Shown here piece by piece: positions 1 to 64,000 of a DNA stretch of 64,000 bases. Position numbers and translations under genes: made by a program. The notes below the pieces were generated by a model. The model was not told the DNA's origin. It did not search any database and worked only from the letters and a program-made list of their open reading frames with translations. The first letter of the stretch is position 1, and each line of letters begins with the position of its first letter. This DNA comes from Hydrogenophaga sp. BPS33 (GTDB lineage Bacteria > Pseudomonadota > Gammaproteobacteria > Burkholderiales > Burkholderiaceae_C), in the NCBI RefSeq assembly GCF_009859475.1, contig NZ_CP044550.1, positions 124,001 to 188,000 on the forward strand, read 5' to 3'.

Positions 1-45
1 TCTCCAGCGCGCTGTTGAAGGGATGCGCACTAGGTGCAGTTGTTT

Positions 46-1047
46 CTACCGATCCCATGGCATCTTCCCCTCGTTTGCAAGCAAGTGGCATGTGCCCTGC
101 TTCACGTGTGGCCCCGCGTGCCGGCCCAACACGCCCGATGTCTGCAGCAGCGCAGCCTGCTGCATAACCTTGGTCAGGCGGGCGAACTTGCTGGGGTGAT
201 CGTCCTGGTGCACATCGACAACGCCGTTGTGGACTTCATGACGGAACGTCCTAACGAATTCTTCCGGCGTCGAATCTCGATAAAAGCGGTTGAACGCCGT
301 GGCATCGAAAAAGCGCATCCGCTGGATCTTCAGGTGCTCTCCGTGCGTCGGGCACGCCAGCGCCGCCTCTGGATCGGGGTAGGTCCCCGGCCCCCGCTCC
401 TCATAGACGTGCAGCAGTTGACTCAGGTATGCCGACTCATCGGCCTGGATCGCAGCGGGCACAACGCCCCTCGGGCTCTGGCCCGGATCAGCATCGAACC
501 ACTTGACCAAAGCTGGCATGCATGCCGGGTCATTGGCCAACAGCCTGGCGTCAAGCCAGTGGACCTGCGCAAAGTCGAACGCTTGGATCTTGGCCTCGAT
601 CTCCGGCGACAGCTTCACCGTCACGTTCTCCACCAGGTCACCAGCGATGCATGTGTCCCAGCGATCCAGGAACGCCTGCTTGAGCTTGTCGGGGTGCGCC
701 ACGAATTCGCGTACCCTGCGCACCACGCCCAGCGGCGCCACGAAGGTATACGCCCTTGGCAGCGAGTAGGCTCCCGCGGCCGAGTGCATGAATATCTTGC
801 CCAGTTCAACGAACAGCGCCTTTTCCGACAGCTTCGTGCTGAGCTGCTTGCACTGGTAGTTGTCCCACAGCCCGTCCATCCTGCGGTCGGTGACGTAGCC
901 GGTGACATCGCGCCCCCGGTCGCCTGTGCCACTCCAACGGTCGTGCGAGTGGTAGTCCTTGTAACGCTGCGCCAGCCAGTCGTCGACAAACTCCTCGAGC
1001 TGCGCCGCGGTCAGCACGGAGATCAAGCCGGAATAGTTCTTGGGCAA
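46..1047 (-). CDS. ABC-3C-like system protein with PD-(D/E)XK-type nuclease motif
   Basis: 333 residues. The N-terminal third carries a GTGDRGRDV stretch followed about 18 residues later by YQCK, which fits the D...(Q/E)xK core of restriction-endonuclease-like nucleases. The remainder resembles effector proteins of ABC three-component (ABC-3C) conflict systems by my recollection of the family, including a C-terminal region ending in a CHLLANEGK-like stretch. I chose the TTG at 1047 because a GGGAGGAG ribosome-binding site precedes it and the protein then begins MPKNYSGLIS; the open frame extends 18 codons further up to another TTG. In such systems an ABC ATPase and a small middle component normally sit beside this gene; they would lie left of position 1 and are not visible. 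The nuclease call is inferred from motifs; the ABC-3C assignment is moderate. Confidence 0.6.
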   Translation of the reverse strand: MPKNYSGLISVLTAAQLEEFVDDWLAQRYKDYHSHDRWSGTGDRGRDVTGYVTDRRMDGLWDNYQCKQLSTKLSEKALFVELGKIFMHSAAGAYSLPRAYTFVAPLGVVRRVREFVAHPDKLKQAFLDRWDTCIAGDLVENVTVKLSPEIEAKIQAFDFAQVHWLDARLLANDPACMPALVKWFDADPGQSPRGVVPAAIQADESAYLSQLLHVYEERGPGTYPDPEAALACPTHGEHLKIQRMRFFDATAFNRFYRDSTPEEFVRTFRHEVHNGVVDVHQDDHPSKFARLTKVMQQAALLQTSGVLGRHAGPHVKQGTCHLLANEGKMPWDR

Positions 1048-1385
1048 AGGGGCTCCTCCCAGGTCCGATCTTCGAACGAGCGCCGGCACCTGAACGGCCA
1101 ATGATAGTAGCGTCAGGCTTACCTATGGCCGGGCGTTTCAGTGAACGAGATTCTGATTGGAAGGTTCAACGGCTTTGAGCGCCAGACTCTATTGCTTGAG
1201 GGCGACGGTGGCCTGCGGGAGGAAGTTTCGGTTATTTCCCCGCCAAGCAAGCAGCAAGCGCTGAACCGAACCAAGCGCTGCCTCGATTCATTGTTTGGAC
1301 GGCGACGATGTTCTGCATGGATGCCCAGTCCGCTCCCCTTCGGGCGTTGCGCTAGGATCGACGTCCTCGACTCACCGCATTGAAC

Positions 1386-2675
1386 ATGGACCTGCAGCAG
1401 GACGAAGACTTCACGGAATTCCTGCGAGCCAAGGCTCGCGAAGGCATGGATTCGGTCAAGTATCCGGCAACGAAATTCCACCGGATGCTCGATCGCGACG
1501 GGGGATTCGAGACCGTCAAACGGCTTTTGGCTGCACCTCGGGTATCCGAGGGATATAGCCAGCTCGTAATGCGAGGCCGGCCCGACCTTACCGTTGAAGC
1601 GCTTGTCACGCAGACCCATTGGCGTGCTTTCTTCGACCCTCAGCTGCTTGAAGTAGCAGAAACCCGTCTTCGTCGAACCGGCTTCCCGTTCAAGCCATAC
1701 AGTGTTCCTGGAGGAATTCACACGCCACCCACACCGCCCATCGATGCGATTCCTGAGCGCCCACTTCCGCTCTCTTCGCGCGACGCAGTCGCAGCCGCCG
1801 AATGGCTCAAGAATGCATACGGTGCCGTTTTGACCTGGGAGTCTCGCCAGGAAGGCCGTCAGCAAGGCGACACGCCCGTGCGCATCTACACCCTGCCCAA
1901 TCGCACGCAAGCAGCCATTCGGATGAACAAGGGTTTGCCGGCGGTCTATGTCCGAGCGACGTCGCCGACCGGGGACAGCATTGCAGACAAGATCGAAGCG
2001 ATCACGCCAATCGGTGAGACCTTTCCGAGTGGCAAAGGCGAGGCTCCTTCGTCAATCGTTCATCACGCGCCCTACCTCCGACCCGCGCCAAACAACATCC
2101 TGCTGCGTGTCAATCCCTTACCAGGAAAATACCGTGCAATCTTTGAACTCGCTCTGGGTCATCCGCAGCACGTGACCGCCGCGCCCGCACCTAGCGCAGG
2201 GTCGGCAACGTCCGAGCGGCGAACGATCGACGAGGAGGCGCTACGGCGTCAGCAGGAGCGCAACAGCGAAACCGGGAGGAATGGTGAATTGGCAGCGCTG
2301 GCATGGGAGAGAGCCCGGTTGGCCGCCCTTATGCCTCCTTGCCCGGACCCCGAGACCTACGCAGTGCGAATCTCTTCGGATGACGTTGGGGCCGGCTACG
2401 ACATCGAATCCAAGTGGCCAGGCCACGAGCGGTTTATTGAGGTTAAGGCCACAACCAGCGGAGCGAAGCACTTCTTCATGACGGAGAACGAACGGCAAAC
2501 CCTCGCAAGTCTCGGTGAACGCGCGTGGCTTTACCGGGTGGAGCTTGCCGAAACCGGCGCCTCGGTCTTGGAGTTCTGCGACCCAGCGCGGCACTTTGAA
2601 ACGAGCATGGCGCCTGCTGCGTGGCGAGTGGAGTTGCCTGACGCACCCGATGTCACGTCGACGAGACGCCCATAG
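1386..2675 (+). CDS. DUF3883 domain protein
   Basis: 429 residues. The C-terminal part (about residues 290-400) matches the DUF3883 pattern: NGELAALAWERARL, then GAGYDIESKWPGHERFIEVKAT, then TENERQTL and a YRVE stretch. This domain is thought to be a PD-(D/E)XK-like fold, with the IEVK strand resembling the catalytic E-x-K. The N-terminal 100 residues (a GRPDLTVEALV stretch) are a conserved-looking helical region of unknown role. A TTG two codons upstream is an alternative start; ATG at 1386 is preferred. It is divergent from the gene at 46-1047, so the 340 bp between them may hold both promoters. DUF3883 proteins are often found in defence islands, which matches the neighbours, but no activity can be assigned. 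Confidence 0.7.
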   Translation: MDLQQDEDFTEFLRAKAREGMDSVKYPATKFHRMLDRDGGFETVKRLLAAPRVSEGYSQLVMRGRPDLTVEALVTQTHWRAFFDPQLLEVAETRLRRTGFPFKPYSVPGGIHTPPTPPIDAIPERPLPLSSRDAVAAAEWLKNAYGAVLTWESRQEGRQQGDTPVRIYTLPNRTQAAIRMNKGLPAVYVRATSPTGDSIADKIEAITPIGETFPSGKGEAPSSIVHHAPYLRPAPNNILLRVNPLPGKYRAIFELALGHPQHVTAAPAPSAGSATSERRTIDEEALRRQQERNSETGRNGELAALAWERARLAALMPPCPDPETYAVRISSDDVGAGYDIESKWPGHERFIEVKATTSGAKHFFMTENERQTLASLGERAWLYRVELAETGASVLEFCDPARHFETSMAPAAWRVELPDAPDVTSTRRP

Positions 2676-2964
2676 CCCTCCGAGACAAATACTGTGGCGG
2701 GCGCGATCGAATCCATCAATCCCGTCGCGAATGCGGCCAAAGTGTCGCCACCCACGGGAGACAAACCGCCCCCGGACGTTGTCGCCGCCGAATGCCAATC
2801 GTTGTCGCCGACCCGCGAGACCCTATCACTGGACTTTCTCGTGAAACATCGAATCTTGAACAGCCACACCCATGTCCGTGCGCGAGTCCCTTCGCGCGGG
2901 ATGCTGCTGGACCTAATTGAGTTATGAACTTTCTCACTCAGCGTTGAACTCGCGGAGCTAGCGA

Positions 2965-4051
2965 ATGGACATCTACTGCGACGAATCGGGGAACACAGGC
3001 GTCGATCTCTTGAACAGCGACCAGCCGCTGTTTGCGCTCTCGTCGACGTCCCTGGCCGAGTCCACCTGCCGGGAGTTGGTTTGCCCGCTCCTCGTACAAA
3101 GGCAGCGGGAAGCGAAGTACACGCGCCTCAAAGGTACCGCTCGAGGCCAACGGGCTCTGTTGGACCTTTTCGGGTCGAATCACTTCAGCCCGGAAAGCAC
3201 CAAGTTAATGTTGGTGGACAAGAGGTTCTACGCCATCACGCATTTTGGTCGACAAACTCATCGAACCGCCGCTACACGAGGCCGGGCACGATCTCTATGC
3301 CGGCGACGCCCACGTCGGACTGGTCAACGTGTGGTACTTTGCTGGTCCCACTATCTTCCCGGGCTACTGGGACCGGGTTCTAAGTGCCTTCGTGTTGGCC
3401 ATGCGGCAGCGCAATGCTGCAGCTTACGCCGAGTTCGACAAGGTACTTCTGGCTGCTGCCAAGCGAACTCCTCCACGCGAGCGAGATCTGGCCACGGGCC
3501 TGCTGCTTGCTCATGGCCGTCTCGGTGAATTCCTCGGCGTGTTCGATGGCATGGTTGTCTTCGACCCGGCGGTCGACACGTTCATCGCACTCATGCATAA
3601 GTGGATGGAACAACACGACGGAATGCTGCGCGTTACCCACGACCGCTCCAAGCCGTTGAAGAAGAGCGAGTCGTTCTTGCGCACGATGATGACCCCATTG
3701 CCACCGCGCATGATCGGGTACGGCCAGCGTCAAGTTGAACTGCCGTTGCGTGTATCGACGCTCGAGTTCGGAGACGCTGCACTTAGCCGGCGGCTCCAGC
3801 TCGCCGACCTAGTGGCCGGCGCCGCTATTGATTGCTGGAAAGCGGGGGCAGGCGGGAAGCCTGTGTCGGACTACCACGCTCAGTTGCGCGAGTCGCGTCT
3901 GCTGAGCCTATTGGTCGACGGAATGCTGCCGAACCCAGACAACATCGGTCGACGAAACGAGCCAGGACCTGGTCAGGTGAATCTCGTCGACGGCTCTGCG
4001 GCGTTCGTTGCTGATGTCGAGGTGTTTCGGTCATCACTCAGGCCGTCGTAG
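2965..4051 (+). pseudogene. DUF3800 domain protein, single-base frameshift
   Basis: The N-terminal MDIYCDESGNTG matches the hallmark Y-x-DESGN opening of DUF3800, a family with an RNase H-like fold that often sits in defence islands. The frame is open from 2965 to about 3240 and continues in the next frame from about 3243 (ILVDKLIEPPLHEAG) to 4051. Removing one base near CACGCATTTTGG restores a 361-residue protein that keeps the conserved LADLVAGA stretch near the C-terminus. Either the gene is inactivated or the extra base is a sequencing error; the two halves show no other damage. Confidence 0.7.
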
Positions 4052-4394
4052 GGGCACACCGGTGATTAGCGACAGGGGAATTCGCGGATCGAAAATCAAA
4101 GCTTAGAGAGAAGCCGGTGCAACACCCAGTGAAAACGCGAACGGTAGTCCCTTGCTTTCACTACGCGTTGAATTCTGCGAGTCTTGATGCAATTCAGCAT
4201 GGGCACACCGGCCGATGCTGAGGGAAGGCTACCGCTGCGCATCCGCCTTTCGGGCCAGCGAGGCGGTGAACAGCAACGTGCCAGTTCCAGGCATAGGGTT
4301 GCTTGGACTGGATGCCTAACACCTGCAGTTCATAGATTGGCTCACGCTGAAGCGCCAAGGCGTGGGCGATCCTGTCGGATCTGCAGCAGGTCGT
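4052..4394. other. Intergenic, no gene recognised
   Basis: About 340 bp between the DUF3800 stop and the 3' end of the minus-strand DUF4238 gene. Short open frames here are not supported by codon pattern or ribosome-binding sites. I see no terminator or repeat. Confidence 0.4.
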
Positions 4395-6905
4395 TCACGG
4401 CCAGGGCGAGCTCGACCCGTTCTCAGCCGCCGAAGAGTCTGTCAATGCCCTGGCCGTGCCACTGGCCGGCTTCGGAGCGTCTGCTTCGTCGGCTTCATCG
4501 AACACCAGGCGCAACGCATACGGCACCGAACGAGGCCGGGTTGCGCCCGCGAACATCACCAGCAGCCGCTGTACTTCGTGGCGGAAGAAGCCCGCCGGCG
4601 GCACATGTAGCTCCAACCGCGCTGTGAGCAGGTTGTTGTCGTCGATAGCGGGATCCTTGCGCTCAGCCTTGCCGCGGACCTGGCGCAGCTGCGTGGCCAG
4701 GGCTTGCGGTGTGGCGCCTTTTCCCGGAGACGCGACCGAATCGGCTAGGCGTCGCAGCAGCGCATTGATGGGCGGCAGCTCTCCCTTGGTCAACCGCTCA
4801 GCCACGCGGACCGGATTCAGGTCCACCGGGAAGGTGATCGCGGCCAGGGCCTGTCGAACAGGCGCCCAGACGTGCTGTGACGCCGCGCCCGCAGGCTGTG
4901 CATCCATCAGCAGCTGTTCCCAGTGAGCGTCGGTATCGACGTGGATCACCGATCCGGTCAAAGTGGCCAGGTAGAGCGCGGACTCCAGGTTCAGGCCCTT
5001 GTAGATCTGGTGCTGCGCACCGTCTTCTCCCACGGGCAGCGGCTGCAGAAGTTGGTATGGGTCGGCCTCGGCCTGGCGCCGGAAGTACGCGACCATCTGA
5101 TCCAACATCGCGTCTCCAGCGTCAGGGGCGTGCTTGGCAATGTGGCGGCGCAGGGAGTCCTCCGGCAGCATCCGGATCATGCGGCGGCCCTCATCCTCGG
5201 CGAGCTTGAGCCGTTCGTGCAGGCCGCCCTTGGGCGGCTTCCACCCGGCGGTTCGGCGGGTCAACACTTGCCTAACGTGCTGACCGAGAGGGGCGCATAC
5301 CTCGCCGGGATCGGGCACGAAATGAACGAGGCCGGCACGGATGTATGGCTCCAGCTTGAACAGAAGCAGGACGTTCTTGAGCGTCTGCATTTTGTGGCCG
5401 GCGGGCGAGTCGATGGGGCTGAACTCGGGCTTCAAATTCCGCGCCACAAAGAACGGGTTCACGAGCACGATCTCGTCGATATACGGCAGCCAGCCCACCA
5501 CCGCCGCCTCGACCGTGCGCGGATCGGCCAGACCGAGGAAGACCGAGCGCAGCTTCTTGGGCTGGGGACGCGGCAGCAGCGCGGCCAGGTCGGTGTCGTC
5601 AGGCCAGAGCGCCGAGAAGGCGCCGTTGATGCGCTGCACCTGCTCGTCGCTCAGGGTGCGGCGCACGTCATCCCAGGTCGCGCCCTCATGCAGGCCAAGG
5701 ATGCCCATGATGACCCTGCAGAACCTCAGGTTGCGCTCACGCAGGCCGTAGACATCCCATGGCGGGCGTTCGGTGCTGGACAGCCGCTGGCAGCAGTCCT
5801 TGAAGGTGTACGCGCTGCCGCAGCCGCAGAAGGCGTTGGCGGCGACGTTTTTGCGTGGCGACTCGCGGGTCAGGAACTCGTGGGCTTTGGATGTGCGGCC
5901 GTGCTCGTCCCAGTACCCAGAGCTGCCGTCCTTATAGCCGACGTAGATCTCGCCGCCGAACTGCCAGAGGTCGGACTTCGGGAGCAGTACCTGGGCAATC
6001 TGGGCCCAGGTTCCGCGGTAGTGCCGCTCCGGGTAGAGCCACTCCTTGTTGGCGGCCGCAATGCAGCGCTTGGCACGCGCCTTGAGCAGGTAGTTGATCG
6101 CGATCACTTCGTCGCGGGTCAGGCGACGGTCGCGGAAGAAGGCGTCCGTGCGTACCATGCCCATGCCTTGGTGCCGGGCGTTCGTGCGAATGCGCGTCAG
6201 ATCTTTCCGGTCGGGCAACTTGGCGTATTCGAGGTGCGTGAGGATCAGGCAGGTGTTGGCGTCGAGCACGAACACTGTCTGCGTGCCCAGTGACGCTACC
6301 ATCGGGTCTAACGGATACGCGCAGTCCGGCGCGGTGGGTTCGATCTGCGGGTTGTAAACCGTCACCGGATGGTCCGTCACGATGAACTTCACGTCCGAGT
6401 CAGCCGCCGAGACGACCTCCCGCACGCCCTCGGCCCACATCGTGCAGTGCATGGTCCGCAGGGCCTGCATTTCCACCATCAGGTCGATCTGGTCCAGATT
6501 GCCGTAACACGAGCGGATCCAGTCCAGCCCCTTGGGCGTGCGTAGCTTCTGCGCAGCCATGTGCTCGAAGAAGTCCTCGAACGAGTCGTGGACGTCGGCG
6601 TGATCGCCCTTCGCGAAGGCGAGCACCGCCTTGGCACCCTGGTCGTCGATGGCGCCAAACAGGTGCTTCTCGATGTCGTCGTTAACGATCGAGCCGAAGT
6701 GCGTGGTGTAGAGGTCGTACTCCACGAAGCAATTCACAGGGCCCCATTCGTGGAGCGCCTTGCGCGGAACCTGCCGGCCATCAAGCAGCGTCTTGCGGTC
6801 AGGATCGAGGTTGAGGTGGAAAAGACGAGACTGGCCCGGGGCGAGGAAGCCGCGTTGGTACCACTGCGGGACGTAGTGGTTGTTCCGAGTCTGCTGGTCG
6901 GTCAT
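4395..6905 (-). CDS. DUF4238 and SEC-C motif protein, second gene of RloC-like operon
   Basis: 836 residues. It opens with NNHYVPQWYQRGFL, the signature of DUF4238, whose domain fills about the first 290 residues. A SEC-C zinc motif CGCGSAYTFKDCC is at about residues 360-372. The C-terminal 450 residues are unassigned and end in a low-complexity Ala/Ser tail. The ATG at 6905 is preferred over an upstream in-frame extension because the DUF4238 signature follows directly. It starts 64 bp after the ATPase gene and on the same strand, so the two are probably cotranscribed. DUF4238 and SEC-C proteins recur in phage-defence loci; here it may act as partner or effector of the ATPase, which is inference. 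Confidence 0.7.
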   Translation of the reverse strand: MTDQQTRNNHYVPQWYQRGFLAPGQSRLFHLNLDPDRKTLLDGRQVPRKALHEWGPVNCFVEYDLYTTHFGSIVNDDIEKHLFGAIDDQGAKAVLAFAKGDHADVHDSFEDFFEHMAAQKLRTPKGLDWIRSCYGNLDQIDLMVEMQALRTMHCTMWAEGVREVVSAADSDVKFIVTDHPVTVYNPQIEPTAPDCAYPLDPMVASLGTQTVFVLDANTCLILTHLEYAKLPDRKDLTRIRTNARHQGMGMVRTDAFFRDRRLTRDEVIAINYLLKARAKRCIAAANKEWLYPERHYRGTWAQIAQVLLPKSDLWQFGGEIYVGYKDGSSGYWDEHGRTSKAHEFLTRESPRKNVAANAFCGCGSAYTFKDCCQRLSSTERPPWDVYGLRERNLRFCRVIMGILGLHEGATWDDVRRTLSDEQVQRINGAFSALWPDDTDLAALLPRPQPKKLRSVFLGLADPRTVEAAVVGWLPYIDEIVLVNPFFVARNLKPEFSPIDSPAGHKMQTLKNVLLLFKLEPYIRAGLVHFVPDPGEVCAPLGQHVRQVLTRRTAGWKPPKGGLHERLKLAEDEGRRMIRMLPEDSLRRHIAKHAPDAGDAMLDQMVAYFRRQAEADPYQLLQPLPVGEDGAQHQIYKGLNLESALYLATLTGSVIHVDTDAHWEQLLMDAQPAGAASQHVWAPVRQALAAITFPVDLNPVRVAERLTKGELPPINALLRRLADSVASPGKGATPQALATQLRQVRGKAERKDPAIDDNNLLTARLELHVPPAGFFRHEVQRLLVMFAGATRPRSVPYALRLVFDEADEADAPKPASGTARALTDSSAAENGSSSPWP

Positions 6906-6969
6906 CCGCTCACTTGGGTCGTTCGGAACCCTGATTATCCCTTGGGCGCCTCCGACCACTGTGGGCGCC

Positions 6970-9318
6970 TCATGCGCTGGCGACGAGGTCGTTCATGCTC
7001 TTGAAGTGAGCCGCGTCAGTGTGTTCGATCAGGGCAAAAAGATCCCTGAGCACCGACGGCGTCTCGACTAGCATCGACGGGTTGTGCTCCGGATCCGCGA
7101 CCTGGTCCAGGTGCGAGAAGGCGTGCAAGAACCGCAGGATGCGCGTCTTGGCGGCGTTGTCGTGGTCGATGGTGTCGAGCTGCTTGTAGAGGTCGCCGGT
7201 CTGGTGAGGCACCCGGAAAGCGAGGAACGCCTCAAGCAGGCGCCGGGCCATGTTCGGCAGTGCGTAGTACGCCTCCAGCGTCGGTGCGTCTTCCTTCTTG
7301 GACTCTTCCTGGAGGCGCTTGAACAGGTAGTGGTACTCCGACTCGTAGCCCCTCAGCAGCGGATCCAGCTCGGAGAGCCTCGCGCCGCGCATGCCGCCCT
7401 TGACCTCCGTGGACAGCATGTAGAACCGCGCGGGGTGGAGCGCGGCATCCTTCTTGTTCTGCTGCGGCAGCTTGTCGAACCAGAGCCGGACCTGACGGAA
7501 AAACGTGAAGTTGTGAGTCAGCACGAACAGCTGGCCCGCCGCCGCTGTTCGGGCCTTCATGTAGCCGAACGCGCTGAAAAGAGAGTTCGCGTCGAGACTG
7601 GAAACCGGGTCATCGATGACGACGATTCCGCTCTCCAGATCGAAGTCGGTGGCCTTTAGTGACTTCAAGAAGTACAGGAATGCGATGGACGTGCGCTCGC
7701 CGTCGCTCAAGTGCAGGGCGGGCTGGTCGCCGCGCATGATCTTGTAGCCGTTCTGCTCGACATCGAACCGCAGCTCGTCGCGTCCGAGGTACGAGGCCAG
7801 TTCCTTGTTCAGCTCCTCGGCGGGGCGCCGGTGCTGGCGCACCTGTTGCTCAAGCGCGGCTATCTGCCTTTTGAGTTCCTTGGCGGTGTCCGTCGCTGTC
7901 TTCTGATCGGCAGTCGCGGTGTCCACCGCGGCGGCTTTCACCTTCCAGTCGGGCAGGGCGCGGAGCAACTCATCGCGGGCCAGCGCCTTTCTCGCGTTGG
8001 CGACGGTGGTTTCGAAGCTCGAGGTCTGCCGGTTGTGCTCGGTGATCAGCTCGCTGAGCCTCACGAACGCGGTCTGCCCGAGCGCAGCGCCGACGACCGC
8101 CATGCCGGTGTACAGGCCGTGGAAGAGCGTTTCCCACCCGCTGGCCGGCGCGTCATCGGGCCTGTGGCCGCTGATGAACGGCATCAGCTCCATGCTCTTG
8201 AACGGCTCATCCCGTTTGGCGTGCAGGGCTCGCAGCAAGACATCCAGCGCCGACCACATCATGCTCGCCTGGCTGTTGAGGGACTTGAGCGCCTCCTCGT
8301 AGGCGGTGCGCAAGTTGCCGTACAGCGCCTCCTTGGGCGGAATCTCCAGCGTCTTCTGAAACGCCTGGGCCTTTTGGACCTCGGCGATCAACCGGCTTAG
8401 GTCCGACTGGAACCGCTTGAACTCGTCGTTGAAGTGGTCTTCCAACTGCTGGACGCGCTCGGGCTTCAATGGGCCGCCGCAGAACTCGCAGGCGTCGGTC
8501 GCGTTGTCCCCGATGTGCATGGCGAGGCCCGAGTCCACCCACGTGGCAAGTGCAGGGTTGGCCGCCAGCCGATCTACCACTTTGGACACGACGGAGCGCC
8601 CGAGGGCCGCTCGTGTCTTGTTGGTCAGGTCGACAACGTCGGGAAAACCTATCGATGGCGCATCGACGGGATCCATGATCGCACTGTTCCTCGCGGCGAG
8701 GTACTTCTTGCGGTCCGCCTCCGACAGTTTGGTTGGCGCGGGGGTGGTCTGAGCGAGGTTAGCAATGTCCGCCTTGAAGTTGGCAGCGTTGTAGTTGTTG
8801 TACGGGCCACCGCCGGCGACTGTCAGCAGGTTCTTGATGCCCTTGGCTTCTTCGGAGCAGAACGACTCGTAAGCCGTGCTGGCGGTGGCCTCGTCCCCAC
8901 GATGCTTGACCGCTTTCTCCAGCGCCGCGTTCAGGTGGATCGTGAGCTCTTCGATCTGCTTTTGCTTCTCGACGCTGTCCTCCCCGAGGAAGAACACGGG
9001 CGGGAGTTGCTGGCCGCCCGACTCGAAGACGCTGCGGTCGACGGTATCCCGGTTGAAGACACGCAAGGCGGGTAGTGGCGTGGTGCCGAAGTCAGCACCG
9101 TTGACGACCGCCTGGTCGACGAGCACCTGAACCTGGCCATCGGAGAGCGGCTGCTTGCGCTGGAGGTGCCGGAAAATGGTGGACAGGGAAGTCTTGCCCG
9201 CGCCGTTCCATCCGTAGATGACGTTGTAGCGGCTGAAGTCGTGAAGGCCCGTCGCGGGCCAGCTGAAGTCCCGAAAGATGCGATAGCCGTGGGCCTTCAC
9301 AAGGCGTGCAATCCTCAT
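6970..9318 (-). CDS. RloC-like AAA ATPase with zinc hook, candidate anticodon nuclease
   Basis: 782 residues. Walker A is GWNGAGKTS (about 36-44). A CEFC pair at about 277-280 within a long helical region is the zinc-hook type CxxC. The ABC signature LSDGE is at about 537-541, Walker B GIVVIDDP at about 564-571 with PVSSLD, then a LTHN switch near 600. Near the C-terminus, ARRLLEAF gives R692-x3-E696, followed by HAFSH (732-736). This R-x3-E...H arrangement is the candidate catalytic triad of the anticodon nucleases PrrC and RloC, and the zinc hook distinguishes RloC. RloC is known to cleave tRNA anticodons upon phage or DNA-damage signals. The ATG at 9318 follows a GGGAGA site and begins MRIARLVKAHGYRIF. 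Family AAA_13 is secure; nuclease function is inferred from motif spacing. Confidence 0.7.
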   Translation of the reverse strand: MRIARLVKAHGYRIFRDFSWPATGLHDFSRYNVIYGWNGAGKTSLSTIFRHLQRKQPLSDGQVQVLVDQAVVNGADFGTTPLPALRVFNRDTVDRSVFESGGQQLPPVFFLGEDSVEKQKQIEELTIHLNAALEKAVKHRGDEATASTAYESFCSEEAKGIKNLLTVAGGGPYNNYNAANFKADIANLAQTTPAPTKLSEADRKKYLAARNSAIMDPVDAPSIGFPDVVDLTNKTRAALGRSVVSKVVDRLAANPALATWVDSGLAMHIGDNATDACEFCGGPLKPERVQQLEDHFNDEFKRFQSDLSRLIAEVQKAQAFQKTLEIPPKEALYGNLRTAYEEALKSLNSQASMMWSALDVLLRALHAKRDEPFKSMELMPFISGHRPDDAPASGWETLFHGLYTGMAVVGAALGQTAFVRLSELITEHNRQTSSFETTVANARKALARDELLRALPDWKVKAAAVDTATADQKTATDTAKELKRQIAALEQQVRQHRRPAEELNKELASYLGRDELRFDVEQNGYKIMRGDQPALHLSDGERTSIAFLYFLKSLKATDFDLESGIVVIDDPVSSLDANSLFSAFGYMKARTAAAGQLFVLTHNFTFFRQVRLWFDKLPQQNKKDAALHPARFYMLSTEVKGGMRGARLSELDPLLRGYESEYHYLFKRLQEESKKEDAPTLEAYYALPNMARRLLEAFLAFRVPHQTGDLYKQLDTIDHDNAAKTRILRFLHAFSHLDQVADPEHNPSMLVETPSVLRDLFALIEHTDAAHFKSMNDLVASA

Positions 9319-9527
9319 CCAATCTCCCTGGTTCTCTGTTTCGTGCCGGGGCGCGCCTCGCGCTGGAAACGCTCGCCTACATCGAAGCCGTTCCATGACA
9401 GCTGTCCTGTCGCCCGCTCGCTTGCGCGCACGGGGCACCGATTATCCCTCGGCAGGAGGGCAAGCGGACGCGCCCTTGAACGCGGATCACTCTCTGGGTG
9501 TCTGGCTTCGTCCACACTGGAGGCGCC

Positions 9528-9760
9528 ATGCCTACAGCTGTCAAACTCACCCTGACGCTGCGCCGCATCGTGCAGGTCAAGAATCCCCGCGAATACTTCG
9601 ACTCGGACGAGATGGCCGACCTGGAGGCGGGGCTGCGACCAGCGGGCCGGGTTATCCAGCCTGCCTCCGTGCGGTCGATCCCGGGCCGACCCGTACGAGA
9701 TCGTCACCGGAGAGCGCTGCAAACGGCCAGCTAAGGCGCGGCCTGCAACGGGATAAATTC
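9528..9760 (+). pseudogene. ParB N-terminal domain fragment
   Basis: The frame from ATG 9528 reads KNPREYFDSDEMADLEAGL...GRVIQPASVRSIPG, which matches the N-terminal ParB/Spo0J nuclease-like domain of integrative-element ParB proteins. After SIPG the frame breaks; dropping one C restores DPYEIVTGERCKRPAK, corresponding to the ParB box II region (GERRxRA). Homology then ends within a few codons. The rest of the protein (HTH and dimerisation domains) is absent, so this is a remnant of an integrative element or older plasmid backbone. Confidence 0.65.
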
Positions 9761-9890
9761 GGCGGGATCGGCGCGCGAGCGGTCCAGGCCGACGCGGATG
9801 ACGCCCTGGAGTGTCAACGTACCTGGAGCAGGACTTCGCAACTGCGTTTCAGGTACCGACAGAACCCGAGTGCTTCAATATGCTGCGAGC

Positions 9891-10722
9891 ATGCCATCAG
9901 CCGAGACCATCTATGACATTGCGCTCCCCCACCTCCCCCAAGAACGCCTGTGAAGAGCTCCTTATGGAGGAGAAGCGGTACAACGCCGAGCGCCACATCC
10001 TGCCCAGCGAAAGCGCGGTAGCGGATCGGCTTCTCGCAAGAGGCCTTGAAATGACTCCGGTCTATGAGGAGCTGCATAGCAAGCTGCATCAGCATCCGCA
10101 CGCCCTCAAGACATTTCTGGGACTGGTTCTGACTGCAGCGGCACTTTGGAATCCCGAGAAGATCACGGAGGCGCGCAATGCGCGGAGCGAACTTACCAAG
10201 GTGAACCACCAGATTGCCAGGCAAGCGGCCGAATTGGCTGAACTGCTTCAGCAGCGCTCGGATCTCGGCAACACGTCCGGCTTCCGGACGGATACGCATT
10301 ACCACGTCTGCGGTGTGATCCAGGCGTCCTCCCAGCAGAACTACGGATTCAAACACTATGTGCAGGAGCATCTCGAAAATCTGCAAGGACAGTTCGATCT
10401 CAAGTACTGGCCGACATTGAGCGACTTCGCCCGTGAACTGGCTCGCGATGCCGCGACGGCGGTTGCACAGGTCTCCGATCCTTTGACGGCGGCAGCAACG
10501 GCCGCCTCGCGGGCTTCTCTGGCAGATTTCTTCAAGGCCCTCTTCGCAAGCATCGAAGAGAACAGCGCACAGAATTTCGGCCACCTACCCCATGGGCTGC
10601 AGATCAGCGACAGCACGTTCGCCATCCTGGTGAACTGCGCGCTGGATCTGGACGCGGATAGCATGGTGGACGGCCCCTACGTGAAGCGTCTGCGTCAACG
10701 CGAGCGCGAAGGTTCCAAGTAG
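9891..10722 (+). pseudogene. Hypothetical gene with single-base frameshift near its start
   Basis: An ATG at 9891 starts MPSAETIYDIALPHLPQERL and stops at 9951. The neighbouring frame then continues EELLMEEKRYNAERHILPSESAV to 10722. Deleting one T (CTGTGAA to CTGGAA) fuses the two into a 276-residue protein with a smooth join, so a one-base insertion is the simplest reading. If the frame is real as it stands, translation could begin at the ATG at 9964. No domain is recognised; the middle is helical (RNARSELTKVNHQIARQAAELAEL) and the C-terminal half is hydrophobic-amphipathic. It lies 24 bp before the CoiA-like gene and is probably in its operon. Confidence 0.55.
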
Positions 10723-10746
10723 TGCTTCAGCAAGGAAAGGGCGGCA

Positions 10747-12738
10747 ATGGCACACGACGCGAGCATCTGGCGGGTGGACACCGAAACCGCACCGGCGCGT
10801 CCCACGCCCCACGCCGACACCGTTCCGCTGACATGGGCGCGCGACTCGCGCACCTGCGAACCGCGCTACATCCACGACGCTGAGGTCATCGACGGAAGCG
10901 CTGAATGCCAATGCCCGGCCTGCGACCTGTCGCTGACGCCGGTGTTGGCAGGGCAACCCCTGCGGAGAAACCCCACAGCGCACTTCCGCCATCCCAAGGG
11001 CGTTCAGAAAGATGACTGCACCCTCGTTGCCGCGCGGCTGGCCGCGATCCGGCATCTGCAGGAACGGGGCTTCATCGATCTGCCCAGGCGCCGGATGTCG
11101 GCCAACGCCATCGGCTTCAGTGGCCAGGGGTATGAAGGCTGGGCGGAGAAACCCGGAGAGCGCGTCTCCATCACCCGCGCGGTGCTCCACGACTATGCGA
11201 CTGCGCTGTTGACGCTGGATGATGGCCGCGAATTCCTGGTCGACCTAACGGGGCAGCGCGATGCCGGCAGCGATGGTCAACGGCGGGCCATCGTCACGCT
11301 GTTCCTCTCCGATCCCGCCATTGCGATGATGTCGCCGGACGAGATCCGAGGACGCCTGCGCCTACTTCCCGATATCCGCTGGTGCGCGCACTGGGACGAC
11401 CAGGCTTTGCGAGCGGCTGCGAGCGCGCAGGCCCAGCAGGCCGCGCGCGAGGCCATGGATGCCTGGGAAGCTGCAGACGAGACACAATTCCATCAGCACC
11501 TGCCCCCGGACCTGGAGCCATCTGTTGCCCAGCAATGGCGCCGCGAGACGCTGTTGCACAGTGAAGTCAAGGCGATCCTGGAACAGGCCTCCCAAATTGC
11601 AACGCCCAGCCTAGAGGTCAAAGTGATCCGCTACGCCCCGGACGAGTTCAGCGGCGAATGGGAGGACAACACGCTTCGAGCTGAGTGGTGGACAGCATCC
11701 ACGACGCTGCCGCTGCAAAAGACTCAGTTGGAACGGCACCAGGGCAGCATCGTCCCCGATGTCATCTGCACCCTGCGCGAGCCCCGGCCATTCATCTTTG
11801 GGGGCACGGAAATCTGGCTCGACGAGGGCTTCGAAGAGTTGATAGAGGACACCCACAGCAGCCAGCGCTGGCCCCAGACCTTGCTGATCGAGGTCACCGT
11901 GACCCACGGCATCGATCAGGAGAAGCTGCGCCGCATCCAGGCACTCAATATGCCGACGCTGGAAATCGACATCGGCTCGCTCGGTGGCCGGGTGACCCGG
12001 GAAGGACTGCGCCACCTCGTGGTGAACGAAACCATCGGCAAGCGCTGGGTGCATCACCCTGCCTTGCAGTGGCGCCACCAGATCCTCGAAACAACACTGG
12101 ACCAGCATCCAGTCACGCAAAGGTTTCAGGAGCGCCTGGCCGATATGAGGCGCCCCCGTTTGCTCGCGACACCGGCGTCGGAGTGGGCCAGTATCTATCT
12201 GGCCGCCGCCACGGAGTTCCTCGACACAAACACCCGCATCAACAAAGCCCGGCGTGCACATCGGGGGCCGGGCCCAGAACCCGAGCCATTGGGGGAAGAC
12301 AGCGAATCCTGGCTGCGGATCATGGAGGCCGCAGAAGCCCTGGCTGCGCATGGCTGTCCGGGAGGTGCCGACCACGAGATGGTGGGTGGCGCCGGTATCG
12401 TTTCGCGGCTGCTGTCGATCCAGCACAATCGGGGCATCGGCTATGCGTTCAGTACAGGTTACCAAGTGCTCAACGCCATCATGCAGAGCACGCCCGGCTA
12501 CCAGCACTGGCACACGCTGTATCTCATTGCCGTCAAGGCCTACGGTCTGGACGCTCGGCTCTCCCCAAGGCAAGTCGAGCGCTATTCCTCCTGGCGACAA
12601 GGCGTCATCGAAAAGGTGAACGCAGGCGATGAGACGCACCTACGGCCCGAGCGCTATGACGCGTTGCTAGATGTACTTTTCCCCGAGATGGCATCACGCC
12701 TTGCCAACGGCTATGGCCGAAACCCGCATGCCGAGTAG
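10747..12738 (+). CDS. CoiA-like nuclease
   Basis: 663 residues. The N-terminal part has a zinc-ribbon-like CQCPACDLSLTPVLAG...HFRHP...C pattern as in competence protein CoiA, followed by an AARLAAIRHL helix. In the middle, HSEVKAIL, then IVPDVICTL and TLLIEVTVTHGIDQEKL fit a PD-(D/E)XK nuclease core (E, PD and ExT with the basic residue displaced). The C-terminal 250 residues are unassigned. An AAGGAA site precedes ATG 10747. CoiA-type proteins are common on integrative elements of this bacterial group; a role in DNA processing or host takeover is inferred only. Confidence 0.6.
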   Translation: MAHDASIWRVDTETAPARPTPHADTVPLTWARDSRTCEPRYIHDAEVIDGSAECQCPACDLSLTPVLAGQPLRRNPTAHFRHPKGVQKDDCTLVAARLAAIRHLQERGFIDLPRRRMSANAIGFSGQGYEGWAEKPGERVSITRAVLHDYATALLTLDDGREFLVDLTGQRDAGSDGQRRAIVTLFLSDPAIAMMSPDEIRGRLRLLPDIRWCAHWDDQALRAAASAQAQQAAREAMDAWEAADETQFHQHLPPDLEPSVAQQWRRETLLHSEVKAILEQASQIATPSLEVKVIRYAPDEFSGEWEDNTLRAEWWTASTTLPLQKTQLERHQGSIVPDVICTLREPRPFIFGGTEIWLDEGFEELIEDTHSSQRWPQTLLIEVTVTHGIDQEKLRRIQALNMPTLEIDIGSLGGRVTREGLRHLVVNETIGKRWVHHPALQWRHQILETTLDQHPVTQRFQERLADMRRPRLLATPASEWASIYLAAATEFLDTNTRINKARRAHRGPGPEPEPLGEDSESWLRIMEAAEALAAHGCPGGADHEMVGGAGIVSRLLSIQHNRGIGYAFSTGYQVLNAIMQSTPGYQHWHTLYLIAVKAYGLDARLSPRQVERYSSWRQGVIEKVNAGDETHLRPERYDALLDVLFPEMASRLANGYGRNPHAE

Positions 12739-12780
12739 CTGCTCGAAGGCGGTGCGTCTCCCGGCACAATGGCTTCCAAG

Positions 12781-13008
12781 ATGGACATACGAGAACTACA
12801 GGACGAGGAACTGATGGCCCAGGCCCGCGAATGGAGGCAGCGCGCCCTGCGTGGAGAAAAGGATGCGCGCGGCATCGCGCACGAACTCGAACGCGAAGTG
12901 CGCCGCCGCCGGGGCACGCCGCAGAAGGACGTGCCCCGGCCATTGCCGACGATGCGCACATTGGCCGAGCTGCCAGAGCGGCAGCATCGAAGCTGGAAGC
13001 CTTGGTGA
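12781..13008 (+). CDS. Small charged hypothetical protein
   Basis: 75 residues starting MDIRELQDEELMAQAREWRQRAL, predicted as a helical charged protein with many Arg and Glu residues. The frame is open from 12769, and the ATG at 12781 gives the cleaner start. It follows the CoiA-like gene by 42 bp on the same strand. No family is recognised. Confidence 0.5.
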   Translation: MDIRELQDEELMAQAREWRQRALRGEKDARGIAHELEREVRRRRGTPQKDVPRPLPTMRTLAELPERQHRSWKPW

Positions 13009-13316
13009 TCAACGCCCGTGGGCGCTAGGCTGCATCGGCGACGAGGCGGCGACCAAGCCGGTGACCAAGATCCAGCCGGCCTTTTCTCAACAAGCGTTGC
13101 GCACCCCGTCAAGCCATTCAAACAAACGCTTTCTGACGCCCGCACCGATCCGCGATCGAATTCGCTACGACGAGTTTCCTGCGCGTGGTGACGGTTTGGC
13201 GGACCTCTTGCGCGGCGACGGATCTCGCACACCTGTCGTGTCGATCAGAGACGTCAAGCGCTCCAGAGACGCGCGCAGCCCGGCGACCTCGGCTGCAGCG
13301 GCGCTGACTTCCGCGC
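13009..13316. other. Intergenic, convergent gene ends
   Basis: About 300 bp between the small plus-strand gene and the 3' end of kfrA. I find no supported gene; a long overlapping plus-strand frame is the shadow of the coiled-coil gene. Confidence 0.4.
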
Positions 13317-14153
13317 TCATTTCCGCATTTTTTCCGCGCTCTTGGCGTCATCCATGGCGCGCAGCGCTTCCAGCCGCTCTCGCGTTACCAGTTCGGCCTG
13401 CGCCAAGGTCAGGCGGGTCTGCAAACTCTCTTCGCGCTGACGTGCCGCCTCCAGCTTTTGTCGCGCCTCTCTTTGCACGATCGCCTCTGCCTCCCGCGCC
13501 GCATCGGCGGCTTTCTGAAGCGCTTCCACCTGCCGCTCGACCTGGCGCTCTGCCTTGGTGCGGGCGGTGCGCTCGCGCTCGAGCTCGAGCTCCAGGGCCA
13601 CGCGTCGGTCCGCGGCATCGGCGCGCTGACGTTCTTCGAGCAACCGATCTTTCTCCACCGCCAGGGCCGCGGGGATTTCAACAAGCCGCGCGCGTTCGGC
13701 CGCGAGCTCTTCATGAACCTGGCGAAGCAACGCGCCCTGCTCGGTCAGCTCGGCTTTTAGACGGGTCGCCTCGGCAGTCGCTTCCAATGTTGCCGCGTCC
13801 GCGATCTGAGCACGCGCCTGCTCGGATTCCATGCTGGCCACAGCATCCGCCAGGCCTTGTTTCAGGCGCTCGTCAAAATCCTCCCGCGTCTGCGCCAGCG
13901 CCGTCTCCCAGAAGTGCTGCGCGGCCTGCAGCACCGGGTCGAGCACGCCGACGGGCGCCGCAAAAGCCCCCGGATCCTGGATGCGACGCGCCAGGTGCTT
14001 GAACCACTGTTCTAACAGCGGCCCCGCGGTGTTGGGCGAGCCAGTGCCCGCGTGCTGGCGCACGCGCTCGATGGCGGGTTTTTCGCCAACGAGCAGCACG
14101 GCGTCGGCCGCGACCCAGACGTCTTCGCTGACGCTCGAATTTTTGCTTAGCAT
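13317..14153 (-). CDS. kfrA: KfrA-like DNA-binding coiled-coil protein
   Basis: 278 residues. The N-terminal about 110 residues match the KfrA_N DNA-binding domain (VWVAADAVLLVGEKPAIERVRQHAGTG...), followed by a long Ala/Glu/Arg-rich coiled coil to the C-terminus (ELELERERTARTKAERQVERQVEAL). KfrA is known from IncP and related plasmids as a coiled-coil autoregulator that supports stable maintenance. ATG 14153 starts MLSKNSSVSEDVW; longer in-frame extension upstream lacks domain homology. A weak CTACT-N10-AGTAG inverted repeat at 14158-14177 just upstream of the start could be an autoregulatory site. Confidence 0.75.
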   Translation of the reverse strand: MLSKNSSVSEDVWVAADAVLLVGEKPAIERVRQHAGTGSPNTAGPLLEQWFKHLARRIQDPGAFAAPVGVLDPVLQAAQHFWETALAQTREDFDERLKQGLADAVASMESEQARAQIADAATLEATAEATRLKAELTEQGALLRQVHEELAAERARLVEIPAALAVEKDRLLEERQRADAADRRVALELELERERTARTKAERQVERQVEALQKAADAAREAEAIVQREARQKLEAARQREESLQTRLTLAQAELVTRERLEALRAMDDAKSAEKMRK

Positions 14154-14189
14154 GGCCCTACTCCAGTGCTTAAGTAGCCCACGATAAGA

Positions 14190-14522
14190 ATGGTTTATGG
14201 AGGGCATTGTGCGGCGTGTCCTCGACCCTGGGCTGTCTCGCACCCTTTGCCGGCGCTGGTCAATCAGCTTCAACAGCGGCACATCCTGGTGCTGGGCGTA
14301 GGCACTCAGAACTGCATGACCTTCGAAGCGGTCGATCGCGACGGCAAAGCGGCCTGCCACTCGGTGTTTTTCGAGGTCCGCAAGGACTCAGCCCGAAAGA
14401 ATCGCATTCTGCTGCGAGTGCAGAGCGCCTACCTGCAAGATCAGCTCACCCTGCGCCAGCGCGGCGCACGCAAGGCGAATCTGACTGTGTTGCGAACCAT
14501 TTCTCACTCCGATGCCCGGTAG
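14190..14522 (+). pseudogene. Possible gene remnant
   Basis: A 110-codon frame whose middle (LVNQLQQRHILVLGVGTQ...FFEVRKDSARKNRILLRVQSAYL) has protein-like composition and resembles conserved hypothetical proteins of integrative elements as I recall them. The first 20 codons and the end are poor, and no ribosome-binding site is visible. It is likely an internal fragment. Function unknown. Confidence 0.3.
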
Positions 14523-14863
14523 TGGCCGATGGCCGTCACGCGTGCCGACGTGACCCGTGTCGGTGGGAAGTCGACAGCAATGTCGACTTCCCACCACGGA
14601 AGCGGGACGTCTATCAAACGGGTATTGCCGACCTGGATGAACACCTGAGACGCAAGCACGGCCTAGATTGAGCAGACGCAAAGAAATCCTCGCTGGCCTA
14701 AAGAGCGTACGGCCACAGTGGGTAGCGGGAGTGGAAAAAGCCTGATCCGCCTAGACGTGTCGTGAGAGGCACGGCATTTTTGGGCCGAAGGCGGACTATG
14801 AAATGGACGGTCAGGCGGACCAGGTTTTTCCCATACCCGTCGGAGCCGGCTCTTGCTGGCCGC
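14523..14863. other. Intergenic
   Basis: About 340 bp before the convergent 3' end of the antitoxin gene. No supported gene or clear repeat was found. Confidence 0.35.
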
Positions 14864-15187
14864 TCAGGCAAACGCTTCCAAGCCCTTGCGCTTCAGCAAT
14901 CCGAGCACACGGCGAGCAGGGCCACCAGGGCGTTTGTCGCCAGCTTCCCATTGCGCGACTGAAGAAGTGGTTGTATTCACGAAGGCTGCGAGAACACCTT
15001 GGCTGATCTTCAACTCGGAGCGAAGCTTGACAATGTCCTTCGCCTCAAATACTTCGTCGTCCAGGCACAGCGCGTTGTATTCGCGCAAGGTCTTCAAATC
15101 CATGAAGCCTGCCTTGTGCAGATCCGTGGCGGTTTCGTGCAGTGCAGCCAGCAACGGGCTGGCCGCCTTCTTTGCTTTAGCAGTCAT
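14864..15187 (-). CDS. HTH antitoxin of RelE-type toxin-antitoxin pair
   Basis: 107 residues. The C-terminal half is an XRE/HigA-type helix-turn-helix: LRSELKISQGVLAAFVNTTTSSVAQWEAGDKRP. In such pairs the antitoxin neutralises the toxin and represses the operon. Its ATG overlaps the end of the toxin gene by 11 nt, giving the toxin-first order of higBA-like loci. HigA- or NadS-like; no exact subfamily can be fixed. Confidence 0.75.
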   Translation of the reverse strand: MTAKAKKAASPLLAALHETATDLHKAGFMDLKTLREYNALCLDDEVFEAKDIVKLRSELKISQGVLAAFVNTTTSSVAQWEAGDKRPGGPARRVLGLLKRKGLEAFA

Positions 15188-15560
15188 TGCAAATCTCCAA
15201 TAGATTCTTACCAGTCACAAGGGCATCCAGGCCAGCGTCGAAATACGCGAACAGGTCGGTCGCCATCTTTTGCAGTGCCGCTCTTTCGCGGTCTGTTATG
15301 TTGGCCCGGTCATTCTTCTCGAAGCCATACACAAAAAACCAGTGCGACTTCTTGCGGTGCGCAACGATCGTGCGCGTACTGCCACTCTTGCCCTTACCAG
15401 GCAAAGCAACTCGCTTTTTCAAGACACCTCCACCCAGATCGGCATCAATCAATCCTTGCTCCATCTCTTTGACCGCTTCACATAGTGTGGTGTCCGTCAA
15501 CCCTGCCTTTGACGCGAACTTGGCAAAGTGCTTGGTCTTGAAAACGCGCTTCTTGCTCAT
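15177..15560 (-). CDS. RelE/ParE-family toxin
   Basis: 127 residues, basic, with the pattern FKTKHFAKFASKAGLTD...GVLKKRVALPGKGKSGSTRTIVAHRKKSHWFFVYGFEKNDRANI found in RelE/HigB-like toxins of the phage-derived Gp49/COG4737 type. Known members inhibit translation by cleaving mRNA. It is the first gene of the minus-strand operon with the antitoxin. A palindrome lies just upstream of the ATG (15566-15589), a typical place for autoregulation. Confidence 0.75.
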   Translation of the reverse strand: MSKKRVFKTKHFAKFASKAGLTDTTLCEAVKEMEQGLIDADLGGGVLKKRVALPGKGKSGSTRTIVAHRKKSHWFFVYGFEKNDRANITDRERAALQKMATDLFAYFDAGLDALVTGKNLLEICNDC

Positions 15561-15869
15561 GATGGACTATATCACTAAGTTATATAGTGCGTGTGCTTGA
15601 ACTGGCCCAATGGGTCACGCACACCAGCGGCACAGCAGTTCTACAGCCTGGCGGCTTGAGCACGCGGCCATTGGCCGCGATCGGCGCCTCTCCCTGGCGC
15701 TATTGCGACGGAACCATATGCGGCCAGCGGCTCTCCGGTCAACCGCCTCTGCGCACTGTGGTCTCGAATGTTCGGCGGCATTGAGCTTCGTTGCTCATCC
15801 GCAGTCCGTCACGTTCCTCCCCTCACTTTTTTTGCTAGGGTGCGGCACGGCGTTGTCTGTGCGAACGCG
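15561..15869. other. Intergenic upstream of toxin-antitoxin operon
   Basis: Apart from the operator next to the toxin gene this 309-bp stretch shows no supported gene. Confidence 0.35.
15566..15589 (-). promoter_or_regulatory. Palindromic operator of toxin-antitoxin operon
   Basis: ACTATAT at 15566-15572 and ATATAGT at 15582-15588 form an inverted repeat separated by 9 bp; CACTA (15573-15577) and TAGTG (15585-15589) overlap it. It lies 5-29 bp upstream of the toxin ATG and is AT-rich enough to include a -10 element, so it is a good candidate operator for the HTH antitoxin. Confidence 0.5.
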
Positions 15870-16046
15870 TCATTCATGGCCACGGAGAGCTTCGAGCGCT
15901 TCGTTTAGCGTCTCGGCCGCCTCCACATGCAGAGCCATTGCGTTCGCATCGAGCTCAATCCCGCAGGGCATGCGACCCGACTCAGCGCAATCTCTGAGGA
16001 CATTGATCGCCAGGCGCAATGCGTCGGCGGTGGTCATCGTAGCCAT
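15870..16046 (-). CDS. Small hypothetical protein, 58 residues
   Basis: Reads MATMTTADALRLAINVLRD, then MPCGIELDANAMALHVEAAETLNEALEAL and ends RGHE. Composition and absence of stops suggest a real small helical protein. A still shorter frame (24 codons, 16061-16135, ending LSADEMTALLQLKD) lies 14 bp upstream on the same strand and could be its operon mate or a remnant. Function unknown. Confidence 0.45.
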   Translation of the reverse strand: MATMTTADALRLAINVLRDCAESGRMPCGIELDANAMALHVEAAETLNEALEALRGHE

Positions 16047-16388
16047 GGGCAGTGGACCTTTCAGTCTTTGAGTTGCAACAACGCCGTCATTTCATCGGCG
16101 GAAAGTTGACGTGTTCGTTTGAGTTCGACGAGCATATCTTGAACAGGTTCTGGACAAGCCTCGTCGCCACCCTACTCGCATTGCCGTCCGGGCCCATTGG
16201 TCCATGAGCGCCGAATACAGCCCACCCTATGCTTGCGCGCGAGCTCGCAAATGAACCGCTCTATGCGCGACGGGAACCTCATTCCTTCCGCAAGGCAAGT
16301 ACCGCTTGGTCGCACGTTCTTCTGCCATCGATAAAATCTCACCACTCGCCATCGATCTGAACGCGCACCAAAGCCGACGCCTATCTCT
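16047..16388. other. Intergenic with a possible tiny ORF
   Basis: Contains the 24-codon minus-strand frame at 16061-16135 noted for the neighbouring small gene. Otherwise no supported gene. Confidence 0.3.
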
Positions 16389-17339
16389 ATGAGCCACTCG
16401 AAACTTGCCGGTGCCGCCATTGAAAGCGCGGCTCGGGCACTGCTGGAGCGCCACCGGTGTCCAACGCCTTTTCATGTTGTACGAACTCACTTCATGGGAA
16501 ACATCGCCAGTCCGCGCTTGAACGCCTCCCCGTTGGGCGCGCTAGCGCGAATCTGGGGTGGAGAGCTGCCCACGTTCGACTCGGAGCGAGACCTGCAGGA
16601 AGTTGTCAGCACGCTCGTGCAGGGTCTGTGGAATCGGCTCGCCGATCACCAGAGCTCACGCGACCCGTTCTACCTGACTCGCTTCGAGGTGCTGCCAACG
16701 CGGCAGGCCTTGCACCACCTGGCCGTGATCCGTGCGCAGGAACTCCAGGGCTTTATCGACGGTCTGTTCGGATCTGAAGAAGAGATGCGGCTTCCCCAGA
16801 AAGCGCACGATGCCGTCCAGGCGTTGTCTGAGGTGTACTCGATGTTCAGCGGCCCCCCCGACCTTCTTGAGAACGAATCGAAACCGGCAACGCAGCACGA
16901 ACTTAAGGACCTGCTGCGCAATTTTCAGAAGCTGACTATCACCGCAGACGAATTGATCAACAAGGCCGCGCAATCATGCAAGCGAGCACGCGGCCTGCGA
17001 CTGGATGCCATGTGCGCCAAGCCCTTCCGAAGAGGCCTACGATTCGGACAAGCCGAGGTCGCGTCTCAGATGCCTGAGCACGACGATGGCTACGAACCAG
17101 AGTCGATCGAATCTGCATTGAGCCAGCAGGTCACTCGTCATGGGGTGTCTGTCAGCATTCAGATCTATGGTGACGGAAACGGGAAGTGGATTCTCGAAGT
17201 CGTCGATGCCGAGAACACGTCACACGTTTGGGATGATCCGTTCGAGTCCGATGGCGATGCCCTTGCAGAAGCCATGCGCGCGCTCGAAGAGGAAACTCTG
17301 GAATTCTGGGGGGCTGCAGCAGAGCGACCGATGAATTGA
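16389..17339 (+). CDS. Hypothetical protein, possibly UPF0149/YecA-related
   Basis: 316 residues. The stretch HFMGNIASPRLNASPLGALARIWGGELPTFDSERDLQEVVSTLVQGLWNRL resembles the UPF0149 (YgfB/YecA) core, where a region before a tryptophan-glycine and PxF(D/A)S motif is conserved. The C-terminal 60 residues form a small acidic alpha-beta unit (VSVSIQIYGDGNGKWILEVVD) followed by a helix. No SEC-C tail is present. The ATG at 16389 is the only convincing start. Role unknown; it stands alone between toxin-antitoxin loci. Confidence 0.5.
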   Translation: MSHSKLAGAAIESAARALLERHRCPTPFHVVRTHFMGNIASPRLNASPLGALARIWGGELPTFDSERDLQEVVSTLVQGLWNRLADHQSSRDPFYLTRFEVLPTRQALHHLAVIRAQELQGFIDGLFGSEEEMRLPQKAHDAVQALSEVYSMFSGPPDLLENESKPATQHELKDLLRNFQKLTITADELINKAAQSCKRARGLRLDAMCAKPFRRGLRFGQAEVASQMPEHDDGYEPESIESALSQQVTRHGVSVSIQIYGDGNGKWILEVVDAENTSHVWDDPFESDGDALAEAMRALEEETLEFWGAAAERPMN

Positions 17340-17543
17340 GGCACGGCAGACGTGCTACACAGGACTTGGTGGACCAGGACGGCTTTGACGGCGCCTACAA
17401 CTCGGTCAACCGTTTCATGGCGCGGCTCCGTCATGAAGAGCCCGAACAGGCCATCGCCTGTCCAGCCGCAACTACGCATCTGATTCTTACGTTTCGTCAA
17501 ACCTGGCTCCTTGAGACCGGCCGTCCAAGTTGAAGGCAAAATG

Positions 17544-17569
17544 TCAGAAACTCTGATAAAATTCTGATA
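17544..17569 (+). promoter_or_regulatory. Repeat cluster upstream of abiE-type operon
   Basis: TCAGA (17544-17548) and TCTGA (17552-17556) form an inverted repeat with 3-bp spacing, and TCTGATA occurs twice in direct repeat (17552-17558 and 17563-17569). The cluster ends 10 bp before the antitoxin ATG. AbiEi-type antitoxins are known to bind inverted repeats in their own promoter, so this is the likely operator. Confidence 0.55.
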
Positions 17570-17579
17570 CGAGGCCGCT

Positions 17580-18176
17580 ATGAGCACCCTTCCCGCTTCC
17601 ATCCTGTCGCACGCCAAGGCCCTTCCCGAGGGAGGAGTGCTTTCGCCCAAGGAATTCCTGCATTTGGGGAGTCGCGCCGCCATCGATCAGGCGCTTTCTC
17701 GGTTTACCCGAGAAGGCAAGCTGCTGCGCGTGGCGCGGGGCACCTATGTCATGCCGGTCTCAAGCCGCTTCGGAACCAGGGCACCCGCTCCCGAAAAGGT
17801 GGTGCACGCTCTAGCCGCGCAGAACGGCGAAGTGGTAACGCCCCATGGCGCCAATGCTGCGAATGCGCTGGGCCTGACCCAGCAAGTACCCATCCGCGAG
17901 GTCTACCTGACCTCGGGGCGCACCCGAAAGCTCAAGCTGGGGCGCTCCGAAGTCACGGTCAAACATGCTCCACGATGGATGCTCGCCCTGGGTTCTGGCC
18001 AAGCCGGCGCGGCGGTGCGGGCGTTGGCATGGATGGGGCCCAGCCACGTGCACGAGTCCCTGGCTGCGCTGCGACGCACCCTTTCTCCTTCCGAGTGGCG
18101 GACGTTGACCTCCGCACGCGCGGCCCTGCCCTCCTGGATGGCACGCGCCATCGGCGAGGAAGCGCTTCGTGGCTGA
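17580..18176 (+). CDS. abiEi: AbiEi-type antitoxin (DUF6088)
   Basis: 198 residues. N-terminal winged-helix region (GGVLSPKEFLHLGSRAAIDQALSRFTREGKLLRVARGTYVMPV) followed by the AbiEi C-terminal domain (EKVVHALAAQNGEVVTPHGANAANALGLTQQVPIREVYLTSG). The family represses the operon and counters the AbiEii toxin without direct binding (type IV toxin-antitoxin). The stop overlaps the toxin GTG start by 8 nt, showing translational coupling. Confidence 0.8.
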   Translation: MSTLPASILSHAKALPEGGVLSPKEFLHLGSRAAIDQALSRFTREGKLLRVARGTYVMPVSSRFGTRAPAPEKVVHALAAQNGEVVTPHGANAANALGLTQQVPIREVYLTSGRTRKLKLGRSEVTVKHAPRWMLALGSGQAGAAVRALAWMGPSHVHESLAALRRTLSPSEWRTLTSARAALPSWMARAIGEEALRG

Positions 18177-19218
18177 ACCTGAGCGCTACTTCGCCCTAAG
18201 CAAGGAAGACCAAGGCGAAGTCCTCGAACAGGCTCGCGAGAACACCGGCAGACCCACGCATCTGCTTGAGAAGGATGTGTGGGTCGTCTGGACGCTTGGT
18301 GCGCTGTTCGAATCAGCGTTTGCGGCCGACCTCACCTTCAAAGGCGGAACTTCGCTGTCGAAGGCCTACAAGATCATCGACCGCTTCTCCGAAGACCTCG
18401 ATCTCACCTACGACATCCGAAAGCTCATCGCGGATCTCACTGGCGGCGAAGATTTCCTGCCTGCAAGCCGCAGCCAAGCGGGCAAGTGGACCAAGGCTGT
18501 TCGCGACCGGTTGCCCGAGTGGATCGCTGCCGAAGTGCAGCCGACTTTGCAGAAGGCCCTCGATCTTGAGAAGCTGGATGCCAAGTTGGAAATCGCCGGC
18601 GCCGACCAAGACAAACTCCTGCTTCACTACCCAGCCGTCAGGCAAGGGACTGGTTACGTCGCACCAGTCGTCACGCTGGAATTCGGCGGCCGTGCGACCG
18701 GGGAGCCGCACGCGGTCATGGCCGTGACGTGCGACATGGACGGACAGGTCGACGGCGTGACGTTTCCGATCGCGTCGCCCTTGGTGATGAGCGTTGCGCG
18801 GACCTTCTGGGAGAAGGCCACCGCTACCCACGTCTACTGCGCGCAGGGAAGGATTCGTGGCGAGCGCTACGCGCGACACTGGCACGACTTGGCGGCGATC
18901 ATGCGCAGCTCCCACTTTCGGGTAGTGGCTGCAGACCGCGTTGTTGCCCGCGCTGTTGCCAACCACAAGTCCCACTTCTTCAGCGAGAAAGATGTCGCGG
19001 GCAAGGTCATCGACTACTTCGCCGCGGTGGAAGGCGGCTTGCAGATCGTGCCCGAAGGTGCGGCGCGTGAGGCACTCGCTACAGACTACGCCAAGATGCT
19101 TGAAGATCAGGTGATGGTCGGCGACGCCCTGCCCTTCGATGAACTCATGAAAGTCTGCGCCGAGGTCGCGCAGCAAGCCAACGGCGTTGCCCAGTCGCCG
19201 GAGGAGCAAACCACATGA
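18169..19218 (+). CDS. abiEii: AbiEii-type nucleotidyltransferase toxin
   Basis: 349 residues from a GTG start overlapping the antitoxin gene. The nucleotidyltransferase signature is FKGGTSLSKAYK (about 57-68) with the metal-binding FSEDLDLTYD (about 73-82). Later FWEKATATHVY and RHWHDLAAIM match conserved motifs of AbiEii/DUF1814 toxins. Family members cause reversible growth arrest and abort phage infection by modifying tRNA or other RNA substrates. All key motif residues are present, so the toxin appears intact. Confidence 0.85.
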   Translation: MAEPERYFALSKEDQGEVLEQARENTGRPTHLLEKDVWVVWTLGALFESAFAADLTFKGGTSLSKAYKIIDRFSEDLDLTYDIRKLIADLTGGEDFLPASRSQAGKWTKAVRDRLPEWIAAEVQPTLQKALDLEKLDAKLEIAGADQDKLLLHYPAVRQGTGYVAPVVTLEFGGRATGEPHAVMAVTCDMDGQVDGVTFPIASPLVMSVARTFWEKATATHVYCAQGRIRGERYARHWHDLAAIMRSSHFRVVAADRVVARAVANHKSHFFSEKDVAGKVIDYFAAVEGGLQIVPEGAAREALATDYAKMLEDQVMVGDALPFDELMKVCAEVAQQANGVAQSPEEQTT

Positions 19219-19373
19219 TCGGATCAAGAGCGCGCCACTCGCTCGCACAGTTCCTCGAACTTTAGAAGCCTGCCGTCTCGATCGTGCTGTTCAGTACGTA
19301 CGGCATGGCAAAGCACCTTCGGGTCAACAAAGGGTGGCACCAGATCTGGACCCTCGTTCTTATCGTGGGCACC

Positions 19374-20120
19374 TCAGTCCACGGAATCGAGATGAGCTCG
19401 GCCCTTCATTGCAGTGCCACCGCGCCATATCGCAATAAAGTCAGGTGTCCCATTGACGGCGCGCGAGTAAACCCAGGGCGGTGTGATCTTCTCGTGGGGC
19501 AGCGTCCAAATCGACTTCTCCCGATGGACATGCTCATTGCCGATGAAGATGTACTCGTCACACGACTCGATGAGCCTCTTCTCATTCACACCAAAGGCGC
19601 TGCCCCCAGCGTGGGGTCGAGCTGGATCGAATCTGTGGGTAGTCCAGCAAGCGACGACAACGCTCGGCCTGAACTTTTCCACTGCAGCGTGAGCATCGAG
19701 CTTTTCAACGTGATCTCCGTACGGAACTGTTGGCTGACCTAGTCCAGCGTAGTGAGCCTTTATGGCTGGCTCCTCCTGCTGGCGATTGTCAGTGGCGGGG
19801 ATACCTAGCGCCTTCGCCAGGACCCCATGTCCAGCGCCAATCTCAATGGCGCTCCGACCCGCAATTCGAGAGCGCAGGAACTGACAAAGCTCCTCGGTCG
19901 GGAAGCTGTAGAGTCCGTGCTGAACTCCAAACAGGAGTCGCTCTTGAGCGGTGGTGGCCGCCAATGTGGACGCGCTCACCACCTTGAGCTGCCGACACTC
20001 ATCCAGCATGAGACTGGCGATGTCTCGGGTTCCAGAAGGGTTGACGAGGTAGGCGTCCATCAGGTGAATCGGTATTTGTTGAAGTGGTGGACGCGAGGAT
20101 ATGTCTGCCGATGCAGACAA
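19374..20120 (-). CDS. SAM-dependent methyltransferase-like protein
   Basis: Up to 248 residues. SAIEIGAGHGVLAKALGIPATDN is a glycine-rich motif I of class I methyltransferases ending in an acidic loop residue, and VVVACWTTHRFD may be motif IV-like, though it lacks a DNA methyltransferase DPPY/NPPY. So a DNA-modifying role is not supported. The start is uncertain: the frame opens at TTG 20120, and ATG 20060 gives MDAYLVNPSGTRD. It lies 58 bp after the HNH endonuclease gene on the same strand and is probably cotranscribed. Confidence 0.55.
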   Translation of the reverse strand: MSASADISSRPPLQQIPIHLMDAYLVNPSGTRDIASLMLDECRQLKVVSASTLAATTAQERLLFGVQHGLYSFPTEELCQFLRSRIAGRSAIEIGAGHGVLAKALGIPATDNRQQEEPAIKAHYAGLGQPTVPYGDHVEKLDAHAAVEKFRPSVVVACWTTHRFDPARPHAGGSAFGVNEKRLIESCDEYIFIGNEHVHREKSIWTLPHEKITPPWVYSRAVNGTPDFIAIWRGGTAMKGRAHLDSVD

Positions 20121-20178
20121 GAACCGTTGGCGATTTCAGCCGAGACTCCTTGCGAAGCACTATGCGACCAACTGAAGC

Positions 20179-21429
20179 TCACAAAGGCTCTCCCTCTACC
20201 CCTGCGTTTGTCCAGCCACACCTCCGCATGTGCTCTCGAAGTGCCTCGTCGAGGACGACATGTCGGGAGTCACTGGGCATACGCAGAATGACCCCATCAA
20301 GGCGGCCGTACTCGGATATCTTGAGAGCCTCGCATACACGCACCACCCGCGTGCCTGGCTCAATGCATATCAGATGCAGGTCGAACAGCTTATGCACGTC
20401 TGTTCGCAAAAGCAATCCATTACCAGCATGGTTGGTGTGCTGACCACGATAGGGCATGACGTGCGCGGCTTCAAGCAGCTGCTCGACGGAACAACCCGTG
20501 ATCGCGCAGGCCCCTCCGTAAGCCTTCAAGAGCGCTTTGCGAAACGCTGGCTGCCCCTCGCGCTGGACGATTGTCGCCAAGGCCTTCAGCCTCGCGTCTA
20601 GGGACGTGTCAAAGAGGCCCTCTTCCATTGCAGCATCCCGTGCGCGCTGGAGCTCCGAGACCTCCGCTCCTCTCACGTATCTCGGGCGCAGAACCTTGTC
20701 GCCGACATCGACGAGCGCCCAGACACCGTGGACACCCGGGTCGTAGAGCTCGAAAAAAACCCCTGCCCCCTTCCCAATCCGAATCAGACGGTCGTACTGA
20801 TTGCCTGTGTCAGTGCTGCGGGGACGCGTATTAACTGCGTGATTGCCTCGGGAGAAGCAGTTCACCGAAAGCACTGAGAGGTCGGGACCAATATTGGCTT
20901 TGGCGAAATCGGGAATCCGAGTCGCGATGAGTTGCCCGACCTCCGCCGAGGTCACGGGACGACCGATCTCCATCACCGCGTCCAGGACGACCTCCCAGGT
21001 AGGCTTGTCGCCATACCGGTACTTACGACCACGCGGCTGGGTTTGGCCTGAGGCCTCGGTCAGTTGTTCTTGAAGACTCCCAACATCCACTGCCAGAGCG
21101 TTTTCGGCGAACCAGGTGTCAATCTGGCTGGGCGACGGGCCAGCATGGGTCTTGAAATCGCACACCCACTCGACTGGAATCCGCACGCGCTCGACCTCAG
21201 TGCTGCCCTTCGGGCTCAGGCGGAACGCATGAGCGTGACTCGCGTCCTCATCCCACACCACCACAGCACGCGCAGGGCCGTGCCTTTCATGCATCGCAGG
21301 AGCGCGATGAAGGTTGAGCAGCAGGTTGACGGCGCCATCCTTGCCAGAAGTTGCAGCATCTAGCGTCTTGTGCTGGGAATGCTGGCGCCAACCATTCTCC
21401 TCATGAACCGCCGCGAACTGGATAGCCAT
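20179..21429 (-). CDS. HNH endonuclease
   Basis: 416 residues. The C-terminal domain (about 300-385) reads LKAYGGACAITGCSVEQLLEAAHVMPYRGQHTNHAGNGLLLRTDVHKLFD, a complete HNH_2 motif with the central AAH, the Asn-Gly and the final H. The N-terminal 280 residues are unassigned and may recognise DNA; the middle has a helical PTWEVVLDAVMEIGRPVTSAEVGQLIATRI winged-helix-like stretch. ATG 21429 begins MAIQFAAVHEENGW; an upstream in-frame start would add 8 residues. McrA-like modification-dependent restriction is a possible role. Confidence 0.7.
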   Translation of the reverse strand: MAIQFAAVHEENGWRQHSQHKTLDAATSGKDGAVNLLLNLHRAPAMHERHGPARAVVVWDEDASHAHAFRLSPKGSTEVERVRIPVEWVCDFKTHAGPSPSQIDTWFAENALAVDVGSLQEQLTEASGQTQPRGRKYRYGDKPTWEVVLDAVMEIGRPVTSAEVGQLIATRIPDFAKANIGPDLSVLSVNCFSRGNHAVNTRPRSTDTGNQYDRLIRIGKGAGVFFELYDPGVHGVWALVDVGDKVLRPRYVRGAEVSELQRARDAAMEEGLFDTSLDARLKALATIVQREGQPAFRKALLKAYGGACAITGCSVEQLLEAAHVMPYRGQHTNHAGNGLLLRTDVHKLFDLHLICIEPGTRVVRVCEALKISEYGRLDGVILRMPSDSRHVVLDEALREHMRRCGWTNAGVEGEPL

Positions 21430-21741
21430 GCTGCCTCTTGATGTTGCTTGCATCTTGGAGTCTATTTCAGACGCCTGAGCACTCGCGCCTGGCCCAGAAC
21501 ACGACAGGCGAACCCATCATTCGGCCGAAGCGCATCCTCTGGCTAAGAATCGACGCGGGAACATTCATTTGATGGATCTGTCGCGAAAGCGCCAAATAAT
21601 ATGGGTGTTCCGTTGATGGCTAGTACAACGGGACACCGACCCGATCAGGGCATTGGTGGCGTTGCCCCATTGCCTCGCCTCAACTTGTCAAGAAACACCC
21701 TCTTGACTCTTCACAAGTAGTGCACACGCAGCACACCGGCG

Positions 21742-21960
21742 TCACAGACGTCGACTCATGCCGTCGCGATAGAGGAGTGCCCCAATGTCTGAGAGGACGA
21801 TCAGATCCTCTTCTGTCAGGTCTTCGTGTCGAATATCCAGCCACTGGGCGAGCATCACAATGGCTGCGTCTGGATCTGGGGAAACGCACGCGGCATCAAG
21901 CACTTGCGCCTTTTGCTCGAAAAGCGCTATGAATTGGTGGACTGGTTGATCCTCTGTCAT
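21742..21960 (-). CDS. Small acidic hypothetical protein
   Basis: 72 residues starting MTEDQPVHQFIALFEQKAQVLD and ending in a helical region (HEDLTEEDLIVLSDIGALLYRDGM). AGGAG lies 7 nt before the ATG, supporting it as real. No family recognised. Confidence 0.5.
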   Translation of the reverse strand: MTEDQPVHQFIALFEQKAQVLDAACVSPDPDAAIVMLAQWLDIRHEDLTEEDLIVLSDIGALLYRDGMSRRL

Positions 21961-22601
21961 GGCCACGCTCCTGGTTGCGCAGGGAAATGGTTGTGCTCGT
22001 GAAGATGCATTGAAACGCTACCAAGCTTCGTCGACAACGTCCCCTGAAAAGCTGGAGCACAAATGCGTTGCACTCAAATGGTCCTCCTCCATCTCGCCGC
22101 GAAATAGGCATGTAAGTTACATGCCATCGACAGCGTCGCAATCATGCTTGTGCGAGCCGGCCATTCATCTCCTAAACCGTGAAGGCGTGTTGGGACACTG
22201 GGAGTTTCCGACGCTGAATCTGGAACTTGCTCCTTTGCTGCAAGGCCGTGCTCATGCTACCCCACCTCAAGCCACAACGGGTGGCAATGAGCGTCGGTAT
22301 AGGCATTGAATTCTTCACCGACGGGAGTCCTGGGCATGAGCAAAAAGCCAAAACGCTGTGGCGCGCGACCCCTGCGAACACATCATCAAAAAATACGCCA
22401 TCTTCACCGGCGTGGTCTGCGACCTCATTGGCAAGAAATGCAACTGATCAATGCTGCCCCGCCCTGCCCTTTTCTACCAGGCTCAGGATGTGGGGACGAG
22501 ACGTGAAGCTTCGCGTGGGCGCGCCCGCAAAAATATTCATCACGTCGCCTTGACGCAGGGCGGACCTTCTGTAGCTTGAAAGCACAGAAAGGAATCGCTC
22601 A
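21961..22601. other. Intergenic, 640 bp, with perfect palindrome
   Basis: No supported gene. A short frame ending EHIIKKYAIFTGVVCDLIGKKCN near 22445 may be a gene remnant. A perfect 19-bp palindrome is at 22107-22125. Confidence 0.4.
22107..22125. promoter_or_regulatory. Perfect 19-bp palindrome
   Basis: GGCATGTAA G TTACATGCC. Two 9-bp arms around a single central base are typical of a dimeric regulator site. The nearest genes are 150 bp to the left (minus strand) and 480 bp to the right, so the controlled gene is unclear. Confidence 0.4.
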
Positions 22602-23072
22602 ATGCGCCAAAAATACGCCAAGGGTCCCTACCTCGCCACCATGCTCCAACTGGCAAAGGCCAAGGGATGGAGCGTGGAAATAGGCGGGGCAGATCTTCCG
22701 GAGCGCACGCACGACGAGGAGCTCGTTTCGTACACCGTGTACTTCGAAGCCGCCATGAATGTTTCGTTCGCCCTCATGAAGCATCCGCCAGGCACGGTGG
22801 CCTCGATCGATGGCCTAGGGTATTGGCTCGCTGTCCATCGAGACTTGGAGGCAGGGGGCCGGAACACGCTGTTCCTGACGTCTGCGCGCTTGTCCGATAA
22901 CGTTCTTGACGCGGACAGCGTGCGCTTCATTCGGGACCATACGGGCTTGGTTGCGTCGGAATACGATCGGATCACCGAATGCCTCATGGCGTGGCGCGAA
23001 CGTCGTGCCTACCTGGAGTTCGACCCCGAGCACCTCGATGCGCTGGTCGCGCGTGCGTATCCTGCGTACTGA
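22602..23072 (+). CDS. Hypothetical protein
   Basis: 156 residues, MRQKYAKGPYLATMLQLAKAKGWSVEIGG..., with an AAGGAA site 9 nt before the ATG. The centre (TVASIDGLGYWLAVHRDLEAGGRNTLFLTSARL) looks like a compact alpha-beta fold. No family recognised. Confidence 0.5.
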   Translation: MRQKYAKGPYLATMLQLAKAKGWSVEIGGADLPERTHDEELVSYTVYFEAAMNVSFALMKHPPGTVASIDGLGYWLAVHRDLEAGGRNTLFLTSARLSDNVLDADSVRFIRDHTGLVASEYDRITECLMAWRERRAYLEFDPEHLDALVARAYPAY

Positions 23073-23135
23073 ATTGGCAGGCTGCTGCAGCGTCCCCCGG
23101 ACACCCAAAGAACCTCGAACCTACGAGTCAAATAC

Positions 23136-23567
23136 ATGCCCAAGCCGCAACCGGACCCCTCACCGCAGAATCGCAGCGCGCTGTCGCAGGCGCTGGAGCA
23201 CTTCGGGGCCAAACCTGTTCGCCGCTCTGATCTTGAGGAGCGCCTTCTCGGACTTACCTCGCCTCAAAGCCGCCAGCATGCGGACGCGCTCGCAGCCTTG
23301 TTGATCCATGAGGCCGCAGCGCAAGGTCGCATTCGACGCGAGGGGCATCAGCACTGGGTCGCTGCGGCGCGCGGACGTACCCTGCTCGATGGGACGCTGG
23401 TGCCCAAACTCGGCGAGCTTGTGCAGTTGAATCTGGAGACGCGGTGCCCACAAAAGTGGCTGGCCATCGACTTGGAGACGTGCGAGATCTGGCAACCGAC
23501 TTCGAAGGGCTGGCGCCACGCGACGCAGGCGAACAAGAAGCTAGCGGCCAAGATCGCGGGAGAATGA
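23136..23567 (+). CDS. Hypothetical protein
   Basis: 143 residues with a Pro/Gln-rich start followed by a helical winged-helix-like region (ALSQALEHFGAKPVRRSDLEERLLGLTS...IRREGHQHWVAAA) and a C-terminal beta region (WLAIDLETCEIWQPTSKGWRHAT). It follows the preceding gene by 63 bp on the same strand. Function unknown. Confidence 0.5.
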   Translation: MPKPQPDPSPQNRSALSQALEHFGAKPVRRSDLEERLLGLTSPQSRQHADALAALLIHEAAAQGRIRREGHQHWVAAARGRTLLDGTLVPKLGELVQLNLETRCPQKWLAIDLETCEIWQPTSKGWRHATQANKKLAAKIAGE

Positions 23568-23909
23568 AGGCAGCTGAGCCTGCCGTGGTATTCTCGGCAT
23601 CACCTTGGTGCTCGCACCATTTGCAGTTCTTGTGGCTGCCTTCATCTTCACGGCATCCACTGCTGTGAGCTGCCAGTAGCGACTTTGCGTGCTCCTGTCG
23701 GCCCTCAAAAGATCATCCGCACACCGTGCTGGTGATCAGTGGTCAGAAAGCGCTTCAACTTCTTGGCTTCGGCTGAGCAGCTCTTGCCGCGCTTTCTGCC
23801 CCATGCACCATGTGCCTCTCCAGGCAAGCCGGTGCGCGTCGTTCCTTGTGTGTTTTCTCGCGAGAACCCACAAGGGGCGACGTGCCCGGATTTCACAATG
23901 GAGAGTCCC
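23568..23909. other. Intergenic
   Basis: About 340 bp without a supported gene; overlapping frames on both strands are of poor quality. Confidence 0.35.
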
Positions 23910-24125
23910 ATGAGTGCCAACTGTGTGAACGTGCTGAAGGGCCCTGCCCTCTTGGCGAAAGCTGGCGTCACCTTTTCCGAAGCTCAGTGGTTGTACGCAC
24001 AGCGTGCAACCCTTGGCGCGGCGTGCTGCGCCGACGATCAACGCCTGGTCGCCATCCGCAAGAAGGTCTCGAGCTTTCTGCAGCGCCAGATGGAGACCCC
24101 CAATACACCGATGACCGTCGCGTAA
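23910..24125 (+). CDS. Small hypothetical protein
   Basis: 71 residues, MSANCVNVLKGPALLAKAGVTFSEAQWLYAQRA..., starting at an ATG preceded by GGAGAG. The frame extends upstream to 23739 but that part lacks coding character. A strong terminator follows at 24220. Confidence 0.45.
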   Translation: MSANCVNVLKGPALLAKAGVTFSEAQWLYAQRATLGAACCADDQRLVAIRKKVSSFLQRQMETPNTPMTVA

Positions 24126-24219
24126 AGCGCCGTCTTCACATCCCCACAGGGAGCGCTCAGTCAATGAGCACCCCTTTTGTCGTTCCAAGGGTCTGCATCG
24201 CTTTGGCCCTAAAAAGGAG

Positions 24220-24250
24220 AAAGCCCCCAGCATGTGCTGAGGGGCTTTTC
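24220..24250. terminator. Bidirectional rho-independent terminator
   Basis: AAGCCCCCAGCA and TGCTGAGGGGCTTTT form a GC-rich hairpin with A-tract on the left and T-tract on the right. It sits between the convergent ends of the 71-residue gene and the interrupted gene at 24269. Confidence 0.8.
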
Positions 24251-24268
24251 CTATTTGGTGTGTCCAGA

Positions 24269-24691
24269 TCAGGCCTGGGTGCCGTTGCGTTTGAAGATGT
24301 CGCGTGCACGAGGCAGTTGCGACACCATGAGCGCTCGCCAGTCCGAGAAGTCAGCCTGGGTCTTGCCAGCCTCGACAGCGGCGATCCATTCGTCTTGGCT
24401 TACACCTGTTTTTACGGAGGAAGCAGGGATCATCACCTGGTTGAATTCACCTTCAACGATGACAAGGTCATCCTGTAGGTCCGACTCAATGGCGTTGATG
24501 ATGCTGGCGTCCACGATGACTTCGTCTCCCTCGTGCATGTAGGTGAAATATCGGCTCGTGGCCAGTCGCTCCAGCGGGAACTCGCCGCGCGTGAAGGCGT
24601 CGCAGATATCTTCGGTTGCCGGATGGTAAAGAAGGTCCTCTTCGGTGATGGGCAGGATCTCCAAAGGGCCGCCTTCGATCCGCATGATGTG
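24269..24691 (-). pseudogene. C-terminal part of gene split by the IS3-family element
   Basis: Encodes ...IMRIEGGPLEILPITEEDLLYHPATEDICDAFTRG... to the stop at 24269. If the element at 24692-25950 and one copy of the TGTG duplication are removed, this frame joins the one at 25951-26341 without a break (DDGMYH-IMRIEGG), giving a 269-residue protein. No family is recognised. The C-terminal part could still be made from the ATG at 24685. Confidence 0.75.
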
Positions 24692-24743
24692 TGACCTGCC
24701 CCCTGTAGACGTACCAATCAGAAGTGGAAGTCCGGGTTCAAGA

Positions 24744-25580
24744 TTACTCGATGGGTGTCTGGGTTGATGTGGGTAGAGCTGCATCGCCAGCGCGCTGGCG
24801 ATGCAGCTCGGCGAAGCGAGCCGGTGGCATGCGCCCCAAGCTGCTGTGCGGCCTGACTTCGTTGTAGTCCGTGCGCCAGATGGCCACGGCTGTTCTGGCC
24901 TGATGCAAGGTCTGGAACCAGCACTCGTTCAAGTGCTCGTCACGGAACTTGCCGTTGAAGCTCTCGATGTAGCCGTTCTGCATCGGGCGCCCGGGCTGGA
25001 TCAGGATGTGGCGGATGCCATGCGCCTGCGCCCAGGCCATGAATGCCCGGCTGGTGAACTCCGGACCGTTGTCGGTTCGCACCGCCTGCGGATACCCGCG
25101 AAACAGCGCAGCGCGGTCCAGGATACGGGTGACGTACTGACCCGAGATGCCGAAGTCCACCACGATGTCCACACTCTCGTGGCTGAAGTCGTCGGCCACC
25201 GTGAGGTACTTCAAACGCCTTCCGCCCGAGAGGCTGTCGCTCACAAAATCCATGCTCCAAACCTCGTTGACCGTGCGTGCCAGCTGCAGCGGCACACGCT
25301 CATTGATAGGCCGTTTGCTCTTCTTGCGCCGGCGCACGGCCAGATTGGCTTGCCGGTAGAGTCGGTACACACGCTTGTGATTGACGCCGGGAAACTGTGG
25401 ACGCAACAGGTCGTGGATGCGCCGGTAGCCAAAGCGGCGACGCACATGCGCGATCTCCACGATCTTCTCGTGCAGATCCAGCGTGGCCTGGTCGGCCTTT
25501 GGTGGATGGCGGTAGCTGTCGCGGGAGAGCCCCACAAGCCTGCACGCACGGCGTTCGGACAAATGGTGCTCGCTCACCAT
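24744..25580 (-). CDS. IS3-family transposase OrfB
   Basis: 278 residues from ATG 25580. Integrase-core DDE residues are visible in WSMDFVSD, VRTDNGPEF and NGYIESFNGKFRDE. The frame is open further upstream into the end of orfA (reading KALAPQARREAVGRM), so the active protein is probably an OrfAB fusion made by -1 frameshifting near 25620, as known for IS3 elements. Confidence 0.85.
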   Translation of the reverse strand: MVSEHHLSERRACRLVGLSRDSYRHPPKADQATLDLHEKIVEIAHVRRRFGYRRIHDLLRPQFPGVNHKRVYRLYRQANLAVRRRKKSKRPINERVPLQLARTVNEVWSMDFVSDSLSGGRRLKYLTVADDFSHESVDIVVDFGISGQYVTRILDRAALFRGYPQAVRTDNGPEFTSRAFMAWAQAHGIRHILIQPGRPMQNGYIESFNGKFRDEHLNECWFQTLHQARTAVAIWRTDYNEVRPHSSLGRMPPARFAELHRQRAGDAALPTSTQTPIE

Positions 25581-25612
25581 GCGCCCAACCGCCTCACGCC
25601 TGGCCTGTGGGG

Positions 25613-25888
25613 CTAGCGCTTTACCCCCAGAACGCTCTTGAGCGCGTGCATGTCCAGGTGGGCTTCGGCCAGCAGCCGCTTGAGCTTGGCGTTCTCGGAT
25701 TCCAGCTCACGCAGGCGCTGGGCCTCCGAGACCTGCATGCCGCCGAACTTGGCGCGCCACTTGTAGAAAGTGGCATCGCTGAAGCCGCCGTTGCGGCACA
25801 GCTCCTTGATCGGCATGCCGGCCTCGGCCTGCTTGAGGAAGCCGATGATTTGTTCCTCGGTGAATCTGCTCTTCTTCATGTCCGTCAT
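25613..25888 (-). CDS. IS3-family OrfA
   Basis: 91 residues, MTDMKKSRFTEEQIIGFLKQAEAGMPIKELCRNGGFSDATFYKWRAKFGG, an HTH_Tnp_1 domain followed by a leucine zipper (RLRELESENAKLKRLLAE). It binds the element ends. GGAG precedes the start. Confidence 0.85.
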   Translation of the reverse strand: MTDMKKSRFTEEQIIGFLKQAEAGMPIKELCRNGGFSDATFYKWRAKFGGMQVSEAQRLRELESENAKLKRLLAEAHLDMHALKSVLGVKR

Positions 25889-25950
25889 TCTCCTGGTGGT
25901 TGACGGACTTCACTAACTTCAGCCTGGTACGGCTGGTGGGGGGCAGGTCA

Positions 25951-26341
25951 TGTGATACATCCCGTCGTCGGGGTGGGACTCGTGCAAGCAATTGGCCGCT
26001 TTCAGCATGGCATCCTCACTGCCGAAGGCACCCATCAGATCCGGCTCCACGTCTTCGTTGATGTGCAGCAGGTAGTGGTCGATGTAAGCCCTCCTGACGC
26101 CCCGTCTTTGAAACGCGGAACCCTTTTTGTAGCGGCCCTTCGCGATGGCCAACTGCACGTCCTTGGAGGCTGGCCGAGCGCCTTCCAAGTCGGCCAGATG
26201 GTAATCCAGGACGAACGAGCCCTGAGCGCTACCGCCGCCCATGGGGCTCACGATATTACGCAGCGCGTCGTTCAGCCTGTTGGCGATCTGAGCAGTTTTG
26301 TTCGAATTGACCAGGAGATGAATGTTGACGACTTTCGCCAT
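25951..26341 (-). pseudogene. N-terminal part of gene split by the IS3-family element
   Basis: Starts at ATG 26341 (MAKVVNIHLLVNSNKTAQIANRLNDALRN) and runs to the element boundary at 25951. The protein region includes a FVLDYHLADLEGARPASKDVQLAIAKG stretch. Product unrecognised; the small basic N-terminus and the helical stretch do not reveal a function. Confidence 0.75.
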
Positions 26342-26938
26342 TGTGATTCCCGTTTCTGTAGAAATGCCCCAGATCGTCGCGATCACGACCAGGGGCTAAT
26401 TGATATGAGTTGGCTCGGACCGCAGCCGTTGCCGCAGGCATTGGGCGGAAACGTCCATGGCGACATGAACACCGAGCAGTTGAAATGCTGGCTGTTGGCC
26501 AGCTCGACCCGATATGGGTCGGTATTGAAAGCAATTCCCTGCTTGGCTCACGCCTGCACGGACTCATTGCGGTGGAACGTCGCGTTGAACTCGCGTTCGT
26601 CGTTGTCGATCTGGTCGAGTTGCTGCGGTGCGGTCTCACGGATAGTTGCCCATTCGTCCTTGCCGCCAAGGATGCTGGTCCTGCATGAGCGCCTGCTACC
26701 GCCCAGCCAGTGGCGGAAACGAGTCACACGCGTCAGCGCTCGATGATTCCCCGCACCTGTTGCTGATGCCCATGCCGAGCACGTGCAGTAGCAGCGCCTG
26801 GAGGTCCATTGCCATCGACGAGGACAAGGGTCTGGGTGTGCCGCTTGCCCAGGCTCTCGCTCAATGCGAAAGGGACACATGGCCCCTCGATCGAGCAGTT
26901 GAGTGTGCGCGGCAGTGCTGTCGCGTGCCCGAGCCGCT
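26342..26938. other. Intergenic with degraded coding sequence
   Basis: About 600 bp. A minus-strand frame near 26548-26660 ends GGKDEWATIRETAPQQLDQIDNDEREFNATFHRN, which is protein-like but lacks an upstream start, so a gene remnant is likely. Confidence 0.35.
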
Positions 26939-27280
26939 TCAGCGAACCAAGGTCAACGCCGGTCTACCGTGGAGCCGGCCTTCGAACTCGATCAACTGCT
27001 CGTCAGTTGGCCAGCTGCCATGCGTCTTGACGTAGGCCAAGCGGCGTTGATCGGCAGGGAAGTTCATCTGACCTTCTGACCCAAACATCATGTCCTCGCA
27101 GGCTATTGCCGGCATCCAGCCCAGACCATGAACGTTCTCGGCCATGTGGTGCGCCGCGCCCAACTCGCACATCGCGTTGAACTCGCGGGGTGTTCTGGGT
27201 TGCCACGGCGCTCGGGTGATCTGCTAAAACTGCAGCCACTCGTCCTGGCTCATGCTCAGGCGTCCGTTGGAAACGATCAT
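26939..27280 (-). pseudogene. Hypothetical gene with in-frame amber stop at codon 19
   Basis: ATG 27280 is preceded by a good AGGAGA site and reads MIVSNGRLSMSQDEWLQF, then a TAG at 27224-27226, then continues in the same frame as QITRAPWQPRTPREFNAMCELGAAHHMAENVHGLG... to 26939. Read through, the product would be 113 residues. The part after the stop could start at the internal ATG at 27169. Function unknown. Confidence 0.5.
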
Positions 27281-27378
27281 CTTTCTCTCCTGGTGACACG
27301 GTGTCGCCCTTGTTCCGGGCGTTGCTCATGGCTGCATGGTAGCGCTGGGTTCGCGAGTTTCAAGAGCGGTCATACATA

Positions 27379-27415
27379 GGAAAAAGGCCACCCGCGAAGG
27401 AGTGGCCCAATTTTT
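27379..27415 (-). terminator. Rho-independent terminator
   Basis: GGCCACTCC...GGTGGCC hairpin flanked by AAATT and TTTTT (read on the minus strand) directly after the 98-residue gene ending at 27427. A T-tract on the other strand suggests it also works in the plus direction. Confidence 0.75.
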
Positions 27416-27426
27416 GAGGTTTACGT

Positions 27427-27723
27427 TCAGTGCAAAACCTTCTTGCTTAACAGCGCCGCAACTTGGCGGTTCTGGCCGTACAGAAAGACTCCGAGTTTTT
27501 CACGGACCCAATCCGGAAGGGACGGAGCGCCGAGCGCTTGGACCAGCACCATGCGGTGGCCCTTGTCCATCACGGCGTCGAACAAGGCCTGCACAGCGTA
27601 CTCACCACCGTGTTCGACGGCGAGAGCGATTGCGCGACCGGGCTTTTCGGCCAGGGACGTCACGATGAAGTCCATGTGGTCAAGGGCGGATGCGTAGTCC
27701 GATTCGTATGCGGCGTTCATCAT
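27427..27723 (-). CDS. Hypothetical protein, 98 residues
   Basis: MMNAAYESDYASALDHMDFIVTSLAEKPGRAIALAVEHGGEYAVQALFDAVMDKG..., an alpha-helical protein. A GGAGA site precedes the start by 8 nt and a terminator follows. It is the gene directly downstream of the palindrome-containing region at 27724-28121, so it may be controlled by the ParB-like protein encoded next door. No family recognised. Confidence 0.6.
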   Translation of the reverse strand: MMNAAYESDYASALDHMDFIVTSLAEKPGRAIALAVEHGGEYAVQALFDAVMDKGHRMVLVQALGAPSLPDWVREKLGVFLYGQNRQVAALLSKKVLH

Positions 27724-27922
27724 TTCTCAATCTCCGTTAAAGGGAAAGGAGACGAGTTCCACATACGCCCCATGAGGGAACCGTGGTTCCCGTCCGGGTG
27801 GGTGAAGTTCGGCGTTTGCCGACGAATTGGAGTGAGCTCCAAAGGTGAAGCGATTGGAGCACGCCGCAGGTTTGGTGTCAGCTCACATGGTTCACATGGG
27901 ACACTTCGCCTACGGCGAACTG

Positions 27923-27938
27923 CGCAAACTGGTTTGCG
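27923..27938. promoter_or_regulatory. CGCAAA-N4-TTTGCG palindrome, site 1
   Basis: CGCAAACTGGTTTGCG; the arms are perfect and the central CTGG is asymmetric. It lies 200 bp upstream of the 98-residue gene. Confidence 0.6.
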
Positions 27939-28015
27939 GCTGATTCAGCCTCTATGTGAAGCGGATCGCGACTTCTTTCCCCTCGGCATGAACCTCTTGA
28001 CGCAGGGCGATCACA

Positions 28016-28031
28016 CGCAAATCGATTTGCG
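28016..28031. promoter_or_regulatory. CGCAAA-N4-TTTGCG palindrome, site 2
   Basis: CGCAAATCGATTTGCG, perfect over all 16 bp. It lies 91 bp past the stop of the ParB-like gene. Confidence 0.6.
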
Positions 28032-28121
28032 CTGGCGCTCGGCAAAACTGGCTTTATGCTTCTGCTCGAACGATCCCAAACCGTCTTGGTGGCAAGGCGC
28101 ACCGAGGCTTGTGCGGTTCTT

Positions 28122-29384
28122 CTATCGCTTCATTCCCAGATCGAAGACTGATGTGATTTGCCCGCGACCGATCGTGATCGCCCGCACACTGGACTTGGCC
28201 ACTTCGGGCGCAACGCCGGCAAGGCCCTCGACCCAGATCGGCTCATCGCCCCTACCCTCCTCCTCCTCCGCGACCAGCATCTCGTGGGCTTGCAGGATGG
28301 AATGCCGATTGCGTGCGAGATTGGCGCGTGCTTGCCATGCGCGGCGCATCCACACCATTCCCGTCCAGGTGAGGGTGATCATGCTGTTGCGTCCGAGCTC
28401 TTCAAGCTGCTTGCCCGCGAGTTCGTTGGACTCGGCAAACGTGATGACCGAGACGAGGTTGATGCGTTCCATCGTGCGCAGTGTGCGGCGCATTGCGCGC
28501 TTTCGCATGATGGGGGATTCGATACCCCTGATGCGGTCGGCGAGCATCGTGAAGGTGCTCACGCCTTCGCGCTGGTACAACCATGACAGGATGGTGGTCC
28601 TCTCGCAGCGCTGGCTGGTCTGTGGAACGTGCTCGACCAGGCGATGTAGCTCGTCGTCCATCCGCTCCCAATGTGGGTGCGTGAGGAAGTCTTCGATGTC
28701 GATGTTGTCCAGGCAGGCTTGGCCATCAGCGTGTTCTGCGCACTCGTCGCCACTCGGCTCAGAGGCTGCTTCGGGAGCCGGTGGAAGCAGCACATTCTGT
28801 GCAGCAAGCGGCGTCTCATCGGCTTCAACCTTGGGGTTTTCGGATCGGGTGGTGCGCTGTTCACTCAAGGTGGTTTGCTCGGCGTTTTCCTGGTCCTGCT
28901 GAAGTGCCGCAGGCAACTGCTGTATCGCTTGCTCGTGCCGCAGTTGCCGGACGGCCTCACAGGTCGCGCATTTCGAATCGGTGTCCCCTGCGGTTCTGGC
29001 AGCGACAATCAGTCGGGGCGGTATGCGCCGCTTGCCCTGTGCGGCAGCCACGCTCATCCCTTGGGCGATGCAATCGACCGCCTTGTCCCCATGGGTGCGG
29101 ATCGCTTTGAGCGCTGCGGAAGGCGAGAGGATCTCCATTGCGATCATCTCGCGTACCTGGGAGGGAGCACCGGCCAGCAGTAGCTGGTTGACGACGTGAA
29201 CCTTGGAACACCTGAGGTGCAGTGCGATCTGGCGCACGGACCATCCCTGCTCCATCAGGGTCTCGCACTCTGCGGCGTGCTCCAGCCGTCGCATGGATGG
29301 CGACTTTCTTTTGTTCGATTTGCGAGGTGCAGTTGCTGCCTGCTGATCGCACACCAGTTTGCGTTGTTCTGAAGGTTTCGACAT
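28122..29384 (-). CDS. ParB-type HTH plasmid regulator
   Basis: 420 residues. Residues about 30-105 (ECETLMEQGWSVRQIALHLRCSKVHVVNQLLLAGAPSQVREMIAMEILSPSAALKAI) match the helix-turn-helix and following helices of the ParB/KorB family. There is no N-terminal ParB CTPase domain (no GERRxRA box). The middle is Gln/Glu-rich and likely disordered; the C-terminal 180 residues are unassigned. Three copies of a CGCAAA-N4-TTTGCG palindrome flank the gene, so it probably binds them and controls its own and its neighbours' promoters. ATG 29384 begins MSKPSEQRK. Confidence 0.6.
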   Translation of the reverse strand: MSKPSEQRKLVCDQQAATAPRKSNKRKSPSMRRLEHAAECETLMEQGWSVRQIALHLRCSKVHVVNQLLLAGAPSQVREMIAMEILSPSAALKAIRTHGDKAVDCIAQGMSVAAAQGKRRIPPRLIVAARTAGDTDSKCATCEAVRQLRHEQAIQQLPAALQQDQENAEQTTLSEQRTTRSENPKVEADETPLAAQNVLLPPAPEAASEPSGDECAEHADGQACLDNIDIEDFLTHPHWERMDDELHRLVEHVPQTSQRCERTTILSWLYQREGVSTFTMLADRIRGIESPIMRKRAMRRTLRTMERINLVSVITFAESNELAGKQLEELGRNSMITLTWTGMVWMRRAWQARANLARNRHSILQAHEMLVAEEEEGRGDEPIWVEGLAGVAPEVAKSSVRAITIGRGQITSVFDLGMKR

Positions 29385-29804
29385 GGATGAGCCCAATCAT
29401 TTGATGCACGTTTTCAGCACGAAAAGTCGTAGTCCCGTGCGCTTGGCGTGAATTGTTGGACCACCACAGCGCATTGATCCCCCGCCATCGAAGCCGTTTT
29501 CGCCTGTTGAGTCGGGTGCACAAACGCTTTACTGCTTTGGCGCTATGTCACCGTGGCATCGATTCGCAAACCGGTTTGCGCCCAAAGGGAAGGGACTGCC
29601 GTTTTGCCTATGGGGCATTGAGGGTGACCATGAGGCTGCGAGCAATTCAAGCTGCGGGTTGCGATGCTTTTTTCCAAATTGGCACCAAGAGCCTGCTCGA
29701 TCCAAGACAGAATCTCGGCTCGCTGCCAATAGTTCGATATCTCGCCTATTTCTTGGCGCTGCGGCCTATCGCGCATCCTCACCCAAGATCGAGACGTCTC
29801 GCAC
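29385..29804. other. Divergent intergenic region
   Basis: 420 bp between the ParB-like gene and the histidine kinase gene, transcribed away from each other. Contains palindrome site 3. No supported gene. Confidence 0.45.
29565..29580. promoter_or_regulatory. CGCAAA-N4-TTTGCG palindrome, site 3
   Basis: CGCAAACCGGTTTGCG, perfect over 16 bp, 180 bp upstream of the ParB-like gene and 225 bp upstream of the kinase gene. Confidence 0.6.
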
Positions 29805-31475
29805 ATGGACCCTGCTCCGCCCTTTCACACCTCAGCGCCTCATTCCTCGCTTCTCCACACAACCAGCGCCACCTGGGATGAACAGCCTTTCTTTGATGCC
29901 GCGCCCTACGCCGCGCTGCTGCTAAATGCGCAAGGGGAGGTCGTCAAGCACAACCGGGCTTTCCAGGAAACTTGCGCACCTGCAGACGAAGCGTTTGCCA
30001 TCGGTACCGATCCAGTGAAGGTGCTGGGTGTTCGTGATGAGGCCAGTGCCCTGGCATTGCGCATGCGCATCGGACGAGCGCTCGCTGGCGAGGTCTCGCT
30101 GACGCTGCCTCTGGTCCTGTTGCGCAATCCGCGCGTGCCGGTGCACGTCAACGCCACGGTCAGCGCGTTGCAAACGCCGCCGGGCTCGCTGACCGGCGCC
30201 TTCATCAGCCTCATTCCAGTTGCCGAACCGGTCGCAGAGACCGTACCCGGCGCCCAAGGCGTGCAGGTCGACGAGGCCTTGTTCAAGGCGGAACGGCGCT
30301 ATCGCCTGATGGCCGATGCACTACAGGACTCCTGCATCTTCATTGTCGATGCGCAGGGCAAGATCAGCGAATGGAGCGAGAGTGCGCACCGCTTGCACGG
30401 CTTCACCCGCGATCAGATCCAGGGTATGTCGTTGAGCGCGCTGCACGTGGTTCTGCACGGTGAGGAAGAAGAACTCTCCAGTCACGATGCGTTGCGCCTG
30501 GCTGCAGAGCGAGGGCAGTGGGAAGTGCATGGCTGGCGGCGACGCGCGCACGGCGAGCCCTTCTGGGGGCACACCCTCCTGACGGCCCTGCGGGGCGAGG
30601 ACGGCACGATCGAGGGCCTGTCTTGCATCACACGCGATATGACGGTCGCCCGTGACCTGGACCGGGTCATGAATGACCTCAATGCGGAGCTCGAGCGGCG
30701 CGTGTCCGAGCGAGTGCGCCAGTACCTAGTGCCCAACCGCGATCTGGATGTATTCACCCATCACATCACGCACGATCTGCGCGCGCCGCTGCGGCACATC
30801 AACACCTTTGCGGGCCTGATCATTGAGGGGACAGAAGACCTGTCGCCTCACGCGGAACTGGCGCGCTACCGAGAAGGACTGCGCACTGGTGCAAGGCGTC
30901 TTGACAACATGGTCGAGTCGCTGCTGAACTATGCCCGCCTAGGGCGCATCGACTTGCATCCCGCCGCGCTTGCGGTGTCTGCCCTCGTGCAAAGCGCCAT
31001 TGAGCGCGTCCGCTGCGCTTATCCGGGCGTGGCTGTGAGCTTCGTCGTGCAAGGTGATCTGCCTGTGGTCGTCGGCGATGCCAAGATGCTGGGCCATCTG
31101 ATGTTCAACGTGATCGAAAACGCCGTGAAGTTCAGCGCCCGTGCGCGCTCACCCGAGGTGCAGATCGGCTGGAGCCCTGAGGGCGATGGTCTTGCGCAGT
31201 TCTTCGTCGTCGACAATGGCGTCGGCTTCGACGTGAGCAAGGCGAGCAATCTGTTCGTGATGTTCTCCCGCCAGCATCATTCAATCGACTTTGCCGGCGA
31301 CGGGACGGGATTGGCCATTGCGCAACGCATCGTTCAGCGGCACAACGGCCGGATCTGGGCTGACAGCTCGCCCAACACGGGCTGCACGGTGTACTTCACG
31401 CTTCCGGTGAATGGGGGCACTTCCTCCTCAACACCGGGCTCGCTCGCTGATCTGCCGCTTGGGCCGGCTGGCTGA
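29805..31475 (+). CDS. PAS-domain sensor histidine kinase
   Basis: 556 residues, no signal peptide or membrane segment, so probably cytosolic. A degenerate PAS-like domain (about 28-125) and a second PAS domain (about 165-285; FIVDAQGKISEWSESAHRLHGFTRDQIQGM) precede a coiled linker (ELERRVSERVRQY). The H-box THDLRAPLRHI has its phospho-acceptor His at residue 323. The catalytic domain shows the N-box NVIENAVKF, G1 VDNGVGF and G2 GDGTGLAIA. It resembles bacteriophytochrome-type kinases of the LERRVAERT...SHDLRAPLRHI class. No response regulator lies next to it. Confidence 0.85.
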   Translation: MDPAPPFHTSAPHSSLLHTTSATWDEQPFFDAAPYAALLLNAQGEVVKHNRAFQETCAPADEAFAIGTDPVKVLGVRDEASALALRMRIGRALAGEVSLTLPLVLLRNPRVPVHVNATVSALQTPPGSLTGAFISLIPVAEPVAETVPGAQGVQVDEALFKAERRYRLMADALQDSCIFIVDAQGKISEWSESAHRLHGFTRDQIQGMSLSALHVVLHGEEEELSSHDALRLAAERGQWEVHGWRRRAHGEPFWGHTLLTALRGEDGTIEGLSCITRDMTVARDLDRVMNDLNAELERRVSERVRQYLVPNRDLDVFTHHITHDLRAPLRHINTFAGLIIEGTEDLSPHAELARYREGLRTGARRLDNMVESLLNYARLGRIDLHPAALAVSALVQSAIERVRCAYPGVAVSFVVQGDLPVVVGDAKMLGHLMFNVIENAVKFSARARSPEVQIGWSPEGDGLAQFFVVDNGVGFDVSKASNLFVMFSRQHHSIDFAGDGTGLAIAQRIVQRHNGRIWADSSPNTGCTVYFTLPVNGGTSSSTPGSLADLPLGPAG

Positions 31476-31655
31476 ACGAGAGCGGCGTTGACTCGCGCAC
31501 GGCCGACTCGTGCCGCTGCGCGGTGTTCGAGATGGCCTCGGCGTGCGCGCGCTGTCGCAGCTGAGCTTTCCGGTAGTCAAGCCAAACTCAGCCGTCCTGC
31601 CTGCGCAGCGACCTTGATCTGCGCAGAAGGAGGACTGCCCTTGCAGGGCGGAAAG

Positions 31656-32123
31656 TCAACTTGTCGCGATGGCCAAGGCCTTGCGCTTGCCGAGCTTGAG
31701 CGCCTGTGCGACGCCCTCGCGCTGAGCGGCGCGAGGCATGACCTTACCGCTCTCCCACTTGTAGATCGAGAGGGAGGAGACGCCGACCAGTTTTGCCATT
31801 TGCGCTTGTGTCAGGCCCAGGCGTTTGCGGTGGGCAACGAACGCCTGGTGGTCAAAAGCCGCTGCTGCTGCCGCCGACAGTGGTGCGCGCGGCGCAGCAG
31901 CTTCGGATTTGCTGTGGTGGACTGTGCTCTCCCGATCAGCACGATTCGCCATTCGCACGAACTGGCGCAACAGCGCTTCTTGTGCCTTGACGATCTTCTT
32001 CAGGGCGGCAATGTCACTGCGGTGCGATGCGCTGGCCTTGCGCAGCGCTGAAATCTCGCTCTTGATTTCTTTGCGCGCAACGCGCGCGATCTCGCGCTTC
32101 ATGGATTCTGCAAACGACGCCAT
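31656..32123 (-). CDS. XRE-family HTH protein
   Basis: 155 residues. An N-terminal coiled coil (ESMKREIARVARKEIKSEISALRKA) is followed by an Ala/Pro-rich linker and a C-terminal HTH (RKRLGLTQAQMAKLVGVSSLSIYKWESGKVMPRAAQ) with the typical XRE core. The open frame extends far upstream, but ATG 32123 fits the start of the recognised protein. It resembles small regulators found near plasmid integrases. Confidence 0.7.
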   Translation of the reverse strand: MASFAESMKREIARVARKEIKSEISALRKASASHRSDIAALKKIVKAQEALLRQFVRMANRADRESTVHHSKSEAAAPRAPLSAAAAAAFDHQAFVAHRKRLGLTQAQMAKLVGVSSLSIYKWESGKVMPRAAQREGVAQALKLGKRKALAIATS

Positions 32124-32256
32124 CAGAGAACTCTTTCGCTTTACGTGAACATATGGGCATTCTAGGGGTGGGTCGAGTCCACGGCCTGTGCATGCCGTTG
32201 ATCCACGCCTCAGGAAAAGAAGCAACCCCGAGCCGTGAGGCACTCGGAACGAAACG

Positions 32257-32289
32257 AAAAGGGGGATCGCTCTCGCAGTCCCCCTTCTT
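32257..32289 (-). terminator. Probable terminator of integrase operon
   Basis: AAGGGGGA and TCCCCCTT form an 8-bp stem with a 12-nt loop. Read on the minus strand it follows the 57-residue gene and is trailed by TTTTCG. Confidence 0.55.
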
Positions 32290-32316
32290 CGCCTTGCCGG
32301 CCCTATAACCCCAGGC

Positions 32317-32490
32317 CTACTGAGTCCGCGCCACCTCTGCGGCGCTTGCCGGCCTCGACCTTGTCTTGTCCTGGCCAGCCAGAAGCAGTTTCGCAATCTG
32401 CGTTTGCAGCACTTCAAGCAGCATCTCGAACGAATGCTCATCCCGAGCTTCAGCACGCGAGTCGCGTTGCAGGTTGACCTTCTCCTTCAT
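32317..32490 (-). CDS. Small protein downstream of integrase
   Basis: 57 residues, MKEKVNLQRDSRAEARDEHSFEMLLEVLQTQIAKLLLAG.... The ATG lies 5 bp after the integrase stop with GGGGTGAG acting as ribosome-binding sequence, so the two are translationally linked. Charged and helical; possibly a recombination accessory protein, but no family is recognised. Confidence 0.5.
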   Translation of the reverse strand: MKEKVNLQRDSRAEARDEHSFEMLLEVLQTQIAKLLLAGQDKTRSRPASAAEVARTQ

Positions 32491-32495
32491 TTCGC

Positions 32496-33989
32496 TCACC
32501 CCCGCACGCTCAATTCCAGGTAGCTGTCCCGGGCATCCTCGCATTTCGACACGTCCTGCACCTCCACAGCCAGTCCATCTCCCGGGCGAAGCAACGCGGC
32601 AATAGCCCGCTGCAGCAACTCCAGATCCCGTGCCTCGGCGCTCACCCCCTCCCGCTCAACCAGCAACCGCACGCTGTCGCCGCTCAGCAGCCTCACCCCC
32701 TGCGCCGCTTTGCCGCCCAGGTACACAGTTCGGACCGCAAACGCATCCAGCATCGCTTTCAGACCTGCGCATCTCTCGATTCGCTCCAACCAGGCCTTGG
32801 CGCGGACGATCTCTTCTCTGGACTGCGTGTAGACACTTCCGTTGTATGCCCCGGTGATCGTCGGGCGCACGTGACCCATCTCCAGGCTCAACCGCTGTGC
32901 TCCTTCTCGCACCAGATCGGCATTGGCCCGGTAGACAGCCATCGGTACCGTCCCCTCCACGGGCGGCGGCAGACCGGTCAACTCCAGGTGGCGCCGGCCC
33001 GCATACATGTGGCGCAGCCCATGCGGCAGTACCCCCAGACCATCCCGAGTCACCCCGTACTTCTCACACACGTAGTAGAAGTGCCTGAGCATCTTTGGGT
33101 AGTCCTTGCCAGGAACTGCCAGCTTCAGCTGGCGATGGTGGCGTGCAAGCACCTTCGCTCGTTCCAACACGTCACGCTGCCAGATCCGAAGCGCGACATC
33201 CTCCGACAGCGGCACCGTTCGTGACTTTCCCCCCTTGGCGCCACCACGCCCCCCCTCCCGGATGTGCAGCGTGTCCCCAAGGTCTCCCCCGATCGGCTCC
33301 AGGTGGGTCGCTTCCCGCGTCCGCAACCCGAACGCCAGCATGGCCTCAAGGCAGAGCGCGACCACCGGGTGCTCCGCCCTCATCTTCCCGATTACTCCCA
33401 TCGGGTCCACGTTCTTTGCAGTCCATGTCTTCGGCTCCAACGCCACCTTGCTTTTGCGTCGCTCCAAAAGATCCACACCAGCGCGCTCCAGCCAATCGAA
33501 GTAGTCCGCGTTGCGGGGAATCATGCTCGGTTTGCCCATCATGGTCGTGAACGTGCGCAGGGTGCTCACCTTGTTCTGGATGTTCTGGTACGACTGGCCC
33601 TCGGCCATCCACCGCTTGATCAAGGCCAGCACGTGCTTGCGTCCGAGTTCGTCGAGATTGCGAACAGCCATCCGCTCCGCCTTCAACTCGCGCGCCGCAC
33701 GCAAGAGCCCCTCTTTGACGCCCGATTGCGAACCTTCCGACATCCTGCGCTTGCGGCCTGTGCTTACCGGTAGATCCTCATTTGTCATCACATACACCAC
33801 CTGCTTGACGATGTCGTTCTTGTGGCGCTGCTGCGCCTGCTGCACCGTCTTGGCCAGCGCCCCTGTGTTGCGCCGAATTACTCGCTCCTTCAGCTTCCCG
33901 CTCCGCAGTTCCTCACTGATTTTCCGGTTCACCTCCCGTGGGTCCGGTAACTCGAAGTCGTCGTCTGACATGGCTTGATCTCGATCCAT
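32496..33989 (-). CDS. Tyrosine recombinase/integrase
   Basis: 497 residues. Catalytic-domain signatures are LAFGLRTREATHL (first Arg), PHGLRHMYAGRRHLE (H-x-x-R box) and a following GHVRPTITGAYNGSVY containing the candidate nucleophilic Tyr. The N-terminal part (RNLDELGRKHVLALIKRWMAEGQSYQNIQNKVSTLRTFTTMM) is the SAM-like core-binding domain. This matches the integrase type with an extended C-terminus found in betaproteobacterial plasmids and islands. ATG 33989 is chosen because AAGGAAAGGAAAG precedes it; ATG 33971 is an alternative. It may resolve plasmid multimers or integrate the element; no attachment site could be identified. Confidence 0.8.
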   Translation of the reverse strand: MDRDQAMSDDDFELPDPREVNRKISEELRSGKLKERVIRRNTGALAKTVQQAQQRHKNDIVKQVVYVMTNEDLPVSTGRKRRMSEGSQSGVKEGLLRAARELKAERMAVRNLDELGRKHVLALIKRWMAEGQSYQNIQNKVSTLRTFTTMMGKPSMIPRNADYFDWLERAGVDLLERRKSKVALEPKTWTAKNVDPMGVIGKMRAEHPVVALCLEAMLAFGLRTREATHLEPIGGDLGDTLHIREGGRGGAKGGKSRTVPLSEDVALRIWQRDVLERAKVLARHHRQLKLAVPGKDYPKMLRHFYYVCEKYGVTRDGLGVLPHGLRHMYAGRRHLELTGLPPPVEGTVPMAVYRANADLVREGAQRLSLEMGHVRPTITGAYNGSVYTQSREEIVRAKAWLERIERCAGLKAMLDAFAVRTVYLGGKAAQGVRLLSGDSVRLLVEREGVSAEARDLELLQRAIAALLRPGDGLAVEVQDVSKCEDARDSYLELSVRG

Positions 33990-34908
33990 TCTTTCCTTTC
34001 CTTTCCCGGCCTATGCCGTATCCCCTGCGGGGCTTGTTGCAGATGCGCCGATCAGACGCTCGCGCGCCAGATGCGCGCTCTTCTCTTGCTATTACCAAAG
34101 CGGCCAGCCACTGGCCCCACCTCGCAAACGCAAAAGAACAACGCGCACCCCATCGGGTCGTACCTCCACAGAACAGATTCCAGGTCTTGCACCCCCTGGC
34201 GGACATTCATCACTCGTCTTGGTTTCTCGCTGAGGACGTTAGTAATCCATCCTGCCGTCACGGGAAGCGACTCCGTTGGGCAACCCTCTTGCAAGGGGCA
34301 CCCTGAGCCAGTGAGGCGGCTCAGAGGGGGTAACTGACTTCAAAAGTCAGGGCCGTTTCCGGTGGCCAGCCTCGACCCGCTATTCGCGGGCCCGGTTTCT
34401 TCACTTGTCAGCCGGACGTGGCGACTGACCCGTTCCGCACGGATGTTTTCCCGTCTCCCCCTTTGTAGGCCCCATGGGCTCCCGGCTTTGCCAGGCGGAT
34501 TGACTTGCCACCCTTGGTGGATGCGTGCGTCGGAACGTGAAGCGATTGCTTGTTTCCCCGAAGGGGCGCCGGCTCAGTGCTTCTGTAGAGAACAGCACTT
34601 GATGGCGGGTCCTGTCTAGGACCTGATGGATTACTCGCGGGCTGAACCCCATGCGGGGCCGCCACTTCCTGTCCGCATCTAGGGACAAGCCAGCTGATTC
34701 AGCTGACCCGGTTCTGGACCCACTTGGTCCTTGCGCTGCAACTCTCAACTTGGAGGGCGATGCAGTTGCTCCAGCATGGGAGCGGTTTTCTGAAAGCGCT
34801 TGGGCTTTCGATACATCACTTGGATGCAGTGGTGCGTAATCTATCCAAGCATTTGAATGGGCGCTAGCGACTTGGACCACCTGTGACTATCTCTGAGCGC
34901 GACATCGG

Positions 34909-34917
34909 TTATCCACA
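34909..34917 (+). promoter_or_regulatory. DnaA box
   Basis: TTATCCACA, an exact match to the consensus DnaA box. A second near-match, TGTGGACAA (35041-35049; one mismatch on the opposite strand), lies 130 bp away. Confidence 0.5.
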
Positions 34918-35265
34918 GTTCGGAATTTTCGATCCTACTGCCGACAATGCCTCCGCTATCGACTGGCAGGCCGCGTCAACGCTTGGTCTTGGCCTCACTC
35001 CGTCTCCGCTATCTCCGTCCAAAACCACAGTGAAGATCGGTGTGGACAAATCAGTTTGCGGTTTGCGGCCGCGCCTTGTTTTGGCCATGCTCCTGGGTTC
35101 GTGTGACGATGTGCCCACTTGGGTTCGGCCAGCTTTCCGCGCTCTTCACAACCGGTTGCCGCCGAAGCCCAGGTCCGCCGAGGTAGTGGATCGCACATTG
35201 CTTGCGTCCGGTCCACTCTCGGCCTGCGTTGCCCCACTTTCGCTAAGCCCCACCACAGCTTCCCT

Positions 35266-35450
35266 GGCCCACCATGTCGCGGCCCACCTTGGGCCTCTGG
35301 CGGCCCACATTGGGCCATTTCGCTTCCATCGATCAACACCGCACGCCTTGGTGGCCCACCTTGGGCCTCTGGTGGCCCAATTGGGGCCGCTCGTGCATGC
35401 ACACCCATCGACCGCTGGCACTTTTGGGCCATTTAAGGCCCGCTCTGGGC
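35266..35450. repeat. GGCCCA-N3-TGGGCC palindrome cluster, parC-like centromere
   Basis: Near-identical 15-bp palindromes GGCCCACCTTGGGCC at 35281-35295 and 35353-35367, GGCCCACATTGGGCC at 35302-35316 and GGCCCAATTGGGGCC at 35374-35388. Members of each pair start exactly 21 bp apart, that is two helical turns. A half-site GGCCCACC at 35266 and GGGCCATTTAAGGCCC at 35426-35441 extend the cluster. It ends about 100 bp before parM, the usual place of the parC site bound by ParR, and may also be the operon operator. Confidence 0.65.
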
Positions 35451-35553
35451 CGTGGGGTGGCAGTGGTGGACCGCGTCGCACGACAAATGCGCTCCTGCTA
35501 CGGAAAATCACCTCCAGCACTTGTTGTGTGCCTGTCAACTTAGGAGAGTCCAA

Positions 35554-36627
35554 ATGCATCGTGATATGAAAACCACTGTCCTCGCGTCCTGCGCGGTGGA
35601 CGTCGGATATGCCAACGTCAAGTACAGCTCGGGGCGCGCGCACGTCGGTGGTCAGGTCGAGATCCGTACCGGCGTCTTCCCCGCCCTTGCACCTGTGCTG
35701 TCGAACGACGGCTTCCAGATTCGGGGCGATTCACCGGCCGCCGATGGGACGGTGGTCACGTTGGGAGGAACGCGCTACTTCTCTGGCAAGGGCGTGCACT
35801 TCCATGCCAGCGGCTCCGAGCCGCGGACGGTCCCCAGCAACTACTGTGAGACTGACGAATACATGGCGCTGCTTTGTGGTGCTCTGCACTACATCGCCAA
35901 GGACGCTGGCGCAAATCACTCGATGGTGATCGAAACACTGGTGCTCGGCCTGCCACTGTCAACCTGGCGCCAGCACCACAAAGCTCTTGCTGCTCGCGCA
36001 ACAGGCGAGCACGTCCTGGGAACCTTCGGCGGCGGCGATCTCAAGTGCCTGGTGCATGTCAAACACGTCACCGTCATTGTTCAGCCGCTTGGCGCTCTGT
36101 ATCACCATGGCATCGGTGCGAGCGAAAAGCCTATGGCGGGTTGGACCATGGTGGTGGATGCAGGTGGGGGAACGCTCGACTGGTTCGTCTCGCAGCGCAT
36201 GCAACCCAACTGGCCGCGCTCGGGCGCACACAACAAATCGATGCTGGCTTGCTGCTACGCAGTGGCCGATCAGATCAACCCGGATTGGAAGGATCAGATC
36301 GAAATCGTGAATCGAATTGACTTTGCCTTGCGGAACTCTTCGGACCATTTCGAGGTTCAAGGAGTGAGGTACCCGCTCGACAAATACCGCGCGGCCGTGG
36401 AAGCGGTGCTTCGCGAGTCCGTCAACAAAATGATGGCTTCGGTGAACAAGACCGACAACCTGGACTACATCCTTGTCACCGGGGGGGCGGCTGGCATCTT
36501 CTATACCTTTCTGTGTGACAACTACCCGAATTTGAAGCCCGTCATGCACGTGGACCCGGACAACCTCTATGCCAACGTGAAAGGGTTTCAGATTGCAGCC
36601 GAGTTGGTGCACGAGGAAGTCCGCTGA
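35554..36627 (+). CDS. parM: ParM/StbA-like actin-type partition ATPase
   Basis: 357 residues. Actin-fold motifs: phosphate-1 loop region AVDVGYANVKY (about 13-23), phosphate-2 MVVDAGGGTLDWFV, and the adenosine motif ILVTGGAAGIF near residue 310. ParM proteins form filaments that push plasmid copies apart. AGGAGAG lies 5 nt before ATG 35554; ATG 35569 is an in-frame alternative. The parC-like repeats are just upstream and a small ParR-type gene follows by 20 bp. Confidence 0.85.
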   Translation: MHRDMKTTVLASCAVDVGYANVKYSSGRAHVGGQVEIRTGVFPALAPVLSNDGFQIRGDSPAADGTVVTLGGTRYFSGKGVHFHASGSEPRTVPSNYCETDEYMALLCGALHYIAKDAGANHSMVIETLVLGLPLSTWRQHHKALAARATGEHVLGTFGGGDLKCLVHVKHVTVIVQPLGALYHHGIGASEKPMAGWTMVVDAGGGTLDWFVSQRMQPNWPRSGAHNKSMLACCYAVADQINPDWKDQIEIVNRIDFALRNSSDHFEVQGVRYPLDKYRAAVEAVLRESVNKMMASVNKTDNLDYILVTGGAAGIFYTFLCDNYPNLKPVMHVDPDNLYANVKGFQIAAELVHEEVR

Positions 36628-36647
36628 CTTCGAGACAGGAGATCACC

Positions 36648-37046
36648 TTGGCAAAAGCATCTTCGGAAAAAGTTGGCAATGATGAGGTCAGGCATGGCGA
36701 ACTGCGTACGCGTATTCGCCTGCCTGCTGCGATGGGCCGGGTCTACGATCATCTCATTGCGATGCCGTCCTTGCAGCGCGGTAAACGCATCCAGCAGCTG
36801 ATCGTTTTGGGCTACTTGTACGAGGCGCAGTTCTTTCCAGCGACAGACGCCGGGCCGGCAACGATGGGGATGCCCCCACCCGAGCCCCTCATGCAGGCGA
36901 GCAAGCGACGCAATCACGGTTCATCGCGCTCACTGCCTGCATCTGAAAGTCATGCGAAGAAGGCTGTGGCCGATTCGCTTGTCGCATCTCGGGCAACCGC
37001 GCGTGAGCGCATTGGTTCACCGTTCGCGCTACTGCCCATCGACTAG
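36648..37046 (+). CDS. ParR/StbB-like partition adaptor
   Basis: 132 residues from a TTG start with GGAGA 6 nt upstream. The N-terminal half (HGELRTRIRLPAAMGRVYDHLIAMPSLQRGKRIQQLIVLGYLYEAQ) fits a ribbon-helix-helix DNA-binding fold as used by ParR/StbB; the C-terminal half is Ser/Ala-rich and probably flexible, where ParR proteins contact ParM. Identification rests mainly on operon position after parM. Confidence 0.65.
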   Translation: MAKASSEKVGNDEVRHGELRTRIRLPAAMGRVYDHLIAMPSLQRGKRIQQLIVLGYLYEAQFFPATDAGPATMGMPPPEPLMQASKRRNHGSSRSLPASESHAKKAVADSLVASRATARERIGSPFALLPID

Positions 37047-37067
37047 CGCACCACGCTTGAACACCAG

Positions 37068-37093
37068 GGATCGGCTCGCCGGTCCTTTTTTTT
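37068..37093 (+). terminator. Rho-independent terminator of parM operon
   Basis: GGATCGGC and GCCGGTCC form an 8-bp stem with a 2-nt loop and one G-T pair, followed by eight T residues. It begins 21 bp after the ParR-like stop. Confidence 0.85.
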
Positions 37094-37159
37094 GGCAAAT
37101 TGACATCCGGGAATTTCGTGAGAGCCTGATTTCAACCAAACCCAAACCAAGGAGCTGAG

Positions 37160-37428
37160 ATGCCCTACGTGACCGAACTTGACATGACCACTGCTGACTT
37201 CCGACAGCACTACACCCCTGATCCACACTGGCTGCTTGAAACTGCCTTCGGCCGGGATCTACTCAAGATGCGGCTGCGCCAGGTCGAACCTGGTCTGCAG
37301 GTGCCCGAGTGGAAGTACGCCGCGCATCTGGACCCCAAGCTGGAGCGCATGGTGGACGACCTCGGCCTGCGCGAGACGGCCCAGCCCAGCACGGTGTTGG
37401 AAACGCTCAAGTTCATGAAGCTTGCTTC
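37160..37428 (+). pseudogene. Hypothetical gene truncated by IS1071
   Basis: Starts MPYVTELDMTTADFRQHYTPDPHWLLETAFGRDLLKMRL after an AAGGAG site and runs for 89 codons before the IS1071 end at 37429. The frame continues only 10 codons into the element. The missing C-terminus should lie beyond the far end of the transposon array, outside the window. No family recognised. Confidence 0.6.
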
Positions 37429-40400
37429 GGGGTCTCCTCGTTTTCAGTGCAATAAGTGACGGTACGAAAAGCTAGCACTGGCGCGAAGGTGGTGTTGGTA
37501 GATCGTTGATTTCATTGACTTTCCTGTTCACTTTCAAATCTGCGATTCGTGGCGTCAAACCGTGGTCGGTTTCATCCATTGGTGCCAGTTATCGATGCAT
37601 TTGGCCGCGAAGGCAGGATTTGGTCAGCATAGCGGTCAACCGGGAAGCGAAACACACCCCGCAAGTTGATGCTCTCCAGCCTGGTGGGCGCAATCTTCCC
37701 GATCAGTTCCGGTGGAATGACCTGGCGGCGGTTCGACCAGCGATCCAGGACCGCCTGCATCTGTGAGGTATTCCACGCCATCACGATGTTGGCCATCAGG
37801 CTCAACGCATCGGCCACAGCCTGCATTTCATCGACACGTTTGGCCTGCGCCGGGCTGATCCGGCCGGTATAAATGGCGCGCTTGAGGGCGTTAACAGCCT
37901 CGCCCCGATTGAGCACCCGGCGCAACTCGTTCCTGAAAGCGTCCTTGACAAAGTAGTCAGCCAAAAACGCCGTACGCAGCAACCGCCCCAATTGCACGCC
38001 AGCCTCATAGATTGGATCGCCCTGGGCGGCAGAACCGAACCGCGCAAGAGCTGCCACCGCACTGGCATGTCCGCTCATGACCGAGGCTGCCAGGTGCACC
38101 AGACTATCCCAATGCTTTTCGATCAAAGCGACGTCGACATTGGCTTCGCACACCGCAGCGATTTCTGCGGGCACTTTGGTGCCGCGTGGCACAAAGAGGT
38201 GGCGCTGTTTGAGTTCCTTCAACCGCGGGCAAAGATCAAAACCAAGCAAACGGGCATGTGACATGGCAAAGTCGGTGTAGCCATGGGTATCCACAGCAAG
38301 CTGGCTGGTCTCCAGCTTTTCTTGGCGGATGACACCTTCAATGGCCACGCCCGCCTGGCGCTCATTGAGCACAAAGGGCTGCGCATGGAAGATGCCCCAC
38401 CGGTCTTTTACATGGGAGTAGATTCCAATGGAAGGTGTGTTGCGCCGAGGATCAAGCCGGGCTTGCCACACCCGTTTGGTGGTCTCCATGCTCATCATGT
38501 CAGAAGATGCCAAATCGGACCGCCCCCAGGTGGCGGCAATCGGGTGTCGCTGCATGAATTCCAGCACAGCCTGGCAGGCCTGGCTCAGACGCCGTTCGTC
38601 CCGCGCCCAGCGCATGGCCTGGCGAATGCTGGTGGCAGACAATTGCGGAATCATGCGCGCGCATTCGACCGCAGTCAGACTGGTGCCGTGGGCCATGATG
38701 CCGGCATAGACCATCAGCAGCTCGTCGGTAGAGCGCGGCTCACGTCCGAGCATGATCCAGCTAAAGCGCACCTGGGCGTCAACGGCCAGAATCACTTCCG
38801 GCAATTGAACCTCACCGATGCGGTGATCCAAAGCCGCGCGCAGCTTGGTCACTTCTGGGTCTTCGTCCTCTGCGGGCAATGGCGACAAATGGAGTTCATC
38901 ATCCACGCGCAGTACGCCACTGCGGGCTGCAGCGGCCACCGCATCGACACCGGCAGTTACTCTGGCCAGCAAAGGCTTCAAGAAAGTGGCAGCCTTGCTG
39001 GGTAACGATAGACGGGCATAGTGTTTCTTGGACTCTGCCTGCCAACGCTCGTCCGTGAAGAACAAGCGCGCACGACCCCGAAAGCTCAGGCTGTGCTCAA
39101 TCCAGACCGAGCCATTGCGCACCGCGCGGCGCAGGGCAAACAGGGTGGCCACCTCCAACGCCTGAAACGCCCGTTCCCGGTCTGGGCTGGAGATCGAAAC
39201 CTGCCAGATCATTCCCAGACTTGGTGCCACCACTTCAACTGGCAGCTTTCTGGATCCTTTGAGATATAAAGCTTGCAGCTTGGCAAGGTACTCGATGGCA
39301 GGATGCTCGCCGGTGGCCTGCCAGGGCAGCTTTGCAATGGCGACGAGCAACGACCGCACGGGGCGAATTCCATCAATCAATCCCTCGCGGACCAGGGAGG
39401 CCCTGCTCGGTGGTTTGCGTTTCTGGGTTTCGGTGATCAAGGCTTCAAGACGGGCACGCAACTCAGCATCTGGCACCGCACCTTGCGCGCTCAAGGCAAC
39501 AAGTTCGCCGAGCAGCGTTTTGTACATTGCGGCCCAATTGACGGTAGCGGGGACATCGGCGGCAGCCTGACGCCACAGATCGGCGATCCGGCGCTGCACC
39601 ATAAGGATCAACTGGTCTGTGGTGGTGAACAGGCAATACCGAAGAAAGCATGCGACCTCCACGGTGCGCGCTGGCTCTTTGATCTTGGCTCCGGCTGAGG
39701 GCGGCCTGGAGACAAGTCGGCGCGCGTAGCGGCGCAAGATGAGATCGGGGATGTCTGCCAGGTGCTTATGAACGTCCAGCGTGTAAAGCAGGTCGATGCG
39801 CTCCAGTACCTCGCTGATTTGGCGGGTTGAGTGTTTCGCCGGTGCAGCCCATAGCCAACTCTGCTGGGTTTGTCCATCTGGGCGCAGCTCTGAAACTGAG
39901 GCTCGCCAGCGATCAAGTGTTGCTGGATCAACGCTGGCGGCGATGGCGGTGCCTGTTTCAACTTCAAGCTGGGCAAGTGCCGCCGCAATCAGTGTCCGAA
40001 TTGCCCGCTCGTGCACGATCACCAGCTTGTTCTTGTACAGCCATTGACGCGCCCGCACGAGTAGCTGATCGCGGTCGGCGCAGCGCGCCACTTCGTCGCG
40101 CAGTTCACGTACCAGTGAGCGGCGCTGGTGCTCGCTCATCCACTGGAATCCAAGGACCGTGCAGGCTACTTGTTGGTGATCGAATAGCGTGCGCCCGCGT
40201 TCATACATGGCTCTCAGCGAGGCGACTTCTGGTGCTGCAATGCCAAGCTCGTTGCCAAGGTGGCGCCACAAGGCTACTGGAATTACCCGAAAGGCACCGA
40301 GCAAACGCCCACTCATGCGCAGGAAACCAATATGGAGCGCCAGACCAAGCTTGTGGGAATCACCTCGGCGTGCATTGATTGCGTCGCGCTCGGCACCATC

Positions 40401-40632
40401 GAAGGTGAAAAATGCCTTCATCTCGAAGTCGCTGATATCGCGGGGGAGCCCACGCATCCCCAAAAACGTTGTGTGCCAACCCTGCATCGTGAACCTCAAA
40501 AGTGGGAGGCCACCATACCCGTTTACAAAGCGAACAGGAAAGTCAATGAAATCAACGGTCTACCCAGACCACCCCCGCGCCAGTGCTAGCTTTGCGTACC
40601 GTCACTTATTGCACTGAAAACGAGGAGACCCC
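37429..40632 (-). mobile_element. IS1071 copy 1
   Basis: 3,204 bp, the exact known size of IS1071, beginning GGGGTCTCCTCGTTTTCAGT and ending in its inverted complement; the inverted repeats extend about 110 bp. It carries only a transposase, no resolvase, as known for this Tn3-family element. The outer left flank is GCTTC; no matching 5-bp duplication is seen at its right end, as expected if it is one end of a composite transposon. Confidence 0.95.
37572..40499 (-). CDS. tnpA: IS1071 transposase (Tn3 family)
   Basis: 975 residues (971 from the second Met). It carries Tn3-transposase catalytic-region motifs: LAVDTHGYTDFAMSHARLLGFDLCPR (first Asp), a helical ALIEKHWDSLVHLAASV, and NRGEAVNALKRAIYTG...MANIVMAWNTSQMQAVL toward the C-terminus with the Glu. 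It catalyses replicative transposition; IS1071 elements mobilise as class I composites. Intact in copies 1 and 2. Confidence 0.95.
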   Translation of the reverse strand: MRFTMQGWHTTFLGMRGLPRDISDFEMKAFFTFDGAERDAINARRGDSHKLGLALHIGFLRMSGRLLGAFRVIPVALWRHLGNELGIAAPEVASLRAMYERGRTLFDHQQVACTVLGFQWMSEHQRRSLVRELRDEVARCADRDQLLVRARQWLYKNKLVIVHERAIRTLIAAALAQLEVETGTAIAASVDPATLDRWRASVSELRPDGQTQQSWLWAAPAKHSTRQISEVLERIDLLYTLDVHKHLADIPDLILRRYARRLVSRPPSAGAKIKEPARTVEVACFLRYCLFTTTDQLILMVQRRIADLWRQAAADVPATVNWAAMYKTLLGELVALSAQGAVPDAELRARLEALITETQKRKPPSRASLVREGLIDGIRPVRSLLVAIAKLPWQATGEHPAIEYLAKLQALYLKGSRKLPVEVVAPSLGMIWQVSISSPDRERAFQALEVATLFALRRAVRNGSVWIEHSLSFRGRARLFFTDERWQAESKKHYARLSLPSKAATFLKPLLARVTAGVDAVAAAARSGVLRVDDELHLSPLPAEDEDPEVTKLRAALDHRIGEVQLPEVILAVDAQVRFSWIMLGREPRSTDELLMVYAGIMAHGTSLTAVECARMIPQLSATSIRQAMRWARDERRLSQACQAVLEFMQRHPIAATWGRSDLASSDMMSMETTKRVWQARLDPRRNTPSIGIYSHVKDRWGIFHAQPFVLNERQAGVAIEGVIRQEKLETSQLAVDTHGYTDFAMSHARLLGFDLCPRLKELKQRHLFVPRGTKVPAEIAAVCEANVDVALIEKHWDSLVHLAASVMSGHASAVAALARFGSAAQGDPIYEAGVQLGRLLRTAFLADYFVKDAFRNELRRVLNRGEAVNALKRAIYTGRISPAQAKRVDEMQAVADALSLMANIVMAWNTSQMQAVLDRWSNRRQVIPPELIGKIAPTRLESINLRGVFRFPVDRYADQILPSRPNASITGTNG

Positions 40633-40921
40633 CAGAAACTCCTTGTGGGTTTGGCGGCGGCAACGAGTTCGACATCCAGCGACGGTGTGAGCAGCTCGTG
40701 CGATCGCGGGCCGTATGCCGCTTCCGCCCACTCGTAGGAAGTGCCGACCTCGTTCGCGAACGACTGCACGGTGGGAACGCGATTCGCTTGGCTCCATCGC
40801 GCCGCGTTAACGATCTGGGCGACATAACGGTCCACCAGGTCCGGCCGCTCCTTCACAAGCTGCGCGCTCACTGTCAGCGTGGCGGGCTGCTGGTTGCTGC
40901 CGCGAACGTGGGGGTCGGGGT
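40633..40921 (-). pseudogene. ABC transporter substrate-binding protein fragment, copy 1
   Basis: An internal fragment reading DPHVRGSNQQPATLTVSAQLVKERPDLVDRYVAQIVNAARWSQANR..., the pattern of NMT1/SsuA-type periplasmic binding proteins (VVNxxFxxxHPDxV). The C-terminal end is cut by IS1071 and the N-terminal side by a junction at about 40921 with a gene fragment on the other strand. Not functional. Confidence 0.6.
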
Positions 40922-41827
40922 GGTCGCCCCATCGACCTCTTCCCGCGCAAGGCATGGTGCCGCCTCGCCACGCGCCATGCGAAGAACCTGCTGTCCGAGG
41001 ACATGCTGCCGCATGACCGGGCCGGCCACCCGCGGCTGCGCGAAGCCGTCGCCAATCGCGTGAGGCTCGTGCGCGGCGGTGTGCAGGTCGTCCCGTTTCC
41101 GTGCATGGCAGGGAGCACCGCCGCCCTGCCTTCGGCGAAGCTCGCCATCTGTTGCCCGGCCGACTTTGCGTTCACGGGCGAGCCATGGAGCGCGGACGCG
41201 CTCGCGGAGCTGGTCGGGTGGTCGCGCAAGCACGCGGGCTGGCTGGTCGAAGACGACCGTGACCTCGACCTGTACGAAACGGGCCCGCATGAAGCGGTCC
41301 TTGCCCGGGGCGCAAGCGCCGAACGAACGATCTATCTCGGCTCGTTCGAGCGCAGCGTGTTCCCCGAGGTGGGCTGCGGCTTCATCGTCGCTCCCCACGA
41401 ACTGGTCCAGTCTTTCTCCGCCGCTGCGCAGCAGCAGGCGTACAACTCGCCGCTGCAGATGCAGCGCACGCTGTTTGATTTCATCACGCAAGGCTATATC
41501 GGGCGTCACGCCAACCGGCTTCGCAAAGCCCATGGGGAGCGGCGCAAGGCGGCGCTGGCGGCCTTGCGCAGGGGCGCTTTCACGGGAGATCTCTCGTTCC
41601 AGGCCGCGGGTTCCTACCTGGTGGCGAGCTTTCGAAACGTGAGCGAACCGGGGCTGCTGGAACGCGCTCTCGAAGAAAATCGCGTCGGGGCGCGCGTGCT
41701 TGCGCGTCCAGGCAGGCGTGAGCAGCTGCTGCTGGTGGGCTATGCAGGCGCGCCGCGTGAAGAGCTCTTCGCCGCGATCGGCGTGCTCGACGCGCTGCTT
41801 ACGCGATCTTGCCGCCGAGTGACTTGA
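40922..41827 (+). pseudogene. MocR/PdxR-type aminotransferase domain remnant, copy 1
   Basis: The frame reads GRPIDLFPRKAWCRLATRHAK...GHPRLREAVANRVRLVRGG, then WLVEDDRDLDLYETGP and IYLGSFERSVFPEVGCGFIVAP, the fold-type I aminotransferase half of GntR/MocR regulators. The N-terminal wHTH is missing, a central block (the usual GSQQALDL to EDPGY region) is deleted, and the PLP-binding Lys expected in GTFSKxLFP is Arg. It is almost certainly a remnant. An ATG at 41003 could still express 274 residues. Its end overlaps the opposing receptor gene by 29 bp. Confidence 0.6.
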
Positions 41828-42761
41828 CGACCGCCGCCCACTTTTTCATGTCGGCCTGGATGAACGCGTCGAACTGCGCCGGCGTGGATGCGGCCGGCAC
41901 CATGCCCTGGGTCGCCATCCAGGAAGACACGGCGGGGTCTTCCATCGCTTTCTTGATGGCCTGGTGGATCTGGGCCAACACCGCGGGCGGCGTTGCCCGT
42001 GGCGCGATGACCCCGAAGTAGCTTTCCACGTTGAATCCCTTCACCGTGTCCCCGATCGGGGCGGCGTCGGGGAAACCGGGGAGCCGCCGCGGTCCGGCCG
42101 GCGCCACCAGCTTCACGCGGCCCGCTTGCACCATCGGCAGTTGGGAAATGAACGAGTCGAAGAGCAGCGTGAGCCGGCCGCCGATCAGGTCCTGCTGCGC
42201 GGGGGCGCTGCCCTTGTAGGGCACGTGAACCAGGTCCACGCCGGCCAGCTGGTTCAGCATCAGGCCGGCGAGGTGCGACGTCGAACCGAGTCTCGCCGAG
42301 CCGTAGCTCAGCGTCTTCGGGTTCTTCTTCGCATAGGCGACGAGTTCCGCAACGTTGTTCACGGGCAGGCTGGGTGTGGCAAAGAGCGCGATCGGCAGCG
42401 TGCTGATCAGCGTCACGCCGGCAAGATCCTTCACCGTGTCATACGGCAGTTGCGCCATGATGCTCGGGTTCACCGCGAGCGATGGGATCACGAGCGCGAT
42501 CGTATGCCCGTCGGGCGCCGCCTTCGCGACGAGGTCGGTCCCGATCACCGTGCCGCCGGGTTTGTTCTCGACAACCACCGCCTGGCCCCACGCGGCCTGC
42601 ATCCGCTGGGCAAGCATGCGCGTGAGCGCGTCGGCGGAACCGCCGGGCGGGAACGGCACGATGAAGCGCACGGGCTGTGTCGGGAACGTGTTGGCAAAGG
42701 CCGGCATCGCACCTGCGAGCAAGGTGAGGGCGAGCGCGAGGATGGGTCTTCTGGCAAGCAT
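41799..42761 (-). CDS. TTT-family (Bug/TctC) periplasmic receptor, distal gene, copy 1
   Basis: 320 residues. A signal peptide (MLARRPILALALTLLAGAMPAFA) precedes TFPTQPVRFIVPFPPGGSADALTRMLAQRM, the hallmark start of TctC/Bug receptors. Conserved YGSARLGSTSHLAGLM and VHVPYKGSAPAQQDLIGG follow. ATG 42761 has AGGAGA 8 nt upstream; the frame is open further but without homology. Family members bind carboxylates, often aromatic acids, in the periplasm. No TctA/TctB membrane genes are here, so it would need a host transporter. It is the last gene of the oxygenase operon, 183 bp after the reductase. Confidence 0.9.
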   Translation of the reverse strand: MLARRPILALALTLLAGAMPAFANTFPTQPVRFIVPFPPGGSADALTRMLAQRMQAAWGQAVVVENKPGGTVIGTDLVAKAAPDGHTIALVIPSLAVNPSIMAQLPYDTVKDLAGVTLISTLPIALFATPSLPVNNVAELVAYAKKNPKTLSYGSARLGSTSHLAGLMLNQLAGVDLVHVPYKGSAPAQQDLIGGRLTLLFDSFISQLPMVQAGRVKLVAPAGPRRLPGFPDAAPIGDTVKGFNVESYFGVIAPRATPPAVLAQIHQAIKKAMEDPAVSSWMATQGMVPAASTPAQFDAFIQADMKKWAAVVKSLGGKIA

Positions 42762-42944
42762 GGCGTTGTCTCCTGGGCATTGCGGCGCGGAAAACGCGCC
42801 TGATGCTCCGCATGCTACGCAGCGGCGACCAGAGCACCTACGGCCAACCGCCATCAAAACTTGCAGGCCAAGGGACGGTCCGATGCCTGGCTGTGCCGTG
42901 TGGGTTCGGGCGCGCAACGCCCGGTCCACGAGTCGCGCAAGCAT

Positions 42945-43886
42945 CTAAAGATCGAGCACCAACTCCTCGGTCAACGAGCCCGAGCAGCAGATCAACATGC
43001 TCTTGCCGTGTGTTCGCTCCTCCTCGGAGAGGACGCAATCGCGATGGTCTGGACGGCCCGCGAGAACCGCGGTCTCACATGCCCCGCAGACCCCCTGCTG
43101 ACAGGAAGACTGCACCGGGATGCCCCGCTGCCGGAGCGATTCCAGAATCGTGCATCCCTTCTGGATTCGGATCTCCTGATTGCTGCGGGCAAGTCGGACG
43201 AGGTAGCCTCCGTCGCGCGACTGCATTTCCTTTGCCTTGAAGCGCTCCAGATGAAGGCGCTCCTTCGGGAGGTGCACGCAGGCGCTCTCGACGCACTCCA
43301 GCATTGACTCCGGTCCGCAGCAGTAGATGTGCGCCCCTTTCGGCGCCTTCGCGACGATGGAGTGGATGTCCAGGCGCGGGGTCCCGGCGTCCTCGCTGAA
43401 GCTCACATGGACGCGCCCGCCCAACCGGGGAGACGACAGGCAGTCAAGGAACGCCGTCGTCTTGCGGCTGCGGCCTCGCATGTACATGGTCCAGGGCTTG
43501 CGCAACGCCTCGAGCCTTTGAGCCATGCTCCACAGCGGCGTGATTCCAATTCCTCCGGCAATGAAGACGCTATGGGCAGCATCCTCCTCGAGAGCAAAGT
43601 TGTTGCGCGGCCCGGCGATGTCGAGCAGCGTCCCGGCCTGGACATGGGCATGCATCGAAGCCGAACCGCCTCGACCCTGGGCCTCACGCTTGACGCCGAC
43701 AACGTACCTGTGGCGATCCGACGGATCGTTGGCGAGCGAATAGCTGCGCACGATGCCGCCGGGAATGGTCACGTCAATATGCGCCCCCGCCTCGAACGGC
43801 GGCAGCTGTTGGCCATCGGCGCTGCGGATGTCGTAGATCAGCACGTCATCGGCGCCGTACGTTATCGAATGCACGCGGGCTTTCAT
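42945..43886 (-). CDS. Oxygenase reductase (FMN/NAD/2Fe-2S), copy 1
   Basis: 313 residues with class IA (phthalate dioxygenase reductase-like) order: flavin domain with RSYSLAND, nucleotide domain with GGIGITP and CCGPESM, and a C-terminal plant-type ferredoxin with CQQGVCGACETAVLAG...DC. All four cysteines for the 2Fe-2S cluster are visible. It passes electrons from NADH to the Rieske oxygenase encoded upstream in the same operon. Confidence 0.9.
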   Translation of the reverse strand: MKARVHSITYGADDVLIYDIRSADGQQLPPFEAGAHIDVTIPGGIVRSYSLANDPSDRHRYVVGVKREAQGRGGSASMHAHVQAGTLLDIAGPRNNFALEEDAAHSVFIAGGIGITPLWSMAQRLEALRKPWTMYMRGRSRKTTAFLDCLSSPRLGGRVHVSFSEDAGTPRLDIHSIVAKAPKGAHIYCCGPESMLECVESACVHLPKERLHLERFKAKEMQSRDGGYLVRLARSNQEIRIQKGCTILESLRQRGIPVQSSCQQGVCGACETAVLAGRPDHRDCVLSEEERTHGKSMLICCSGSLTEELVLDL

Positions 43887-43963
43887 GATTCCCCCATACG
43901 GCGTGACGCTACAGTTGGATCAAGTTCGTTCGCGGTGGCCCGGTGACGGGCTCTTGACGAGAA

Positions 43964-44959
43964 CTACTTGTCAAGAGATATCCCGGCTTTCTGGATCACC
44001 CCGCCCCATCTCTTGTATTCCGACTTCAGATAAACATCGAACTCCTCCGGCGAGAGGCCGCGGGCTTCGACACCCAGCTCCTTGAGCTTATCCTGCACTT
44101 CGCGAAGCCCCAGCACCTGGCGAATCTCGTCGGCCAGCTTGTGCCTGATCTCGATCGGTGTCCCTGCCGGGGCCACGACCGCGTACCAGGGTCCCGAGAC
44201 GATCGCCGGATAGCCAGCCTCGGCGAAAGTGGGAACGTTCGGCAGCACGGCGCTGCGCCTGGTGGAAGCGATAGCGATCGGGCGCAATTGCCCCGAAACG
44301 ATTCGCGGCACAAGATTGATGGTGTCACCTATCATCAGGCTGACACGCCCCGCGAGAACATCGGTGAGCGCCGGCGGAAAACCCTGATACGCGACATGCG
44401 TCAGCGCGGTGCCGGCCTGCTGGTTGATCAATTCGCCCGTGACATGGCCTGTCGTCCCGATGCCCTGAGTCGCGAATGTCATCTTTTCGGGATTGGCTTT
44501 GGCGAAGTTGCGCAGTTCCTCGAAGCTGGAAACCGGCAGCTGCCTGCTCGCGACGAGCACGTTCGGCGCCTCGACCACGACCGTCACGGGCGCAAATGTT
44601 GTCGCGTCGTACGGCAGGCGCTTCATCAGGAAGGGGTTGAGCACCAACGGCCCTTGCGCGGTGAAAAGTAGCGTGTACCCATCCGCCGGAGCCCTGGCCA
44701 CAAGATCAGTACCGACCGTTCCACCGGCGCCCGTGCGGTTCTCCACCACGATCGGTTGATTCAGACGGGTTTCGAGGTGTCTGCCCACCAGGCGTGCCAG
44801 CACATCGATGGAACCGCCCGCCGTGAATGGAACGACGAACCGGACTGGCTTGGACGGCCACACCTCCTTGGTCTGGGCGTGCGCGTTGCACAGGATGGCC
44901 GAGGCGAACAACGCCACGGCAAGCCTCAAGGAAATTCCACACTTCGATATCCGTTTCAC
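43964..44959 (-). CDS. TTT-family (Bug/TctC) periplasmic receptor, proximal gene, copy 1
   Basis: 331 residues from GTG 44959 with AAGGAGA 6 nt upstream. A signal peptide (about 25 residues, ending CNAHA) precedes the conserved WPSKPVRFVVPFTAGGSIDVLARLVGRHL. It differs substantially from the distal receptor, so the two probably bind different ligands or the same ligand with different affinity. It follows the Rieske gene by 32 bp. The open frame upstream of the GTG varies between copies because of a G-run change near 44985, which lies outside the true gene. Confidence 0.9.
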   Translation of the reverse strand: MKRISKCGISLRLAVALFASAILCNAHAQTKEVWPSKPVRFVVPFTAGGSIDVLARLVGRHLETRLNQPIVVENRTGAGGTVGTDLVARAPADGYTLLFTAQGPLVLNPFLMKRLPYDATTFAPVTVVVEAPNVLVASRQLPVSSFEELRNFAKANPEKMTFATQGIGTTGHVTGELINQQAGTALTHVAYQGFPPALTDVLAGRVSLMIGDTINLVPRIVSGQLRPIAIASTRRSAVLPNVPTFAEAGYPAIVSGPWYAVVAPAGTPIEIRHKLADEIRQVLGLREVQDKLKELGVEARGLSPEEFDVYLKSEYKRWGGVIQKAGISLDK

Positions 44960-44991
44960 AGCTGTCTCCTTGCGTACTGTCTTGGGGGGCA

Positions 44992-46272
44992 CTATCGGGC
45001 ATCGGGCACTGTTGCCGGATGGCTTCCCGCCTGTTCAGGTGTGATATCCATCGGAAGCAGAATGGCAATGGCGCGGTGCTTGTAGAGTTCGCCGCGCTTC
45101 GCCGCCGTCGGGACGGTTCCGTCATTTGCGAACTTCTTCGCAACCTCGAGGAGGCGTCTGCGGCATTTCACGATCGCGGTGTCCGAGGTACCCAAGTGCT
45201 CCTTGGTCCGGTCTGCGATCGGCCCCTGGCTCTCCTGCACGGCGAGGTCCTGAAGTTGGGCACTCGGAATTCCGGTGAATGAGCCGCGTCTCTGCAGATC
45301 CCGATCCATCAGGTAATCGTTCGCGCGGTTCCCCTGCGGAATGTAGGTGCCCGGGATCAATCTCGCGTAATCCAGATTTCCAGTCTTGTATTCCGCCAGC
45401 TCGTCACTGCCAAGAGGACGTCCGACGTGATAGCGGACGCGATACCACCAGCAGTTTTCGTCGTCGATGGCAATGAACAGATTGGCTCTGCACACCAGCC
45501 CCTCGGCTGTGGGCACCAACACGTAGTTGGGCATCAACCACTGGGTGATGCGCCAGTAGTAGTTGCCGTTACCCCCGTCCCTTCGTGCGGAGATTCGCAT
45601 TCCGAAGTCGGTGTCTTCGCAGAAGAACCGCGGCGCCCCATCCGCATCCCCGAATTCCTGAAGATTGCCCACGGCAAAGACGTCCTTCTCCATCGGGGCC
45701 ATGGAATGGTGCAGGAAGGTCAGGTGGGCCGTGTCGATACTGCCCTCGAGTGCCTGCAGATAGTTGCACTTCATCAGGCACTTGGAAACATGGACGTTCT
45801 GCGGAGGAAGGCTCATGAATTCCATGTCGGGCAAAGCCGGCATGGACTCTTGCGGGCCGAGATACGCCCAGATGATGCCGCCCGCTTCCCGCACGGGATA
45901 CGCCTTTGCACGCAGATTCGGGTTGCAGCGCATGGGGCTTCCTTGCGGTTCGCTGGGCATGTCGAGGATTTCACCCGCCACGCTGAACTTCCAGCCGTGA
46001 TAGACGCAACGAAGACCGCCCTCCTCGTTGCGGCCGAAGAACAGGTCCGCGAGTCGGTGGGGGCAATGCGCGTCGAGCAACCCCACTTTGCCGCTGGAGT
46101 CGCGAAAGGCGACAAAGTCTTCCCCCATCAGCCGCACGCGAACCGGCGGACAGTCCGCTACGGGCAATTCCTCGGAGAGCAGCGCGGGCTGCCAAAACTG
46201 CCGGAACACCCGTCCCATGGCAGCGCCTGGACCCATCCGAGTCAAGGTCTCATTGCTCTCGGAATTCGACAT
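44992..46272 (-). CDS. Rieske-type aromatic ring-hydroxylating oxygenase large subunit, copy 1
   Basis: 426 residues. Rieske centre CPHRLADLFFGRNEEGGLRCVYHGW (C-x-H...C-x2-H) at about 70-94. The mononuclear iron site shows LQALEGSIDTAHLTFLHH with its two His, and the third ligand would be a downstream Asp. A C-terminal SQGPIADRTKEHLGTSDTAIVKCRRRLLEVAK is typical of the phthalate 4,5-dioxygenase/3-chlorobenzoate dioxygenase/phenoxybenzoate dioxygenase group, which works as oxygenase plus reductase. AAGGAGA precedes the ATG. Substrate not deducible. A MarR-type regulator diverges upstream. Confidence 0.9.
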   Translation of the reverse strand: MSNSESNETLTRMGPGAAMGRVFRQFWQPALLSEELPVADCPPVRVRLMGEDFVAFRDSSGKVGLLDAHCPHRLADLFFGRNEEGGLRCVYHGWKFSVAGEILDMPSEPQGSPMRCNPNLRAKAYPVREAGGIIWAYLGPQESMPALPDMEFMSLPPQNVHVSKCLMKCNYLQALEGSIDTAHLTFLHHSMAPMEKDVFAVGNLQEFGDADGAPRFFCEDTDFGMRISARRDGGNGNYYWRITQWLMPNYVLVPTAEGLVCRANLFIAIDDENCWWYRVRYHVGRPLGSDELAEYKTGNLDYARLIPGTYIPQGNRANDYLMDRDLQRRGSFTGIPSAQLQDLAVQESQGPIADRTKEHLGTSDTAIVKCRRRLLEVAKKFANDGTVPTAAKRGELYKHRAIAILLPMDITPEQAGSHPATVPDAR

Positions 46273-46291
46273 ACCCGATCTCCTTCAAAAT

Positions 46292-46310
46292 TAGTAGCGG
46301 TTCGCTATTA
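46292..46310. promoter_or_regulatory. MarR-type operator, copy 1
   Basis: Inverted repeat TAGTAGCG-GTT-CGCTATTA with 7 of 8 arm positions paired. It overlaps the -10 element of the oxygenase promoter, so binding would block RNA polymerase. Confidence 0.65.
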
Positions 46311-46335
46311 TTGGGTCGTCGTTCATGGCTGTCAA
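46307..46335 (-). promoter_or_regulatory. Sigma-70 promoter of oxygenase operon, copy 1
   Basis: TTGACA, 17 bp, AATAAT on the minus strand (-35 at 46330-46335, -10 at 46307-46312). The -35 is perfect and the -10 matches 5 of 6. The start would lie about 25 bp before the Rieske ATG. Confidence 0.65.
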
Positions 46336-46361
46336 CTGCGGTGGCCCCATAGAATCAACGG

Positions 46362-46841
46362 ATGCGTACCCCGAACAGCGTCCCTCTCGAAAACAGGATT
46401 TCCTACCGTTGTCTTTCGATCGCCACGCGCATCACGCGCTTTCTTGCGCCGAGGTGGAAGGATGAGTTCGGCCTGACGGTGATCGGTTGGCGAGTCATGG
46501 CGGTCATCGGTCGATTCGAGCCGATCTCTGCCAAGGAAGTGGCCGCGAGGACGAGCACGGACGCCTTCTTCGTTGCCCGCGCAATCGAAAAGCTGGTCGA
46601 ACAGGGCTATGTCAAGAAGGCAGTGGACATGCATGACAGGAGGCGCCTGAGCTTGAGCCTGTCCACGCCCGGCAAAAAGGTCCACCGGCACGTCGAGGCC
46701 ATGATCAGTCAGGTGGAGGCCGACCTGCTTGCCGAAGTTTCGGCGGCGGATGCGAAGACTTTCTTCCACGTGATGTCGGTTCTCGGGGACCGCGCCGCAC
46801 GACTGAGTGCTCCGGACGCTGCGTCCGGAGAAGCCGCCTGA
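46362..46841 (+). CDS. MarR-family regulator, copy 1
   Basis: 159 residues. Winged HTH: LTVIGWRVMAVIGRFEPISAKEVAARTSTDAFFVARAIEKLVEQGYV followed by the wing DMHDRRRLSLSLSTPGKKVH, the hallmark D-x-R-R. Divergent from the oxygenase operon with an operator between, so a ligand-relieved repressor is likely; 3-chlorobenzoate catabolism in Tn5271, also an IS1071 composite, is known to use a MarR regulator (CbaR). Confidence 0.9.
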   Translation: MRTPNSVPLENRISYRCLSIATRITRFLAPRWKDEFGLTVIGWRVMAVIGRFEPISAKEVAARTSTDAFFVARAIEKLVEQGYVKKAVDMHDRRRLSLSLSTPGKKVHRHVEAMISQVEADLLAEVSAADAKTFFHVMSVLGDRAARLSAPDAASGEAA

Positions 46842-46868
46842 AGGCTCACATGTTTCGCGCTGCGCTGG

Positions 46869-47204
46869 TCATTGCGCCAGCACGCTGGCGACACGCTCTT
46901 TCTCGGTGAGCGTTGGGCCACGGCGCGATCCAAGGAATTTCGCTTGGGCGTACTGCCCGATCAGAATGGTGAGTTCGACCCGCGGCATGAGCGCGAAAAT
47001 CCGGTCATGCCACAGTGGCGCGCATTCAGGACGCGGCGGCAAGTCGCCTCCAGCACCTCGCCCGGGATAACACATCCCCATTGGAACGATCGCGCACTTG
47101 CGCACGTCATGGAACGTTGCGTCATCCACTCCCAGCCATTCGCGCAGGCGCTTGCCACTGGCGTCATTCCAGGGGACGCCGCTCCCATTCCTGTTGGCGG
47201 TCAT
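46869..47204 (-). pseudogene. Uracil-DNA glycosylase family fragment, copy 1
   Basis: The readable part GVPWNDASGKRLREWLGVDDATFHDVRKCAIVPMGMCYPGRGAGGDLPPRPECAPLWH...VELTILIGQYAQ matches the centre of COG1573-type uracil-DNA glycosylases. The N-terminal GQAPG motif and the C-terminal HPSPR motif are absent, so it is an inactive internal piece. Confidence 0.65.
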
Positions 47205-47217
47205 CGGACTGCTTCGG

Positions 47218-48087
47218 TCATGGTGGCTGCAAGATGAACGCACTACGACCTACCATTCGAACCCGGCCCTGACACACCAGCACCGCGGCCGCGATCAAGT
47301 TCGCGTCGAGCAGCTCGCGAGCCTTGGCCTCCCCGGCGTCCAGGGCGTCGTGCACCACGGTTTCCGGGAGAGCCGGTACGGCCACTGTCACGAGGCGGTC
47401 GCCCAAGTCCGAATCCGGTTGCAACTCCCGGGCAGGCCGGCGAACGACAAGCGGGTGATCGACGTTGACCGCGTTGGCGACCGCTGTTGCGGCGGCGTCC
47501 GCCTGCGCAGCCGTCAATGCGAGGATGGTCACACTGTCCGCGATGCCGAGCGAGAAGCTCCGCCCCGGCCATCCACTCGTCGCAACACCACGGACTGGGT
47601 TCGCGGCATCGATGTTCAGGTGGAGCCGTTTTCCGGGATCGTGTGCCGCGTGCGGATCAGAGATGTCGGGCACAACCGCAATGCGCATTCGTTCGCCCGC
47701 TTCAAGATGCAGGGCAATGTCGCCTCCGTTGTTGATGGCGGCTCGCCTGACACCGGCAGTCCGATAGAAATCCACGATTTCATCCGAGACGGATCCGGCC
47801 ACGGCCGCCATCGGCGTGATGAAGTCGCGCGCGAATGGACGACAAGCGCTCCACATTCGCCGGGCGACAGGGCCCACCATCCCGCATTGGACTCGCGGGT
47901 CGATCGCTTGCCGAAGGTCGGGAAGTTCGGCGACCAATTCCGGCAGGATCTGCCCGAAACGTGCCCAGGCCTTCGCGTGGGCTTCTTCGATCACGGCGCT
48001 CTCGCCCAGCGCGAAGATCACCAGGTCGATGGGACCGTGCTGGAAGTGGATACGGCCCTGATCGAGCCGGCCGCATACAGGGCCCAC
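47218..48087 (-). CDS. UPF0280 (ApbE-like) protein, copy 1
   Basis: 289 residues from GTG 48087. GRIHFQHGPIDLVIFALGES, AVAGSVSDEIVDFYRTAGVRRAAINNGGDIALHL and SGWPGRSFSLGIADSVTILA are the characteristic UPF0280 blocks, related in fold to ApbE FAD:protein FMN transferases. The GTG is 1 bp after the TGA of the upstream truncated gene, so it was once translationally coupled to it. Its biochemical role is unknown; the family often occurs in aromatic-acid or N-heterocycle degradation clusters as I recall. Confidence 0.75.
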   Translation of the reverse strand: MGPVCGRLDQGRIHFQHGPIDLVIFALGESAVIEEAHAKAWARFGQILPELVAELPDLRQAIDPRVQCGMVGPVARRMWSACRPFARDFITPMAAVAGSVSDEIVDFYRTAGVRRAAINNGGDIALHLEAGERMRIAVVPDISDPHAAHDPGKRLHLNIDAANPVRGVATSGWPGRSFSLGIADSVTILALTAAQADAAATAVANAVNVDHPLVVRRPARELQPDSDLGDRLVTVAVPALPETVVHDALDAGEAKARELLDANLIAAAVLVCQGRVRMVGRSAFILQPP

Positions 48088-48088
48088 G

Positions 48089-48237
48089 TCATTCGCCGAT
48101 CGTACGCACCTCGTAGCCCCGCGGCGGCGCCTGCAGTGCTGTCCGGGCACGGCTCAACGCGGCATCGACGGAAAACACCTGGTCGCTGTGGCCGCCGAAG
48201 TCGAGGTAGTCCGCCATGGTCATCGAGAATTCGATGG
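48089..48237 (-). pseudogene. C-terminal fragment of an unidentified gene, copy 1
   Basis: About 49 codons reading FSMTMADYLDFGGHSDQVF...RARTALQAPPRGYEVRTIGE to a TGA at 48089-48091, its N-terminal part removed by IS1071 at 48238. Too short to identify; it was the upstream operon mate of the UPF0280 gene. Confidence 0.5.
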
Positions 48238-51200
48238 GGGGTCTCCTCGTTTTCAGTGCAATAAGTGACGGTACGAAAAGCTAGCACTGGCGCGGAGGTG
48301 GTGTTGGTAGATCGTTGATTTCATTGACTTTCCTGTTCACTTTCAAATCTGCGATTCGTGGCGTCAAACCGTGGTCGGTTTCATCCATTGGTGCCAGTTA
48401 TCGATGCATTTGGCCGCGAAGGCAGGATTTGGTCAGCATAGCGGTCAACCGGGAAGCGAAACACACCCCGCAAGTTGATGCTCTCCAGCCTGGTGGGCGC
48501 AATCTTCCCGATCAGTTCCGGTGGAATGACCTGGCGGCGGTTCGACCAGCGATCCAGGACCGCCTGCATCTGTGAGGTATTCCACGCCATCACGATGTTG
48601 GCCATCAGGCTCAACGCATCGGCCACAGCCTGCATTTCATCGACACGTTTGGCCTGCGCCGGGCTGATCCGGCCGGTATAAATGGCGCGCTTGAGGGCGT
48701 TAACAGCCTCGCCCCGATTGAGCACCCGGCGCAACTCGTTCCTGAAAGCGTCCTTGACAAAGTAGTCAGCCAAAAACGCCGTACGCAGCAACCGCCCCAA
48801 TTGCACGCCAGCCTCATAGATTGGATCGCCCTGGGCGGCAGAACCGAACCGCGCAAGAGCTGCCACCGCACTGGCATGTCCGCTCATGACCGAGGCTGCC
48901 AGGTGCACCAGACTATCCCAATGCTTTTCGATCAAAGCGACGTCGACATTGGCTTCGCACACCGCAGCGATTTCTGCGGGCACTTTGGTGCCGCGTGGCA
49001 CAAAGAGGTGGCGCTGTTTGAGTTCCTTCAACCGCGGGCAAAGATCAAAACCAAGCAAACGGGCATGTGACATGGCAAAGTCGGTGTAGCCATGGGTATC
49101 CACAGCAAGCTGGCTGGTCTCCAGCTTTTCTTGGCGGATGACACCTTCAATGGCCACGCCCGCCTGGCGCTCATTGAGCACAAAGGGCTGCGCATGGAAG
49201 ATGCCCCACCGGTCTTTTACATGGGAGTAGATTCCAATGGAAGGTGTGTTGCGCCGAGGATCAAGCCGGGCTTGCCACACCCGTTTGGTGGTCTCCATGG
49301 TCATCATGTCAGAAGATGCCAAATCGGACCGCCCCCAGGTGGCGGCAATCGGGTGTCGCTGCATGAATTCCAGCACAGCCTGGCAGGCCTGGCTCAGACG
49401 CCGTTCGTCCCGCGCCCAGCGCATGGCCTGGCGAATGCTGGTGGCAGACAATTGCGGAATCATGCGCGCGCATTCGACCGCAGTCAGACTGGTGCCGTGG
49501 GCCATGATGCCGGCATAGACCATCAGCAGCTCGTCGGTAGAGCGCGGCTCACGTCCGAGCATGATCCAGCTAAAGCGCACCTGGGCGTCAACGGCCAGAA
49601 TCACTTCCGGCAATTGAACCTCACCGATGCGGTGATCCAAAGCCGCGCGCAGCTTGGTCACTTCTGGGTCTTCGTCCTCTGCGGGCAATGGCGACAAATG
49701 GAGTTCATCATCCACGCGCAGTACGCCACTGCGGGCTGCAGCGGCCACCGCATCGACACCGGCAGTTACTCTGGCCAGCAAAGGCTTCAAGAAAGTGGCA
49801 GCCTTGCTGGGTAACGATAGACGGGCATAGTGTTTCTTGGACTCTGCCTGCCAACGCTCGTCCGTGAAGAACAAGCGCGCACGACCCCGAAAGCTCAGGC
49901 TGTGCTCAATCCAGACCGAGCCATTGCGCACCGCGCGGCGCAGGGCAAACAGGGTGGCCACCTCCAACGCCTGAAACGCCCGTTCCCGGTCTGGGCTGGA
50001 GATCGAAACCTGCCAGATCATTCCCAGACTTGGTGCCACCACTTCAACTGGCAGCTTTCTGGATCCTTTGAGATATAAAGCTTGCAGCTTGGCAAGGTAC
50101 TCGATGGCAGGATGCTCGCCGGTGGCCTGCCAGGGCAGCTTTGCAATGGCGACGAGCAACGACCGCACGGGGCGAATTCCATCAATCAATCCCTCGCGGA
50201 CCAGGGAGGCCCTGCTCGGTGGTTTGCGTTTCTGGGTTTCGGTGATCAAGGCTTCAAGACGGGCACGCAACTCAGCATCTGGCACCGCACCTTGCGCGCT
50301 CAAGGCAACAAGTTCGCCGAGCAGCGTTTTGTACATTGCGGCCCAATTGACGGTAGCGGGGACATCGGCGGCAGCCTGACGCCACAGATCGGCGATCCGG
50401 CGCTGCACCATAAGGATCAACTGGTCTGTGGTGGTGAACAGGCAATACCGAAGAAAGCATGCGACCTCCACGGTGCGCGCTGGCTCTTTGATCTTGGCTC
50501 CGGCTGAGGGCGGCCTGGAGACAAGTCGGCGCGCGTAGCGGCGCAAGATGAGATCGGGGATGTCTGCCAGGTGCTTATGAACGTCCAGCGTGTAAAGCAG
50601 GTCGATGCGCTCCAGTACCTCGCTGATTTGGCGGGTTGAGTGTTTCGCCGGTGCAGCCCATAGCCAACTCTGCTGGGTTTGTCCATCTGGGCGCAGCTCT
50701 GAAACTGAGGCTCGCCAGCGATCAAGTGTTGCTGGATCAACGCTGGCGGCGATGGCGGTGCCTGTTTCAACTTCAAGCTGGGCAAGTGCCGCCGCAATCA
50801 GTGTCCGAATTGCCCGCTCGTGCACGATCACCAGCTTGTTCTTGTACAGCCATTGACGCGCCCGCACGAGTAGCTGATCGCGGTCGGCGCAGCGCGCCAC
50901 TTCGTCGCGCAGTTCACGTACCAGTGAGCGGCGCTGGTGCTCGCTCATCCACTGGAATCCAAGGACCGTGCAGGCTACTTGTTGGTGATCGAATAGCGTG
51001 CGCCCGCGTTCATACATGGCTCTCAGCGAGGCGACTTCTGGTGCTGCAATGCCAAGCTCGTTGCCAAGGTGGCGCCACAAGGCTACTGGAATTACCCGAA
51101 AGGCACCGAGCAAACGCCCACTCATGCGCAGGAAACCAATATGGAGCGCCAGACCAAGCTTGTGGGAATCACCTCGGCGTGCATTGATTGCGTCGCGCTC

Positions 51201-51441
51201 GGCACCATCGAAGGTGAAAAATGCCTTCATCTCGAAGTCGCTGATATCGCGGGGGAGCCCACGCATCCCCAAAAACGTTGTGTGCCAACCCTGCATCGTG
51301 AACCTCAAAAGTGGGAGGCCACCATACCCGTTTACAAAGCGAACAGGAAAGTCAATGAAATCAACGGTCTACCCAGACCACCCCCGCGCCAGTGCTAGCT
51401 TTGCGTACCGTCACTTATTGCACTGAAAACGAGGAGACCCC
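48238..51441 (-). mobile_element. IS1071 copy 2
   Basis: 3,204 bp, same orientation as copy 1; complete inverted repeats and intact transposase. Confidence 0.95.
48381..51308 (-). CDS. tnpA: IS1071 transposase, copy 2
   Basis: 975 residues, identical to copy 1 apart from Thr for Ser in the stretch SSDMMxMETT. Intact. Confidence 0.95.
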   Translation of the reverse strand: MRFTMQGWHTTFLGMRGLPRDISDFEMKAFFTFDGAERDAINARRGDSHKLGLALHIGFLRMSGRLLGAFRVIPVALWRHLGNELGIAAPEVASLRAMYERGRTLFDHQQVACTVLGFQWMSEHQRRSLVRELRDEVARCADRDQLLVRARQWLYKNKLVIVHERAIRTLIAAALAQLEVETGTAIAASVDPATLDRWRASVSELRPDGQTQQSWLWAAPAKHSTRQISEVLERIDLLYTLDVHKHLADIPDLILRRYARRLVSRPPSAGAKIKEPARTVEVACFLRYCLFTTTDQLILMVQRRIADLWRQAAADVPATVNWAAMYKTLLGELVALSAQGAVPDAELRARLEALITETQKRKPPSRASLVREGLIDGIRPVRSLLVAIAKLPWQATGEHPAIEYLAKLQALYLKGSRKLPVEVVAPSLGMIWQVSISSPDRERAFQALEVATLFALRRAVRNGSVWIEHSLSFRGRARLFFTDERWQAESKKHYARLSLPSKAATFLKPLLARVTAGVDAVAAAARSGVLRVDDELHLSPLPAEDEDPEVTKLRAALDHRIGEVQLPEVILAVDAQVRFSWIMLGREPRSTDELLMVYAGIMAHGTSLTAVECARMIPQLSATSIRQAMRWARDERRLSQACQAVLEFMQRHPIAATWGRSDLASSDMMTMETTKRVWQARLDPRRNTPSIGIYSHVKDRWGIFHAQPFVLNERQAGVAIEGVIRQEKLETSQLAVDTHGYTDFAMSHARLLGFDLCPRLKELKQRHLFVPRGTKVPAEIAAVCEANVDVALIEKHWDSLVHLAASVMSGHASAVAALARFGSAAQGDPIYEAGVQLGRLLRTAFLADYFVKDAFRNELRRVLNRGEAVNALKRAIYTGRISPAQAKRVDEMQAVADALSLMANIVMAWNTSQMQAVLDRWSNRRQVIPPELIGKIAPTRLESINLRGVFRFPVDRYADQILPSRPNASITGTNG

Positions 51442-51730
51442 CAGAAACTCCTTGTGGGTTTGGCGGCGGCAACGAGTTCGACATCCAGCGACGGTGTGAG
51501 CAGCTCGTGCGATCGCGGGCCGTATGCCGCTTCCGCCCACTCGTAGGAAGTGCCGACCTCGTTCGCGAACGACTGCACGGTGGGAACGCGATTCGCTTGG
51601 CTCCATCGCGCCGCGTTAACGATCTGGGCGACATAACGGTCCACCAGGTCCGGCCGCTCCTTCACAAGCTGCGCGCTCACTGTCAGCGTGGCGGGCTGCT
51701 GGTTGCTGCCGCGAACGTGGGGGTCGGGGT
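51442..51730 (-). pseudogene. ABC substrate-binding protein fragment, copy 2
   Basis: Same sequence and boundaries as the fragment next to IS1071 copy 1: C-terminus cut by the element, N-terminal side fused to the MocR remnant. Confidence 0.6.
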
Positions 51731-52636
51731 GGTCGCCCCATCGACCTCTTCCCGCGCAAGGCATGGTGCCGCCTCGCCACGCGCCATGCGAAGAACCTGC
51801 TGTCCGAGGACATGCTGCCGCATGACCGGGCCGGCCACCCGCGGCTGCGCGAAGCCGTCGCCAATCGCGTGAGGCTCGTGCGCGGCGGTGTGCAGGTCGT
51901 CCCGTTTCCGTGCATGGCAGGGAGCACCGCCGCCCTGCCTTCGGCGAAGCTCGCCATCTGTTGCCCGGCCGACTTTGCGTTCACGGGCGAGCCATGGAGC
52001 GCGGACGCGCTCGCGGAGCTGGTCGGGTGGTCGCGCAAGCACGCGGGCTGGCTGGTCGAAGACGACCGTGACCTCGACCTGTACGAAACGGGCCCGCATG
52101 AAGCGGTCCTTGCCCGGGGCGCAAGCGCCGAACGAACGATCTATCTCGGCTCGTTCGAGCGCAGCGTGTTCCCCGAGGTGGGCTGCGGCTTCATCGTCGC
52201 TCCCCACGAACTGGTCCAGTCTTTCTCCGCCGCTGCGCAGCAGCAGGCGTACAACTCGCCGCTGCAGATGCAGCGCACGCTGTTTGATTTCATCACGCAA
52301 GGCTATATCGGGCGTCACGCCAACCGGCTTCGCAAAGCCCATGGGGAGCGGCGCAAGGCGGCGCTGGCGGCCTTGCGCAGGGGCGCTTTCACGGGAGATC
52401 TCTCGTTCCAGGCCGCGGGTTCCTACCTGGTGGCGAGCTTTCGAAACGTGAGCGAACCGGGGCTGCTGGAACGCGCTCTCGAAGAAAATCGCGTCGGGGC
52501 GCGCGTGCTTGCGCGTCCAGGCAGGCGTGAGCAGCTGCTGCTGGTGGGCTATGCAGGCGCGCCGCGTGAAGAGCTCTTCGCCGCGATCGGCGTGCTCGAC
52601 GCGCTGCTTACGCGATCTTGCCGCCGAGTGACTTGA
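51731..52636 (+). pseudogene. MocR-type aminotransferase remnant, copy 2
   Basis: Identical to the unit 1 remnant, including the Arg in place of the PLP lysine and the missing regulatory domain. Confidence 0.6.
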
Positions 52637-53571
52637 CGACCGCCGCCCACTTTTTCATGTCGGCCTGGATGAACGCGTCGAACTGCGCCGGCGTGGATGC
52701 GGCCGGCACCATGCCCTGGGTCGCCATCCAGGAAGACACGGCGGGGTCTTCCATCGCTTTCTTGATGGCCTGGTGGATCTGGGCCAACACCGCGGGCGGC
52801 GTTGCCCGTGGCGCGATGACCCCGAAGTAGCTTTCCACGTTGAATCCCTTCACCGTGTCCCCGATCGGGGCGGCGTCGGGGAAACCGGGGAGCCGCCCGC
52901 GGTCCGGCCGGCGCCACCAGCTTCACGCGGCCCGCTTGCACCATCGGCAGTTGGGAAATGAACGAGTCGAAGAGCAGCGTGAGCCGGCCGCCGATCAGGT
53001 CCTGCTGCGCGGGGGCGCTGCCCTTGTAGGGCACGTGAACCAGGTCCACGCCGGCCAGCTGGTTCAGCATCAGGCCGGCGAGGTGCGACGTCGAACCGAG
53101 TCTCGCCGAGCCGTAGCTCAGCGTCTTCGGGTTCTTCTTCGCATAGGCGACGAGTTCCGCAACGTTGTTCACGGGCAGGCTGGGTGTGGCAAAGAGCGCG
53201 ATCGGCAGCGTGCTGATCAGCGTCACGCCGGCAAGATCCTTCACCGTGTCATACGGCAGTTGCGCCATGATGCTCGGGTTCACCGCGAGCGATGGGATCA
53301 CGAGCGCGATCGTATGCCCGTCGGGCGCCGCCTTCGCGACGAGGTCGGTCCCGATCACCGTGCCGCCGGGTTTGTTCTCGACAACCACCGCCTGGCCCCA
53401 CGCGGCCTGCATCCGCTGGGCAAGCATGCGCGTGAGCGCGTCGGCGGAACCGCCGGGCGGGAACGGCACGATGAAGCGCACGGGCTGTGTCGGGAACGTG
53501 TTGGCAAAGGCCGGCATCGCACCTGCGAGCAAGGTGAGGGCGAGCGCGAGGATGGGTCTTCTGGCAAGCAT
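52608..53571 (-). pseudogene. Distal TTT receptor, copy 2, frameshifted
   Basis: Same gene as at 41799-42761 but with an extra C in GAGCCGCCCGCGG near 52894. The frame is lost after VKLVAPAGPR, about 100 residues before the end, and reads into an unrelated tail. Units 1 and 3 keep the intact reading at this place, so this is either a unit-specific mutation or a sequencing error. Confidence 0.8.
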
Positions 53572-53754
53572 GGCGTTGTCTCCTGGGCATTGCGGCGCGG
53601 AAAACGCGCCTGATGCTCCGCATGCTACGCAGCGGCGACCAGAGCACCTACGGCCAACCGCCATCAAAACTTGCAGGCCAAGGGACGGTCCGATGCCTGG
53701 CTGTGCCGTGTGGGTTCGGGCGCGCAACGCCCGGTCCACGAGTCGCGCAAGCAT

Positions 53755-54696
53755 CTAAAGATCGAGCACCAACTCCTCGGTCAACGAGCCCGAGCAGCAG
53801 ATCAACATGCTCTTGCCGTGTGTTCGCTCCTCCTCGGAGAGGACGCAATCGCGATGGTCTGGACGGCCCGCGAGAACCGCGGTCTCACATGCCCCGCAGA
53901 CCCCCTGCTGACAGGAAGACTGCACCGGGATGCCCCGCTGCCGGAGCGATTCCAGAATCGTGCATCCCTTCTGGATTCGGATCTCCTGATTGCTGCGGGC
54001 AAGTCGGACGAGGTAGCCTCCGTCGCGCGACTGCATTTCCTTTGCCTTGAAGCGCTCCAGATGAAGGCGCTCCTTCGGGAGGTGCACGCAGGCGCTCTCG
54101 ACGCACTCCAGCATTGACTCCGGTCCGCAGCAGTAGATGTGCGCCCCTTTCGGCGCCTTCGCGACGATGGAGTGGATGTCCAGGCGCGGGGTCCCGGCGT
54201 CCTCGCTGAAGCTCACATGGACGCGCCCGCCCAACCGGGGAGACGACAGGCAGTCAAGGAACGCCGTCGTCTTGCGGCTGCGGCCTCGCATGTACATGGT
54301 CCAGGGCTTGCGCAACGCCTCGAGCCTTTGAGCCATGCTCCACAGCGGCGTGATTCCAATTCCTCCGGCAATGAAGACGCTATGGGCAGCATCCTCCTCG
54401 AGAGCAAAGTTGTTGCGCGGCCCGGCGATGTCGAGCAGCGTCCCGGCCTGGACATGGGCATGCATCGAAGCCGAACCGCCTCGACCCTGGGCCTCACGCT
54501 TGACGCCGACAACGTACCTGTGGCGATCCGACGGATCGTTGGCGAGCGAATAGCTGCGCACGATGCCGCCGGGAATGGTCACGTCAATATGCGCCCCCGC
54601 CTCGAACGGCGGCAGCTGTTGGCCATCGGCGCTGCGGATGTCGTAGATCAGCACGTCATCGGCGCCGTACGTTATCGAATGCACGCGGGCTTTCAT
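53755..54696 (-). CDS. Oxygenase reductase, copy 2
   Basis: 313 residues, identical in sequence to the unit 1 reductase, with the same flavin, nucleotide and 2Fe-2S motifs. Confidence 0.9.
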   Translation of the reverse strand: MKARVHSITYGADDVLIYDIRSADGQQLPPFEAGAHIDVTIPGGIVRSYSLANDPSDRHRYVVGVKREAQGRGGSASMHAHVQAGTLLDIAGPRNNFALEEDAAHSVFIAGGIGITPLWSMAQRLEALRKPWTMYMRGRSRKTTAFLDCLSSPRLGGRVHVSFSEDAGTPRLDIHSIVAKAPKGAHIYCCGPESMLECVESACVHLPKERLHLERFKAKEMQSRDGGYLVRLARSNQEIRIQKGCTILESLRQRGIPVQSSCQQGVCGACETAVLAGRPDHRDCVLSEEERTHGKSMLICCSGSLTEELVLDL

Positions 54697-54773
54697 GATT
54701 CCCCCATACGGCGTGACGCTACAGTTGGATCAAGTTCGTTCGCGGTGGCCCGGTGACGGGCTCTTGACGAGAA

Positions 54774-55769
54774 CTACTTGTCAAGAGATATCCCGGCTTT
54801 CTGGATCACCCCGCCCCATCTCTTGTATTCCGACTTCAGATAAACATCGAACTCCTCCGGCGAGAGGCCGCGGGCTTCGACACCCAGCTCCTTGAGCTTA
54901 TCCTGCACTTCGCGAAGCCCCAGCACCTGGCGAATCTCGTCGGCCAGCTTGTGCCTGATCTCGATCGGTGTCCCTGCCGGGGCCACGACCGCGTACCAGG
55001 GTCCCGAGACGATCGCCGGATAGCCAGCCTCGGCGAAAGTGGGAACGTTCGGCAGCACGGCGCTGCGCCTGGTGGAAGCGATAGCGATCGGGCGCAATTG
55101 CCCCGAAACGATTCGCGGCACAAGATTGATGGTGTCACCTATCATCAGGCTGACACGCCCCGCGAGAACATCGGTGAGCGCCGGCGGAAAACCCTGATAC
55201 GCGACATGCGTCAGCGCGGTGCCGGCCTGCTGGTTGATCAATTCGCCCGTGACATGGCCTGTCGTCCCGATGCCCTGAGTCGCGAATGTCATCTTTTCGG
55301 GATTGGCTTTGGCGAAGTTGCGCAGTTCCTCGAAGCTGGAAACCGGCAGCTGCCTGCTCGCGACGAGCACGTTCGGCGCCTCGACCACGACCGTCACGGG
55401 CGCAAATGTTGTCGCGTCGTACGGCAGGCGCTTCATCAGGAAGGGGTTGAGCACCAACGGCCCTTGCGCGGTGAAAAGTAGCGTGTACCCATCCGCCGGA
55501 GCCCTGGCCACAAGATCAGTACCGACCGTTCCACCGGCGCCCGTGCGGTTCTCCACCACGATCGGTTGATTCAGACGGGTTTCGAGGTGTCTGCCCACCA
55601 GGCGTGCCAGCACATCGATGGAACCGCCCGCCGTGAATGGAACGACGAACCGGACTGGCTTGGACGGCCACACCTCCTTGGTCTGGGCGTGCGCGTTGCA
55701 CAGGATGGCCGAGGCGAACAACGCCACGGCAAGCCTCAAGGAAATTCCACACTTCGATATCCGTTTCAC
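54774..55769 (-). CDS. Proximal TTT receptor, copy 2
   Basis: 331 residues from GTG 55769 with AAGGAGA upstream, same protein as in unit 1. The G-run near 55795 has one G fewer than in unit 1, which lengthens the open frame upstream but not the gene. Confidence 0.9.
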   Translation of the reverse strand: MKRISKCGISLRLAVALFASAILCNAHAQTKEVWPSKPVRFVVPFTAGGSIDVLARLVGRHLETRLNQPIVVENRTGAGGTVGTDLVARAPADGYTLLFTAQGPLVLNPFLMKRLPYDATTFAPVTVVVEAPNVLVASRQLPVSSFEELRNFAKANPEKMTFATQGIGTTGHVTGELINQQAGTALTHVAYQGFPPALTDVLAGRVSLMIGDTINLVPRIVSGQLRPIAIASTRRSAVLPNVPTFAEAGYPAIVSGPWYAVVAPAGTPIEIRHKLADEIRQVLGLREVQDKLKELGVEARGLSPEEFDVYLKSEYKRWGGVIQKAGISLDK

Positions 55770-55800
55770 AGCTGTCTCCTTGCGTACTGTCTTGGGGGCA

Positions 55801-57081
55801 CTATCGGGCATCGGGCACTGTTGCCGGATGGCTTCCCGCCTGTTCAGGTGTGATATCCATCGGAAGCAGAATGGCAATGGCGCGGTGCTTGTAGAGTTCG
55901 CCGCGCTTCGCCGCCGTCGGGACGGTTCCGTCATTTGCGAACTTCTTCGCAACCTCGAGGAGGCGTCTGCGGCATTTCACGATCGCGGTGTCCGAGGTAC
56001 CCAAGTGCTCCTTGGTCCGGTCTGCGATCGGCCCCTGGCTCTCCTGCACGGCGAGGTCCTGAAGTTGGGCACTCGGAATTCCGGTGAATGAGCCGCGTCT
56101 CTGCAGATCCCGATCCATCAGGTAATCGTTCGCGCGGTTCCCCTGCGGAATGTAGGTGCCCGGGATCAATCTCGCGTAATCCAGATTTCCAGTCTTGTAT
56201 TCCGCCAGCTCGTCACTGCCAAGAGGACGTCCGACGTGATAGCGGACGCGATACCACCAGCAGTTTTCGTCGTCGATGGCAATGAACAGATTGGCTCTGC
56301 ACACCAGCCCCTCGGCTGTGGGCACCAACACGTAGTTGGGCATCAACCACTGGGTGATGCGCCAGTAGTAGTTGCCGTTACCCCCGTCCCTTCGTGCGGA
56401 GATTCGCATTCCGAAGTCGGTGTCTTCGCAGAAGAACCGCGGCGCCCCATCCGCATCCCCGAATTCCTGAAGATTGCCCACGGCAAAGACGTCCTTCTCC
56501 ATCGGGGCCATGGAATGGTGCAGGAAGGTCAGGTGGGCCGTGTCGATACTGCCCTCGAGTGCCTGCAGATAGTTGCACTTCATCAGGCACTTGGAAACAT
56601 GGACGTTCTGCGGAGGAAGGCTCATGAATTCCATGTCGGGCAAAGCCGGCATGGACTCTTGCGGGCCGAGATACGCCCAGATGATGCCGCCCGCTTCCCG
56701 CACGGGATACGCCTTTGCACGCAGATTCGGGTTGCAGCGCATGGGGCTTCCTTGCGGTTCGCTGGGCATGTCGAGGATTTCACCCGCCACGCTGAACTTC
56801 CAGCCGTGATAGACGCAACGAAGACCGCCCTCCTCGTTGCGGCCGAAGAACAGGTCCGCGAGTCGGTGGGGGCAATGCGCGTCGAGCAACCCCACTTTGC
56901 CGCTGGAGTCGCGAAAGGCGACAAAGTCTTCCCCCATCAGCCGCACGCGAACCGGCGGACAGTCCGCTACGGGCAATTCCTCGGAGAGCAGCGCGGGCTG
57001 CCAAAACTGCCGGAACACCCGTCCCATGGCAGCGCCTGGACCCATCCGAGTCAAGGTCTCATTGCTCTCGGAATTCGACAT
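55801..57081 (-). CDS. Rieske oxygenase large subunit, copy 2
   Basis: 426 residues, identical to the unit 1 protein; intact Rieske and iron-binding motifs. Confidence 0.9.
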   Translation of the reverse strand: MSNSESNETLTRMGPGAAMGRVFRQFWQPALLSEELPVADCPPVRVRLMGEDFVAFRDSSGKVGLLDAHCPHRLADLFFGRNEEGGLRCVYHGWKFSVAGEILDMPSEPQGSPMRCNPNLRAKAYPVREAGGIIWAYLGPQESMPALPDMEFMSLPPQNVHVSKCLMKCNYLQALEGSIDTAHLTFLHHSMAPMEKDVFAVGNLQEFGDADGAPRFFCEDTDFGMRISARRDGGNGNYYWRITQWLMPNYVLVPTAEGLVCRANLFIAIDDENCWWYRVRYHVGRPLGSDELAEYKTGNLDYARLIPGTYIPQGNRANDYLMDRDLQRRGSFTGIPSAQLQDLAVQESQGPIADRTKEHLGTSDTAIVKCRRRLLEVAKKFANDGTVPTAAKRGELYKHRAIAILLPMDITPEQAGSHPATVPDAR

Positions 57082-57100
57082 ACCCGATCTCCTTCAAAAT

Positions 57101-57119
57101 TAGTAGCGGTTCGCTATTA
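57101..57119. promoter_or_regulatory. MarR-type operator, copy 2
   Basis: Same inverted repeat TAGTAGCG-GTT-CGCTATTA as in unit 1, overlapping the -10 of the oxygenase promoter. Confidence 0.65.
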
Positions 57120-57144
57120 TTGGGTCGTCGTTCATGGCTGTCAA
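57116..57144 (-). promoter_or_regulatory. Sigma-70 promoter of oxygenase operon, copy 2
   Basis: TTGACA-N17-AATAAT, as in unit 1. Confidence 0.65.
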
Positions 57145-57170
57145 CTGCGGTGGCCCCATAGAATCAACGG

Positions 57171-57650
57171 ATGCGTACCCCGAACAGCGTCCCTCTCGAA
57201 AACAGGATTTCCTACCGTTGTCTTTCGATCGCCACGCGCATCACGCGCTTTCTTGCGCCGAGGTGGAAGGATGAGTTCGGCCTGACGGTGATCGGTTGGC
57301 GAGTCATGGCGGTCATCGGTCGATTCGAGCCGATCTCTGCCAAGGAAGTGGCCGCGAGGACGAGCACGGACGCCTTCTTCGTTGCCCGCGCAATCGAAAA
57401 GCTGGTCGAACAGGGCTATGTCAAGAAGGCAGTGGACATGCATGACAGGAGGCGCCTGAGCTTGAGCCTGTCCACGCCCGGCAAAAAGGTCCACCGGCAC
57501 GTCGAGGCCATGATCAGTCAGGTGGAGGCCGACCTGCTTGCCGAAGTTTCGGCGGCGGATGCGAAGACTTTCTTCCACGTGATGTCGGTTCTCGGGGACC
57601 GCGCCGCACGACTGAGTGCTCCGGACGCTGCGTCCGGAGAAGCCGCCTGA
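57171..57650 (+). CDS. MarR-family regulator, copy 2
   Basis: 159 residues, identical to the unit 1 regulator. Doubling the regulator together with its operators keeps their ratio constant. Confidence 0.9.
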   Translation: MRTPNSVPLENRISYRCLSIATRITRFLAPRWKDEFGLTVIGWRVMAVIGRFEPISAKEVAARTSTDAFFVARAIEKLVEQGYVKKAVDMHDRRRLSLSLSTPGKKVHRHVEAMISQVEADLLAEVSAADAKTFFHVMSVLGDRAARLSAPDAASGEAA

Positions 57651-57677
57651 AGGCTCACATGTTTCGCGCTGCGCTGG

Positions 57678-58013
57678 TCATTGCGCCAGCACGCTGGCGA
57701 CACGCTCTTTCTCGGTGAGCGTTGGGCCACGGCGCGATCCAAGGAATTTCGCTTGGGCGTACTGCCCGATCAGAATGGTGAGTTCGACCCGCGGCATGAG
57801 CGCGAAAATCCGGTCATGCCACAGTGGCGCGCATTCAGGACGCGGCGGCAAGTCGCCTCCAGCACCTCGCCCGGGATAACACATCCCCATTGGAACGATC
57901 GCGCACTTGCGCACGTCATGGAACGTTGCGTCATCCACTCCCAGCCATTCGCGCAGGCGCTTGCCACTGGCGTCATTCCAGGGGACGCCGCTCCCATTCC
58001 TGTTGGCGGTCAT
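57678..58013 (-). pseudogene. Uracil-DNA glycosylase fragment, copy 2
   Basis: Same truncated central piece as in unit 1, lacking both conserved terminal motifs. Confidence 0.65.
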
Positions 58014-58026
58014 CGGACTGCTTCGG

Positions 58027-58896
58027 TCATGGTGGCTGCAAGATGAACGCACTACGACCTACCATTCGAACCCGGCCCTGACACACCAGCACCGCGGCCG
58101 CGATCAAGTTCGCGTCGAGCAGCTCGCGAGCCTTGGCCTCCCCGGCGTCCAGGGCGTCGTGCACCACGGTTTCCGGGAGAGCCGGTACGGCCACTGTCAC
58201 GAGGCGGTCGCCCAAGTCCGAATCCGGTTGCAACTCCCGGGCAGGCCGGCGAACGACAAGCGGGTGATCGACGTTGACCGCGTTGGCGACCGCTGTTGCG
58301 GCGGCGTCCGCCTGCGCAGCCGTCAATGCGAGGATGGTCACACTGTCCGCGATGCCGAGCGAGAAGCTCCGCCCCGGCCATCCACTCGTCGCAACACCAC
58401 GGACTGGGTTCGCGGCATCGATGTTCAGGTGGAGCCGTTTTCCGGGATCGTGTGCCGCGTGCGGATCAGAGATGTCGGGCACAACCGCAATGCGCATTCG
58501 TTCGCCCGCTTCAAGATGCAGGGCAATGTCGCCTCCGTTGTTGATGGCGGCTCGCCTGACACCGGCAGTCCGATAGAAATCCACGATTTCATCCGAGACG
58601 GATCCGGCCACGGCCGCCATCGGCGTGATGAAGTCGCGCGCGAATGGACGACAAGCGCTCCACATTCGCCGGGCGACAGGGCCCACCATCCCGCATTGGA
58701 CTCGCGGGTCGATCGCTTGCCGAAGGTCGGGAAGTTCGGCGACCAATTCCGGCAGGATCTGCCCGAAACGTGCCCAGGCCTTCGCGTGGGCTTCTTCGAT
58801 CACGGCGCTCTCGCCCAGCGCGAAGATCACCAGGTCGATGGGACCGTGCTGGAAGTGGATACGGCCCTGATCGAGCCGGCCGCATACAGGGCCCAC
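58027..58896 (-). CDS. UPF0280 (ApbE-like) protein, copy 2
   Basis: 289 residues from GTG 58896, identical to unit 1, again 1 bp after the stop of the truncated upstream gene. Confidence 0.75.
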   Translation of the reverse strand: MGPVCGRLDQGRIHFQHGPIDLVIFALGESAVIEEAHAKAWARFGQILPELVAELPDLRQAIDPRVQCGMVGPVARRMWSACRPFARDFITPMAAVAGSVSDEIVDFYRTAGVRRAAINNGGDIALHLEAGERMRIAVVPDISDPHAAHDPGKRLHLNIDAANPVRGVATSGWPGRSFSLGIADSVTILALTAAQADAAATAVANAVNVDHPLVVRRPARELQPDSDLGDRLVTVAVPALPETVVHDALDAGEAKARELLDANLIAAAVLVCQGRVRMVGRSAFILQPP

Positions 58897-58897
58897 G

Positions 58898-59046
58898 TCA
58901 TTCGCCGATCGTACGCACCTCGTAGCCCCGCGGCGGCGCCTGCAGTGCTGTCCGGGCACGGCTCAACGCGGCATCGACGGAAAACACCTGGTCGCTGTGG
59001 CCGCCGAAGTCGAGGTAGTCCGCCATGGTCATCGAGAATTCGATGG
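58898..59046 (-). pseudogene. C-terminal fragment of an unidentified gene, copy 2
   Basis: Same 49-codon tail, cut by IS1071 copy 3 at exactly the same base as in unit 1. Confidence 0.5.
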
Positions 59047-62000
59047 GGGGTCTCCTCGTTTTCAGTGCAATAAGTGACGGTACGAAAAGCTAGCACTGGC
59101 GCGGAGGTGGTGTTGGTAGATCGTTGATTTCATTGACTTTCCTGTTCACTTTCAAATCTGCGATTCGTGGCGTCAAACCGTGGTCGGTTTCATCCATTGG
59201 TGCCAGTTATCGATGCATTTGGCCGCGAAGGCAGGATTTTGGTCAGCATAGCGGTCAACCGGGAAGCGAAACACACCCCGCAAGTTGATGCTCTCCAGCC
59301 TGGTGGGCGCAATCTTCCCGATCAGTTCCGGTGGAATGACCTGGCGGCGGTTCGACCAGCGATCCAGGACCGCCTGCATCTGTGAGGTATTCCACGCCAT
59401 CACGATGTTGGCCATCAGGCTCAACGCATCGGCCACAGCCTGCATTTCATCGACACGTTTGGGCCTGCGCCGGGCTGATCCGGCCGGTATAAATGGCGCG
59501 CTTGAGGGCGTTAACAGCCTCGCCCCGATTGAGCACCCGGCGCAACTCGTTCCTGAAAGCGTCCTTGACAAAGTAGTCAGCCAAAAAACGCCGTACGCAG
59601 CAACCGCCCCAATTGCACGCCAGCCTCATAGATTGGATCGCCCCTGGGCGGCAGAACCGAACCGCGCAAGAGCTGCCACCGCACTGGCATGTCCGCTCAT
59701 GACCGAGGCTGCCAGGTGCACCAGACTATCCCAATGCTTTTCGATCAAAGCGACGTCGACATTGGCTTCGCACACCGCAGCGATTTCTGCGGGCACTTTG
59801 GTGCCGCGTGGCACAAAGAGGTGGCGCTGTTTGAGTTCCTTCAACCGCGGGCAAAGATCAAAACCAAGCAAACGGGCATGTGACATGGCAAAGTCGGTGT
59901 AGCCATGGGTATCCACAGCAAGCTGGGCTGGTCTCCAGCTTTTCTTGGCGGATGACACCTTCAATGGCCACGCCCGCCTGGCGCTCATTGAGCACAAAGG
60001 GCTGCGCATGGAAGATGCCCCACCGGTCTTTTACATGGGAGTAGATTCCAATGGAAGGTGTGTTGCGCCGAGGATCAAGCCGGGCTTGCCACACCCGTTT
60101 GGTGGTCTCCATGTCATCATGTCAGAAGATGCCAAATCGGACCGCCCCCAGGTGGCGGCAATCGGGTGTCGCTGCATGAATTCCAGCACAGCCTGGCAGG
60201 CCTGGCTCAGACGCCGTTCGTCCCGCGCCCAGCGCATGGCCTGGCGAATGCTGGTGGCAGACAATTGCGGAATCATGCGCGCGCATTCGACCGCAGTCAG
60301 ACTGGTGCCGTGGGCCATGATGCCGGCATAGACCATCAGCAGCTCGTCGGTAGAGCGCGGCTCACGTCCGAGCATGATCCAGCTAAAGCGCACCTGGGCG
60401 TCAACGGCCAGAATCACTTCCGGCAATTGAACCTCACCGATGCGGTGATCCAAAGCCGCGCGCAGCTTGGTCACTTCTGGGTCTTCGTCCTCTGCGGGCA
60501 ATGGCGACAAATGGAGTTCATCATCCACGCGCAGTACGCCACTGCGGGCTGCAGCGGCCACCGCATCGACACCGGCAGTTACTCTGGCCAGCAAAGGCTT
60601 CAAGAAAGTGGCAGCCTTGCTGGGTAACGATAGACGGGCATAGTGTTTCTTGGACTCTGCCTGCCAACGCTCGTCCGTGAAGAACAAGCGCGCACGACCC
60701 CGAAAGCTCAGGCTGTGCTCAATCCAGACCGAGCCATTGCGCACCGCGCGGCGCAGGGCAAACAGGGTGGCCACCTCCAACGCCTGAAACGCCCGTTCCC
60801 GGTCTGGGCTGGAGATCGAAACCTGCCAGATCATTCCCAGACTTGGTGCCACCACTTCAACTGGCAGCTTTCTGGATCCTTTGAGATATAAAGCTTGCAG
60901 CTTGGCAAGGTACTCGATGGCAGGATGCTCGCCGGTGGCCTGCCAGGGCAGCTTTGCAATGGCGACGAGCAACGACCGCACGGGGCGAATTCCATCAATC
61001 AATCCCTCGCGGACCAGGGAGGCCCTGCTCGGTGGTTTGCGTTTCTGGGTTTCGGTGATCAAGGCTTCAAGACGGGCACGCAACTCAGCATCTGGCACCG
61101 CACCTTGCGCGCTCAAGGCAACAAGTTCGCCGAGCAGCGTTTTGTACATTGCGGCCCAATTGACGGTAGCGGGGACATCGGCGGCAGCCTGACGCCACAG
61201 ATCGGCGATCCGGCGCTGCACCATAAGGATCAACTGGTCTGTGGTGGTGAACAGGCAATACCGAAGAAAGCATGCGACCTCCACGGTGCGCGCTGGCTCT
61301 TTGATCTTGGCTCCGGCTGAGGGCGGCCTGGAGACAAGTCGGCGCGCGTAGCGGCGCAAGATGAGATCGGGGATGTCTGCCAGGTGCTTATGAACGTCCA
61401 GCGTGTAAAGCAGGTCGATGCGCTCCAGTACCTCGCTGATTTGGCGGGTTGAGTGTTTCGCCGGTGCAGCCCATAGCCAACTCTGCTGGGTTTGTCCATC
61501 TGGGCGCAGCTCTGAAACTGAGGCTCGCCAGCGATCAAGTGTTGCTGGATCAACGCTGGCGGCGATGGCGGTGCCTGTTTCAACTTCAAGCTGGGCAAGT
61601 GCCGCCGCAATCAGTGTCCGAATTGCCCGCTCGTGCACGATCACCAGCTTGTTCTTGTACAGCCATTGACGCGCCCGCACGAGTAGCTGATCGCGGTCGG
61701 CGCAGCGCGCCACTTCGTCGCGCAGTTCACGTACCAGTGAGCGGCGCTGGTGCTCGCTCATCCACTGGAATCCAAGGACCGTGCAGGCTACTTGTTGGTG
61801 ATCGAATAGCGTGCGCCCGCGTTCATACATGGCTCTCAGCGAGGCGACTTCTGGTGCTGCAATGCCAAGCTCGTTGCCAAGGTGGCGCCACAAGGCTACT
61901 GGAATTACCCGAAAGGCACCGAGCAAACGCCCACTCATGCGCAGGAAACCAATATGGAGCGCCAGACCAAGCTTGTGGGAATCACCTCGGCGTGCATTGA

Positions 62001-62254
62001 TTGCGTCGCGCTCGGCACCATCGAAGGTGAAAAATGCCTTCATCTCGAAGTCGCTGATATCGCGGGGGAGCCCACGCATCCCCAAAAACGTTGTGTGCCA
62101 ACCCTGCATCGTGAACCTCAAAAGTGGGAGGCCACCATACCCGTTTACAAAGCGAACAGGAAAGTCAATGAAATCAACGGTCTACCCAGACCACCCCCGC
62201 GCCAGTGCTAGCTTTGCGTACCGTCACTTATTGCACTGAAAACGAGGAGACCCC
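59047..62254 (-). mobile_element. IS1071 copy 3
   Basis: 3,208 bp, 4 bp longer than copies 1 and 2 because of five single-base insertions and one deletion, all between 59237 and 60115. Ends and orientation are the same. Confidence 0.9.
59190..62121 (-). pseudogene. tnpA: IS1071 transposase, copy 3, multiply frameshifted
   Basis: The N-terminal 675 or so residues (62121 down to about 60115) match copies 1 and 2. The catalytic C-terminal part is broken by six single-base indels: extra T near 59240, G near 59463, A near 59588, C near 59644, G near 59930 and a missing G near 60113. All are in short homopolymers, which points to sequencing or assembly error as much as to real decay. Confidence 0.85.
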
Positions 62255-62543
62255 CAGAAACTCCTTGTGGGTTTGGCGGCGGCAACGAGTTCGACATCCA
62301 GCGACGGTGTGAGCAGCTCGTGCGATCGCGGGCCGTATGCCGCTTCCGCCCACTCGTAGGAAGTGCCGACCTCGTTCGCGAACGACTGCACGGTGGGAAC
62401 GCGATTCGCTTGGCTCCATCGCGCCGCGTTAACGATCTGGGCGACATAACGGTCCACCAGGTCCGGCCGCTCCTTCACAAGCTGCGCGCTCACTGTCAGC
62501 GTGGCGGGCTGCTGGTTGCTGCCGCGAACGTGGGGGTCGGGGT
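62255..62543 (-). pseudogene. ABC substrate-binding protein fragment, copy 3
   Basis: Same fragment and same junctions as in units 1 and 2. Confidence 0.6.
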
Positions 62544-63449
62544 GGTCGCCCCATCGACCTCTTCCCGCGCAAGGCATGGTGCCGCCTCGCCACGCGCCAT
62601 GCGAAGAACCTGCTGTCCGAGGACATGCTGCCGCATGACCGGGCCGGCCACCCGCGGCTGCGCGAAGCCGTCGCCAATCGCGTGAGGCTCGTGCGCGGCG
62701 GTGTGCAGGTCGTCCCGTTTCCGTGCATGGCAGGGAGCACCGCCGCCCTGCCTTCGGCGAAGCTCGCCATCTGTTGCCCGGCCGACTTTGCGTTCACGGG
62801 CGAGCCATGGAGCGCGGACGCGCTCGCGGAGCTGGTCGGGTGGTCGCGCAAGCACGCGGGCTGGCTGGTCGAAGACGACCGTGACCTCGACCTGTACGAA
62901 ACGGGCCCGCATGAAGCGGTCCTTGCCCGGGGCGCAAGCGCCGAACGAACGATCTATCTCGGCTCGTTCGAGCGCAGCGTGTTCCCCGAGGTGGGCTGCG
63001 GCTTCATCGTCGCTCCCCACGAACTGGTCCAGTCTTTCTCCGCCGCTGCGCAGCAGCAGGCGTACAACTCGCCGCTGCAGATGCAGCGCACGCTGTTTGA
63101 TTTCATCACGCAAGGCTATATCGGGCGTCACGCCAACCGGCTTCGCAAAGCCCATGGGGAGCGGCGCAAGGCGGCGCTGGCGGCCTTGCGCAGGGGCGCT
63201 TTCACGGGAGATCTCTCGTTCCAGGCCGCGGGTTCCTACCTGGTGGCGAGCTTTCGAAACGTGAGCGAACCGGGGCTGCTGGAACGCGCTCTCGAAGAAA
63301 ATCGCGTCGGGGCGCGCGTGCTTGCGCGTCCAGGCAGGCGTGAGCAGCTGCTGCTGGTGGGCTATGCAGGCGCGCCGCGTGAAGAGCTCTTCGCCGCGAT
63401 CGGCGTGCTCGACGCGCTGCTTACGCGATCTTGCCGCCGAGTGACTTGA
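62544..63449 (+). pseudogene. MocR-type aminotransferase remnant, copy 3
   Basis: Same remnant as in units 1 and 2, without further damage. Confidence 0.6.
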
Positions 63450-64000
63450 CGACCGCCGCCCACTTTTTCATGTCGGCCTGGATGAACGCGTCGAACTGCG
63501 CCGGCGTGGATGCGGCCGGCACCATGCCCTGGGTCGCCATCCAGGAAGACACGGCGGGGTCTTCCATCGCTTTCTTGATGGCCTGGTGGATCTGGGCCAA
63601 CACCGCGGGCGGCGTTGCCCGTGGCGCGATGACCCCGAAGTAGCTTTCCACGTTGAATCCCTTCACCGTGTCCCCGATCGGGGCGGCGTCGGGGAAACCG
63701 GGGAGCCGCCGCGGTCCGGCCGGCGCCACCAGCTTCACGCGGCCCGCTTGCACCATCGGCAGTTGGGAAATGAACGAGTCGAAGAGCAGCGTGAGCCGGC
63801 CGCCGATCAGGTCCTGCTGCGCGGGGGCGCTGCCCTTGTAGGGCACGTGAACCAGGTCCACGCCGGCCAGCTGGTTCAGCATCAGGCCGGCGAGGTGCGA
63901 CGTCGAACCGAGTCTCGCCGAGCCGTAGCTCAGCGTCTTCGGGTTCTTCTTCGCATAGGCGACGAGTTCCGCAACGTTGTTCACGGGCAGGCTGGGTGTG
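63421..64000 (-). CDS. Distal TTT receptor, copy 3, partial
   Basis: The C-terminal 190 or so residues of the receptor, cut by the window end. It has the intact reading (GAGCCGCCGCGG) as in unit 1, not the frameshift of unit 2. Confidence 0.85.
   Translation of the reverse strand, partial: TPSLPVNNVAELVAYAKKNPKTLSYGSARLGSTSHLAGLMLNQLAGVDLVHVPYKGSAPAQQDLIGGRLTLLFDSFISQLPMVQAGRVKLVAPAGPRRLPGFPDAAPIGDTVKGFNVESYFGVIAPRATPPAVLAQIHQAIKKAMEDPAVSSWMATQGMVPAASTPAQFDAFIQADMKKWAAVVKSLGGKIA

Follow-up and report, generated by a model that had tools for sequence, protein, structure and literature searches.

How does one catabolic operon come to stand several times over on a natural plasmid, each time between copies of the same insertion sequence? 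The question is raised by a window of 64,000 nucleotides (the whole stretch of DNA analysed, plasmid positions 124001-188000) on pBPS33-1 of Hydrogenophaga sp. BPS33. Positions are given below in the window, i.e. as plasmid position minus 124000, unless the plasmid is named. The host, a soil bacterium, is a linuron degrader that comes from a pesticide biopurification system. The available text of the genome paper gives a chromosome of 6.33 Mbp and two plasmids, pBPS33-1 of 340 kbp and pBPS33-2 of 107 kbp (PMC7039861). In the assembly, which has three contigs and 6,772,294 bp, the plasmids measure 339,634 bp and 106,879 bp respectively.

Comparison of the window with itself matched 37429-53188 to 48238-64000 at 99.93% identity, and 37429-42378 to 59047-64000 at 99.86%. 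Judged by its length, such a match is too long to have arisen by chance. The repeated unit consists of an IS1071 of 3,204 bp and a cargo of 7,605 bp, 10,809 bp in total, arranged head to tail. The window contains no Rfam match and no tRNA. The parts of the array that fall within it are as follows.

37429..40632, minus strand: IS1071 copy 1 (tnpA at 37572-40499, minus strand; 99.97% identical to the IS1071 of pAKD15)
40633..48237, minus strand: cargo unit 1, complete, 7,605 bp
48238..51441, minus strand: IS1071 copy 2 (G at IS position 1063)
51442..59046, minus strand: cargo unit 2, complete in length (two single-base indels disturb the first TctC gene and the start of the second)
59047..62254, minus strand: IS1071 copy 3, 3,208 bp (indels in the assembly disrupt its tnpA frame)
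62255..64000, minus strand: start of cargo unit 3, which runs beyond the window to plasmid position 193859

A sequence-only reading of the window had reported IS1071 starts in exact steps of 10,809 bp and two complete cargo segments of equal length with identical junctions, and on both points the self-comparison bears it out. The third IS1071 measures 3,208 bp and not 3,204 bp: it has five single-base insertions, each extending a run, and one deletion. The same reading described a tandem array of at least two and a fraction units. The tandem arrangement stands, but the count does not, because the plasmid carries three units, a gap of 18,051 bp, one further unit and a truncated one. There are seven IS1071 copies on pBPS33-1, all in one orientation (plasmid starts 161429, 172238, 183047, 193860, 215115, 225924 and 235109), and they define a block of 76,884 bp, in the mapping of which BLAST rows below 120 bp (for the IS) and below 150 bp were dropped. 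From left to right the block contains cargo 1, 2 and 3, an unrelated module of 18,051 bp, cargo 4, and cargo 5, which is cut at base 5,981; there are thus four full cargo units and one partial. The left cargo junction is identical to the base in all five units, and the right junction in all four of the full ones. Identical units therefore follow each other head to tail, with one IS1071 common to each junction. Two IS1071 copies bound each full cargo unit, as in a composite transposon, and the unit is putatively mobile.

A search of the BPS33 genome itself gave 44 matches to the cargo, of which the 39 beyond the units are short and 65-81% identical. The plasmid collection, from which records of the same genome are possibly excluded, held no second copy. 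Among 39 relatives, with seven candidates scored per genome, the best match covered 506 of the 7,605 bases at 67%.

The genes of the cargo are listed here for unit 1.

41003..41827, plus strand: MocR-like remnant without its N-terminal part (residues 45-261 match residues 224-446 of the 448 of PdxR)
41799..42944, minus strand: TctC-type solute receptor 1 (PF03401)
42945..43886, minus strand: oxygenase reductase with FAD/NAD and 2Fe-2S (Fer2) domains (PF00111, PF00970, PF00175)
43964..44992, minus strand: TctC-type solute receptor 2 (PF03401)
44992..46272, minus strand: Rieske oxygenase of the LigXa_C type, 426 aa (PF00355, PF19301)
46307..46335, minus strand: promoter-like site, TTGACA-17-AATAAT, whose end lies some 35 bases ahead of the start codon of the Rieske gene
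46362..46841, plus strand: MarR-family regulator, 159 aa, divergent from the oxygenase
46869..47243, minus strand: small UDG-like protein (PF03167, 1.2e-6)
47218..48150, minus strand: PRK04334 protein of unknown function (NF003322, 370.2 bits against a curated cut-off of 290)

The operon on the minus strand thus reads Rieske oxygenase, TctC, reductase, TctC. Two promoter-like sites of the kind listed were found, against 0.1 expected from shuffled sequence. The MocR-like remnant sits at the left edge of the cargo. The Rieske and LigXa_C domains, with a reductase alongside, place the enzyme with the oxygenases of the phthalate dioxygenase/LigXa type. Both oxygenase and reductase are intact in all five units, including unit 5, in which the MarR gene is cut after residue 84 of 159 and everything beyond is absent. 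The two indels of unit 2 disrupt TctC 1 and affect the beginning of TctC 2.

The nearest solved relative of the oxygenase is 9INA (aligned residues 3-412, E 1.3e-102), described in the available part of its source as an isophthalate dioxygenase (PMC12445078). This enzyme, from Comamonas testosteroni KF1 (9INA, 9IOY), is of the same oxygenase type, and its carboxylate-binding R234 is kept here. Three other positions differ, V178, F249 and H257 of 9INA being L, A and N respectively (positions assigned manually from the alignment, where the numbering is shifted by 23), and the enzyme is therefore not expected to act on isophthalate. A reasonable guess for its substrate is an aromatic carboxylate. 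The 18,051-bp module that interrupts the array has a different content. It encodes ETF subunits, a TctC protein, an acyl-CoA dehydrogenase, an enoyl-CoA hydratase, two thiolase-like and two OB-fold proteins, a CoA-transferase III, 3-oxoacid CoA-transferase A and B, and an HsaD/BphD-like hydrolase, together with three transposase genes of other IS types. Going by these domain assignments, it looks like lower-pathway chemistry.

The insertion sequence is securely identified. Its tnpA is a Tn3-family transposase (NF033527, 911.7 bits against a cut-off of 500; PF01526), and the element is 99.97% identical over 3,204 bp to the annotated IS1071 of pAKD15. IS1071 has terminal inverted repeats of about 110 bp, and the terminal inverted match found here is about 106-107 bp at 93-94%. 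Members of the Tn3 family generate a 5-bp target duplication; here one is found at the outer ends of the whole block.

37424..37428, no strand: target duplication GCTTC, left copy (its partner is at plasmid 238313-238317, right of the last IS1071)

When the 5-bp flanks were compared in all 49 left/right pairs, the sole agreement was between the left of copy 1 and the right of copy 7, both GCTTC. For one given pair, chance agreement is expected in about 1/1,000 cases if base frequencies are equal. In the same 49 pairs no single IS1071 copy on pBPS33-1 has a target duplication of its own.

If the outer flanks are joined with one GCTTC, a frame of 126 aa runs across the scar. It is matched in 11 of 67 genomes of the genus (BPS33 counted in). 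The two best homologues outside BPS33 cross the scar without a stop (79% over residues 1-108 and 74% over residues 5-107). Several weaker homologues contain stops, and beyond the best two the frame is only moderately conserved. In the plasmid collection it matches three records, all below 60%. A related plasmid in which the site is unoccupied was sought with both flanks. Nine records matched the left flank (12,428 bp), each with a coverage of 8% or less, and none matched the right flank (5,688 bp). Because these searches yielded no sister plasmid, it is the joined frame, together with its homologues, that supports an empty site. A duplication present at the outer ends only and a gene restored by joining them indicate that one IS1071-bounded insertion split a real gene. 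As far as the flanks can be read, a single insertion opened the site, and the inner junctions are without insertion footprints.

The units are nearly, but not entirely, identical. Among the cargo copies (four full and the partial one) there are no substitutions at all, and indels are confined to unit 2, where one base is inserted and one deleted. The seven IS1071 copies of the block differ from each other by just two substitutions. At position 58 copy 1 has A, which is silent. Position 1063 is C or G, giving S670T, with G in copy 2 and in four of the five aligned copies of pBPS33-2; the deletion in copy 3 falls exactly at this position. The alignment comprised 12 of the 13 copies, the interrupted pBPS33-2 copy being left out. 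The substitutions that distinguish copies 1 and 2 imply that the IS copies do not all derive from the same immediate source. An exchange between the two plasmids was considered as the source of G at 1063 and rejected: G is also found in Variovorax PBL-H6, and C in pAKD15, Delftia and Diaphorobacter, so both alleles exist in IS1071 elsewhere and a shared G proves no exchange. The tnpA gene is full-length in six of the seven copies, the exception being copy 3, where the indels break it.

The sequence-only reading had taken the differences between units as an argument against simple copies of one consensus. That argument loses its force, since nearly all of the differences are single-base indels and none is a substitution in the cargo. 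According to the available text of PMC7039861, BPS33 was sequenced from 15-kb PacBio RSII libraries, assembled with HGAP3 and corrected with Illumina reads, and the indels look like the sequencing residue to be expected in the inner repeat copies of such an assembly. They would persist because short reads of an erroneous copy map better to its correct sisters. As 15-kb libraries can hardly span the 35.6 kb of the three-unit array, the exact number of units is uncertain.

On the basis of these observations, we think it probable that the block began with one insertion and then grew by the joining of modules and the multiplication of the unit through recombination at IS1071. The seven IS1071 copies in one orientation, the exact junctions, the absence of cargo substitutions and the GCTTC at the outer ends only all fit growth by recombination. 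In outline, an IS1071-bounded insertion would have entered a gene of pBPS33-1 and produced the GCTTC duplication. Homologous recombination at the resident IS1071 would then have added further IS1071-bounded modules, and the unit of 10,809 bp would have been multiplied, either by unequal crossing-over between direct IS1071 repeats or by reintegration of an excised circle of IS and cargo; RecA would presumably be the agent. The outcome would be five operons of oxygenase, TctC, reductase and TctC, standing in two groups around the 18-kb module and each preceded by a promoter-like site of its own. An IS1071-linked deletion, which cut the MarR gene and spared the operon, probably removed the right end of the last unit. 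The most likely description of the array is thus a probably recent increase in gene number by recombination. It had been proposed from the sequence that recombination between direct repeats amplified the unit, probably under selection for the oxygenase. The first part fits the exact junctions, the near-identity and the single outer duplication. For the second, a raised gene dosage with a benefit on some aromatic carboxylate, and selection for the oxygenase, would be plausible.

Three other explanations deserve consideration. The array could owe its form to the assembly, in which three plus two units might have been built from fewer units, from several plasmid variants mixed together or from an excised circle. 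The modest length of the libraries assembled with HGAP3, set against a near-identical array more than twice as long, makes this a reasonable concern, as does the concentration of indels in IS copy 3 and cargo 2. Moreover, the available text of PMC7039861 reports two plasmid variants in the sister strain PBL-H3, with an insert in only 25% of the plasmids. Nevertheless, the units that follow the 18-kb module on the right stand apart from the group of three, both ends of the block are anchored in unique DNA, and IS copies 1 and 2 can be told apart by their substitutions, and we consider an effect of the assembly decidedly unlikely.

The array might also have been multiplied by the IS1071 transposase rather than by RecA, through replicative cointegrates or through a circle of IS and cargo targeted to IS1071 in the manner of IS26. 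Such a route would leave the same sequence as recombination, and all copies but the third retain the gene for it. Transposition of IS1071 is said to start with cointegration (PMC7039861, available text), and targeted cointegrates are described for IS26 in the available part of PMC10433875. However, the literature searched, as far as its text was accessible, describes no such targeted reaction for IS1071, and plain recombination across 3.2 kb of identity needs no special activity. We therefore regard this route as unlikely. Separate arrival of each unit, by its own composite transposition into a neighbouring site, would be in keeping with the known role of IS1071 composites as mobile catabolic units, but each such event should have left an inner 5-bp duplication, and there is none. 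A single IS copy serves each pair of neighbouring units, and the inner junctions agree without exception down to the base, which makes this explanation very improbable indeed. Recombination at resident IS1071 copies remains the preferred reading.

Composite catabolic transposons built on IS1071 are known from plasmids, pTSA and pCNB1 being examples given in the available part of PMC7494797, and a region flanked by two IS copies, amplified through recombination between them, is described as the canonical structure in that of PMC13423834. The present case differs from the general one in that the plasmid is a natural one, known from its sequence, and that a foreign module interrupts the array. 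A further comparison is with pBPS33-2 of the same strain, which, like its PromA relatives, carries an IS1071-rich catabolic island. Our sequence search found six IS1071 copies on it, the number reported by Werner et al. (2020), who describe catabolic clusters in series with a single IS1071 between them (PMC7039861, available text). The modules of pBPS33-2 differ from each other and show no equal spacing, whereas on pBPS33-1 one module recurs. A separate stretch of 7.5 kb, one IS1071 copy included, is duplicated on pBPS33-2 in direct orientation but not in tandem, which counts in favour of the recombination reading, as do the intact oxygenase and reductase of all five units. The block on pBPS33-1 is not described in the main text of PMC7039861, as far as available.

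pBPS33-1 has four equal IS1071 spacings. An array was defined for this survey as at least two neighbouring same-strand pairs with spacings equal within 20 bp, a definition that misses arrays of unequal units. By this measure none was found in 19 other IS1071 plasmid records, 12 of which could have shown one. The 19 consist of pAKD15 and 18 of the 19 records with at least six matched places (among 60 listed of 191), LR594674 being left out. The pADP-1 record has no equal IS1071 spacing. A 16.55-kb tandem repeat suggested by spacing in Variovorax PBL-H6 (W10) was rejected, since the alignment (BLAST rows below 400 or 200 bp dropped) shows an inverted duplication, which carries an amidase gene; being inverted, it provides no precedent for a head-to-tail array. 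In the literature searched, seen in part, no head-to-tail IS1071 array is reported, which is a weak negative.

Relatives of the cargo were compared at 12 loci (L020-L030 and L099). The Rieske protein is found at 100% identity on a 5,268-bp contig (L020) of the metagenome-assembled genome (MAG) SZAS-79. This contig corresponds to cargo 3382-7605 at 100% and then extends a further 1,044 bp into sequence in whose place the plasmid carries IS1071, from which it follows that IS1071 made the right edge of the cargo. A sister lineage, whose oxygenase gene is about 77% identical in DNA, is found close to the only IS1071 of pAKD15. Ottowia thiooxydans and Hydrogenophaga borbori also carry it, on contigs with both ends inside IS1071, and it is present on a MAG contig with IS1071 at one end; a Caenimonas contig, equally similar, is without a clear IS1071. 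pAKD15 and pBPS33-1 thus have in common the IS1071, the catabolic cargo, the plasmid carrier and a related oxygenase operon (77%), but pAKD15 has a single IS1071 and one operon, whereas on pBPS33-1 the unit is repeated head to tail. Related IS1071-bounded cassettes lie on short contigs (L022, L024 and L029) with both contig ends inside IS1071. IS1071 arrays may accordingly be undercounted, since short contigs that end inside IS1071 hide the copy number.

The type of event is already known, and the arrangement on pBPS33-1 is a good new example of it; possible precedents are atzB on pADP1 and tfd on pJP4. The block is a clean instance from nature of a catabolic operon whose copy number has seemingly been raised through direct IS1071 repeats, and one 5-bp target duplication boxes in its history, so that the order of events is testable. 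It is also possible, although we would put this at somewhat below even, that IS1071 acts as a hub for both docking and dosage, later modules having entered, multiplied and been trimmed at resident copies with no new target duplications. If so, the gene content of the island and the dosage of its genes could be changed by recombination alone.

The plasmid backbone beside the IS1071 block of pBPS33-1 carries, to the left of the insertion site, the two genes given below. At pBPS33-1 117470-118523 the plasmid contains a diverged tandem repeat with offsets of approximately 141 and 282 bp and an identity of 78-80%.

Window 35452-36627: actin-like (ParM-type) protein gene, near the insertion site
Window 32496-33989: phage-integrase-like gene, further left than the ParM-type gene

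The strain's other plasmid, pBPS33-2, carries IS1071 as well and shows two features.

pBPS33-2 28807-32192 (8807-12192 of locus L016): IS1071 copy interrupted by 182 extra bases
pBPS33-2 49057-56525 and 74568-82038: direct duplication of 7.5 kb, 99.92% identity

The 182-base insert has inverted ends of about 17 bp (CCTAGAAACGGCAGTTG) and a TTTAT duplication, and is apparently a miniature element. Section 15 of the paper on the plasmids of this strain (PMC7039861) gives point mutations as the cause of the truncated transposases on pBPS33-2. The 7.5-kb duplication holds an IS1071 copy together with a pyruvate-ferredoxin-oxidoreductase-like gene pair.

In other genomes, part of the cargo is present at 100% identity on a 5,268-bp contig of MAG SZAS-79, where its right edge is without IS1071; the open frame past this edge has no Pfam family match. 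Two short contigs from one Hydrogenophaga borbori genome (23 and 22) each carry a different Rieske oxygenase, both of the same family as the cargo enzyme of pBPS33-1, with IS1071 ends on both sides of each contig. At 18926-40009, plasmid unnamed1 of Delftia acidovorans FDAARGOS_891 carries an inverted duplication whose modules, linked to IS1071, contain genes for Rieske, CoA-transferase, thiolase, OB-fold and TctC proteins. These modules resemble the pBPS33-1 block in the genes that they hold.

Within the block itself, the last unit is shortened.

pBPS33-1 229128-238312: truncated last unit, with the MarR gene cut and the oxygenase operon retained

Its MarR gene ends after residue 84, while the promoter-like site is kept along with the operon, and the operon therefore outnumbers the regulator gene by five to four on pBPS33-1.
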